Positions 1 through 64,000 of a stretch of DNA of 64,000 nucleotides are shown here, piece after piece. The stretch's first letter is position 1. Each line of letters begins with the position of its first letter. Both the position numbers and the translations under genes were made by a program. The notes beneath the pieces were generated by a model, which had not been told where the DNA came from, did no database searches, and worked only from the letters and a program-made list of their open reading frames with translations. Source of the stretch: Trebouxia sp. TZW2008 (lineage: Eukaryota; Chlorophyta; Trebouxiophyceae; Trebouxiales; Trebouxiaceae); the NCBI GenBank assembly GCA_002118135.1, contig BDIU01000067.1, positions 213,218-277,217 of the forward strand, written 5' to 3'.

Positions 1-310
1 GGTTATCTGGGCTTGCAAGCTTGCCGTATGCCATCCTGTGGGTTCAGTTATCAGGCACTCAGGCCAAGGGTAAATCCGGAGATACTTGACAGTCAACTGT
101 GTACAAGGACCTCTCTGCCCCTCATGTCCAATATAATTGGTTTAGGTTAGCACATGATCGGACTGGTTGGAGACAGTTGATTGCTTCTGTACGTACCTGG
201 TTGGGCCTGTTGAGCCTGCCTAGTCCACGTGGATCATGAATGAATGAATGGATGAATGAATGGATGAATGAATGATGAAATGAATGAATGAATGAAATGA
301 ATTTGCAGTC
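1..310 (+). mobile_element. 3' end of a non-LTR (LINE) retrotransposon, cut by the window edge
   Basis: This is the terminal part of the same LINE family found at 12.2-13.6 kb. Both copies share the block ending in the equivalents of TGGAGACAGTTGATTG and CGTACCT(G/A)GTTGGGCCTG, followed by the same GAATGAAT-type tail. The reading frame is broken. The microsatellite tail spans about 236-310 with GAATGAAT, GGATGAAT and GAAATGAAT variants. The element sits just upstream of a CTF4 exon that begins at 350, so it lies in a CTF4 intron in the same orientation as the gene. The 5' part is outside the window. Confidence 0.8.
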
Positions 311-349
311 CAAGTGCTCAGCTAAAGACACAATGCACATGCGCTGCAG

Positions 350-3300
350 GTGCAGAAGGGCAGTCTGCCGCTTAGCGCAGGCGCCACTCTCACCTGGCTT
401 GGCTTCAGTGATGACTCACTACTGGCAGCATATGACTCTGAGGTGAGTCAAATTTGTACTGGTGGTTTCAAGACACATCTGGTTGTGTGTCCAAGAGTGT
501 AATCCTGGCATGCCACCGTGCAACCTGCTGATTGACGGCTTGGTCCTATCTTGTGTCATAGTCATTCAGTCTTGCCTGTTCTGGTGGCAACAGATATACA
601 CACAGGTGCATGCGAGTGTTGCATGTCGTTTGAATTTTGCCCATAGCAGCTGCTATGAAGCTCATGTATTGCCAGGTCAAGTAAAATTCATTACAGCAGC
701 AAGAGGACGCATTGTATGACACTGTCAGAGTCTGGGTTCATGCATCAGACCAAATGCAAAGGCGAGCTCCATTCTTTGCACCATGCACCTTGACTTGAAG
801 GGACAGAGATAGCATCTGCCCACAACTTTGCCTTCAGCTTGAAATTTTCAGTCCAATGATTGACCACAAAAGTGCTTGGCAGCGCAGGGTGTCTTGAGAT
901 TGCGCAGCACAGAGTATGGAGGCTGCTGGGTGCCAGTGTTTGTGTCAGGACAGCAACGCAAGAACAGCGAGGTCTACTGGCCTGTCGGCCTCGGCATGAC
1001 TCAGCTGACATGCATTGTTTGCACAGCAACACAACCCATTCCTCAGGTCAGCTACATTGACTCTTTGGTGACACTGTTGATTGCGTTTGTGGGCGGAAAG
1101 TCAGCGGGATGTACTGGCCTGATTGACCATGACCTGGCAGGCAACAGACGAGCTGCGCTGACTCTGCTGCTGCTTCCAACTGCATTCTTGTTGACACCTT
1201 TAATTGTGTCAGCACAGCAATCAAGAAGAGCAAGGTACACTGGCATGTCTGCCTCAGCCTGAGCATGACGCAGCTGACGTTTATTGTGTGCACAGCAACA
1301 CAACCCATTCCTCAGGTGAGCTACACTTGTTTCGCTGCACGTTTCAGTTGCACTGTTCGGTGCCAGCTGTATTGTGTGTTGCGCAGCATGCAAGGCTGAT
1401 ATGTGACTTGAGAACACTACACTTTAGCCTGCGGTATGCAATTTCAGCGGACATGCACCTGCGCTGATGAACATGTGCAGGTGTGATGGGATTCCTCTTT
1501 CTGGCAGCAGGCCTGTATGCTTGCAATCATTCAAGCTGGTCAGCATGACCTGATGCATACTGTGTCACTATAGCAGATCTTGTGTTGACTCAGTGTAGTG
1601 CATGTTTCTAAACCAATGAGTATAGACCATATTGTCTCAATAACACTTTCTTTGTAGGTTGCGCCGCTGCCTGTGCTGACAAATGTATCTCTGCAAGTGC
1701 CGGTGCTGACAGCAGATGCTACGTCTGCACAGCTGCAAGCAGACTGCCTGAAAAGCAATATGGAGCTTACCCACAGCCGTGTGCAGTTAGCAGAACAGGT
1801 GATCATCAAGTCTAGCACATTTAGAATACTAATGAGCGTCCACTGGTTATTTGGCGCATACAGCTTGGGATCGGCAGCCAGAGGCATCGCTGAAAGGAGT
1901 CTTCAGCTGTTTATTGAATGAAGAAGCCATGCAAACACTCAATGCCTTGATACAATTTGTGATCATGCCATTACAAGACGTTTACAGCTCACCTTCAAGA
2001 CATGCATAGTGTACACATCAGTGGTCATGGCCCATGCGTGATGAATGTTGTTTGCTTTGAACATGTAGCAAGCATGCAGCATGCTCATCAGCTGCATATG
2101 CTGATCCTTGCATGCTTGCAGAGTGAGTCTGGTGAAAGCACCAGCGTAGCAGAGCAACGGGTGGCAGCAGCAGAGGTGCCTCTTGACTGCTGCCTATCCA
2201 AGCTGTTCAACGTTGCTATCAGAGGCGACAAAATGCAGCAAGTCGTTGAACCAGCCTGGCACCTGACACAAATCCATGTGTATTACTTACAGAGCGAGTC
2301 TGGTGAAAGCACTAGCGAAGCAGAGCAACGGGTGGCAGCAGCAGAGGTGGCTCTGGATCGTTGCCTGCTGAAGCTGTTCAACACTGCTGTCAGAGGCGAC
2401 AAGTTGCAGCAAGCTTTGGAAGCAGCTTGCCAGCTAACGCAAGTCAGGTCTATGGAGGGTGCCATCAAGCTGGCAAACCATAACAGGCAAACTGCCTTGG
2501 CTGATAGGATAGCGCTATTGCTAGAGGCCCGCCTAGAACAAGAAGCTGCTGAGGCAGCTGATCAGGTACAGCCAATATTGATGACAGCTTTTGTGACCAG
2601 GGGAAAGGCCTTGGTCAGAAGTAGCACTGCCTTCATTTCTGGATAGCTCTGTTGCTGGAGGCTCGCCTTGAGCAAGAAGCCGCTGAGGCAGCCGATCAGG
2701 TATAGCCAATTGTAACGTCTGTGTTGTTACCGAGGAGATTGTTCTTACCGAGAAGGTCTCTGCCTTGGCTGATAGGATAGCGCAACTGTTGGAGGCTTGC
2801 CTGGAACAAGAGGCTGCTGAGGCAGCTGATCAGGTATAGCCACTTTCGATGACAGCTTTTGTGACCAAGGAAAAGGCCTTGGTCAGAAGTGACACTGCCT
2901 TAGTTTCTGGATAGCGCTGCTGCTTGAGGCACGCCATAAGCAAGAGGCTGCTGAGGCAGCTGATCAGGTACAAAAAAATTGTAATGACTGCATTTGCCCC
3001 CAAGGAGGTTGTCCTTACTCAGAGGCACCACTGCTTTGGCTGATAGGATAGCGCTACTCTTGGAGGCTTGCCTGGAACAAGAGGCCGTTGAGGCAGCAGA
3101 TCAGGTACGGCCAGTTTTGACAGCTTTTGTGACCAAGAAACAGGCCTTGGTCAGAAGTAACAATGCCCTACTTTCCGGATAGCGCTGCTGCCGGAAGCCC
3201 GCCTTGAGCCAGAGGCTGCTGAGGCAGCTGATAAGGTACAGGCCAGTTGCAATGCTTGCATGCATCAGAAAGAGTATTGTCCTCACTGAGAGGTGCAACT

Positions 3301-6064
3301 GCCTTGGCTGGCAGGATAGCGCTACTGTTGGAGGCTAACCTTGAGCAAGAGGCTGCTGAGGCAGCAGATCAGGTACAGGCCACGTGCAATGACTGTGTGA
3401 CGTTCCCAAGGAGATAGTCCTTACTCAGAGGGTCTCTGCCATGTCTGGTGGAATAACTCTGCTGCTGGAAGCTCGCCTTGAGTAAGAGGCTGCTGAGGCA
3501 GCAGATTCGGCACAACCAATTGTAATGGCTGCGCTTCTTACCGAGTAGATTGTCCATACTTGGAGGTAACATTGTCTTGACTGATAGGATAGCTCTGCTA
3601 CTGGGGACCACACCAAACACAAGAGGTAGCTGACCAGGTACGGTCAACTCTTCGTGTAGTGACTGCTTGCGTCCTAGAAAACTATCCGTGCTCAGAAGTG
3701 CTGCTGCCTTGGCTGATAGGATAGCGTTGCTGCTGGAAGCACCTCACACACGAGAGGCTGCTGAGGCAGCTGATCAGGTATCACCAGTTGTAATGATTGC
3801 ATTCGCTACCAAGGAGATTGCTTGTACTCAGAGGCACAACTGCTGTGACTGACAGGATAGTGCTACTTTTGGAGGCTGGCCTTGGGCAAGAAGCTGCTAA
3901 GGCAGCCGATCAGGTAATACAGTGTCTTTCTCTTTGTAAAGACTGCTTTGGTCACAAAGAAAACTGTCCTTACATCAGACTGTCCATACTCAGAGGGACC
4001 ACTGAGTCTGACTGCAGTGGTTGGTTCCCAATCACATTGTCCTTACGTCCAGAATGTCTCTACATCAAGTGTTCTACAAAGAGAAGCCACTGCATACCAT
4101 TGTCGACATTGTGTTTGATTCCATCTGCGGAAGTATATACCCACAAGACTGAGGCTTGGCTTATCTTGTGCCTATATGCAGGTCATCAGTCCAGAACCAG
4201 TTGCCGAATTGCAAAGTGCAGACGCTGATGGCACAGCAGCTAGCCAGAGGCCTTCACCAAGGCGTCAAGAGAACATGATAGAGCCTGCTGACGACAGCCC
4301 TGTCAGGATTGAGATTTGGTCTGTCTTGTGCCAACATGCAGGTCAAGACTCCAAATTCATGCAATCATTTGATTCATCATGGTAGCTGGACTTAGCCTTC
4401 TCACTGCTGACAATACATCGCAACAAGACTTGACATGTCTTGTGGCAACTTGCAGGTCATGAGCCCAGAGCCAGCTGCAGAATTGCCAAGTGCAGATGCT
4501 GACGGCGCAGCTGCTAGCCAAAGTCCTTCACCAACGCCTCAAGAGTCACAACACATCTTGCTGGCATGAATCTCATCATGATCGAGACTTGGCATGTCCT
4601 GTGCCAATCTGCAGGTCATGAGTCCGGCTTGATGCAATCATTTGGTTAGTCACGTGTAGCTGGACTGTGTCTTCTCACTGCTGACATGCCATCGCATCAA
4701 GACTTGATATGTCGCGTGTCATCTTGCAGGTCATGAGAGCACAGCCAGCCGCAGAATTGCAAAGTGCAGATGCTGACGGCGCAGCTGCTAGCGCAGCTCC
4801 TTCGCCAACGCCTCAAGAGAACACGACACAACCTGCCGCCAGGGTCAGGCCTGCTGCACATCTTGTGCCAGCATTTCAACTGCTGACATACCATCAGGAC
4901 TAAGACTCGACATATGTTGTGTCTATACGCAGGTGATGAGTCCAGTACCAGCTGCAGAAATGCAAAGTGCAGATGCTGATGCCGCAGCTGCTAGCGCAAG
5001 TTCACCCCCTTCACCGATGCCTCAAGAGAACACAACACAACCTGCCGCCAGAGTCAGGCCTAGTGCGCACCTTGTAACGGGATCTAGCTCCAGGTCAGTG
5101 CTTGCGTGCTTCCTGTGGGGTTATTGCAAAGCTTTTGTGTTTTTGTAACCCATCCCTTGTAGCCTGCAGCTGCAAGAGGATTTATTGTGTTGCTACTTGT
5201 GCACGCCCTTCAACAACGCCTCAAGAACGCGACACATTCTACTGCCAGCGCCAGGCCAAGCGCACATCTTGTAGCTCCAGGCGTGACTTCAAATTAGTGC
5301 TTGCAGCCTGTCCCTCAGCTTTCCTGGTGTATATTTCATCAAGGGTTTTAAAGTTGTCCCCGTCCCTCATGTTTTGTGCTCGTAATGAAATTGAAGGTGT
5401 TGCTGGTAGTGCAAGTAGTTCAAACAAACACGACACAGCCTACAGCCACAGTCAGGCCTGCTTGCACATCTTGTAGCACCATCTGGCTTCATGGAGATGC
5501 CTGCATGCTTCCCTGCAGATCTCTTACTGTATTTTTCACAAGATATTGTGGATCGTCCCCATCTCTCATTTTCTGCGTTTGCATAAAGGTCAAAGGCAGG
5601 TTTAGATTTTCAGGGATAAGTTTGCAAAGCAAGGGAATTTGCTGAACTTAGTTCTGGCATATGGACAGCTTTGAAGGCAAGTGCTTCAAACACAGTTGTT
5701 GCAGCATCATCGAGTGCTCAACATATTGAGCTGGGCCAATGCGCTGGCAAAATGCACTTGGTGTGTGCAGCAGTGGATTGTCCCACTTTGCAGGGCATTG
5801 CAAGTTGCGCTTCATTTGCCTGCAATGCTGAGCAATAGCATGCTGTAAAGGTTGCAGCCAGATGAAGAACTGCAAGTCTTGACAACTTGCAAATGCCCGT
5901 GCCGCAACCATCTGTGATTTCCCTGCAGGAAACCTCTGGCTGCGGCCAACACAGCTTCTGTATCTCAAGATAATCATATGCCAAGCAAAACTTCAGGGAA
6001 GCGAAAACCACAGCCACAACAGACGGGCAATCCTTTTGCCCGTGCCAAAATGGCCAAGTCATGA
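350..6064 (+). CDS. CTF4: Ctf4/WDHD1/AND-1-like replisome adaptor, 5' incomplete, with amplified internal exons
   Basis: Ctf4/AND-1 is a trimeric hub that links the CMG helicase to polymerase alpha at the replication fork in the nucleus. The WD40 N-terminus lies outside the window. Readable exons are 350-442 (LPLSAGATLTWLGFSD), 888-1046 (GVLRLRSTEYGGCWVPVF), 1658-1798 and 2293-2565 (GDKLQQALEAACQLTQ, then MEGAIKLANH and a helical ADRIALLLEARLEQEAAEAA). All of these are phase 0 and match the SepB beta-propeller and helical region of the family. A linker of Ala/Ser/Pro-rich exons lies at 4182-5093. A final exon at about 5996-6064 encodes KRKPQPQQTGNPFARAK and a stop. How the linker exons splice to the last exon is not resolved; phases disagree for the most obvious choice. 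Three exons have been tandemly copied (listed separately). Confidence 0.85.
888..1314 (+). repeat. Duplicated CTF4 exon (2 clear copies, one worn copy between)
   Basis: The 3' part of the exon at 888-1046 recurs at about 1207-1314, ending in the same ATTCCTCAG followed by a GT donor, with the two donors 268 bp apart. Relative to the functional exon the second copy is frameshifted; the homologous frame reads SKVHWHVCLSLSMTQLTFIV. A more degraded copy is visible at about 1083-1135 (TTTGTGGGCGG...TACTGGCCTGATTG). The first exon is taken as functional because it alone keeps the acceptor, frame and family motif. Confidence 0.75.
2122..2460 (+). repeat. Duplicated CTF4 helical-domain exon, 171-bp unit
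   Basis: The blocks starting AGTGAGTCTGGTGAAAGC at 2122 and AGCGAGTCTGGTGAAAGC at 2293 are 171 bp apart and about 150 bp of each is strongly similar. Both follow a CAG acceptor in phase 0. The first copy ends without a GT donor, while the second continues through MEGAIKLANH to a proper donor at 2565. The first is therefore probably a dead 5' copy. Confidence 0.8.
2433..3913 (+). repeat. 11-copy tandem array of an exon 3' end plus intron, about 135-bp unit
   Basis: The segment encoding ADRIALLLEARLEQEAAEAADQ-like sequence plus its downstream intron is repeated. Splice-donor or equivalent positions are 2565, 2699, 2833, 2967, 3104, 3235, 3372, about 3508, 3637, 3777 and 3913 (spacings 129-140 bp). 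Nine or ten copies retain an (A)G|GTA donor. Copies 2, 4 and 6 share TTTCTGGATAG- or TTTCCGGATAG-type sequence upstream and GGCCTTGGTCAGAAGT, whereas copies 1, 3 and 5 carry TTGGCTGATAGG. The first part is thus a dimeric, roughly 268-bp higher-order repeat. Copies after the first would be about 82 nt exons if the CTCAG acceptors were used, which is not a multiple of three. Confidence 0.9.
4182..5480 (+). repeat. Tandem array of the CTF4 linker exon, about 274-bp dimeric unit
   Basis: Full copies begin after CAG acceptors at 4182, 4456, 4730 and 4933 and encode AEL(Q/P)SADADG followed by A/S/P-rich sequence. Truncated copies start at about 4344 and 4615 and share GCAATCATTTG and the TAGCTGGACT block. 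Full and truncated units therefore alternate (4182 to 4456 is 274 bp; 4456 to 4730 is 274 bp; 4344 to 4615 is 271 bp). Two degraded copies lie at about 5205-5290 and 5425-5480, recognisable by CCTCAAGAACGCGACAC and GCACATCTTGTAGC. Copy 2 carries an in-frame TGA. Confidence 0.85.
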
Positions 6065-6560
6065 AGTGTTCTGACCAAGTTGAGTCATGTCTTGAAACAT
6101 TCAGTTAGTGGCTGGAGGCCTAAGAGTCAACCCTGCACACAACTGTAAGGCTGACTGAGCCGAAGCATGACTTTCTTCATCACACAGACTGCAATTGCAA
6201 GCTGGCATGTCACATTGGTACTTTGCAATGCTGACAGGCCTTGTGAACTTTTGATGGCAAACGATGCACCAAGACTGTTCCACGCTGCTTTGGAGCGGCC
6301 TTTGCTGAAAGCATGCTCAGCTTGTCACAATAACCTTCTCCACTATGCTCAGCTTACACAGAAGCAGGCCCTGCCATGCTGACTGCATGTGGCTTCCATC
6401 AAGTCCTGCCATAGGTTCTGCCATGCTATGGTGCTGCACACGCATTCTGATCTTGCAGAAGCGCAAAGGCCTAGCTGGCAGCAGCGCTAGATCGAGGGTC
6501 ACGGACCATCTCAGGAGCCGAGTGATGCTGACCGACCTCTTGAACTAGCTTTGTCCTGTG

Positions 6561-9500
6561 ATGCTGAGAAAGCTTTTTCAGGTGGTTCCGAAAAAGCCGA
6601 TTCGTGATCCAGTTGCTGACAAGAAGCTCTCGGTGCTTGCTTGGTGAGTGCTGACCGTACACACGGTCGAACGCAACATGTTTGCTGCAAGTCTGCGGCG
6701 CTCAAGTCGTGCTGTTTGCGCAGGGGGCGAAACGTAGAGGGGCAGTGCGGTGTTGAGAACAAGCCAGTCTTGTCAACACCTGCGTTGTTGCAGTCGCTTG
6801 AGACCGCTGATGTACGCTCTGTGATTGCGGGGAAGCTGCACTCAGCAGCACTGCTCAAATCTGGCGAAGTTTGCACCTGGGGTTGTGGCAAAGCTGGCAA
6901 GTTAGGTCATGGGTCCTCGGACAACTTCAGTGAACCCACCAGGTGCTCGTCTCAAGCTGTCTTCCAGCACTACTGGTGTCTCAGACTGCTCATTAACAGG
7001 CCTCACAGCATTTGACACTTCATCAGCCAACAATTTGCAGCATGTTGCTCATGAAGCCAGCGCACACTGTATTGCAGCCAGCAAAATGCAGCTTGTTGCT
7101 TTGAATGCCAGCGCACACTATACTGCTTCCCTGTGAGTTAGATCATTGGATGCATCTGCAGGGTCGAGGCATTGATAGGTCGTGGTGACATTAAGGCAGC
7201 AGCTCTGGGGTCACAGCATACACTGTTTCTGGACAGCAAAGGAGTTGTCTTCAGCTGCGGCGAAAACAAAGAGGGCCAGTGCGGATACGGTACATCCATT
7301 GATGTGCTTGCACAGCAGCGACGGGAGGAATGGGCAATTGGTGCCAATGTTGGGCGCATTGCTAACAGCCTCAGCAGCAGTTCTGTTGGCATGGATGGGC
7401 ATGGCAGCAGCAATGAGCAGCATGCCAGTCAAAGATCTCAGCACTCTGCTTGGTTCAGTGGACAAGCCTTGAAGCCTTTTATCGACAGAGGCTCAAGGCA
7501 GGCTGAAATACAGGAGGCTAACAGGTACAGAATTTTCTCTTTATGACGATCGTGTTGATTGCCAAGAAAATGACATTCACACTGAACTGTGCTTGCAAAG
7601 ATATCACTGCAGTCAGACTGCAGTCGTTGCTTCGCAATTGCCTTGTCCTTACATCAACAATGTCCGTATATCAAGTGTCTTCATGATGAGAACTTACTGT
7701 GCATGCTTAGAAGATCTTGAGTGATGCACTGACCTCGTCATGGTCAAGGCCCAGCCAGAATTGGTGAAACTAGAGCAACAGACTTGCACATTCATTGCAT
7801 CCTTTATACTTTCAGCATATATACTCTGCTTGAGCAGCCAACTGCTGATTAGGTTCTGACTGGCAGGATCATCATCATCAACAACCCAACGTGCTCTTTA
7901 GTCTGAGATTTAAAACGCGAACACATCGAAGGTCACATCGACGCTTGTGCAACAAATTCCAGTCATTTGTTGATATGTTGCATGTGTACATCTGACCAGT
8001 GGTGCTCAACCTTATGCTTTTGTGACATGAATCAAGGCAATTGCAGTTGCATCACTTTTCTGTCGTTGGTCCCAATTTATTGGTGTGCATACAGGCTATT
8101 TGAGCTAGGCAAACAGGAAAGGTCTCGTTCGCATCAGTCAGCCTCCACCTCCTCTCATGACGGGCCCTTTGGCAGCAAGGGTTCTTCCAAGCCAGTGTGG
8201 GACGCTGCCATGTTTGGCCCTAGCGCCCTCCTGCCTGGCCAGTCTCACACGCCCACTAGAATTGGACGAGACTTGCATGAGCTTGTTGCAGAACCAGATG
8301 GAGAGCAAACAGGAGGTGAGAACACTGCAGTTTGTTTTGTCTTTTGATTGTCATGAACTGTGCAGAGCAGACATCCAGCCCTAGCGCCCTTCTGCCTGGC
8401 CAGTGTCATGCACCCACTAGAATTGGACGAGACTTGCATGAGTTGGTTTCTGAGCCAGATCGGGAGCGAACAACAGGTGAAACTTTGGGCGTACAGGGCT
8501 TCTTGCAACTTGGTTGATGCATCTGATATGCGGTAACTGCTTCTGCATGCACCTAGCAGCCTTGTGAAGCCTTCTCACCAGGCAGCCATCTTCAACCACT
8601 AGGACTGGATAGTTGCGCACACAAGGTCATCCTTACAGCATCAGTCATGCATATGACAACACACACCACAGCTGTCACTTTTGCCACATGCAGGCAGTGA
8701 AGGGGAGGTGGTGAGGTCTGTAGAAGCCTCAAGGTATTTCAGCATGCTGCCTACTGCCAAGGGGAAATCGGGGCTTTGCAGGGGGCCACAACATAGCTAT
8801 GCCACACATTCTTGCCGACGCCTCATGATGCAAATTGCAAACGCCACACATGTGAAAATGTTTTCCACATGCAGGCATTGAGAAGGAAGTGGTGAGAGCT
8901 GTAGCAGCCTCCAGATACTTCAGCATGCTAGCCACGGCCAAGGGAGAGATCTGGGGCTTTGGAGGGGGCTTCAATGGGGAACTGGGCTTCAGAAACTCCA
9001 GCTGGGTCACCTCTGCCAGAAAGGTGGAGGGCCAAGTTGCTCAGGTGCGCCTTTTGGATCTCACCCTGCTACAGTGCAAGTCCAAAGCAACTCCTGCTGC
9101 TATGCAAGTCTAACCTGATTTCCACAGCTGTATCTGGTCATGGGCAGACAAATATCCTGAGGCAATTGCTTCCACACGGGAGTTTGCAAAGGGATTGTCA
9201 CTCTCAGACATGGCATAACATGCATGCATCAGACTGGTTTACATAGTTGCCTGGTCAAGAGCTTTAACCTGACCTGCTACCGCCTCCACCTGGTGAGACA
9301 CTGTGCGAAGCATATGTAGACATGTTGCTGCATACAGTCATGTACATGGCGACCCTGCTGATTGTCATGCCATGACCTGAGTGACATTTGTGCACTAGAC
9401 ACTGCAATACAATGGTGGGGCTATAGCTCTAGAGGCAGGGGGTACCTTCTGCACGGCTCTGACAGCCCAAGACAAGATGATCGTCCGGGGTAAGATCGGT

Positions 9501-11257
9501 GGTCCCGCAGATGGGCGGGCTCACTAGCAAGCATGCAATGATGTTGCTCATGCAGTGGCATGTGTGCACAGGCACTGCAAGACAATGGTGATGCAATAGC
9601 TCTAGAGGCAGGAGGGACATTCTGCATGGCACTGACAGCCCAGGGCAAGGTGATCGTCTGGGGTAAGATCGATGGTCCTGCAGACAGGCGGGCTCGCTAG
9701 CAAGCACGTAATGATGTTGCTCATGCTGTGGCATGTGTGCACAGGCATTGCAAGACAATGGTGGTGCGATAGCTCTAGAGGCAGGAGGGACATTCTGCAT
9801 GGCTCTGACAGCCCAGGGCAAGGTGGTCATCTGGGGTAAGATTGGGGGCCCTGCTGACCGGCGGGCTCACAGGCCTGAGGTTGCAGAGATCATGGGCCTT
9901 CCTCCCATCATCAGCATTGCAGCTGGCCAGTCACATGCGCTCATGACTGATGGGGAGCGTGTGTGGGCCCTGGGCAGGTGAGGTCTTTGCTTGATTGTTT
10001 GCTGCTGTCAAGATTGTACTGTCAGAGCAGACTTTTTGACTGCCTCATGTCGTGGAGTCACAGTGATCACAATCACCATCATCCTCAAATTGACATGTCG
10101 CTGACGTTGAGGTTGAGTCACTGCAGCAAGGTATCACCATTATGTTGAGGTGCCAATGCCTATCACTGTGCTGTCCATGCTTTGATGCTTGCTGGCATGG
10201 CTTGAGCATGACCGGAAGTCAATCAAGAAAATAACAAGTCCATGCAGCCAGGATCGTGATATAACAATCTTGATACTGCTTGGCACCCTGCAGGTGGCTA
10301 AGTGCAGATGGAAGTGAGCAGGTAGGGCAGGCCTGGGGCAGTCCTCAGGAGGTGCTGCGCCTGCCCCAAGGGGTGCAGTGCGTGTCTGCTGGTCTGCATT
10401 CCTCAGCTGCCATCGACCGGGACGGTCACTTATGGCTGTGGGGCAAGGTCATCAGTCAGGTACATCAATCTGCTTGTATCTCATTGAGCACTCGAATGGA
10501 CATTGGGGCCTTGGCATTTGTGCGCTTGAGGGGCCCAACAGATGTGACAGTGGAACAGTACATTGAGCTGTGCTGAATGTTGCAATCATGCACTGTGAGG
10601 TCATCACTGCACAGTTTTGCATCATTGACAGGCAAGTATTCATGTGGAACAACTGATTTACAAGCAAGACGCTGCTGTGCTAAGCGACAAGCGATTTAAT
10701 CTCGACACACACTCACACTCATCAGGGGTTCTCTCTTGGCTATGTGCTGCACAGATTCTATGTACAGTAGATATGGCCTTTACCGTGCATGATTGGCAAT
10801 GCCAAACGCAGCTAAATTGCTTTCGCTAGACTGCTTTTCGTATTTCAATCAAAGCACTACTTCTGTCTCAATCATAGGAGGTACATTATGCGCAACCCAG
10901 CCATTGACATTACACATTGTTTCAGGGCATGGGCACAGCAAGCTTGGTTGTCACATGCATTAGATTAGTAGTGACCGACATTGTCTGTATGACCCCCTGC
11001 TGGGGTCCCATGACAGTAAATGTATATATTGATACTGACAGTCAAAGCTTGATGTCATGCTGCAGGAACATGCCAAGTCACTGCGCGAGCAATACTCAAG
11101 CTGGCGCACCAGCAAAACAGATTCTGCAGAAGACAGTGTACCCTGGACAGGACTTGGTTCAGACAAACCTGCACAGGTTGAGGGGCTCAGAAATGTCAAA
11201 GCTATTTCGTTGGGAGGTGTCCATGCTCTGGCGCTTGTTGATGACGACAAGCTCTAA
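6561..11257 (+). CDS. RCC1-repeat (beta-propeller) protein, 8 exons, 548 aa
   Basis: RCC1-family propellers act as nucleotide-exchange or scaffold proteins; the partner here is unknown. Exons are 6561-6643, 6724-6942, 7162-7524, 8095-8315, 8875-9044, 9745-9977, 10294-10459 and 11066-11257. All phases agree and give 549 codons including stop. Propeller signatures are VLAWGRNVEGQCG across the first junction, then VCTWGCGKAGKLGHG, VVFSCGENKEGQCGYG, EIWGFGGGFNGELGF, VVIWGKIGGPADRR, HALMTDGERVWALGR and HLWLWGK. A low-complexity Ser/Gln/His loop occupies roughly residues 140-220. The start at 6561 opens the exon that reads directly into the first blade. Exons 4, 5 and 6 have neighbouring duplicate copies. 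The 3' end is convergent with the CEP95-like gene. Confidence 0.88.
8215..8476 (+). repeat. Duplicated RCC1-gene exon 4 segment; second copy is an intact cassette exon
   Basis: The 3' half of exon 4 (SALLPGQSHTPTRIGRDLHE) is repeated 161 bp downstream. The copy at 8366-8476 has a TGCAG acceptor and a GT donor, and is 111 nt (37 codons), open, and phase 1-1 like its parent. Inclusion would insert a second SALLPGQ...RIGRDLHEL block without disturbing the frame. A third, decayed trace is visible at about 8570-8620. Confidence 0.75.
8694..9044 (+). repeat. Duplicated RCC1-gene exon 5; first copy broken
   Basis: The exon at 8875-9044 has an upstream copy from 8694, 181 bp apart, also preceded by CACATGCAG. 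The shared coding stretch is VVR(S/A)V(E/A)ASRYFSML followed by TAKG. The upstream copy loses similarity near 8785 and has no GT donor there, so it cannot splice like its parent. Confidence 0.8.
9401..9977 (+). repeat. Triplicated RCC1-gene exon 6, 172-bp unit; only the last copy is complete
   Basis: Three copies of an ALQDNG...ALEAGGTFCMALTAQ block start at about 9401, 9573 and 9745. The first has lost the CAG acceptor (CTAG). Copies 1 and 2 end in TAG where the third continues CACAGGCCTGAGG into the second half of the exon. Sequence identity between copies is high, suggesting recent expansion. Confidence 0.88.
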
Positions 11258-11681
11258 CCAAGTTGCAGTGGTTCAAACAGCTGTGGGCTCATTTTCTTTG
11301 TATGAGGTTGAAGCAGTTGGACTTGAGTATTTTTGGCGCCTGAGTTGAGTGCAGGATGAGTTGAGTGCTGACAGCTGAGTTGTTTTGACGCAAAATCAGC
11401 ACCATGTCATTGGCACACTAGTGCGTGTAGCAGTCCTGTACATTGCGTTCACAACAGGTTGTCTGCCGGCTGTACAACTACCCGTTCTCACTGTGTATCA
11501 ACAATGACAATTGTTCAATTTCTTTCAGTGAGCAAGCAGTATGTTTCAGTGCGCACGGCAATGTTTATCCAGTGACGACCGCATACAGACACCATTGTAG
11601 CAGCGTGAAACCAGTCAAAGCGCTTCATTTTCACATATCACACACTGCGAGCCACAGCGTTGCATCAATCTTAATGCAACT
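11258..11681. other. Intergenic gap between convergent RCC1 and CEP95-like genes
   Basis: The gap is 424 bp between two stop codons. It holds a short GAGTTGAGTGC-like direct repeat at about 11325-11370. I see no further coding signal, and it presumably carries both 3' UTRs. Confidence 0.5.
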
Positions 11682-14600
11682 TCAGCATGCAGACAGCTGC
11701 AGACTACGCTGTAAATGCGACCGCAATGAGCGGTTTCTTTTGGCAGAATGCGTGCTATGAAACAATGCTGCCTCATCAACCGCTGCCACACGAATAAGGC
11801 GGGCCTCATGCTGCTCCCAATCCCGCCTCTTTGCATCTTGCCTAAAAGCATGCTGCAGCAGGGCCTGCATGCAAAAACACATTTTCACGAGAATTGTTAT
11901 ATTGCAAGACTCACTGCCAAATGGGTGGCAGCATTGCTCTGCTGAACACCCCCATCTGGCAATTATCGACTTTGCCAGCAGTTTGCAGACAATTCCAGTC
12001 CAAATTGTGTCATCCCTTACAGTTGCAGTCAAATGATCTGGAAAGCTTCAGAAGAATCTCCTCTCAGTGCTGGACAGGCACTCAGATAACAGTACATACA
12101 GGCTTGTTGAGCAGTAACTTTACCAGGGCTAAGTTCTGCTTCAGATGCATACTATGCATTCATAACTTTAATATGCAACAGCACCTCTAGACACACATTA
12201 CATACTGATTCCCATTCCCAAGAAGACAGGCGCAGCTGATTGCAAAGACTTCAGGACTTTGGCATTACAACCCGTTGCTGCAAAAGTTCATGCCTTGGTC
12301 TTACGGGACAGGTTGTCTCAGTGGTTGCAAGGGCGACTTCTTGAACCCTAATGTGGGTTCAGACCTGGCAGAGGATGTGCTGATGCCTTATTCTGTCTCA
12401 GATCGGTGTGCAGCTCAGCTTGGAACAAGGACAAGACTCTGTATATATGCATGCTTGACTTGACCAAAGCCTTTGACTCAGCTAACCGAGACTTAGCTTG
12501 GCACATCCTGCTCACCCAGGGCGCACCTCCCAAGCTTGTTGCTCTCCTGAAGGACTTGCATACTGACCACTGTGGTGTGGTGCGTGCTGAATAGGACTCT
12601 GCAGATGTTGACATTGATAAGGGTTTCAAGCAAGGCTGTGTGTTAGCCCCTGATCTTTTCAATGTTTATGTTGACTCTGTGGCACGACAGCTAGAACCAC
12701 TGTTGCAACAGTCAGGTGTTACCCTTCAATACAGGATTGACGGTGATTTGAAGACAGTCAATCGCCCCACCCATTCAGAGTTGATGTGGATTTTGCTGTA
12801 CGCTGATGATATTGCCCTCATTGCTGAGGATGTGCCAAGTTTGAAAGCCTCAGTGCAGCTTGTTGATAAGGTTTTCTCCTGAATGGGGGCTGACAGTCAG
12901 CACTAGCAAGACCAAGGTCTTGATTGTCAGCAGGAATGCTGAATCTGAGGCAGCTGAGTTAGATCTTCATGTGCGTGGTGCAGCAATTGAGGTGGTACAT
13001 AAATTCAAGTACCTTGGCAGCATGTTCACTAGTGACGGCAAATTGGACACTGATATCAGTCACAGGATTGCCAATGCTAGTGCTGCTTGGCATAGTTTGA
13101 GGGCTCATGTGTGGTCCTGCAAGCATTTGACACTTGCCAGGAAGGTGCTGATTTCCAAGGACGTTGTGCTGTCTGTGCTGTTGTATGGCTGTGAGACGTG
13201 GCCAGCGTTGAAGGGCCACATAAATCGCCTTGAAGTCTTCCAGATGAACTGCCTGAGATCCTTGTGTGGGTTTAGCTGGCGTGACAAACAAACCAATGAC
13301 AGCATCAGGTCCCTCTGCAAGCTGCCTAGTCTTGATCAAGTGGTCACCCATAGGAGACTTAGGTGGCTGGGTCACACGGCACGCATGTCACAGGATAGAC
13401 TGCCCTTTCAGTGCATATTTGGACAGCTCTCAGGCACAAATGCAAAGGGTACACCCAGGGACACTTGGCAGTCAACCGTGTACAACAGTCTCTCCAACCT
13501 CCACTGTCAGTTTAAATGGTTCAGATTAGCACAAGACAGAACTGGTTGGAGACAGTTGATTGCACCTGTACGTACCTAGTTGGGCCTGCTGAGCCTGCCT
13601 AGAATGCATGTGAAATGAATGAATGAAATTACATCCTCAATTGCAATGCATCTTGCAAATGAGCATGCATGAGTGGTTTGATGAGATGTTGCACTGCTGC
13701 AGCATGACAGACCTTTTCTCTCTCCTGGCAGACACGGTTCTGGTGCTCCTGTGCAAGGCCCACTTCCAGGTCAGCACAGTGCTGCTTCAAGACACCTATC
13801 CAGTCGGCTTCAGCTGCCTTTTTTGACATGCTTGCCTGCAGCACAAATCATAACAAGGATGTTGAACGCCTACAGCAATCACAGGCATTGCAGTATTGAT
13901 GCAGCTCCAGCACAGCCGATCATGCGCCTGTGTGCTGGACTGATGAAGTTTACAGTGCTGCAAACTTCAGTATACGTCAGGACATGGAACCAAAACACAA
14001 AACAGTTGATCACAACAGAAAAAGGCATGGCTGCCGGACTTCTCTATGTGGTTGTGCGGTAATAACAGCCTGTTGCATGGTTTAGGCATGCTCCATCACC
14101 TGGGCAGGTTTACCAGGGGGTTGGGAGGAGGGACATCCCTGACGGGTCTGCTGTGTTAGGCCCTCAGCGCCCCTACTCCCTCCCCTACCAGACAGCTATC
14201 AATACAGCAACAGCACATCAGAGGCAAACAGCAGACCATACAACACTAGGCACTCTTCATAATCACCTGGGCAGCTTTGCCAGGGGGATGGGAGGAGGAG
14301 TGGCCCTGCTGCCGGGCTGCCAGCAGCTTCTCCTTCTCAGCCTCCACAGCTTCCAGGAAGGCCTGCTTCAGCATATCCTGTTGTGCAGCCACCCGCCGCA
14401 GTCGCTGAGACTCTTCTGCTGCTGCAGTCTCTGCTGCCTGCTGCTCTGCCCTGCACCACAACACAAGTGTAACGCATCATCATGTCTATCACGCTGTTTC
14501 CTGCAACTACGGACTGCTTCAGCATATCCTGCTGTGCAGCCACTCGCTGCAGTTGCTGAGACTCTTTCTGCTGCTGCTGTCTCTGCTGCCTGCTGCGCTG

Positions 14601-15676
14601 CCCTGCACTCAGTGCAGTCATGTTAACGTCGCCATCCTTGGCTGCTGCTGTCTCCGCCAAACTACGCTCGAGTCCATCAACGGCCAATGCTGCTTGCTGC
14701 ACAGCCGCTTGCCGCAGCTTGTTAGACTCTTTTGCTGCTGCCGTCTTTGCTGCTTGCTGTGCTGCCCTGCACCCAGACTACAAGTGTGACACTGCAGCTG
14801 TCAAACTACAGGTGTTGATGATGATTTCTGCATAAACTTGGGACTGCATGTCAGACTGCTGGGATGCAGCTGTCTGTGAGACAATTTTGCTGCTGCAGTC
14901 TCTGCTGCCTGCTGCGCTGCGATTTAGCCACAGCCATATCATTGCAGTCATGCTTGCTGTACTCATGTGGGGTTGCTGACTGACATTTGCCTGTAGCCGC
15001 TTCCTGTGAGACTGCATGCTGCTGCAACTTGACTTGCCTGCTGCAATGTCCTTTACGTGCTGAAACTGCTGCATTCATACCACTGCACGTAGATCTCAAG
15101 ACTTCTTGGGACTTTTATACCAGCGTTTGACGTTCATTGGCCTGTTTTGAGCCCAGCAAGAACAGCATGCGCCAGTCTTCTTGCTGCCTGTCGTGCTGCT
15201 GTGCATACATCAGACACAATCAGACTTGTTCCCTTGTTGAGATCTCATACGCTGCACACATCATCTTTGGCATGCCAGGCTTATTTGCCAAACCCTTGTC
15301 ATTGCCACAGTACATCAGCCTTGACTCTTAGCTGTTGGTCAAGGGATTTGTACACGAACATACAAACAAGTGAAGCGTCATGAACAGACCTGATCGCATC
15401 CACCTTGGCATCAAAGGCTCTGGCCCTGGAGCGCAGCATGAGTTGCTGCTGCTGGCGGGCTGCCTGCATGCGGCGCCTAGCCAGAGACTGCCTTAGCCAG
15501 GCTTGCCGCTGCACGGCCACCCGCTGCTGCTCAGCCTGCTGCTTGGCTGCCTCATAGGCCTGCTTCTGCTGACTATTCTTGGGGTCACCCTGCAGCACAC
15601 CCGCTGGTCTGCAATCATGCTTCTTCTGGTCAGAGCAGCGACTGTTGCTTGTGTGTATTCTTGCAGAGTATGGAGG

Positions 15677-15709
<33 letters not shown>

Positions 15710-18038
15710 ACGACCGCTGCTGCTCAGCTTGCTGCTTTGCCGCCTCAGAGGTCTGCTTCTGCTGACTATTCTTGGGGTCATCCTGCAGCAAATGCGCCAT
15801 ATCTTAGGGTTGAGGGTCAGATAGCTGGTACCAGCAGCAACTGTAGCTTGGTTTTGCAATCTGTGAAGGAGTCTGGGTTGCAGAAGCAGCAGTAGCAGCA
15901 CCAGCACCAGCAGCAGTTGCCAGCCGCTGCTGCTCAGCCTGCTGCTTTGCCTCCTCCTAGGCCTGCTTCTGCTGACTATTCTTGATGTCATCCTGATTAT
16001 TGCAGCAAGAAGTCTGTTCTGGCAGAACGAGAATTGAGCGCCTCCTCGTCTAGCTAGCGCGCCCTTTTCCTGAGTCACTCTCTGTGATTCCTAGAGCCTG
16101 TGCGTCTTGTCTGTTTACTGATGTTGGACTCTATCAACATGTCTCACAGAACATAATCAGCAAAATTACAGCCGCCATAGGCGCAGCATGCATATGGCCA
16201 AGCTGCAACCTCACTGGTGTATTGCGCTGCGTACCACCCACCATTTGCATTCCATCCTCAAACAGTGTGCTTGTCTAGCAAAAGCACGACCTGGCTCAAT
16301 GAGATCAGGACCTGCACACAGCAACATGCATGCCAGCTGCGGACTGATCAGTCAAGACATGTCACACTTGCAAACTCTTCAAGAAGATGACTTACCTGGT
16401 TCAGGGAGTACAGGTAGGCAAGCTTGGCAGTCATGGCTGGATCTATGAGGGAACGCCTGCAAAGCCCCTGCCCTGCTGCCTCATTGTCATCTTGATCAAC
16501 CCTGCAAAAGCAGAACTACTCCTCAGTACCAGGGGCAATCGTCAAAGCAGCATCTCAATGATGCATGCTGGCAGCAAATGAATGTTGTGATCTGAACATG
16601 ACTTTGACTGGCTGCAACTCTCTGCACAAGGACCATGGTAGTATCAGTGAAAAGCAGGTTTTGGGGACAGCAGCAGCAGCACCAGCAACCATTGTTGAAG
16701 CAGCATCTGGCAAGCCATCAACTTGCACAAACAAGGTCAGCATTCTTGTAGCAAACGATTGGCACATTATATCATCATACAGCATCTGTCCCAGACATGT
16801 GCAATCACAAAGACTCAGAGACACAGAGCACAAGTTGATAGAAGCTGCAAATGAGAGACATACCTTTGTAGGTCCTGGCCATCAGCCTGACCATCATCTT
16901 GCACTAGGGGACCAAGCGTTGATGCATAGCACTTCGGCATGACCAGCTCAGCAGCCAGCCCTTGGCTCTTTGTCTTCTGACCCTTCCTTGCAGGACGCAT
17001 AGTCTTCTTCCTCCTTTGAGTTGCTTTAGGTGCCTGATGGCTCTGACTGGCATCACCACAGTAAGCAGCTGCATCTCTGTCAACAGCACTTTGATGGTAG
17101 TCACTGCCACGGCCAGCGTTTGTGCCAGTGTCAGTGTTGCCATCTGGACCAGCTGCAGGGTACTGCTTTGGCTTCACAGAGGCTGGTGAAGCAACTGCTG
17201 CTGCAGAAATGGTTGTGAACGGCTGATTAAGATAAGTGCTGCCATGGTGTCGAGCAGCAGTTAGCTGTACAGGGGATTTGAAGGCGTCAGTATCTGCATT
17301 GCTGTCAGTGCGCATGGGGGAGACCGGCTGCATGCGGCCTGGCTCAGCTGACATCTGGTACACAGCTGGTATTTGGTCGTCATCAGGCTGACAGTCATCT
17401 GCACAGGACACCAGCGTCACAAGTCTGCCTTGTCATGTGTTGTGTGAAAGCTAGCGTGCTCTACAGCAGCTTAAGTACACAAGGGCATTGTATACTACCT
17501 GACAAGGCCTCCTGATCTGTGGCAAACAAGGCTGACAGGATCTCAAGCAGATTGCAGATGTCAACAGGGTCCCCTTCGACAATCCTGCTGCTTGAGATGT
17601 GGCTCAAGTCTGTCTGCAGGACAGCGTGTGACAGCTCCCAGATGACTATGCGGATGTTTTCTGCTCGCTCGTCTGCTGATGCTGGAGTTCTGTTGACACC
17701 CTGTAGCCTTCTGCCCAACAGAGCTTCACAGGAAGCCACAAAGAGGGATGTGCTACAAGCAGGTACTACACGTTGTTCCAGGCACCATCGAGCTGCGTGA
17801 CACGAAGCGTGTCAAACGTTGCAGACTCATACCTGGATAGGATACCCAGAGCCTCTTCTGGCTGAGTGACTTTGACCGAGACTCCCGCAGTGTCCTGTAA
17901 GGTTGGCGCTAGCTCGTAGGGTTGCTAAAATGGTATACGATGGCACGAGTATGAGCAGTACAGTACCGTGAGAGCGTTGCACAGTTGCACCAAGCTGTGA
18001 GCTCCTGCTGTTGCCAACCCAGCAGGACTCTCCAGCAT
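11682..18038 (-). CDS. CEP95: CEP95-like centrosomal/basal-body coiled-coil protein
   Basis: CEP95 is a centrosome/spindle-pole protein with an N-terminal calponin-homology-like domain. Exon 1 (17967-18038, start ATG), exon 2 (17833-17894) and exon 3 (17499-17752) encode TSLFVASCEALLGRRLQG and SHISSSRIVEGDPVDICNLL. The latter parallels the SHITGENIVKGD...NLLEIF segment I recall for animal CEP95. A polar exon follows at about 16864-17410, rich in Gln/Asp and containing a basic RRKKTMRPARKGQK patch. Then come Ala/Gln/Arg coiled-coil exons (15390-15589 and 14267-14456), an exon at 13713-13835 (KKAAEADWIGVLKQHCADLE) and a last exon at 11682-11864. The middle exons and total length are not fully resolved. 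The intron between 11865 and 13712 contains a LINE. Two coil exons are tandemly copied. Confidence 0.72.
12205..13630 (+). mobile_element. 5'-truncated, dead LINE with reverse-transcriptase domain
   Basis: Reverse-transcriptase motifs are visible in order: PIPKKTGAADCKDFRTLALQ, LDLTKAFDSANRDLAW, the catalytic YADDIAL, FKYLGSMFTSDG and LLYGCETWP, then a C-terminal RLRWLGHTARMSQDRLP region. The frame has an in-frame TAA at 12349 (CAA to TAA by context), a TAG at 12592 and a one-base insertion near 12880 that moves the rest to another frame. There is no intact 5' region or endonuclease. The 3' end matches the element at 1-310 and finishes in a short GAATGAAT tail at about 13607-13628. It lies antisense inside an intron of the CEP95-like gene. 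Confidence 0.92.
14090..14935 (-). repeat. Tandem copies (4 plus a partial) of a CEP95-like coiled-coil exon
   Basis: On the + strand the block (CTGCTGCAGTCTCTGCTGCCTG and variants) recurs at about 14409, 14560, 14724 and 14877, 151-164 bp apart. The copy at 14267-14456 is the most complete: AEQQAAETAAAEESQRLRR through KEKLLAARQQ, with a GT donor. Copies 2 and 3 retain QQDMLKQ-like or ES(N/Q)-like pieces. A partial copy of the exon's 3' end (TCACCTGGGCAGG) lies at about 14094-14135. Confidence 0.8.
15500..16000 (-). repeat. Three copies of a CEP95-like Lys/Gln/Glu-rich exon start, with CAG microsatellite
   Basis: The coding block (G/D)DPKNSQQKQ(A/T) followed by EAAKQQAEQQR occurs at about 15515-15589, 15700-15785 and 15915-15998 (the last reads DDIKNSQQKQA, then a TAG). 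The rightmost copy lacks the long continuation to LARRRMQAARQQQQL present in the 15390-15589 exon. A (CAG/AGC)n tract at about 15675-15708 separates copies. Confidence 0.78.
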
Positions 18039-18829
18039 GTCAACCAGAGCAGATATCTTGCTGAAACTTCGGAAGGGGCGATCTCAAGGATGATGAAGCC
18101 TACGACTGCACGCCAACCTTCGCGGCTGTTCCAAGCCTCGACAGCTCCGGCGCTGAATTGTGATCAGCGCACTGCAGTTAGAGCATCCAAGGGTTTGACT
18201 TTTGGCGCTTTGATCGGCAGATTAGTCAAAAACATCGGGCTTGTTAGTCACGGCAGGTCAGCATTGTGCAGAAAGCAGGTGGCTGTGCTCAGAAGCAAAT
18301 TCTCCAATGTATATGCAGACAATTACTAGACGCATCATGTACAGATGTGTATGACCAAAAAGCACCCGTGGGGCAAGCAGCTACCGTACAGCCTGATCAT
18401 CAATTCAACAAAATAAAGACTGGTGAAAACATCATCTGATAAAATGCGTGTGGCACTTGACGTCTCATAGTAAACTACGTGTGAACACATGAATGCACTG
18501 AGGGCAAGGACACAGCAATTTTGCCGACTCAGTGCCGAGCATTGCTGTTGGATACAAGCTCTTTCGCTGGTGTGGTATTGGTGTATCGTACACATACATT
18601 GTGCTTGACAGATCAGTCATCAGCATCACAACAGACGAACAGTGCAAGCCGTTTGCCCTGATGCTGATGACTTGCTCTTGTCCTTGTGCATGTATGATGC
18701 TGCAAGCGGCCTGCCCATCACAGACCTGTGCTACTAGCTACGCCTAACAGCCAAGCAGTCACAAATTTAATTGTTTAAACAAGGCCAACAACACACATTC
18801 CCGTTGCAATCAAATGACTCATGCTTGAC
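18039..18829. other. Gap between CEP95-like start and FUSC gene end
   Basis: The two genes are on the same strand in tandem. No convincing coding exon is seen. The right part probably holds the FUSC 3' UTR and the left part the CEP95-like promoter and 5' UTR. Confidence 0.4.
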
Positions 18830-21800
18830 TTACAGGCCAAGCCATGCTTGTATGTCAGCTTTGAGCTTGTTGTGACACCGAGCCTGAAGCCATGTGTCAC
18901 CACATGCAGCCTTTGCCAGCAGTGTTGCCTTGTCATTTGCATTGCTTATGGCAAACAGGAAACTGAGGTATCTCACAGCGTCATCCACTGTTCTGTCTTT
19001 GATGTGTGGCTTGTTGGGTTGGCTCTTCACCTCAAGGTGATACGCATGGGAGATCTGGATGTATTGCTTCCTCAGCTCGACCCTGCAAATTCAGGCATTG
19101 CATCAATTCTGACAGACTTGCGTGGATGCATTTGAGTGCGTCTTCATGTACCTAGTTGCTGGGTCTCAAAGCATGCCTGGCAAGGTCAACAATGGACGAA
19201 TCAACAAGTGTAACAGATGCTGACAGTTGCATTGTATGCTGCAAAGTCTGCAGATGCAAGTGCAAAGGCTGCTCATGCATCTGTTTGGGTACACCAAGAA
19301 AAACTGATTCTCTATCACAATCTCAAGGTACACGGGCATGTCTTGATTGAAACATGATATGGGGATACATGATATGGTTTCTCAAGTGTTGAAGCTACTG
19401 CTTGAGCATTTGCACTGCGTCTTCACATGCAGCTTTTAGCTGAAAGCTGCATGTGAAGATGATGTGAGCTGAGCAGCCTTGCATAGCGTACCTCTGATGC
19501 TCCAGCTGCTGTATCTGTCCTTGCACAGCTTCCAAAGTTGCATTTGAGCATCTCTCACTGAGCAGTTCTGCAGTGAGAGCGCCCAACTGCACAGTGCTCT
19601 CAGTCACGGCTGTGCTGATAGGCTCCAAGGCCTGTAAGACATTGTGATATGGTGCTGAAGTGTAACGGCCGCTGACCACTGGCTTCTGGTGAAGCATCAT
19701 TTCAAGGGCTGAGACCCTGTCTAGCAAAGTCTGCATTGCTTGCAGCAGCTCTGTGACAATCTGCATGGCAACAGTCAGCAATCAGTGCCACAGCTGCACC
19801 AGTGTAGCTGCGGCCAAAATGCTGAGAAACACAATGACACAGCAACTGAAGTGTTGATGCTATGCCAGAAGTGCTTGATTCTGTGTTCAGCATGATGTAG
19901 ACGTTGTTGCATGTTTACGTTGCTGACAGAAAGGTGGTTGAGCCTGTCAACAGACACTAGCACCCTCAACTGACATGTGCAGGCCTTTGCATGCCTGTTT
20001 GCATGTTCTGTCTGTGGACGCAAGTGCAGGCATTGCCCCCAGGCAGCAAGCACCAAGGCACAAAGGAATTGGTCAAGCAACACTGGTGTGTATATGTGCA
20101 TCTGAAACCGTCAGGGGCATGCCTTGGGCATCACCAAAATGCCCCGCTTCCATAGAACAATTTCCCTCTTTAAGGCTGTTTGCATACAAATAGCTGACGC
20201 AGCAAGCGCTATGTTCAGGCAAAAGAACAGCACAAAGGATCAGTGCAAGCAGTAGCAGTAGTAGTATGTATTTGTGCATCTGAACTTTCATGGGCACACC
20301 TTGGGCATCACCAAAATGCCCCGCTTCCACAGAACAGTCTCCCTGGCTAGGGCTGTTTGCACGCGCACAAGGGGCGCAGCAACTCGCTGCTGCAACTGAA
20401 AATGCTCGACTACTTGACCATTCTCAGCAGTGGTGTTGCTGTCTGACTCCTTCACATCATTGTAGAACTTGTTGTGGATCCTGCAGCAGAGGTGAATGCA
20501 CATGTGCCGGTATGTTCCAGATGATAGCGCAATGCATATCAGCTCCACACGTCACCCTGCTGACTGTGTACATGCAATATATCATTGATGAGACATGCTA
20601 GTTGATTTTTCCAACACCTCAACTTGGCTATGTGAAGGAAATGCCAAACTTGCCAAATACAAGCAGAGTCACAGAAAAGACAACCGCTATTGGTGCAATC
20701 AAGATTGTCATGCATGCATTGCCTCAGTATACCACAAGCTGACTGTGAGGAGCAGACGCAGTGCCAACAGCAGGCATTAGCATCAGCTTGCTTTACTATT
20801 TTGTTGACCTATATACATCTGCGGGGGCATTGCTGCTTGCTGCCGCTGCTTGTCATATCTGCTTGATTTTGCCTTCATTCATTGTAGTCAGTGTTGCTGA
20901 GTGACGCGTTGCTTATAATTGGTATTTGTTCCATTAGAACCTGCAAAGTTGCTTTGATGCGATCAGTGGCTCAGCTGACAAGACGTCACACCTGAGCCAT
21001 TAATCAAAATTGCAATCACACTTCAAGACATGGTCTCACAGCAACATGCATGTAGCATCAAGACAAGGTCAGAAGCGTACTCAAGCGTAAGCTTGGTAGC
21101 CTCCTTGTAAGCAGAGCCCAGGGTGTCCAGTGCATCAGCATAGGTGAACCTGCGGACAGTGCACAACAAATGATCATGCAGCAGAGATACACTGCTGTCT
21201 AGGTACATATGATGACTGCCAATGCTACAGAGTTGCGGCATGGTATACACACTGTCATGAAATGCTGCTGCAGAATCTCATGATAGGTGAAAGACACAGG
21301 TATAACTCACAAAGGGGCAGGGCATGTGTGCTGTCATGCAGCACATTGCAGCCGGTGGCACAGCTGTTGCATATCTTGCAGGTCAGACCTACTTGGCATG
21401 CCTAATTTGAGCTGTCAGTTGATGCTGTCAGCTGATGTACATTGATGCTGCAGGCATCAGGACAATGCAGGTCTCTGAAACTTGTTGCTTTTTGTGGCAG
21501 AATCTGGCAAAACCCTAATTTAAAGTCTATTGATCCTACCATGGCAGTATGAGTCCAATGATCAGGACCACAATGACCCCCACTGCAATGGAAGCACAGC
21601 GCCCATAGAAATACTTCACTGAGCCTGCGCTGCCTGGCACAGGACTGTACTGGCACAGGATGACTGCATCTGCTGTGATGAGGGTCAGGAAGACAGCATA
21701 CTTGAAGGGAGTGGACTGTGCTAGCCCAAACAGCCATGTGTAAGCACAGATGATCACTGCCAATGCCACCGGACTGCACCATTCACACACACTGTCATTA

Positions 21801-24800
21801 TATGCTGACGCTGAAGAATGGAGTAGCATGCAAGAAGTGAAGTGGCAGCTGTCAGCAGACAGCGTGCTTAAAGGGCATAGACAGTGCTAGCACAAACATC
21901 CATGTGTAGGCGCAGATGATCACTGCCAATGCCATTGGACTGCATCAAGCCATGCACAATGTCATTGAATGCTGCTGACGGATCTGCTGACTGGAGAGAC
22001 ATATAGTGACAGTTGATAATGGGAAATTGAATGTGTGCTGTCAGGCAGACAGCAAGCAGCATTGCAACAACACATAAGAGAGCCGTGTCACATGACCAGA
22101 GCATTGACAGCATGACTGAGCTTACTCAGTGCTCAAGCGTCAGCATACAACAGCTGTGCCTTGTCATGTGTGGCAGGACACACATTTAGGCTGTCAAGGT
22201 TCACTTGGATTTTGCAGTTTGCTAAGATGCTCATGGCAAAATGCAATGCTTTTTTATGAAGCAAAACAAGACAGCTGCAAGGTGTGAGGCAAGAGTTCAC
22301 AGCTGTGACGTCATGTTAGTAGTACCTGGTGGCTAGGCTGGTGCGTAGCATGACCACATATCCAATAGCCCCACCAAAGCTGCTGCCAACAAGACGTAGC
22401 AAAGCTGCAGCAAGCACATTCAGCCAGTGAGAGCAAACTTGAGACTGTCAATCAGTCAGCCAGTGAGAGCAAAATTGTGGCTGTCAGTCAGTCAGTCAGT
22501 GAAAGCATCGTTCAGTCTGTCAGCCAGTCAGCCAGCAAGTCGAAGCATGAGTCATTCTGTAAATCGGTCAAGCAGTCTATCAGGTCATGAGTCATGAATT
22601 AATGAGATTGCCACATGGAGTCAGGTAAAGGATTGCTGTGCATTGCACATTCTGTCTTGGAGCGCAACTTGTTGCTTGACAGCATAACACTGTGTATGAG
22701 GCAAGGACCTGCTAAGCACCTGTTGCTTCACGGCAAGCGTTTAATGGCATGCTCATACAGCATGGGGATATTCCTGTGGCACAAATTGTTGCCAAAGCGG
22801 TCTTTCTGTGCGTGCACAAGATCATCACGCCGGGCAAAACCAGCCTTTAAAGGATTGCTGACATCTTACAACAACAACAAGTTGGCAGAAGACAGATGTC
22901 TATGCTGCAGCATGGAAGCAGCTCGGTGCAGAAGCAGCCCAAGAAAGATAAAGTCCATCACAGCCAAGCAGATATGCCAGGATGTATACCTTTGGTGATG
23001 GTTGTGTCAACCTTCTCACTCATCACAACCACGACAGTGATCATGACATACAGCGGGGACCATTCCCGGATGGAAGGTGTGTCTTGTGACAGCAGGATGC
23101 AGCCGCAGAGGGAAGTGGACATGGCAAACCAGTACTTGCAGAAGAATTGGAACTTGCGCCCATGCCTGCAGAGCACAGTCTACTACTGAGACACTCATCA
23201 CAACCACAAATTGGTTGCGGGGACCATTGGTCGGAAGGGGTGGCGGCCCTGTGACAGCAGTTGGCAGCCGCAGAGGGAAGTGGACATGGCAAACCAATAC
23301 TTGCAGAAGAACTGGATTTGCAAACATGCTTGCACAGCACAGTCTATTGCTGAGGAACTCATCATCACCGTGACAATGATCATGACATACAGCAAGGACC
23401 ACTTTTGGATGTAAGGCGTGTCCTGTGATAGGAGTATGCAGCCGCAGAGGGAAGTGGACATGGCAAACCAGTACTTGCAGAAGAACTGGAACTTGCGCCC
23501 ATGCCTGCAGAGCACAGTCTACTACTGAGACACTCATCACAACCACAAATTGGTTGCGGGGACCATTGGTCGGAAGGGGGGGCGGCCCTGTGACAGCAGT
23601 TGGCAGCCGCAGAGGGAAGTGGACATGGCAAACCAATACTTGCAGAAGAACTGGATTTGCAAACATGCTTGCACAGCACAGTCTATTGCTGAGGAACTCA
23701 TCATCACCGTGACAATGATCATGACATACAGCAAGGACCACTTTTGGATGTAACGCGTGTCCTGTGATAGGAGTATGCAAATGCAGAGGGAAGTGGACAT
23801 GGCAAACCAGTACTTGCAGACGAACTGAAATTTGCGTCCATGACTGCAGAGCACAGTCTCTTGCCAAGCGGCTGCCAATGCCAGAAGCATCAGATGGGAA
23901 TGCATGCTCAAATTGTGCAGGAGCTGACATGATTGGGCAAAGCGTGCACGTCAGGCATGGCATGCAAAGCAGGCACAGCGTGCAAAGCGTGGGTAACATG
24001 CTTGAAGCAGACCGCCCTTCAAGGTTGCTCATCAGCTGCAATCAAGGACCCGTCAGATCACGCATGGCATACGAAGCAGGTATAACATAACATTCACAGC
24101 ACACACAGCGTGCAGAGCATCTACAGCATGCAAAACATGGCGCAAAAGAATGCAGCAGGGTGTCCTTCAAGACCGCTGTTGAGCTGCAAGCCTGAGGCAC
24201 TGCCTGTGAAACAGTCATCCAAAGAGCCTGGCAATGACTGACAGTCCAGCCAGTTTGAGCAATGAGTTCACAGCAAGCAAAGCATGCAAAGCACGGCGCA
24301 TGGCTTACAGCGATTTGTTCCTCAAGGTTGCTGTTGAGCTGCAGTGAAGGACCAGCCAGATTGAGCATGGCATACACAGCAGGCATGGCCTAGCATGCAC
24401 AGCATGCAAAGCAGGCATGGCATGCAAAGTACAGCACACAAACTTACAGCACAGTGTCCTTCAAGGTAGCTTTTGAGCTGCAGGCCTGAGGCACTGCCTG
24501 TGACACAATCTTCCAAAGGCCCTGGAAACACATCTGAGCCAGCATAGTCCGTACAAAGTCATCCACCCACTTCACTTGGCTGTACAAAGAAGCTTGCGCA
24601 CTCGCTTTGCCTGCATGTGCACAGCAAGACGATTCTCAAATACACCTGCTGTGACTGCTGCAAATAAATAGCTAAGCAAGGTCCTAGTTGTGCATAGCCC
24701 TTGCAGCTAACAACAGCGATCAGACAGCATCAAACGCTTGATCACTGTACAAGGCTGTGCAAGGTCAAAGCTATATTTGCGCAGGTATGACATTGGCCAG

Positions 24801-27483
24801 ACGAAATTTTGCCCAAGCAATATTGAATTACTACAAGCAATGTACAGCAAGCAATGTTATGGTAGTACAACCACATACATTGCCATTTGTCAAGTTTTCA
24901 TGAGCAGCATACCTGAGTTGGGCTGCTGCGTCTGGGACGGCCATTGCAGGGGTCTATGCCTAAAGCTCACAGGAAGCAAGCGCTTGGCTGAACCTGTGGT
25001 CTTGTGCCAAGGCCTTGGAGCTGACACCTGCCTCTCTGTCTGGTCTGCTGAAGCATTTGGACCCGCAGCTGAGCCAGATATTGGTACAGAAGACCCATTT
25101 ATTGGTGTCATACCTGAAAATCATCGAGTAACTGCCACCTCATTTACATGTGTGTCATGGTGAGGATTGCCTTTCCTGCAGTAAGGTAACAAGAGACGGA
25201 AAGGCACCCAATGATGCGCAGCAAGTTGTGCCATTTTGCTCTGCATGTTGAGCACATGTAGCATGCCAAATTGCCACTTGCCATGTTGTACAAGACACGC
25301 AACAAGATGCACTTTTGTGTATTGCTTGATCCCAAGGGCTGGAGGTGCAGTGACAGTATTTTCCCGAGACCATGAATTCAAGTCTGCCACATTGTCGTGA
25401 ATGACCAGCTGCTACCCTGTAATCTTGCACCGGACCATTGCAAAGCTCAAAAGGCATGAGCGTGCACAAACAAGACATCCTGATACGTAAGTGCCCCACT
25501 GATGCACCGTTACCATATTGTTGCTGTTGCGTCCATTGCTTCTCAGACACACTGAATTGGTCAAGGGCCTGATGTACAGGTGCAGGCGCTTCGACAACTC
25601 CTTTGGGGTCCCCAACATCTGCAGGGGGGTTGTAAAGGGGTTTCTGCAAGCCAGGCGTTGGAGCTAGCATGTCCATGAATGCTGCCTCCATATTTGACAT
25701 GGCTTCCATGATGGCATTGGTCAGGGTGCTGGTATACAGCAGCGCACGTGCCTGCATCACATGATGCTTTGCAGCGTTCCTATGCATAAGAGCATTGATC
25801 TGTCAAAAAGACAGCTGGCGTGAAAGGAGAGCCGTCAAGACGCTCTCGCAAGAGCTTGAAAGATAGCATGCTTCAAGTCAGTTGCAACAGTGATGTATGT
25901 GAGGTTACTGAGTGAAATGTGAGTGCAGGCTGCCAAAGCCTCGCATTACTTGATGCCATTTGCATGACACTGCTGATCAGTGGTCTCAACCTTTTGGCGC
26001 TCATAGGCGCTATTGTCAATTGCCGTTTCTGGCAAGAACAGTTTTGCAGTTTAGGCTCGGAAGTCACCAGCTGCCTATTGCTGTTGGTCGTTGCAGTGGC
26101 ATTGCTAGAGCCTGTAGGCTGTGCACACTGTGTGGGGCTTTGGGTGATTGAAGGCGCTTGGCGTTTGAGTGTGTGGCGTTAGCTGAGTTACGGACCAAGT
26201 ATGCTCATTTGTTTGGAGGCTGCGATCGTAACATGCGTGCTTTCTTTGCGCAACATGATCGTTGGGGGGTGCTTCGCTATGTCATGGACTGCCTGAACCT
26301 CATGGACATATATGCAGTGCCACTATGTGGCACATGCAACCAGCCTTGTTGGCTGGCTAAAGCATGTGAATTAACTCTCTGTCTCTCTCAGCATCACAGC
26401 ACAGATGCATTCAACAGCATGCATTTACTTGAGGCAAAGATACAGTGAATGTCACCATTTACTGGCATATCGATGCACCCTGCTCAGATGTACTGCCACA
26501 TTGCAGGTTTTGGCGCAACGCTGTAGACAGCATCACAAGGTCTACCCTGCTAGCACTCGTAAGCCTGCCTTGATGCAGTGCCAACGGCAAGGGTGCAGCG
26601 AAGGTTTGCTGTTCACTGGAATGATCTCACAAGCACACATTCACAATGCAGTGAAGGTGTGCTGTTGACTGGCATGCACTCACAAGCACATATTTGCAGC
26701 CATGTGTTCACAGGCATGTCATGATGTGCTAAAATAGTGTCAACCTGGATTGTGTTGCTTCAAGGTATCTGCGAGCATGCACTACCTGTGGCGAAGGTGC
26801 AGTGAAGGTGTGTTGTTCACTGGCTTGCCACCTGGCCCAGTAGCCTTGGGAGGTGGCGTGCAGGGTGTGCGCCAACTCATGCTCCAGAGCACTCCAGCTC
26901 AAGCCAAATACATATTTTTGACCACTCTGCAGACAAACAGCAGGATGACAATGTGAAGACAGCAATGCAGAAAAACATTGGAAGCAGAAGAAAATGTGTC
27001 AGCTGATGCTTCGGAGCACTCCAGCTGGTGTCAAACACATTCTACTCACACTCTGCACATACAGGTGGCCAAGAAGACAGGTCACAACTCCATAAACAAC
27101 TGAGTACTCTCCACCTGGGTGATTGACAATCTGACATGCTGACATATTGCGTCTGACGCATTGCTGCCCATGCACTGCGCAATCTCAGTTCACATTGCAT
27201 CTCAGCAATTCATTTTTTGATCCTTGCATAATGCATATAGTGTGTTTCTGATTGTGAAGTACGTACGGCGATTCACTGTCCAGAACAACACACAGCATGC
27301 GTGTTCTGCTCACCTTCAGTTCGCTTGGATGGTTCTTGAGCTGGTTGGCATGGTGGGCACAGGCTGCCGCCATCTGACCATACATCAGCTGCAGCGCCGC
27401 AAACACATCCAGCCCCAGCAGCTGTTTCAAGCGGCCAGGATGCAGCTGTGACCCATGCGCACCTGCCACTCACACAAGTCCTG

Positions 27484-27516
<33 letters not shown>

Positions 27517-30500
27517 GAAGCATGCATGTATACTGACACCAGAACAGGCTGCGGCCATCTGGCGATACATCAGCTGCAGCACGGCAAGCACGTCCAGCCC
27601 CAGCAGCTGTTTCAGACAGCCAGGATGCAGCTGTGACCCATGTGCATCTACCAATCGCACAAGTCAGCTAGAGTTGTCAGCATTAGAAGTGCACAGGTAG
27701 ACGCAGAGATGCACTGTATGACTGTGCAGAACCTCAAGCTGCAGCACTGCAAAGACATCCAGCCCCAGCAACTGTTGCAAGCCGCTGGAATGCAGCTTGG
27801 ACCCAGAACTCTCACCTTTGAGCAGGGACTCAAGGGCAGCAACTTTGGTGATGAGGCTGTCAAAGGCTGCAAGGGCCGGTGGCCATTTCTCAAGAGGAAT
27901 GCGATGCCTGGCGAGGCATGGGGGCTCCTTCTGAGCCTCTCCTAGAAGCAGGCGGCAATGGGCAACAAGGGGCCGCAGCTTGGCCACTGATGATGCACAT
28001 GCTGGGTGTTGATGGCTAGAGTCTACTGCTGGATCTGTTGCCAGCCTTGTCACTTCCCTGCGCAGGCAAAAGCTATGTGTGGCCGCAGCAGCAGCAACAG
28101 CAGCAGCAGAAGCAGCAGGGTTGTGTGGCAAGGCATGGGGGCCCTTCTGTGTATTTCTGGAAGCAGCCGGCATTGAGCAACATGAGGCTGTAGCTTAGCC
28201 ACTGATGATGCACATGCTGGGTGTTGATGGCTAGAGTCCACAGCTGGATCTGTCGCCAGCCAGTTACTTCCCTGCAGCAAGTGGTCTTTGACAGCAACTT
28301 CATGAACACCATGATCACCATCATCATCTGCTTCGGCATCAGCAAAAATAGCAGCATCATGTCCATGCATTGTAGTGACAACACATCACCCTGTGAGGTG
28401 CACATAGAAGCAGTGAATCAGAGGCCGTAGCTTGGCTGCTGATGATGCAGAAGCCGGGGTGCTGCGGGCTGAAATCTATGGCTGGATCTGCAGCCAGCCG
28501 CAGATCTGCCCTGCAGTAGCAGGAGATGCAAAAATGTTGGCAGACAGGTAAGTCAGACGTGATGAATGTGGTGAGCATGAGGGCAGCATTAAATACTTGA
28601 TGCTGAGATTCGATCACATCAAGCAGTGCTATATCTCCTGCAGGCCAAGAAATGTGTGCTTGCCTAACCCCATGCTTCATGATAGAGACTTCAGAGCAGC
28701 TTCAGGCTAGCTCAGCTCAGTTCAGCTTAGCTCAGAACTGCTCAGCTCACTTCAACTCAGCTCAGCTCAGGTGCTTACCAGTAGTCATCACCTTCCTGCT
28801 GACTCGCCACGTCAGATGGATATGTGTTCTGGCTGGCTGGCTTGTAGGGCAATGCACCGTCACTGGCATTGTAGACATCCCCAGCATAGACCTTGTCAGG
28901 AGAGTGATGCTCTGGCTGAAGGATGTGAGTAGCATAACTGCAACACAGCAGCAGACATCCGTATACATGCAACACAGCAGCAGATATCTGTATACATGCA
29001 ATACACAGCTGATGCACCGTCAAGTGGCTGTCATGGACACTCTCAGGCACAGGTGATCAGGCTCTAGGCTCTCAGCTGTGACACACAAGGCGATGGCTGA
29101 GTGTCAAGGTGAACCGAAGACTTGGTTAGGCTTGAGCGTGCACTAGCTGGTTGCAATGTATATACTCCAGTGGGAAACCCGAATGCATACTCACTGCATT
29201 GTCACACTGCCTTTGCAAGCCACAGGACCTCTGCAGTCAGCCTCATAGCGTAATGAGGGCATGCCCTGCCACATTGATCAGCCGTCATAACTGGCAAGAA
29301 AGAGCAGCAATCAAGGTCAGCCCTCAAAATCAGCTGGTTGATGCTCAAGGACAGCTGTCACAATTGGCAGCCACAGTCAGCACTGACAACCAACTATCAT
29401 GACCAGCACTCAAAACTACCAGAGCAATGCTCAACATCAGCATTGAAACAAGCAGTCCAATGCCCAAGAGCAGCGGTCACAATCAAAAGTCAAGATGAGC
29501 AGTCTTCATCTGCATTCAATACCAGCAGTGCAACGCTCAACATCAGAAGCCAAGACCAGCGATCACAGTCAGTAGTCAACATCAGTGTCAGGATCAGCGG
29601 TCAGGCTCAGCAGTCTTTGGACAGCAGTCCAATCCTCAACATTGCGGCCAACAGTTAGTCAGCAGTCAGCAGCAGCCCTCAAGATCAGCTGAACAGCGCT
29701 GACCGTGACAAGGAGTGTCCAAGCTTGGTTAGGACCTCATCAGCCTCTGCCTGCAGGGTGTCTGAAGCCAGGATGGGCAGTGCAAGGAGCCCTCCTGCTG
29801 CCACTCCTAGTGATGACACCAGGCCATCCATCAGTATGTGCCCAACAGCCTGCATATACACAAGCTTGGTTAGGACCTCAGCAGCCTCTGCCTGCAGGGT
29901 GCATGAAGCCAGGATGGGCAGTGCAAGGAGCCCTCCTGCTGCCACTCCTAGTGATGACACTAAGCCATCCATCAGTATGTGCCCAACAGCCTGCATGTAT
30001 GCAAGACATGCCAATATGATGCCGTTGATATGATGCTGATGCTGATGCTGGTGCTGGTGCTGGTGCTGGTGCTGGTGCTGGTTGACACAAATTAGGCATG
30101 ATGTACAAATTCCAGGTTTGTAGTTGCTACAATGAGTACAAGCGCCAAGCAGAACTGATGCTCCTACAGACCATCAGCTCATGTGCTGATACCCTGCCAT
30201 TGGTCCACATAGCATGCTTTAGTCTTGTATATCAGAAATGCCTCAAGGCAAATAGAACAACTTTCAACTTGCTCCAGCTCTGTCAAACATTGCCTGTGTG
30301 ACGCAAGACACCCTGCAAGAGGCATCTATGTATACGCATGCCACCATCACCTCTTTCCATAGCAATTGATAGCCATGCGTAGCTTGCCATGTGAATTGCC
30401 CCTGTATGACAGTAATGCCAAACCCCAGGTTGCTGAATATGCCAACTCCGGGACCCATTGTGGACCTCAGCAAGCACACAGGCAGCAGCCCAATCACACT

Positions 30501-31811
30501 GAAGAGGCAGAGCAGCCCAGTGAAAGCCACTTGGCATGCACGCGCTATGCTGATCTGCAACACCACATTGTGGACCTCAGGAAGTGTACAGGCAGCAGCC
30601 CAATCGACTGAAGAGGCACAGCAGCCCAATGAAAGCCACCTTGCATGCGCGAGCTATGCTGATCTGCAACAGCACATCAAGCAAGCACACAGGCAGCAGC
30701 CCAATCGACTGAAGAGGCACAGCAGCCCAATGAAAGCCACCTTGCATGCATGAGCTATGCTGATCTACAACAGAACATCAAGCATGTCTTGGTCAGCACA
30801 AGTAAGCACATGGTATTTGATGGTTTCTGCACGCCACTTAGTACGAGCAGAGTAGCCCGGTGAAAGCCACTTTGCGTGCACAAGCTATGTTGATCTGCAA
30901 CAGCACACCCAGCAGGCACTTGTCGGTGTGATCAAGCACATAGTTTGCTCTGTATTCTGCACATGTCAGGGCTGCACAGCACTCTAAAGGACAAGGACAA
31001 ATGCAGCTGAGGATAAGTGTGCAACACACCAACAGCCAGACCAACAGCCGGCTCTGTCTCACACCAAACAGCTTGCAACGATGGTATATGATGCAGCAAG
31101 CAACGCCAGCGACAAGATGCATGAGCTGAATGCCATAGCGTCGTGTGCTGCAGTCTGTCAGTACTGGTCCATATTTTCGACTCACCATGCAACCAGCAGT
31201 GATGCTGCCAAACCACAAAGGCCCAATGACAAAAGCTGCAGCGTTCATTTTGCTTCCAACATGTGCATCTTTTGAGTCCAGGATGACTGCTGCTGTGTAG
31301 AACACAGATGCCAAGCAGCTGTTACTGTAGTGCAGCTTGTTTACTAGCACAAACAAGCAGATCACTAGCTCTCCTGCAAACAGCATGCCAACTTGTCAAG
31401 CAGATTGTGGCGTGCTGTGTTGTGATGTGTTGTGCTATGTCGTGCTGTGTTGTGCAGTGCCGTGCTGCTTGCTGCTGGCTTGACTGCTGCATGTCTGTAG
31501 TGAAGGCCTGAAGCTCACACGTACCAAACATCAGCTGGAGAGCTGCATGAAACTCCCTGGAATTGATGAAAGCTTTCACACGATCCTTGAGAGCAGGACT
31601 TGGTGGGAATGTTGGCGTATGCGCCTTAAGTTTGTCTGGGAATGGTTTGCCTGAAAAACACACTGCTTTGACTATTGTGAAGTGTAAAATAGAAGTGGCG
31701 TGCCACCTTGTATCAGAGCATACAGGTCGTGTAGCCTAGTGCTTTAGCCGTAAGACCCACGCAATTGTGACCTGCCTGAGTCGATCTCGAGCGCCACGTG
31801 CGGGGTGACAT
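18830..31811 (-). CDS. FUSC/ArAE-type (fusaric acid resistance-like) membrane transporter, 13-kb gene
   Basis: Members of this superfamily have two membrane bundles separated by cytosolic regions and export aromatic or organic acids. Exon 1 is 31772-31811; exon 2 is 31525-31650 (ALKDRVKAFINSREFHAALQ). The first membrane bundle lies at 31.4-29.7 kb (FVIGPLWFGSITAG, LVSSLGVAAGGLLALPILA). Soluble loop exons follow at about 28.9-24.9 kb. The second bundle includes HGRKFQFFCKYWFAMS with YVMITVVVVMSEK, LVGSSFGGAIGYVVML, ALAVIICAYTWLFGLA and SIAVGVIVVLIIGLILPW. Cytosolic C-terminal exons are 20300-20480, 19492-19760 and 18830-19082 (stop). The order matches the FUSC-then-FUSC_2 layout, so I join all exons, but a split into two genes near 25-26 kb (a LINE fragment lies there) is possible. 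At least nine exon segments are duplicated. Confidence 0.68.
19421..19458. repeat. Perfect 16-bp inverted repeat, 6-nt loop
   Basis: CTTCACATGCAGCTTT at 19421-19436 is the exact reverse complement of 19443-19458, around the spacer TAGCTG. It lies in a FUSC intron just downstream of the exon ending at 19492. On transcription it would form a stable hairpin. Confidence 0.9.
20130..20345 (-). repeat. Duplicated 3' end of a FUSC exon
   Basis: The end of exon 20300-20480 (VLWKRGILVMPK) recurs at about 20130-20200. The copy has a GC rather than GT donor (CCCAAG|GCATGC) and keeps only about 70 nt of coding similarity. Confidence 0.8.
21710..21985 (-). repeat. Duplicated start of a FUSC membrane-helix exon, about 168-bp unit
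   Basis: Sequence encoding the first part of ALAVIICAYTWLFGLAQ at about 21715-21800 recurs at about 21885-21970 with nearby matching intron sequence (CACTGTCATTATATGCTG versus CAATGTCATTGAATGCTG). The 21.5-21.8 kb copy carries the full exon. Confidence 0.78.
22418..22565. repeat. CAGT-rich minisatellite
   Basis: Imperfect repeats of CAGTCAGCCAGTGAGAGCAAA and simple CAGT units lie in a FUSC intron, immediately next to the exon encoding LVGSSFGGAIGYVVML. Confidence 0.8.
23000..23845 (-). repeat. Five-copy array of a FUSC membrane exon in an ABABA pattern, 339-bp dimer
   Basis: Copies of the exon encoding FFCKYWFAMSTSLCG occur at about 23083-23145, 23255-23320, 23432-23500, 23595-23660 and 23780-23840. 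They alternate between two types: CI(L)LSQDTP-type and CQLLSQGR-type. The A-B dimer at about 23160-23498 repeats almost base for base 339 bp later. The leftmost copy (23083 type) continues into ITVVVVMSEK and a GT donor and is the best candidate for the functional exon. Confidence 0.92.
24000..24530 (-). repeat. Four copies of a FUSC exon, 150-165-bp spacing
   Basis: The segment encoding LQ or SS followed by A(T/V)LK(D/E)(T/Q), with its GTAAG-like donor, recurs at about 24000-24050, 24155-24245, 24315-24350 and 24465-24550. The rightmost copy (24465-24550, QGLWKIVSQAVPQACSSKAT) is the longest. Spacer DNA is rich in GGCATGCAAAGCA-type short repeats. Confidence 0.7.
25930..26320 (+). mobile_element. 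Relic of a second LINE family (C-terminal zinc-knuckle region)
   Basis: One frame reads ARTVLQFRLGSHQLPIAVGR, then RACRLCTLCGALGD, a TGA at 26149-26151, and RRLAFECVALAELR in the same frame. The pattern RFRLGSH...CxxC...HxxFEC is typical of the C-terminal part of some algal and plant-lineage LINE polyproteins. The stop is a single nonsense change and nothing of the reverse transcriptase remains nearby. It is antisense to the FUSC gene. Confidence 0.7.
26585..27060 (-). repeat. Partial duplicates of a FUSC loop exon
   Basis: The exon at about 26788-26937 (GLSWSALEHELAHTLHATSQ) has a partial copy at about 27003-27055 (TTCGGAGCACTCCAGCTG...ACTCTGCA). The block GGTGCAG(T/C)GAAGGT(G/T)TG(T/C)TGTT at its other end recurs at about 26590 and 26649. 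Confidence 0.7.
27340..27820 (-). repeat. Three copies of a FUSC loop exon
   Basis: The coding block (R/C)LKQLLGLDV(F/L)A(A/V)LQL, or LQQLLGLDVFAVLQL, occurs around 27370-27460, 27555-27640 and 27735-27815, spaced about 185 and 165 bp. A (CAG)n tract lies at about 27486-27520. Confidence 0.85.
27850..28515 (-). repeat. Three copies of a second FUSC loop exon
   Basis: LATDPAVDSSHQHPACASS is found at about 28050 and 28260, and a diverged LAADPAIDFSPQHPG at about 28480. The 27850-28060 copy alone continues through HCRLLLGEAQKEPP and ALAAFDSLITKVAAL to a donor. A GCAGCAGCAACAGCAGCAGC tract follows at about 28085. Confidence 0.85.
28700..28775. repeat. CTCAG-type minisatellite
   Basis: GCTCAGCTCAGTTCAGCTTA and further CTCAG variants lie next to the FUSC exon encoding HHSPDKVYAGDVYNASDGAL at about 28780-28925. 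Confidence 0.8.
28940..29010. repeat. 29-bp minisatellite
   Basis: Repeats of ACACAGCAGCAGA(C/T)ATC(C/T)GTATACATGCA, two full and one partial, in a FUSC intron. Confidence 0.75.
29721..30003 (-). repeat. In-frame 141-bp tandem duplication of a membrane-segment exon
   Basis: AAGCTTGGTTAGGACCTCA starts at 29721 and again at 29862, and the two 141-bp (47-codon) units are nearly identical. On the minus strand both units are open in one continuous frame, each encoding a hydrophobic LVSSLGVAAGGLLALPILA segment. They are followed on the right by a GATGCTG/GGTGCT microsatellite at about 30031-30081. Confidence 0.9.
30455..30905 (-). repeat. Four copies of a FUSC membrane exon start
   Basis: Sequence encoding (I/L)Q(I)(S/N)IA(C/R)A(C/R)(Q/K)VAFTGLL recurs at about 30455-30560, 30575-30660, 30690-30765 and 30850-30905. 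The leftmost copy continues through VCLLRSTMGPGVGIFSNLG. Intervening CAAGCACACAGGCAGCAGCC blocks are shared. Confidence 0.82.
31408..31475. repeat. GTGCTGTGTT-type minisatellite
   Basis: Degenerate TGTTGTG(C/A) units lie in the intron between FUSC exons 2 and 3. Confidence 0.7.
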
Positions 31812-32701
31812 GTTGCAATCGATCAGTGCCATCATCAGCTTCAATACTTGGCATCAGACAAGCCAGAAAGGCTCAAGCAGTGAGAGCTCCACTTAAGCAA
31901 AGACTCGACATTCTGGGACTGTCGGCCTACGCAATCTCCTTGGTGCCGTCCATATGCTCGCGCATCGCAATCGCATGTTCAGCGCTGAATCAGTATGTGC
32001 CAAAATCATGAAAAAGTGCTGCACACAGCCAAGAACATCCACCGGTCAAAGTCGACTAAACTACCGACTGTCGAGGTGCGCACAGCTGGCGGCAGCGGTA
32101 CCACTGAAAGCGTCAATTATACCAGGCACTGCAAATGGACTTGAGCGAAAAACCAGCTGCTGTCCGCGCATCCAATGCGAAGCGCTTGGCTGCAGCTGTA
32201 CAAACTGTCTTCAAACTTGCAAGTTTCGCTCCGGAACCAGCAACCCAAGGCAGGTAGACTTTACAGCTTCTAGGGCAGCTCAACAGCGCTCGAGCTGTCT
32301 ACAACACGCGGCAATGCATCCATGTAAGTGCACTGCACGTGTTTTGCGAGGTTCTGCTTGCCGCAGGCCATTCAGACGTTGTGAAAGGCTGTTTTGCCAT
32401 TGCTGCTACCTGGTCACCATAATGATTCTGAAACTTTGAAGTGGCTTCATAGCACTGCGTCTATGAAGTTTTGAGCCTGTCAACACCAAAGAACGTTTCT
32501 GCAGCGCTTGGAAAGCTTCCCTGTTCACAGCGCAGTCTGAACTTTGCATGTCTTTGCGTTGACTAAGCTTAGGCATGAGTTTGATCACTTTTGACCTAAG
32601 TCGACAGCTGTGAACTGACGACCTGCGAATAGAAACGGTCGTCAAAAGGCCGCACTGTGACATCCAGTTGCACCCCTCAGCATTGAGGTGGCTGTCTTGA
32701 C
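31812..32701. promoter_or_regulatory. Divergent upstream region of FUSC (-) and Sec14-like (+) genes
   Basis: The 890 bp separating two start codons must include both promoters. A 161-codon open frame at 31954-32439 (+) is Cys/Arg-rich and resembles no family I recognise. No clear TATA or other element is identifiable. Confidence 0.45.
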
Positions 32702-34772
32702 ATGAGCGTTGCATCCAGTCCTGCCACGAGCCCCACCGGATCAAGCAAACAAGCTCAGGCACTTGCGGACCTACGACAACGAATTTCACAGGATACCAGC
32801 GTAGAAAGCCAGCTTCGCGCTGGGGGCGAGCCCGGACTACTTGGAACATCTGGCATAGATGACGAGACGCTGCTGAGATGGCTGAGAGCCGAGAGGTATA
32901 GACCGGCATTGCATAATGCATGCTGATGGCGTTTGCCAGGCTCGGCCGTCATGTTGGGAACAAATGCTCTTGTTTGATTCCAAGTTGAATCCATGTATCT
33001 CGACTCAGGTTCTCCGTCAGCAAAGCAGAAAAGAGGCTGCGAGATCATGCTCAGTGGCGTCAGGAGTACGTGCCCTCAGGACGCATTGAAGAGGTACTTG
33101 CTTGACATCAATGTTCAGGCTGTGTTGTGCAGAAAAATAAATGGACACTTTGTTGGCTGTGCACAGAGTCCAGCCAAAATGGAATGCAAATAAGACCATT
33201 CTGTGTGTGCATACAGAAAGAAATTGAGCCAGAGCTAGAAGCAGACAAGACCTTCTTGCAAGGCTGTGACAAGATAGGCAGGCCATTGACAGTCTGCGTC
33301 ATCAAGAAACACAGCAAATCCAAACGAGTCCTTGAACAGACCAAGCGCTATATTGCATACTCATTGGACAGCTGCATACAAGCTGTTGACCTCAGCAGAA
33401 ACCCCAGTGGCAAAACTTGTGCCATTTTTGATCTCAGAGGTACACCATTCCTATATTGTTCACTATAACTGCATGCTAGGCAGGCTCAGCAGGCCCAAAC
33501 AGAAAAATATTGAAGTAATCAACCGTGTCCATCAACTTGGTTTTTGTGCCTACCTACAGACATGCTGCATGTTCAAAATGCTTCGTTTCTCTGTCTTGCC
33601 TCTGTTCATCAGCATGGATGAGAATGACACAGGAGACTTTGCAGCTCATTGTGCATGCTCATGTTGATGCCAAAATGAGGAGTATGTGCACAAAATCAAG
33701 TGTTGATGCCTGCAGGGCTGACTTTTGAGGCTATGGACAGACCAGTGCTGCAAGCAGTGTTTGATCTGCTGCAAAACCATTATCCAGAAAGGTGATTGCA
33801 ACATCGTTTTGATGTACAACAAAGCTTGCACTATGAGCACATGGCCGTTTCTTCACACAGCTCACAGCAGGGCAGTCATACGCTGCAGAAATTGTCTGGC
33901 CAATCAGTACCATGTTCTGTGCTTGTTGTGATAAAGTGGGGTCCTAACAGGACACGATTTGTGCCTCACACGCCTGGCTGGCATGTGCTGAAAAGTACAA
34001 ACATGCTTACTGTAAGCATCGCAATTATTGATTTGTTCAGGCTTGGCACACTGTGGATGTATGAAGCACCGTCTATGTTCTGGGCAGTGTGGACGCTTGT
34101 CAGTCCTTTCATTCACCCAGAAACCAAGGAGAAAGTGCATTTTGTCAGCAGCAAATCAGCTATTGCTCAATTTCAGCAGGCGTTTGACCCATCGGTAAGA
34201 TTAACATGCTGAACTCAATGTACACTATCGACAGCAATCTCCAGCAATTGATTGACACACTGAAAGTGGCAAAGCACAACAGCATGGGGCATCGCCACTC
34301 TGTTTTGATTGCTGCAATGTCTGGTGCTGGGATGCATTGCAAAGTCAACCCACGAGCAACGGCGTATGTGTTTGCAAATAATTGCCGCGTAGAGCCAGTG
34401 CTTGTCATATTTGTCTTTGTTTATCATAGATGTGGTAAATAACCAGGTTACGACTGAGCGACGCGTCAGAGTTTCAATGACATACAGATTGCGGCATGTA
34501 GTGTGGATAATGCAAGGGCTACCTGCTGCAATCGTGCCTAAAATAATACTGGTTGCAGGTCCTGCCAAAAGAGTACGGTGGCGAGGCTGAGCTAATTCCT
34601 TTGCAGGAGTATGTCAAAGTCCATTTCCTGAATTCACAACAGGTACACTTCTCACTGATCAAACTGCACGCTGAACATTGCTCTGAGCCTTTCTGTTGAT
34701 GAGTGAGTGCAGGTCTTGTTGAAGACTGTAGACATTATGGCATGGGTCATGTTCACAAGGCTTCTGAAATAG
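32702..34772 (+). CDS. Sec14-like CRAL-TRIO lipid-transfer protein, 7 exons, 291 aa
   Basis: Sec14-type proteins bind phosphatidylinositol or other lipids in a hydrophobic pocket and move or present them between membranes. Exons are 32702-32895, 33009-33093, 33217-33439, 33716-33791, 34041-34194, 34559-34642 and 34713-34772, with consistent phases. The CRAL-TRIO N-terminal segment reads DDETLLRWLRAER joined to FSVSKAEKRLRDHAQWRQEY. The lipid-binding domain includes QGCDKIGRPLTVCVIKKH, AVFDLLQNHYPERLG across a junction, EAPSMFWAVWTLVSPFI, KVHFVSS and LPKEYGGEAEL. The last short exon (VLLKTVDIMAWVMFTRLLK) is the least certain. Length is usual for a single-domain Sec14 protein, and no exon duplication is seen. 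Confidence 0.92.
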
Positions 34773-35735
34773 TATGTGCTTTGGCATGCACAGATGCTAC
34801 GCAGTGGTTGACAAAGGCTAACAGCGCAAAATCAGCTCACAGCATGATGCATGCAACCGCACAGAATTCACATGCAGCAACCATGCATATGCTTAATAGT
34901 TAGGGCCTATGACTCTGCTAGCAGCATTTAGAAGCATTGTCTTGCCCTCAAGCTTCCTGTACTCAGCTGTTTTGGTATTCATACAAGTGATTTCTCGACT
35001 GCAGCAAATGCTTGACCTGTATGGTAAGTGACGTGCAGGTTGTTCAGGGGGAGGAGCCACTTTCTCAGATCATCAAACCAGTTCAACCTCAGATTGTCCA
35101 ACCAGCGTCTGGGACAGTTTGATTGTAGATACCACAAGGTTGGACATGACTGCCAAATGAGCGCATCTGCATTGCTCAGCCAATGCCGTATATACTTACA
35201 GCCCTAGCATAACACCTTTTTAAAGACTATGGAGCTTTATCAAATTCTTTGATAAAGCTCCATACTGGGAATGTGGCATCATTGGCACGTCGTATGGCAA
35301 TATCTTGAGAAGCGATTGATGGCCCTGGACTGTATTCAATGATCAATACGCAGTCTTGAACATCACATTGGCGCTGCTGTTATGCGCATGGATGCAAATC
35401 CGACATGCGTTGGATGTCTGGCGACATGGCTACACCTTTGCCACGTTCAAGTCGGATGCGTTTGTAACAGCAACTTGATGTAAAATCTCTGCTGTTGCTG
35501 CTGGATTGTGTGACGTTAGATTTTGATTCTGTTCAACTGCTGCTTGCTACCTTCATGCATTGCTCGATATACATTGAATGGGTCTGAGAGTTGAGACACA
35601 CACAACATCTCTGGAGTTGGAGACAGTACAAAGCTCTCCTCACGCAATAAAATGGGCATGAAGCTTAGCCTGATGCACGCACACTGCTGCTAAAGGCAGC
35701 ACATTTAGGGCAACTAGCGAAACAGAAAGGTTCTG
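34773..35735. other. Gap between convergent Sec14-like and C2HC genes
   Basis: The gap is about 960 bp. It contains a perfect hairpin at 35228-35264 (separate entry). A possible LINE-tail relic on the minus strand at about 35030-35190 reads CPRRWLDNLRLNWFDDLRKW in one frame; this is weak evidence. No gene is recognised. Confidence 0.45.
35228..35264. repeat. Perfect 16-bp inverted repeat, 5-nt loop
   Basis: TATGGAGCTTTATCAA at 35228-35243 is the exact reverse complement of 35249-35264, around ATTCT. It is intergenic, between two convergent genes. It could be a transcript 3'-end hairpin, a small-RNA precursor or a MITE remnant. Confidence 0.92.
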
Positions 35736-37010
35736 CTACCGATGAGGCTGACACCAGAGCTGCTGATGCGCTGCTTGCCGTGACTTGCTGACAATACCAC
35801 CACACCGCTGACATACAAAGCTTGAGTCATCCATAGTGCCAGGCTCAGCTAGATTCATGCCCCGCAGCTCCTGTTCCACAGCACAGACCCAAGTTTGTTC
35901 ATGTGAACAAACATGTTGGGCCGCCTCCATTTAACGTGATAGACAGTGGTGACCGAACTAGCTGCGGCCACACACCACAGGGTTCATGCAGGTTTTGACA
36001 ATCCCGCACGCAAATGGCAGCCACGAGGTAGGGACTCAAGCTGGTGGGGCGTCCAAACACACTTTCCCACAATGCATACTGAATACAAGCCCTCAGTACA
36101 TGTCAAGCTGGAGCAGATGACTGAAGGCAACAGCTTTTTTTTGGAAAAAAGTCACACCTGCAGAAGTGGTTGCTGACTTTGACACTGCTGTTGTGAACCC
36201 AACTGCCCTTGAAGCTGCAATTGCTGCATCTGAAGGTCCAGAGACTCATACTGCCAATTGCTCTGACCATGCGCAGCAGCCTGAGCACAATGCCACCAGA
36301 TGAGCACTTGCCTGCTTTGGCAGGTGACTAACAATGGCATGCAGCATGGAAGAAGCTATACAAGAAAGTTGCAAACTGTCAGAGCGTCGGGATATGTTTG
36401 AACAAGGTTGGCAAGCAGAGATTGTGCTTGATCAGCTGCAGAGCAGGCTCAGCCATGTCTTGGAAGCACACACAAGTCAAAGCAAGCATGGAAGCTGTGT
36501 TTGCACAAGAGCTCCCAAACTGTGAAAATGCTGGTGAGTCACCTGCATATCTGTAATCCTGCAGCCTGTCAGTATGTCTGCCAACTGATCAGCAGCAGAC
36601 TGCGCTGAAGCTTGCTGTGGCTGCAGGTGAAGCTGAGACAGATGTGATTCTACCCTGTAGGCGACATATGGTTCACCTGCTAGGCTGTTCTGGCATAACA
36701 ACACGCAGATGTCTGTGCCGACCTGTGAGAAGCCAGCCATACCTTGCTGCTGCGCTGTGAACAGCTCCCTCACCAAATGTAGACCTCAATGCTTCAAACA
36801 CAACCTGCCGCGCCAGCAAGCTCAGCACTAAAGCAGTGTGCAAGCTGAGGGACTAGGTGCACACCAGCAACAGACCTGCAATGCAGCTGTGGTATTGCCC
36901 TCAGCAATGTAATGTCGTGCAACTCCTAAGCTGGCCTGAACAGCTGCCTCGGCGTGTGGTGGTGGTCCCCTTGTGTAGTTGTTAGGGAGTGCCTCTGCCT
37001 GGTGCAGCAT
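35736..37010 (-). CDS. Unrecognised protein with C-terminal C2HC zinc-finger motif
   Basis: I do not recognise the family. The first exon starts with ATG at 37010 and reads MLHQAEALPNNYTRGPPP, then EAAVQASLGVARHYIAEGN, a helical TPR-like stretch. It is followed by exons at about 36735-36820 (LLARQVVFEALRSTF), 36569-36640 (VESHLSQLHLQPQQASAQS) and a Gln-rich exon at about 36160-36260. The last open stretch (35736 to about 35930) encodes FVCQRCGGIVSKSRQAAHQQ and WCQPHR, giving Cys-x2-Cys-x12-His-x4-Cys spacing suited to a zinc site. The splicing between 35930 and 36260 is unresolved, and the terminal block may be a separate 64-aa unit. Confidence 0.5.
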
Positions 37011-37568
37011 AGGCAGCTGTGACCGGCGGGACAGCCCGAGTCAAAACGGCTTGACAGCAAATCTCAATCGCTTTTGGTTTGTCGAGCAACACAGCAGTTC
37101 ATTACGCGTAAATGAACGGTTCCTAGGCGCGACAAAGCAAAAAGGCTGCTAGATCAAGCTTGCCAGCAACGACTACAAATGAGCTGACACACACGAGCGT
37201 CGTTTGCGACGATGTTCAGGCAACACCTGCGACAGAGTCAGTCCACAACGCAAGCGCTTGCGCGCAGTGCGGAAGCCCAATTTGCAAAGTAGTGCATGAC
37301 TAAAGGTCATATGGTCGGCCATGTGTGCGCATTATGAGAAGCCCCGCGATTGTCAGAGCAGTACCGACGGAACAACAACTTGCTGCATGCTTGTTATTGC
37401 ATTATCGTACTTGCGGAAAAATTCAGTCAGTGTGTGCATTTCGCTGCGTAACTTTCAGGGGATTGTGACGGTCTTTTGCACGCTGTGCATGCTCGCGTTC
37501 TTCCCCGTGCAGAGCAGAATAAGAACCGCTAGCGCAGGCCGGATCAAAGCCAGCGAAGCACCTTTTGC
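37011..37568. promoter_or_regulatory. Divergent upstream region of C2HC (-) and hydrolase (+) genes
   Basis: The 558-bp gap separates two 5' ends. It includes an open frame at 37321-37602 with a hydrophobic stretch but no family resemblance. No specific promoter element is recognised. Confidence 0.4.
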
Positions 37569-38834
37569 ATGCAAAGCACATCGAGGTGCCAAACACAGTT
37601 GAACGCCGGCAAGCATATCGCTACACAGTTGTCAAGTTTCACGCATGCACGCCTGTTCCACTTCAGCCGACCAGCTCGCGCAATAGAACGGCCCCGCTCC
37701 GCCTCGCACAGAGTCAGCAACCAGATGGGAGGTAGCGTGGATTACTCGCAGGGCAAGCTGTACGCACGTCCCGGGCATGGCTCAGTCGATCAGTCACCAC
37801 CCGCTCAAGGGTTGCAGCCACTGGGAACAGGAGCACATCGTGATGGCTTGATTTACACACCAAGAAGCTATAGGCATGGTCAGCCAACTCCACTCTGCAT
37901 CATCATGCACGGAGCTGGAGGCAATGCCAAGGGTGCCCTGTTTCCCCCTCTTGAAGATATAGCTGAAAAAGTAGGTGCTACCCTTCAAATGTCAAAAGCA
38001 AATTTGCTTGCCCCTGTACCTGATACCCAGAGTTTTCTCTGACAATGCTTGGCCCCAGGCACTTGGGTCAGTAAAGTTATTGGGTCCATGCAAGAAAGAT
38101 GTCCAAGATTCTATTGGCATTGATGCCTGCCTGATTTGCTGCAGACTGGGATGATCCTGTTGTCGCCTCAATCTCAATCCAGTTCTTGGGATGTCATTCG
38201 TGGTGGATATGAGCCTGATGTGCAAATCATGGACAAGGCGCTGAAAAGTGTGTTTGACCGATACACCATTGATCCACAGAAGTGCAGTATTGGCGGATTT
38301 TCAGATGGCGCTTCATATGCATTGTCAGTTGGCACAACCAACGGCGACATCTTCACTCACATTGTGGCGTTTTCACCAGGCTTCATGCGGCCAGGCTACC
38401 TGGTGAGAGTTGGAAAGCGCACCATCAGTCTGAAAGCTAGTGCGCATGTTTGGACTTGTCTACCTGCAGGTAGGTCTAGACACACACACGCTACTGTTCT
38501 GCTGTCATGTTGCAGTGCAAGGTCAGTGCCCTTCAACACATTGGTCATATGCAACATGAGTAGATGTCAGCTCTTGTGTGCTCCACTTGCGTCTTGATTA
38601 CGTTAACGATGCTTTGGTGCAGGAGGGTAAGCCATATATATATATATCAGCTATATATCACATGGCACAAACGATGAGGTGCTCAGCATAGACTACTGCA
38701 GCAGGCGGCTGGCTCCACGTTTGCAGAAGCAGGGGTATGATGTTAGATACCATGAGTTTGAGGGTCCACATACAGTGCCAAGGAGCATCTGTCAAGAAGG
38801 CATCCAATGGTTTCTTGGAGAGCCAGTGGCATGA
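37569..38834 (+). CDS. Alpha/beta hydrolase (phospholipase/carboxylesterase or PHB-depolymerase-like), 3 exons
   Basis: This is a serine hydrolase fold. Exon 1 ends at 37970 and contains the strand-turn CIIMHGAGGNAKG (oxyanion-hole region). Exon 2 is 38145-38402 and contains the nucleophile elbow GGFSDGASYAL. Exon 3 runs from 38623 and contains SHGTNDEVL (acid) and FEGPHTVPRS (histidine), then a stop at 38832-38834. The start may be 37569, giving a basic Ser/Arg-rich leader of about 52 residues that could be an organelle presequence, or 37725 (MGGSVDYSQGKLYARPG). Exon 3 is out of frame as sequenced: the (TA)n tract at 38635-38657 shifts SHGTNDEVL relative to the phase-0 entry at 38623. Loss of one TA unit would restore the frame. 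Confidence 0.8.
38634..38658 (+). repeat. (TA)n microsatellite inside the hydrolase coding sequence
   Basis: CCATATATATATATATATC is followed by AGCTATATATCAC, directly between the exon 3 acceptor and the SHGTNDEVL codons. Its length decides the reading frame of the catalytic Asp and His. Confidence 0.85.
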
Positions 38835-39582
38835 TATGGCCAAAGACAATGTCATGGCCCATGCATGAGTGTGAATGAACCTGTAGCATTGCTCGTCAGC
38901 TACCAAACAAACTTGCAGTGCAATACGTGTTTACTGTATTCTTCAGATGCTGTTCAGCTTTGTGTACTGATGTCTGCCTGTAGCAATTTGATGTCTAATC
39001 TATTTGATGCTTCAGTGTGGATACTTTGCAGTCAAATAACCCTTCTCAGCAAACATTAAGCATCAAAGACTGCGGGAAGTTTAACGCCATCTGAAAATGA
39101 TGCGACTCCTGCAGGGAAAACTTTCCCCGGAAAAACAGAACTGCTCAGCACGGAGTGCATTTGTGTTCAACAGACCAAGCTGACTGAACCAACCAACATT
39201 TTTCCCGGAGCGCTTGCCAACGTCAACATGTCCAATGTAATGATGCACCTTGCACATCGCATGTCCAGTGTCACAGGGTGACTAAAAGTCAACTCAAGCA
39301 GGCACAGCCATGGCGACTGCCGTGCTCTGCAAATTTGAATGTCTGCACTTCTGAAGCCACTTCACAAGCGACATTTTGGCGTCGTGCTGCCGGCTTCTGC
39401 TGTGCATTGCTTGAGCTACAGCTAGACGATCGTGTTGAGTCCCAACACCTGACAGTAGAAGATCCGACTGCGTGACCTACCGGCTGCAAGTCTGCGGCTT
39501 CACGCTGATCAGCACCGTAGGTTCGCTGCAAGCGTGTGTTACCGATATCAAAATACACCCGGAACCTTTTGAGCAAGCAAAC
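38835..39582. other. Intergenic region between hydrolase and GT61 genes
   Basis: 748 bp between tandem + strand genes. No convincing exon is seen. It likely contains the hydrolase 3' UTR and the GT61 promoter. Confidence 0.4.
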
Positions 39583-42500
39583 ATGCAAAGGTCGTCGTCG
39601 CCACGAGCTCGTCGGACATTCAGCATCACCAGGCGCAACATTTTCCCTGCTCTCCTGGCGATTGGTGGTCTTTACAGCTTGCTTCGCTACACGGACAAGA
39701 TCAATCAGGTAAGCAGCAGACAATTGCACGCCATGGTCAGCTCTGTACTCCGATGTTGGCGGCAAGCTTGTGATTGTACCTATCTGTCTCTTAAAGCCAT
39801 CTCCTCCTGGTACAGCTGTCGCGCCTACAGACTGTTTCGCGTGTCCAGCTTGCAGAGCTAAACGTTACCTTGTCGACATACAAGGTCAGCTGCACGTTCT
39901 CAAAAGCTACGAGATGACACAGCATCTGCCATTAAGTCATATTTACAGTCTTGTATCAGCTTGCAATCGAGTGTGCAGTGCTCGGGAGAAGAGCAATATG
40001 GTCGTCTGTGCCTCTTCAATGATGCTTACCTGTGGAATGGAAGCTTCTTCTACATCAGTCTAGGTAGGTCTCCTCTTGATACTGGCATGCAACAGGATCT
40101 ATACAGTGTTTAGCATAGCCTGTCTTGTGTCTCGCAAATGCATGCCTCAGTCCTGTAGGCTTTGTATCAGCAGAATTCCCAAGAGATCTTGACCAAGAGC
40201 ACACTCATCAGCATTCATGAACTACAAGACAGTAACAATAATGACTACACTTGCAAACACATGCGCTAGTTGTGTGTGGCACAAATCCGGCCTTGCCAGG
40301 CCACAACACAGTATTGCCATGTTGCAAGCAAAGCTACTATATTGCATCCATCAGCTCAGTGATGCATGTTGCCTAGTCTGCAGTCAGCCTGTCAGTCAAT
40401 ACAAAACTTGGTTTTGTCCTGTCTTATAAGAAGAGCGTGTCTATGGTTTTGGGTTTTAGCTGGAAAAAAGTTTACCTGAACTTACGGGTACGCACAAAAG
40501 GTTGTGTACGTGCATCTGATCTCCCAGCTCCATTCACATGACTGATCAGTTGAATTTGCATTCCATATGAAGCCACCAGCATACTCAACACCTTTCACTG
40601 ATCCTTGACTGATCGATGACTCTAGATGACTCATGTCTCTACCTTGCAGGCAATGAGCAGCTTCCTGAGGTGAAGACTGGCTGGCATGGCGTTCCTGCTC
40701 AGCTGCTAGATCACATGTGAGTCATAGTTGCAATCCGCAAGTTCTGCAACAACAGAATCGTTTCTTGTCTTTTTCTCTTACTCCTTTGCTTGTTTACCCG
40801 CATGACCTCTTTCTCTTTGCCCTACAAGCAGGTCAGTCATCCATCCCCTGCACCTACCGTGGCAGCAGCAGCAGCAGCAGCAGCAGGCAAGCAATGTCAC
40901 CAGGGAGTACATTGATGAAGGGCTCATGTTTCATTGGCTGGACCCTGGAAACTTGTATCATGTGCTCATGGAGAATGGCAACTACATCTATGCCACAGCT
41001 TGCAGGCTGCTGAAGGCATGCTCCCATGAGGAGAGTCACTACCAGATCTTTGCAATGGATGCTCAGGTCAGGCTGCTGCGTGCTTCACAATCATATTGCC
41101 TGAATGTGTTACTGACAGCAGCGCAGTAGCAACGTAGCAACAGTAGCAAGACAGTCGATTGTTGTGGCTGCAAAACACGTGCTTGCAGGCTGTTGTTTGA
41201 TTTGCTTCATGAAGCATGTGTGCTATTGTCTGTCATGCACCGATTGGGTGGCAAGGCTGGCTGTGAGCATCTGCACAGAGTGGTATGTCTGTCTGCCTGT
41301 TGCCAACAATGACTGCAAGCATTGCAAGCTTGGACATGTCCTGTGCTGCTTGTGCTGTTTCTGTACCCATGTATGCCGGTGCAATACTTATGCCAACTTC
41401 AGCACAGCTTGTGTAGCTGCAGTCCAGCCCAATCTGCAAGTCTCTATGAGCTTCATTTTGCCAAGTCCATTGCTCCAAGCGCATTGTTGCAAATGTGTCA
41501 TCTACTTCTTCATCACTATGTGCTTACACTGCTATACTGACAGAAGTAGGCGCTTTTATGTGTGACAACCTTGACTCACTCTGCTGCTTGCTGATGCAGC
41601 AACCCTTTGTGAGGAACAACCCGCACGCCCTGCCGGCTGGGCATGAGTCCCTGGCCTGCCTATCTAGCACAGCCCCTCGGCAAGTCAGCGATATTGTCTG
41701 GGCTGACAAGGTAGCTGTGTCCAAGGCATTCATATGACTACAAGCCTTTAGTTACTTCTCATTGGCTCATGTCTACTACAGTGTCAAAGGAGATTCCTGT
41801 GATTTGCAGATGATGCTGTGAACATTGTGACAAGTAAGAAAGCGCAGCAATGCTTGCATCAGCCTTTCCTTGGTCATGCTTGTCGTTGCAATGACTGGCA
41901 AGCACAGCAGAGGCTTTTGCAACGCTGAGCTCAGAGCACAAGCACACATGCACGATATACAATTCTGCTTGCAACGCCATATCTTATGGCAAATGTCATG
42001 GCAGCATCGTGTCAAATCCACTCCATCAAGCAATGCTTTGCTGTTCTGGCTGCTTTTACATGCAGCCCTCTTGAACAGAACAAGCGGTTGCTCATAGCAG
42101 CTTTGCCGCATGTGTCACAGGTGGTTCATGTGCAAAAGCTGGCAGTTGGTCTCGGTGTGCCATGTGAAGGGAAAAGATGCAGCTGGGACTCAATCCACTT
42201 CCTGAACCCAGACTACCTTCTTGGACACCGCCAGCTCATGATGGACTGCCTAGGAGTGCAAAACCACTCTCAGCCAGCTCAGCAGGAAGCTCAAACCCTG
42301 CAGGAGACTCAGCAGAGTGAACAAAAGACTCCACAAAGTGAACATGAAACTCAACAAAGCGATCAGGACACTCAGCAAAGCGCAGACAAGACTCAGCAAA
42401 GTGAACAAGGGACTCAACAAAGTGACCAGGAGCCTCAGGAAACAGTGACACCCCCAGAAACCCCATCCAGCACCCGCAGCAGCCCCCCTGAGCCCCTCAA

Positions 42501-45027
42501 AAGACTGCAGGTCACCATTGTGCAGCGTATGCTGGGCTACAGCCGGACTATGCTGAATGCTGACGCAATGAAGCTAGCAATTGACAATGCTGAGGCAGAT
42601 ACGCGCATTGCGTACATGGAAGGTGATGCTCAATGGCCATCATGCACGATAGCGCTGATCTACGCTCAATTCACCAACACTGTGACAATACAAGACATCC
42701 TGCCGCAGCAGTTGCAGCAGCATGTACTCCTGCACCCGCTTGAGCTAATGCACAAAGGCATCATAGCTGCAGCTGTGTCATCAGCTTGCAGAACGCATAC
42801 ATACTGCAGTGCTCACCCATGAGGTCACTTCAGATGCAGCAAACAGCTGCAATTTGCTACCTGTGCAGACCTGTACACAGGTCTGAACTAAGTTATGTCT
42901 CAAAGGCTCATTTCAACCCTGCATTGTGGCAAGAGTCTGAAGGATGCACATGCCATAAATTGCTCAGTAAGATGACATCAATGTCAATGCAGCACATAGC
43001 TGCAGCTTGCTGACACACATCAGTGCGCCCTGCTGCAGCCCCAGAGGTGCACATATCAGCCGAGCAAAATCCTGCATGGTGGCAAACAAACTTGGGTATC
43101 AGATGTTCAATCCAACCCTGCATGCTGACCGCACTGTGCAGGCAAAAGTCTGAAGGAGCAAGCAGAGGTGATGGTGGGCACCAACATCCTGGTGGCCTAC
43201 CACGGAGCTGCCATGGCACTGTTCATGTTCCTGCCCAAGGGTGCTGCAATCATTGAGGTGACTCGTGTGATGCTGTGTCACCCAGATGACATGACTGAAA
43301 ACAGCAGCTGCTCAAGTTCTAGACATAGTCTGTGTTAGCGCCTAAGCTTGTTTGCTTGAATCAACAACAGCAGCATAACCAGCAACACAGCTGACCATAC
43401 TTTCAGCTTCACACAGCTTCTGGGCTGTCTGATATTGCTGAGGCATATCACTACTGGTGTCTGGCAGGACAAGACAATAGTTTTTGTGTAACAGTCACAG
43501 CAGCCCTTGACCAACACCAGCAAAGTCCCCTGCTGCTGTGCAGCAGATACGTCGGTGGCTATCAGCTTCCATGTTGATGCAATCCCCAGGTAATGTACTG
43601 AAATCAACTTCAACAGCACTCATCAGCTCAGTGGCCAAGCTGCAATGCCTTGCATACCTGAAAGCTGTCGATAACACAGCTGCGTATGCGCAATGATCAA
43701 TGCCTTACAGCGTCAATGACTGTGCAGGTGCAGCATTACTATGCTGATGACCCTGCATTCCCAGGCTACATGCACAGCCGCACAACTGCCAAATACAGTG
43801 ACATGCACTACCATTATCAGCGATACATCTCACCCTCCTCCCAAGCTGTTGTACTGCAGAAAGAAACTGTCCTGGTAAGCTAGCTGGCTCTATGCCCAAA
43901 CCCTGCATGTCCTTCTGAGGGTCATGGTGCCTCAAGCTCATAATCAATCACTGTCACAGCAAATGCAGTAATGTTGAATGCCCTTGATGCATGGAGGTGG
44001 ACAGCTGCCTGTTCTCTGTCGTCAGTCAACTCACAATGCTGACAATGACAGGTCTTGTTACAGTCATGTACATATGCCTCCGTGCAATGCTGCTGTCTGT
44101 GTGCATAATTATACCGGGTATGCATATTTAGCTGTTATTCATTGTAATGTAATGAAATGGTAGAGCTGCTGGATGTACATGCAGAGGGACCCCAAGTATG
44201 AGCAGCTGACTGTCAAGGAACGGCTGCAGTTGTGGGAGGAAGGCCTCTGCCCGCCCAAGGCGAGTGTACAACAGCTAGCCTAGATCAACTCTGTCTGATC
44301 TAGGCTTGATACACAGCTGCACTGCACTATATGCCCTGTTTGCAACATGTGGCCTGGTAGCATCAGAAGGTGCAGCTGCAGCCATGCTGTAGGTGCAGAG
44401 CATAATTGATAGAAGTCTTCTGCGACTGAAGGCAGCCTTGTCTTGACTTTCGCGCGCTAAACATGCTGGACCTGTGCACCTTGGCTGGCTTGCCAAAAGA
44501 GCAGTATGCTGAATGCCCTGTGCACAATGTGTCCAGGTGCACAGAGATTCAAGCAGCTCACGCTGTGTTGTGAGCCCTGCTGTTGTTTAGGCAGCAATGC
44601 TACCATGTGAACACGCTGCAGGCCAAAGCATTGTTGCTGTGCCTGAAAGTTGCCTGCTCTTGCATGTTTTGCTGAAATTGATGCCACCTGCCGCTGGCTC
44701 TGTCAGCAGCATCTTTTTCTGCCCATTGCCTGGTGACACAACACGAGGGCAGTGTAGCATAGCTTTGCCAGCATTCAAGCTTGCTGTTTCTGCAGGGCCC
44801 AGCTGCAGTTGAGTGCGTCAACCATTGGATCTTCCATGCTGGTGACCTCATTGTCAACGTCACACACTTCATGCAGCACTTTGACATAGCGCGCAAGTCA
44901 GTACAGGAATTTGTTTCATCCTTCAATCCTGTGCAAGGTATCAGGCCATCCCCTGGAGCCTGCTCTAAATGCCTTGCATCAGTTTTGATGCAGCTCTGCA
45001 GCTCACAGCAGCGTCATGAAACGCTGA
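39583..45027 (+). CDS. GT61-family glycosyltransferase, 11 exons, 553 aa
   Basis: GT61 enzymes transfer xylose, GlcNAc or similar sugars onto glycans in the ER/Golgi. Exon 1 (39583-39708) encodes a basic N-terminus and a hydrophobic FPALLAIGGLYSLL anchor (type II topology). Others are 39949-40063 (CLFNDAYLWNGSFFYIS), 40650-40716, 40832-41066 (GLMFHWLDPGNLYHVLME), 41600-41710, 42121-42622, 43142-43257 (SLKEQAEVM, then LVAYHGAAMALFMFLPKG), 43728-43874, 44185-44259 (GC donor), 44796-44937 and probably 45002-45027. Phases agree throughout. The YHGA...LFMFLPKGA block is the family hallmark for nucleotide-sugar binding. Odd points are an eight-Gln run from (CAG)8 at about 40863 and a Gln/Ser/Thr heptad-repeat insert in the 42121 exon. 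The last exon is tentative. Confidence 0.87.
42290..42445 (+). repeat. 21-bp coding minisatellite in the GT61 gene (TQQSEQx heptads)
   Basis: About seven imperfect ACTCAGCAAAGTGAACAAGG-type units encode TQQSEQK, TPQSEHE, TQQSDQD, TQQSADK, TQQSEQG and TQQSDQE. They lie between the LLGHRQLMMDCL segment and RLQVTIVQRMLGYSR. Confidence 0.88.
44277..44306. repeat. 11-bp perfect inverted repeat in a GT61 intron
   Basis: AGCCTAGATCA at 44277-44287 pairs exactly with TGATCTAGGCT at 44296-44306, around an 8-nt loop. It is just downstream of the GC-type donor at 44260. Confidence 0.8.
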
Positions 45028-45629
45028 CAGCTCAATCGCTCAGTCGCAATCCGTCTGCTCATCAACATGGCAGCAACAGACCTCAGCAGCCTCCTGATCA
45101 AGGCTATTCAGAGCATGCGCAATCCCAACTAGAAACTGATTGTTTTTTGCATTGTTTGTTCTGAAGTCGGGCCTGCAAACACCCTTTTTTACGACAACCG
45201 ACTTGTTTTGCTGTTGAACAGCTGACAGCATTGCAATGTGTTTGGCTGCTGTGTGCACGCTGTACAGTTGCGCATGTTGGCCAGGCGTTTTGCACCTTGA
45301 CTCGCGTATTGTTACAGGGCTCAAGCGGCTGAGCTTAATTCAAATGATCTAAACATGTACATCCCAGCGCATCCTAGCTGCACCTTACTCATTCATGACA
45401 GCTGCAACTCTGCTTCATTAGACTGGACACAACACAGGGAAAGCAACAGCAAGCACAAACAAACCAAGATAGACAGCTAAATAGCTACACCCCTATGGTA
45501 ACATCAGACACTTGTGGTGAAACATCCTAAAAGCTCCTAACGCAGTAGCAGGATTGAGGTACCGGAACTTACACAGCAGTGAAAGGAAGAGATATGCATG
45601 CATTAGCATTGAGACTTGTTGTGCACAAA
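45028..45629. other. Gap between convergent GT61 and GGPPS genes
   Basis: About 600 bp without a recognisable gene. A minus-strand TGTAA at 45569-45573, 57 nt past the GGPPS stop, is a candidate polyadenylation signal of the chlorophyte type. Confidence 0.5.
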
Positions 45630-48518
<2,889 letters not shown>

Positions 48519-48992
48519 TTATGGCGAAGCAGCAGCATGCACTCAGGACCCTGGCTTGCTATCCACAAAGATCGTGATCAAAGGATTCTGGCTCGGCTCA
48601 AAACTCGGCTTTGAACCGGCAATGATACTCCCTGCAATTCCGGGACTCGATTTCGGCATGCGTCACTGACCCCGAGCGCTTATTTCCGGCTGTATCGATC
48701 AACGCGGAGTGGCCGATGCGGGTGTTGCAAAGGCTGGGCTGCATTGAGCTTCTGGACAGTGCCTGATTGCGTGACTGACCGATGCATGAGACCCATCAGC
48801 TTGTCGCGGAACCCGTCCACGTCAGGTGAGTGCCATTGATACCTCTCCTTATACGATAGGTTGCTCATGATATGAAGTCAATTCGCTTCCAGTTGTCTTG
48901 AGTGCTCAGCTCTGTGACTTGCATGCCTCGCCGATCAAGCTCCTTACGTTAGATTGCGGTGACTGAACAGGCCACTTGCAACGTGACAGACT
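48519..48992. promoter_or_regulatory. Divergent upstream region of GGPPS (-) and CPDase (+)
   Basis: 474 bp between two start codons, so it must hold both promoters. No element is clearly recognisable. Confidence 0.5.
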
Positions 48993-50206
48993 ATGACACA
49001 CGTTGTTTCTGCAATTGCAGCATTTAGACCGAGGGCAAGAGTCCGAGCTGACCATAGAGGTATAAGAAGTAGCATGGCATCCACGTACTCAGTTTGGGTT
49101 GAACCCCGAGGTAGGACCATATCATTTGAATTGTTTTTCATTCTTTCCCGAGCAGGCTCAACTTGCCTGAAGTCTGACTGATGTAAGCAGATTACACTGC
49201 TGTCTGAAGGAGCAATGGCTGAGAGGCTGAGACAAGAGATTGCCTATCTTGCTGACGCATATGGAGGACCTGTGTTCCCTCCGCATGTAACGCTTGTTGG
49301 GGCAGTCACTGGCAGTGAAGCTGATGTAGTGCAGTCTGCAACAGAGCTTGCTGCATCCTTGAAGGTGTGCAGTTTACAGCATGTTATGTTGCAGGTGACA
49401 GTATGCAGTGGTCCGCATGCAGACCATACCTTAGCAAGTGATGGCAGACATGACATGTCAGATATGACATATGACATCTCGTGTCAACACACACTTTGTA
49501 TGCAGGCGGCAAGAGCAGCTGTATGTCAATGCAAGTGTCAAAAGTATTGCAAGGCTGCTGGGTTACAAAGCATGCACCTTGTGACATCAGATCATGGCAT
49601 GCACTTAGAAAACGTTGTACACACAGTCTGTCTTTCAAAATGCCTCAAACTGTTGCAGCCCTACAGGATCCGCTTTGATAAGCCAAGCTATGGCAGCATA
49701 TACCACCAGTGCACCTTCATGCTGTGCCAGCAAGACGCAGCAACCATGAATGCTGGCAAGCAAAGCAAGCAGGCCTTCAAGCAGGATGCATCAGCCAGCT
49801 ATATGCCGCATCTGTCGCTTCTCTACTCAGATATTGATGAGCATGCCAGGTAAGCATCACATGATGGCTTCACATACTGTCAAGATCATCTTGAGCCTGA
49901 TACCATGTTGGTTTTTTTGTTGCTGTGCAAACCTTTAGAGTATTGCCTGTTGTGTGGACAGAAATCGTCAAAACAGAGCCAGGGATGTCATTTTTGCCCC
50001 TAGCTGCAGCTTCAGCAAGCATTTATATGTGCAGGGAGCAAGCTGCTGAGGTCAGCAAGCAGCGCTTTGATGGACAAGGAGCAGACAAGCTGCCAGCCAG
50101 TGGATTTGATGTCAAGACCATCCATGTGTATCTGACAGACCCTGCTGACAGATCATGCAAGAGCTGGACATGCGTGCGGGAGATTGCCCTTGCCGGTGTC
50201 CTGTGA
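48993..50206 (+). CDS. 2',3'-cyclic nucleotide phosphodiesterase (2H superfamily), 4 exons, 211 aa
   Basis: Plant-type CPDases hydrolyse ADP-ribose 1'',2''-cyclic phosphate and nucleoside 2',3'-cyclic phosphates, a step after tRNA splicing. Exons are 48993-49110, 49210-49364, 49659-49849 and 50035-50206 with agreeing phases. The two His-x-Thr/Ser signatures are present: PPHVTLVG (exon 2) and MPHLSLLYS (exon 3). MASTYSVWVEPRG matches the usual N-terminal strand, while about 27 residues upstream of it (ATG 48993) are an Ala/Arg-rich extension that could be an organelle leader; the internal Met is an alternative start. The exon 2 acceptor (CTGAAG) is weak. A TGTAA motif lies about 105 nt after the stop. 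Confidence 0.92.
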
Positions 50207-50949
50207 CGAATCAATTCGCAAGCAAATGTACGCCTCAGCTATCGAGTTGAGTGGACCTGAGGTTGTCTGCAGCTGAGATTGTGCAGGAGACTGCCCTTCA
50301 AAATTGGCATTGTAAACAGCCAACTGTGGTGCGTCTTGCTCTGCCATGTGGTCAATCGTGATTGCTGCTAGACTTGATTCCTTGCCCTGCATATGGGTGT
50401 TGTTTCTTGCGCACAGTGTCATTCATGTCTGTACTTTGGCAGCAACCCAAGTGCATGAAATATGTGAAACCCGCCAGAATGGCTGAGTAGCCTGTACCTG
50501 CCTTTATGCCATGTCTGTGCCTTTTTATATACATGACTGATGCAGCACGCGGTCAAGCTCAAGGTTACAGCATACATGCTTGCACTAACATTCTGTAAGT
50601 TTGCTAGCTAGTTCGGCCTAGATCAATGGACATTGAATTGTAATTTGCAAACATGCGCATCTTTGCATGCTGCAAGCAATCAATCCAGAGCACAACACAT
50701 GCAGCATGGCATGGGCTGATCTGACAGAATGCGCCACCTGAAGCAGGTCTTGACAGTGTCACTTCTGAGAGTTGCCTTTCTGCAAAATCTCTGCAGTGCT
50801 GAGAGGATGGTAAAAAACGAGGCATGCACAGGGCACAGCAATGCGAATTCAACTTTGCCATTTTCAAAGTTTGCGCCTGTATGGAGATGTTGCGCTTACG
50901 AACATGAAGCCGTGGTTGACGCCAGTACCGCTCTGTCATACTGCTCGTC
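50207..50949. other. Intergenic region between CPDase and the next + gene
   Basis: Contains the CPDase 3' UTR (TGTAA at about 50311) and, presumably, the promoter of the gene at 50950. No other gene is seen. Confidence 0.45.
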
Positions 50950-51701
50950 ATGGCAAGCGTCAAACGGCAAAGGCTGCCGGCATCGGCGAGGTCAACTGCA
51001 GCGAGCAGCGCAAGTGCAGATCTGCAGTGGTACTTGGAGCTGACACAAAGTTTACCCACCAGTGTGCTTGCTAACACACTCCAACAGCTTTTGCATGACG
51101 AGGACACCCGCCAGCAAACTCAGATCGCCCTGAAGGAAGCTACGAGCAGCCAAGGATACAGTGATTTCAGAGAACAGGTGCCAAAAGTTGCAGCAAACCT
51201 GTCTTTCAGGTGTGCTGTTTCAGCGAAGCAGTTTGGTCTTCACATTTGCCATTTGCCTGTTGTCAGGCAAGGCACCTCGTGGAGCAAGCTGTCCCACCCG
51301 AAGAACCAACTGATTACAAAATAGGCCGACTTCACCATAGAGACAGTGACCTTGACCCTCTACTGAGCAGAGCACAACATTGGATCAGGTTGCAGCAGCA
51401 TGAAGCAGCGTTTCAGCTTATCTGGGCTTGCGTACTGAATGCATCTGACTATGAAGAGCGTGGCAATGACGCATCAAGCTGGGAAAGCTGGGATCAAAGA
51501 GCAGATGAGCTGTTACTTGAAGCTGCAAACCATTTGAATAGCAGCTGGCGGTCAGTAGATCTGACACAACAAGTGAGAGAAATGCAACGTGTTTCAGCAA
51601 ATGGGTCCGCCTATGGTTGCGATGATGTTGTGCAGAAGTCTCTTGCCAAGCTCAAAGCAATGAAGGAAGATGTTGACACAAATGTCATTGATATCTCATG
51701 A
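50950..51701 (+). CDS. Unrecognised two-exon protein, 220 aa
   Basis: I do not recognise a family. Exons 50950-51177 and 51267-51701 join in phase 0. The N-terminus is basic (MASVKRQRLPASARSTAASS), followed by helical QWYLELTQSLPTSVLANTLQ. The second exon encodes DYKIGRLHHRDSDLDPLLSR, AQHWIRLQQHEAAFQLIWAC, acidic EERGNDASSWESWDQRADEL and a coiled C-terminus ending VIDIS. There is no signal peptide or membrane segment, and composition is that of a soluble, mostly helical protein. Confidence 0.75.
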
Positions 51702-53052
51702 AGGCCTGTTCTAGATAGCTAGTGGGTTGCCTAGAAGTGAAAGTCATCACACAGTACTGCTGGCCTTTTGTGTCACGACACAACGTTTCGTGCTGGGTAT
51801 ACAAGAACTCTGAACGGTTGACATTGCCTGCCAAGTCACTTTACAGCAGGCAAGTATGGCTGTGTTGACACAAGGCACACATGCTATCTACAAGTATGAA
51901 GCAAAACAAACTGACTTCACGCCACCACTACAGTCAAAAATACAGATTCTGTCAGTGAGGATACAGCTTTTGAAGCATACAGTCGTGAACTCAAACTAGC
52001 TCCTGCAGCATTGTAATGCTATGCTTTGTGTGTTCAGACATGAACATTGACTAGCTCATCAATGAGATGTGTCACGGAGTGTATGCTGAGGCAGCTGCAC
52101 AGTCTCAAGTTTGACTGCCTTGCCAAGTTTTGAAATGCATTCAACATGTTGTGTGAACTGTCTTTAGCAACAGGGCACTCATGATGATTACAGTAGCAAG
52201 CTCAGGTGTGATTTGACTGTCCTTGAGCCTGACTGCTAAATTTGGCTAACAGCCAATGCATCACCAGAGGTCTGCAGCCTGATCAGCATGCCAGAACCCC
52301 TTCATGCATGTCTGGAATACAGCATACCCGCTCAAGCTGAAGTCGAGCACCACAAGCTGTGTCTCAATGTAAACTTTTGCCAGAACCAGGTAACATATAG
52401 TATATGCTGGCTGAACTAAGCATAGTTATATGTCCTGGTTGCCGCACGTTCCTGCTGATTTTTCCTGCAAGGCCCTGCAGGCCCGGGCTGCTCACACTCA
52501 GCAGTGACTGCTGATGTGAAAAATATCACAAGGGCCAAGCCACTTGCATGCCCCAAAGCTGTCATTCCTTGCATGAGCACCTCTCGCACACAGATTCAGC
52601 AGAAGTAGTTTTGTGCGCCAGGAGTACCTGGCAGTGTCTGCAGCAAGCAAGTGAAGGCAAGAGCTGCCCAGGACATCGGGCACGTCTCTTCATCTTCTCT
52701 TCTTGTCATGAGTCATCCCTGACGTCAATCTCGTCGTCAACCTGCTCAAGAATCCCTGCGAACTTTATTGCTACGGGGACCTAGCTTTTCAGCTGCAGAC
52801 GCACGCTAAAAGCGCCAAGCCGTGCCAATACTGTCGTTTTGCTGCTGCGATCAGCCTGAGGTTAAGCTTTTAAGCAGTTCAAACTCTCAGGTGTTGTGCA
52901 CGGTTGGTGCGGTGATCAACCTCGAGGGCGCTGCAGTGCCAGGTAGGCGCTTGTCCTTGGTGCTCACGATGTCGAGCAGCATGAAAATGCAGAGCTACGC
53001 GCGTCTGCACCTCACTCACCGCTGTTGCAGGCGAGCGCATCACTTGGAGACG
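51702..53052. other. Intergenic region, 1.35 kb, no gene seen
   Basis: Only short unconvincing open frames occur here. The right part should contain the promoter and 5' leader of the reductase gene. An alternative upstream ATG at 52970 is followed by an in-frame exon-like stretch but lacks family similarity. Confidence 0.4.
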
Positions 53053-56770
<3,718 letters not shown>

Positions 56771-58064
56771 TATAGGAAAGGCCATCACAGACAATGCCAA
56801 CTGCAGCAGCAAAGCTGGCAGCAAAAGTAGCCTTGTGCATTTCTATGACGACTCAGTGATCAGTCAAGCCACCTCTGACAAGACGTTACAGTGACCTTTG
56901 GTGACGACCAAACTTGTCTGCATATCTGACGGCACAGCAATGTCCTTGAAGACCCATATTGTGAGTTGAAGTCAGATGGCCTTCTGTTGTCTGAGCTGCG
57001 TTATGCAAACATGTCAAGTCAACTTCTCCAGTTGCACAAAGGTCATGCTAGTGCATCTACAAAATTGCGCAACAAGCATTGCATTGTGCTGCAATTATTT
57101 TTATGCTGTTGTCATGACGCTTGTCTTATTTTGTTCTGAAGTGAAAGCTGTGCTTCACTGGGGTCACTTCTACAACGAACACTTGACATTGTTGTGTTAT
57201 TACACACAGACGATCATGTGAATATAGAGCAATGTGTGACTTAAGACGGCTGCAGGTGATGCCACTATGCATAGGGATGCTTGTCATAAAAAGCAGTTTT
57301 GTCTTCACAGCTTGACAGATCACAGAGATTGTAGTCCTCTCAAATGCACTCATGTATCAGTCTTAGCAGTCCAGCACATACTATTTGGGCCAAAAGCTAA
57401 CTGACAGCTGCACTAAATTGGTCATACTAATTGCTTTAACACCATGTTGTCTGCGCACATAAGGATGTCACCTCCCTCAAGCTTGCCGCACATGATGTGT
57501 GGTTGCTTACATACCAGGCAACTTGCTATCAGAATGGCTTGTAATTGTGCACTGCAATCCCTGCAGGTACATGAGCCCAATCAGACCCAAGCTGGATGCC
57601 TTGTCAGACATGCTAGCAGGTAGCAGCTGCAAGCGCATGTTTGAGCATGCACGAGTTTACAGAAATTAGCACTCTGGAAAGAACTCCCAAGATCTGCCTG
57701 GACACCACTTGACGTGACAGCTTGCAGTGTCACTGCCAGACAGCTTGGACTGCAAGCTTGTATGACAGCTTGGAGTTGAGTCAGAATCACTACAATGACA
57801 GCACCACAATATTGTATACAACGATGTTCATGGCTCAGCTTTTGCATGCTGTATGGTCCTTGCGAAAAGCTCCATTCTCCTGCAAAAGCTTTTGCTGGTA
57901 CGTCATTAATTAGGACAGCAACTTCCTACAACAAGAGGCCCATTGACTTGAAAAGCCCTAGGCGTCTCACTGCATGGTCTCACTGATCTGCACAACGCTT
58001 GTCAAGAGTGCTGCCAGCACAGCGTCACAAATATTTGTCCTGTTTCTGCTTAGCAACAGCATGT
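56771..58064. other. Gap between convergent reductase and F-box/LRR genes
   Basis: 1.3 kb. One exon-like stretch after CTGCAG at about 57567 (YMSPIRPKLDALSDMLAG) could be a gene remnant but has no partner exons. Nothing else is supported. Confidence 0.4.
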
Positions 58065-59348
58065 CTAGTGTATGTCCCACTGACGACCATCATAGACGAC
58101 TCGCATGTCAGGCCGGTGTTTTGCCAAGCAGCATATCAGTGTGCTCACGTGCTGGAGGGCAGGTGTGTCATATGGCTGACAGCGTTGCAAGTTCAAGCAC
58201 CCCAGGTTTTGCAAGCTGCTCAATCCCAAGATGTCAGCATCGCAAGACAGCTGCAAATCTCCAATTTCAAGGCGTTGAAGCGCTTGCATTTGCTGCCAGT
58301 CCAATTCTAGTTTTAAGTCCAAATCATCATTGCCTCCTTGAGATGCTATGAGCAGATATGAAAGGCTCTGCAAGGCAGTCAGGCCTGCAGATAGACGCAC
58401 AGACCTGCACTCAACACACACCTGCAGGAACTCCAATGATGTCAAGGAGCATAGGCAACTCAAATCAAAGTCAGGCACTTCTGCAGGGGAGTTGCTGGCG
58501 TAACCCAACGTTAGTGATTTTAGCACTGAAAGACCAGCCAAATCAGGGAAAATAGTCAGACTGTCTTTGTTCAGGTCAAACCAGAGTTCACCTTCTAAGG
58601 GCCTGATGTCACAGCGCTCAAGTTCTAGCTCCGTCAGAGCAGGACAAGCACCAAAACTTTCAGGGGAAACTGTAATCAGTGTGGCATCAATGATGCAAAG
58701 CTTTTGCAACGAAGACATACACACACATGTCTCTTTTACAATTAAGTCGCTAAATTCGACTTCCAAAAAGCTTAGCTGCAAAGGTAGTTGTGTACATGTA
58801 AAGTCCCCATCCATCAAGAGCAGCTGGCTCAGCTGTGGCAGACTGCTGAGGGAGCTGAGGTCTTTTGCTGGATGCTTTTCGGAATTCTCAGGATTGATGA
58901 TTTCCAGTGAGGTGAGCATTGTAAACGGAGTCAACAAGGGCAAACTCATATCGTTTCCCGTGAGGTATACGGAGCGCAGGTCTGTCTCATTCTGCTGTAG
59001 TTCCCTCATCACACTATGCATGCCACGCGACCTGCCGTGTACTGCAAGCGTTCGCACGAATTTGCCATATGCTTTGATCCAGGCAATCAAGCTGTAATAG
59101 CCAGCAGGAGTCAACCCAGGAGAAAGGACCAGCCCCCGTGACAGCGCTGGCTCGAAATAGAATGCGTCACGAAAACAAAGGCAGACTGCACGCAAACGAT
59201 GGTACTGGAACTGTTCCTCAAACAAGACGCGGGGCTCCAGGTGTCGTAGATATAGGCCCTCGCCGACGCCGCCTTCAAGATTGAGCAGAATCTTTCCCCA
59301 CACATCCACAGGAATCAAGTCCAAGCAGTCATTTCGCGTCCTCGACAT
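58065..59348 (-). CDS. Single-exon F-box/leucine-rich-repeat protein, 427 aa
   Basis: An intronless gene, unlike every neighbour. The N-terminus (LIPVDVWGKILLNL, then HRLRAVCLCFRDAF) resembles an F-box. About ten leucine-rich strands follow, e.g. MLTSLEIINPEN, SLPQLSQLLLMDGD, LTELELERCDIR, VLKSLTLGYAS, SLTSLEFLQVCVEC, ALQSLSYLLIASQG, ALQRLEIGDLQL and NLGCLNLQRCQ. Such proteins usually recruit substrates to SCF ubiquitin ligases; the target is unknown. Start at 59348 is the first Met of an open frame and precedes the F-box-like helix. Lack of introns suggests retro-origin or membership of an expanding family (inference). Confidence 0.88.
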   Translation of the reverse strand: MSRTRNDCLDLIPVDVWGKILLNLEGGVGEGLYLRHLEPRVLFEEQFQYHRLRAVCLCFRDAFYFEPALSRGLVLSPGLTPAGYYSLIAWIKAYGKFVRTLAVHGRSRGMHSVMRELQQNETDLRSVYLTGNDMSLPLLTPFTMLTSLEIINPENSEKHPAKDLSSLSSLPQLSQLLLMDGDFTCTQLPLQLSFLEVEFSDLIVKETCVCMSSLQKLCIIDATLITVSPESFGACPALTELELERCDIRPLEGELWFDLNKDSLTIFPDLAGLSVLKSLTLGYASNSPAEVPDFDLSCLCSLTSLEFLQVCVECRSVRLSAGLTALQSLSYLLIASQGGNDDLDLKLELDWQQMQALQRLEIGDLQLSCDADILGLSSLQNLGCLNLQRCQPYDTPALQHVSTLICCLAKHRPDMRVVYDGRQWDIH

Positions 59349-59922
59349 GACGAAGCAGGCGGTGCAATCTCAGTGCAAGTCAACTAGAAGGCTGAGATGT
59401 GTACTGCAGTTGAGCATTTGAACTAGATTGAAGAAGAGCTTTTCTCGGGGCAGCTTTGCAAGCTGCCAGGCCTTTACAACCCCCGCTTCCCCCGGGAGGG
59501 GAGCACCCAAAGCCGCGGGCACCCCACACAAGTTTGCAGCACTATCAGTACATTACTGGTGTAGCCCACACAAATTGCCCTAGCAGGCCTGCAACCGCCG
59601 TAAACCTGCACACACAGTTTGAGCAAACCCCGGATCTTCAGAGGCCCTTTAGAGGCCTGCAAGCTGCCCTATGCAGCAGTACTATTGACATATCAACAGG
59701 CAGCAGCATTCAGGGCATTGCATTTGCCAGCTCATGCTTACTGCACACACTGTCACCTCAGCATTTGTAATGACGCATCATCAGGCAGAGTACATCTGAT
59801 CGTTACAGTGTATCTACCTGCACAAGGCTCAAGCTTATTGAGCACACTGTCAACTTACTGTCGTCAGTGTTTAGGCATGATTTCATGGACTGAAGTCCGA
59901 GAACAAAAGCAGTCGCTAAAAA
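59349..59922. other. Gap between the F-box/LRR gene start and the COPI-associated gene end
   Basis: 574 bp, tandem minus-strand genes. A minus-strand TGTAA at about 59803-59807 is a candidate poly(A) signal for the upstream COPI-associated gene. Confidence 0.45.
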
Positions 59923-61071
59923 TCACACGTTGGAGTGCATTGCCAGAAGGCCTCTCAGTTCGTTCCGTCTCCTGTCTGTTTGTTCCAGCTCGTCCTGCCA
60001 GCGGCGTTGCTCTGCTTCTCGCTTGTATCGCGCTGCAAAACAGCAAGCACTTCAGTAGATCTGCCTGAAACAACAGACAGTGAGCTTGTGGGACTGCTTA
60101 CGACTCTTGCAATTCAAGCTGAGCCAAACTGCTGAAATGGTGTGCCAACTTCCTCAAAATGACAGTGGAAGCAGAAAGTATGCATACCTTTCCGTATGCG
60201 TCCAAAGCAGAGTAGCCCACCCATAATGTAGAAAGCAGAGCAGGCTAACAGCGACACTCCTGCAACTGTCCTGTACAGTTGCAAAGACTTGTTGAAGTCG
60301 CTGCTGCCTTCTTGGACGCCATGCTGAATCGTGAGTTCCAGCGTCAGCAGTGCCTCAAAAGCTTGCAAAAGACCTCTGCCAAGGAAGCCGTCCAGAATCT
60401 GGAGTCAAAGTCAGCAAAGTGAGACACTGTCAAGATTGCTCTGCTGCACAAGCAGATCAACGCAACTGCTATACGTGTGTCAGGCTTGACAATCACAGGC
60501 AAGCACACCTTGAAAGTGGTGAGAAAGCGTTCCCACTCCAGCTCAGCGCACACTGCATTACAACAGATGCATCAAATCAATGAGGGCTTGGTAACAACAT
60601 GATGCCATCGACAAGCCTGCACAGCCTAAGTGCCTACTCACCAAGAATGACAGCAAAGCCAATACCATACAAGCGAAGCACCTGCTGTGTCAGTGCTTGT
60701 ATACCCTGCACATGAAGTGCAAAATTCAGCTTCAAAAATCATGACAGTATGAGAGAGGACAATCTTCACGGCAATGTTTTTGCTTCTCATTTTCGACAAT
60801 ACAATTGCAGGCCCTGACCCTTTGCCATTTGCACACAGCATATTGTGCAGAGGCTTGTCAAACCAACAGCAGATCTTGCCTGAACACTGCCTTCCCCAAC
60901 CATGAGCGCCATACCATGTGCAACAGCACACAGTAGTGCGCATACTACTGTGAAGAAATTGACCAAGCGACTGAAGCCAATTATGCAACTTGAATTTGGC
61001 TTCTTCGCTGGACTAAGGACCTTTTCAGCGTTGGTGGACGATCTTTTGGTTTCTATCTCGAGATCACCCAT
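59923..61071 (-). CDS. COPI-associated / TVP15-like multi-pass membrane protein, 5 exons, 206 aa
   Basis: The COPI_assoc family comprises small Golgi/endosomal four-helix membrane proteins of vesicle traffic. Exons 5' to 3' are 60880-61071, 60642-60705, 60509-60552, 60188-60398 and 59923-60032, giving 621 nt with agreeing phases. Membrane segments are visible in LVNFFTVVCALLCAVAHGMA, LRLYGIGFAVIL, GRGLLQAFEALLTLEL and VAGVSLLACSAFYIMGGLL. The FLTTFKILDGFLGRG segment fits the family's conserved loop before helix 3. The C-terminus is basic and coiled (RYKREAEQRRWQDELEQTDR). Intron 1 uses a GC donor (TTCAG|GCAAG). Confidence 0.85.
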
Positions 61072-61583
61072 ACTTTGCACAAAGATCCAGACTGGGTGGT
61101 TCGTCACAGCATTGCACGAACCAAGGGGCAGCAGGTTTAGCGGTTCAGCGGGACTGCGGCCTGCTGCGCCGTTCGCTCGGTCACAATAGAGCGTGCAAAG
61201 TGTTGGAATACACCACTTGAGGCACACCGTCAGAGACTTAGATTGAGGTGCAAATCTGCACGCAGCAGAATGCAACAAGACAACGAGGGGGAATGAGTGC
61301 ACACGACTTACACTTGTTTGGCAGCTCCTTGCGCGCTGGCTTGACTTGAACGGACTGCACTTGCAATCACATGGACGCCATGCGGCAAAGCCGCTGAGTA
61401 AAACTTTGTCAACAACTTCTCATCACGCGCTGACACACCTTCGAGATAAGAGGCTCACGAACAGTGGAGATAACATCGCAAGACCGTCGAGGCATTCGTA
61501 CGCAATACGGTTTGTGATTGCTTGCGCTTGAACTTGTACGGTTTTTTGCACTTGTCTGCCGCTATCCGTTTTACCATTACAAC
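61072..61583. promoter_or_regulatory. Divergent upstream region of COPI-associated (-) and lumen-protein (+) genes
   Basis: 512 bp between two start codons, so both promoters must lie here. No specific element is recognisable. Confidence 0.45.
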
Positions 61584-63725
61584 ATGAACGCCGCACTCTC
61601 TACGCCAACACTTGCGAACGTCGGTATTGTGCGTCGCGGCCAGTTCCAAGCCAGATCATCTAGAGCATGCTGCAGAACGGTAATATTTTCCGCTGTTGCC
61701 TGCTAATGCAAGCAGCTCGATCCCAGCGCCATAGTCAATTGAAGTAGCACTGCTCACTGAATGATCGGCATGCAGGTCGTTCGCGCCTCTGCAAACCACG
61801 ACAAGGTAGGCAGACGGAGCGAGCGTTTTACAAGACTTAAGTATCGCTAGTGTCAGACTGATGTTCTCTGCAGGCCGGTCCAGCTCAAGCTGCCCTCAAG
61901 GCTCTTGGGGCACTCACAGCAATCCAGCTTGCCATCTCCCCAATTGCAGGCAAGCCTCCGTGCCATATGACGCAATGCATGAGAAAAAGAGTGACGCTTG
62001 AGAGTCTGCAAACTTTGCAGACCAGATATTTGCTGGTGTTATCTAACACACGCAGCAGTGTCTACAGCATGCAATGTAGTCCCTATTGCTGCTAAACTGA
62101 CTTGTCATGCTGTCTGTATGTTGAGCAGGACCTGCACTAGCAGACAGCTCAGAAGGCACACCCAGCGTCAACCTGACAAGCGGAGCAGAGACAGGCAGTA
62201 CTCGTGCAAACTATGCTGGTCTTGGTGACGTATGTCTTCCAGCTCTAGGCATTGAGCAACTCACTGTGCCATTTAGCTTACGTGCCTGATCAGCAATGGC
62301 AAGATCATAATTTTGCAAATATTAAATGTGGTCATGCAACCTGCTTGTTATGCAGCATTTGCACCACTTCCAGCTGCGTATCAGTACATGGCTCAGACAG
62401 AAACCGCCTACGGTACCCATGTGTTGCAACAGGTTCACACGCTCTTAGTAAAGCCGCACGAGCCACTGTGATGCAGACAGAGATAGTTGCATCAAAATAC
62501 AGCTGCATTCATGCTGCAGGTCATCTTCAGCATAGACATAGTCATCTTCAGCACAGTGCTTCACCCTACCGACATCAAATGCATCAATGCATGATGCCCG
62601 TATCGCTGAAAGGATACAGCCCATCATGCAGAAAGTGCAAATACACAGCTTGCTGCACGCCGTTGCCGCCAACATCAACGCACAGAATAGGCCACAAATC
62701 AGTTGTGCGTATTGACTGGCCAACTGTGCTCGTCTGATGCAGATCAAGGGCCCCAACAAGCCTAAGGACTCATTTGCATCTGGACAGCTTGACCTACCAG
62801 ACACCCTGGGAGGTGACAGTGTCAAGGCCGCAGCTGATGCTGCTGGTGAGAAGGTGAGCCAAACAAATGCGTAGTATGCGACATCTATTGCAGCTTACAC
62901 GTGTGACTGCAGGGCGCCAATGCTCCCTTGTTCATGCTGAGCTAGCTGTTGCCCACATGCAAGCTGTCCCTTGCGTGTGCAGCGCTTGTCATGCATTACC
63001 TCTTTGTAGACTGTCAGTGCTGTGGCAGTATGTATTGTGTGCTACTGTGACGCAGTGCTGACTGTAGTGGTTGCTTTGCAGATCAGCGGCAATGCTAAGC
63101 AGCTAAGCAAAGCAAGCGACGTCCTGACGGGACCAGGTGGTGCTAATGACGCCAAGTAAATTTTGCGCTAAAGTGTTTGTCACCTCGGTCATCAATTTCA
63201 CCTACTATGTACTGATGCAAAACAGCGGAGTATACTTTATGACAGCATGCTGCCAGAGAGGCCAACTTCTAGCTTTGAGTCATGCAACAATTCGGCTGAG
63301 ATTTTGGGAATTGTGTAGCAACTGCACTGCAGCACCACATCGTGTTACACTTTTTATGTTTGGCATTTGTTTGTCAGTCTTGGGGTCCTATGCATCTTTC
63401 ACAGTTACTTTCATACGTAATGGTCTTGCACCCTGAAGTTGCGTTCGTACTCTCTTGTTTTGCAATTGGCTGCTCAGTTCCGGAGTTTGGTGCAGCCTGC
63501 TATAAGACTGCTAGCGAGAGGGATGATCATGACTCGTGATGAATCTTTTCTGATGAGATGCAACATCAACACTTCTGACCAGATGCATAGCGCAAGATTG
63601 CAGCTGAAAGTCCTGAACAAGTGAAGCAAGCAACTGGCAAGTTGTTGTCTGCAGGTACCCAGTTTGACTTGCAGAAGTCACCTGCTGTAGTGCTGTTATC
63701 TACGCTTTGCGTGGTCTCTACGTAG
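61584..63725 (+). CDS. Putative nucleus-encoded thylakoid-lumen protein, about 179 aa, family unknown
   Basis: Exons used are 61584-61679, 61776-61805, 61874-61949 (GC donor), 62129-62229, 62743-62853, 63082-63136 and 63655-63725; phases are consistent. The first exons give a transit-peptide-like MNAALSTPTLANVGIVRRGQ with Arg/Ser-rich sequence. A hydrophobic ALKALGALTAIQLAISPIAG then ends in ALA before DSSEG, a classic lumen-processing site. The mature part is small and polar (ANYAGLGD, KPKDSFASGQLDLPDTLGG, AAADAAGEKISGNAKQLSK). I do not recognise the protein. The last exon and a possible extra exon near 62362-62420 are uncertain. Confidence 0.6.
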
Positions 63726-64000
63726 CTACGGATACGTAGGTGATATCACCTGTAGAAGGCCCAAACCCCTTGTATCTACGCTCAGAACGCTGGTATACAA
63801 GTTCCGTAGACGCTCAGCGCCGACCTGACTTTACAGCTTGTTTTCAGCCTTTTGTGGCCATTTCGTGCACGTGTCAGCGTTTATTTCACTTCAAATTTGT
63901 TGTCACAAGCTTGTCAAGCCTCTGCACATCACACAATCAATCTGAACGGCAAAATGTTGGCATCAGGTTTCAATTACGTAAAATCTAACGCCAGTCTTAG
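63726..64000. other. Window end, no gene seen
   Basis: Contains a 14-bp perfect palindrome AGGTGATATCACCT at about 63737-63752 and CTACG-rich short repeats (CTACGC, CTACGTAGCTACGGATACGT) at about 63700-63785. It probably belongs to the 3' region of the lumen-protein gene. Confidence 0.4.

What the first reader, a model, noticed from the sequence alone, without database searches (positions are those of the whole stretch)
888..30905. Regional cluster of exon-seeded tandem arrays across four adjacent unrelated genes
At least 18 independent tandem duplications of exon segments (2-11 copies) lie in CTF4, RCC1-repeat, CEP95-like and FUSC genes between 0.9 and 30.9 kb. From 32.7 to 64 kb I find no exon array in eleven further genes, although they have the same intron style. 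In most arrays one copy is intact and the rest have a lost acceptor, donor or frame, often keeping good splice sites. This looks like a local duplication process that repeatedly uses exon-intron junctions, leaving fields of decoy exons. An assembly artefact is possible but unlikely, because copies have diverged to different degrees.
Basis: partly seen in the sequence, partly recalled or inferred. Interest (0 to 1): 0.88.

Follow-up and report, generated by a model that had tools for sequence, protein, structure and literature searches.

The report
Short tandem exon-fragment arrays, Trebouxia alga
In the genome of what looks like a lichen alga, stretches of about 100 to 220 DNA letters have been copied side by side again and again, often catching pieces of exons; the striking thing is the narrow, roughly nucleosome-sized length of the copied unit, not the one neighbourhood where it was first noticed.

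Summary
The arrays are real: 18 loci of local direct duplication lie in 0.9-30.9 kb and one minisatellite in 31-64 kb. The "regional cluster across four genes" is not special. The 90 kb upstream on the same contig holds 32 more, 3 of 11 arbitrary 4-kb samples of other contigs hold arrays, and a search by protein family finds same-exon pairs within 2 kb on 24 contigs. Density is patchy, and the array-free right half is a genuine gap.

The new observation is the unit length. Offsets peak at 160-180 nt and dip at 40-60 and 80-100 nt; inverted copies are nearly absent. No locus has a smallest offset above 300 nt. Genome-wide exon pairs give the same scale: 22 of 27 loci at 133-252 nt.

Copies mostly look like decaying exon fragments; those in CTF4 are mostly younger than the split from another Trebouxia. 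Exon overlap is enriched only among older arrays, so much of it is probably survivorship; a modest excess of edges at splice junctions remains.

Most likely: a genome-wide bias for nucleosome- or Okazaki-length tandem duplication. The chromatin or replication link is inferred.

The parts
1..6061 (+). CTF4/WDHD1 gene, 3' part (gene starts about 6.9 kb upstream of the window); carries 9 arrays in all, 4 of them inside the window
   Evidence: Own gene model; Pfam WDHD1 WD40, Mcl1_mid 2-291/291, Ctf4_C; 72% identity to a Trebouxia sp. C0009 protein, whose last residues 766-808 match 5927-6061; arrays
940..1325 (+). CTF4 array, period 264, master exon about 888-1046, copy 1204-1325
   Evidence: sister protein 526-582 matches 882-1052, and 552-582 matches the copy
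2115..2445 (+). CTF4 array, period 171: 5' half of exon about 2294-2566 copied upstream, starting at its acceptor
2491..3916 (+). CTF4 array, period 134, about 10 copies of the 3' half of the same exon plus donor and intron start
4152..5512 (+). CTF4 array, several copies of a following exon; spacings 274, 202 and 159
6724..11257 (+). RCC1-repeat gene (own models; the first two exons predicted for it, 5661-6057, belong at least in part to CTF4)
8217..8480 (+). RCC1 array, period 161: part of an exon up to its donor, copied downstream
8680..8969 (+). RCC1 array, period 181
9380..9870 (+). RCC1 array, period 174, 2.8 copies; the last copy continues into the exon
13105..20573 (-). CEP95-like gene (DUF5745), two adjoining models
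   Evidence: domain-to-CEP95 link recalled; that both models are one gene is inferred
14095..14920 (-). two arrays: 14095-14298 (period 167) and 14360-14920 (period 151)
15516..15995 (-). array, period 193
20086..20361 (-). array, period 178
21536..31395 (-). FUSC-family gene, fragmentary models
   Evidence: FUSC_2 E 3.6e-12 on the 21536-23122 model only; extent to 31.4 kb inferred
21691..21974 (-). array, period 166
23018..23864 (-). higher-order array: units of about 164 and 175 nt, pair repeated at 339 nt with 94% identity
23952..24528 (.). array, spacings 138 and 303, about 75% identity
27359..28516 (-). two arrays: 27359-27805 (185/165) and 27909-28516 (217)
29720..30005 (-). youngest simple pair, period 141, 94% identity, open frame through both copies
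30456..30919 (.). array, period 110, about 3-4 copies
31000..64000 (.). array-free half: only the 63-nt coding minisatellite at 42301-42442

Best explanation
The genome, most likely of a Trebouxia lichen alga, has a genome-wide, recently active tendency to duplicate short stretches head to tail with a preferred unit of about 165 nt (mostly 100-220). SHOWN on what was sampled: the arrays, their narrow unit length, direct orientation only, patchy distribution, presence on many contigs, and the mostly decaying character of copies. INFERRED: the unit equals the nucleosome repeat / Okazaki fragment length because duplication happens during lagging-strand synthesis or processing (slippage or wrong rejoining of one fragment, helped by short homologies). 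A duplication in or near an intron is tolerated because the spliceosome can skip the copy. The intact exon stays under selection, so exon-bearing arrays remain recognisable while intron-only ones fade. That gives the look of exon-seeded decoy fields, with some added filtering or microhomology at splice junctions.
For: Unit length: 46 of the 47 arrays with period >=100 lie at 100-220 nt although the detector reached 500; the 13-mer offset spectrum, free of block-length bias, peaks at 160-180 (1.13 per nt offset per 10 kb), against 0.026 at 40-60, 0.159 at 60-80 and 0.023 at 80-100; inverted copies near zero; one count per locus gives 18 of 43 at 140-180 and none above 300. Genome-wide: 27 exon-pair loci on 24 contigs by protein family, smallest offset 133-252 in 22, 342-358 in 3, 575 and 832 in one each, none below 130; an ATPase exon on C392 in at least 6 copies spaced 183 nt or about twice that; an XPG_I exon on C57 in 3 copies about 155 and 172 nt apart. 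Decay. Recency: at 91 codons where the CTF4 exon differs from the relative, copies match our exon 63 times, the relative 8, neither 20. Locus-specific units: the 1000-3000 stretch matched the genome only at six local places, and of 23 non-local matches within the 154 kb none overlaps an array, by eye. Survivorship. Okazaki fragments are sized by the nucleosome repeat (PMC3600694, whole short text; PMC7817679, passages: 165 bp in yeast).
Against: No nucleosome or replication data for this alga, and no other eukaryote genome to hand as a control for the spectrum; the length match is only a match of scale, and units spread over 100-220 nt. The junction excess persists in young arrays (11 of 68 edges against 2.0), which plain survivorship does not predict. 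In 28 incomplete pairs the spacer shows homology to a flank in only 12, so some may not be simple contiguous tandem copies. 16 of 28 copies show no stop or frame break, and only 4 of 699 codons are stops, so some copies may be used. Three of the eight protein families (DEAD, ABC, AMP-binding) gave no pair within 2 kb. Patchiness is unexplained. Flap-nuclease-family exons are present on four contigs, so simple loss of that family is not the cause; which one is FEN1 was not settled.
Confidence: 0.5

Rival explanations
1. Ordinary tandem internal gene duplication by unequal exchange or microhomology repair, with no link to chromatin; the preferred length reflects which lengths selection tolerates inside intron-rich genes.
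For: Tandem genomic duplication is an accepted route of intron gain (PMC3443670, passages; PMC4974935, abstract). Predicted exons (gene means mostly 100-180 nt) and introns (median 193 nt) are of a similar scale. Two of the younger complete pairs have 4 and 2 nt of homology beyond the period (145 against 141; 89 against 87).
Against: Selection in genes alone does not obviously explain the dip at 40-60 and 80-100 nt or the absence of smallest offsets above 300 nt. I did not test periods separately for exonic, intronic and intergenic arrays.
Confidence: 0.25
2. Exon-junction-guided duplication: breakpoints are chosen at splice sites, for example by CAGG homology between donor and acceptor or by an RNA-linked process, so exons are the true seeds.
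For: 20 of 204 block edges within 5 nt of a predicted junction against 6.0, 11 of 68 in young arrays against 2.0, 14 of the 20 with the exon inside the block; 35 of 51 blocks hold a junction against 22.4; strong TGCAG|G acceptor and CAG|GT donor consensus.
Against: About 90% of edges lie elsewhere; young arrays are not enriched for exons (12 of 17 against 10.8); 9 of 51 arrays have less than 20 nt of exon. Junctions come from my own gene finder, and edges within one array are not independent.
Confidence: 0.12
3. The copies are mostly functional alternative or mutually exclusive exons kept by selection.
For: 16 of 28 copies open in the aligned part; 29720-30005 is open through both copies; third-position excess in both comparisons.
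Against: Codon-position ratio of 0.60 fits one free copy (my estimate of the expectation); 55 of 261 conserved residues lost in CTF4; several copies lack one splice site because they start or end inside the exon; the relative's 808-aa predicted protein shows one copy of each CTF4 segment by eye.
Confidence: 0.06
4. Introners or another mobile element inserted in tandem.
For: Some algal introners prefer nucleosome linkers (PMC9860276, passages).
Against: Units tested are locus-specific; the 28 tested spacers share no common element.
Confidence: 0.03
5. Assembly artefact.
For: Draft assembly, 527 contigs.
Against: Copies differ by roughly 5-33% and to different degrees.
Confidence: 0.02

Closest known systems
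Tandem genomic (internal gene) duplication, as in intron gain by tandem duplication (Hellsten 2011, Gao and Lynch 2009: seen as references in PMC3443670; the papers themselves not held)
   Same: Short direct duplication within genes, crossing exon-intron borders, giving new splice-site copies
   Different: Here dense (51 in 154 kb of one contig), multi-copy, with a narrow unit length; intron gain not shown
Tandem repeats of green algae near intron-exon junctions (PMC3887541, abstract and passages)
   Same: Green algae, introns rich in tandem repeats, more of them near junctions
   Different: That survey covered units of 1-50 bp only, so this class was outside it; its two algae were Chlamydomonas and Volvox
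Satellite DNA with nucleosome-length monomers and higher-order repeats (recalled)
   Same: Unit of about 165-180 nt; 23018-23864 has a dimeric higher-order structure
   Different: Each array has its own sequence, few copies, inside genes
Introners (PMC9860276, passages)
   Same: Found in algae, link to nucleosome spacing and introns
   Different: Not dispersed, no common sequence
Duplications in yeast lacking Rad27/FEN1 (PMC7817679, passage; sizes recalled)
   Same: Direct duplications from faulty Okazaki processing
   Different: Known ones are shorter as recalled; flap-nuclease-family exons present here

Membership tests
Tandem internal gene duplication | Adjacent direct copies of a gene segment | tested here: met
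   inverted copies near zero
Tandem internal gene duplication | Copies contiguous, unit = period | tested here: inconclusive
   Homology covers at least 0.9 of the period in 20 of 51 arrays; of the other 31, a global test finds spacer homology in 8, a local test in 12 of the 28 with longer spacers
Intron gain by tandem duplication | New functional intron made by duplicated splice sites | not testable with these tools
   Needs RNA data
Introners | Dispersed near-identical introns at unrelated loci | tested here: not met
   (one 2-kb query with one whole array and parts of two more): six places, all local; one of 28 spacers matched elsewhere in the 154 kb, within its own array region
Satellite DNA | One sequence family amplified in long arrays | tested here: not met
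   Different sequence per array, 2 to about 10 copies
Mutually exclusive exon cluster | All copies conserved as coding exons with splice sites | tested here: not met
   Pooled; individual arrays may differ
Nucleosome/Okazaki-length duplication process (proposed) | Unit length peak near a typical nucleosome repeat | tested here: met
   for the peak near 165; the alga's own nucleosome repeat is unknown
Nucleosome/Okazaki-length duplication process (proposed) | Breakpoints in linker DNA or at Okazaki ends | not testable with these tools
   No MNase or Okazaki maps

The most novel reading that the evidence does not exclude
A eukaryotic germ line whose dominant small structural mutation is duplication of exactly one nucleosome / Okazaki fragment length of DNA, so that genes are rewritten in nucleosome-sized steps and exon copies are supplied as raw material for new exons and introns.
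Probability: 0.25. Interest if true: 0.85.

Novelty: new variant of a known kind. Interest (0 to 1): 0.6.

Why it matters
If the unit length is set by chromatin or lagging-strand synthesis, the alga's genome is a fossil record of a mutation process otherwise seen in repair mutants. It would let the link between nucleosomes, Okazaki fragments and small duplications be tested from sequence alone, and it is a natural source of new exons and introns. It also warns that gene models in such genomes will be peppered with false exons.

Tried and rejected
Exon-only copying (RNA-mediated) was considered because many pairs have spacers unlike their flanks. A global test gave 8 of 31 spacers with either side p<0.05, a local test 12 of 28, so plain tandem duplication with intron decay stays possible; left open. 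A mobile element in the spacers was rejected. A first GHMM run merged the contig into two genes and was replaced. Intron mismatch within blocks (0.097) is biased by the aligner and block limits and was not used. Alternative functional exons and assembly artefact: see rivals. Loss of the flap-nuclease family was rejected. Papers: in the titles and abstract starts that ten searches listed (up to 20 papers each, often out of many more) I saw nothing describing nucleosome-length exon arrays in Trebouxia or another alga; 'tandem duplications' with 'nucleosome-sized' gave 0 papers. This covers only the held open-access library.

Full report
What was checked. The window is the last 64 kb of a 277-kb contig of a 68.5-Mb draft genome. 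A predicted CTF4 segment is 72% identical over its full length to a protein of Trebouxia sp. C0009, so the organism is most likely a Trebouxia-type lichen alga; this rests on one protein. Self-comparison finds 18 array loci between 940 and 30919 and one 63-nt minisatellite at 42301-42442. Order-3 Markov resamples give 1, 0 and 0 loci where the real 154 kb gives 43. Copies in the window are 67-94% alike, so read-level artefacts are unlikely.

Is it a regional cluster? No, but it is patchy. The 90 kb upstream on the same contig carries 32 more loci (51 in 154 kb). Eleven 4-kb samples, placed arbitrarily on eleven other contigs, hold 7 arrays in 3 samples; one sample is 65% array, 8 have none. 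Because few letters could be fetched (198 kb analysed with the window, of 68.5 Mb), I surveyed the genome by protein family, eight families, without taking sequence. With the rows from contigs listed more than once (478 rows), pairs that cover the same part of the profile (at least 20 positions and 60%) within 2 kb of each other occur on 24 contigs, in five of the eight families (kinase, kinesin, p450, E1-E2 ATPase, AAA; none in DEAD, ABC, AMP-binding). By my grouping of the list these are 27 loci (C79, C33 and C88 have two each). Smallest offsets: 133-252 nt in 22, 342-358 in 3, 575 and 832 in one each, none under 130. Offsets were interpolated and are approximate; a few pairs (C184, C376, C318) involve matches that are long or run over stops; the second copy is often a weak match (E up to 0.6); and no pair was checked at the DNA level. 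The right half of the window is a true gap: the longest stretch free of arrays with period >=80 is 33,081 nt, p=0.0008 under random placement; with all 51 arrays the figure is 21,558 nt, p=0.02. Other, shorter gaps exist upstream. I have no explanation for the patchiness.

The unit length. Periods of the 51 arrays run from 63 to 264, median 151; 46 of 47 with period >=100 are at or below 220 although the detector reached 500. A spectrum of exact 13-mer offsets, which does not depend on block length, peaks at 160-180 nt, is 40 to 50 times lower at 40-60 and 80-100 (7 times lower at 60-80), and falls after 220, with a second hump at 300-350 that lies mainly in the window's left half. Counting one smallest offset per locus: 18 of 43 at 140-180, 3 between 220 and 300, none above 300; 6 are below 100. 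The 90 kb upstream shows the same peak alone; the 44 kb of samples peaks at 160-200, with 5 of its 7 arrays in one stretch, L021. Inverted copies at the same distances are practically absent. This scale is that of nucleosome repeats and of Okazaki fragments, which in yeast are sized by the nucleosome repeat (PMC3600694, read whole) of about 165 bp (PMC7817679, passages). For Trebouxia I have no such data, and no other eukaryote genome was at hand as a control.

What the copies are. I trained a gene finder on the fetched DNA. Its acceptor (TGCAG|G) and donor (CAG|GT) preferences were re-estimated from its own predictions, and its CTF4, RCC1, DUF5745, FUSC, polyprenyl synthetase, ADH and esterase models are confirmed by Pfam; one of the ten proteins given, from 39583-41737, had no hit. 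The CTF4 gene runs from about -6.9 kb to 6.06 kb; the relative's protein aligns exon by exon with the predicted masters and more weakly with copies. Between predicted exon and non-exonic copy, mismatch by codon position is 102/757, 94/755 and 166/763; the ratio of about 0.6 is what one constrained and one free copy should give (my estimate). Where both are predicted exons the ratio is similar, 0.51. In CTF4, at 91 codons where our exon differs from the relative, copies match ours 63 times, the relative 8 (5 of these in one array) and neither 20; at 261 codons conserved between species copies lost 55. So most CTF4 duplications came after that split, and copies are not held at the old sequence. 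Against a pure decoy picture: only 12 of 28 arrays show a stop or frame break in the aligned part, and only 4 of 699 codons are stops.

Are exons the seeds? Arrays overlap predicted exons in 42 of 51 cases against 31.1 by circular shift (p=0.0005). Split by age, young arrays (>=85% identity, 17) show 12 against 10.8 (p=0.40) and older ones (31) 27 against 19.2 (p=0.002); three arrays without a long enough block were left out of the split. This is what detection bias predicts: a duplicated intron decays on both sides, a duplicated exon on one. Against it, block edges fall within 5 nt of a predicted junction 20 times of 204 (6.0 expected), 11 of 68 in young arrays (2.0 expected) and 9 of 136 in the others (4.0 expected); 16 arrays contribute, and in 14 of the 20 the exon lies inside the block. 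Edges of one pair are not independent and the junctions are predicted, so I take it as a modest real signal that could come from selection for intact splicing or from the CAGG shared by both splice sites.

Mechanism. Shown on what was sampled: local, direct, repeated duplication with a preferred unit, on many contigs, much of it recent. Inferred: replication or chromatin sets the unit. The FUSC array at 23018-23864 shows a second round, a pair of about 164 + 175 nt repeated at 339 nt with 94% identity, so arrays grow in steps. Flap-nuclease-family (XPG_I) exons are present on four contigs, one of them in a 3-copy array, so loss of that family is not the cause.

Comparison with the known. The kind, tandem internal duplication, is known and is an accepted source of introns (PMC3443670 passages; PMC4974935 abstract). 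A survey of green algae found tandem repeats near intron-exon junctions but searched units of 1-50 bp only (PMC3887541, abstract and passages). Introners are disfavoured by the locus-specific sequence. Ten paper searches listed nothing on nucleosome-length exon arrays that I could see in titles and abstract starts; subscription literature was not covered. I rate it a new variant of a known kind.

Noticed in passing
window 23018-23864: Higher-order repeat: about 164- and 175-nt units alternate, the pair repeated at 339 nt with 94% identity, while the two unit types are only about 75% alike.
   Followed up: partly
window 12845-13579 and 45-248, 13424-13627: An ORF that reads like the end of a non-LTR reverse transcriptase (recalled, not tested), overlapping a dispersed repeat of about 200 nt also at 45-248 and, in part, at upstream places.
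   Followed up: no
G000 C57:178778-179254: Three tandem matches to one XPG_I (flap nuclease family) exon, about 155 and 172 nt apart, two with stops.
   Followed up: no
G000 C392:167156-168562: At least six copies of one P-type ATPase exon spaced 183 nt or about twice that.
   Followed up: partly
window 42301-42442: 63-nt coding minisatellite (repeats of QQSEQ type) inside a large open frame.
   Followed up: no
CTF4 gene, -6936 to 6061 on window scale: The gene with the most arrays in the 154 kb (9) encodes CTF4, which recruits polymerase alpha for lagging-strand priming in yeast (PMC7237047, title and abstract start only); probably coincidence.
   Followed up: no
L021 (C100:100001-104000): 65% of this arbitrary 4-kb sample is arrays, smallest offsets 158-222 nt.
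   Followed up: partly
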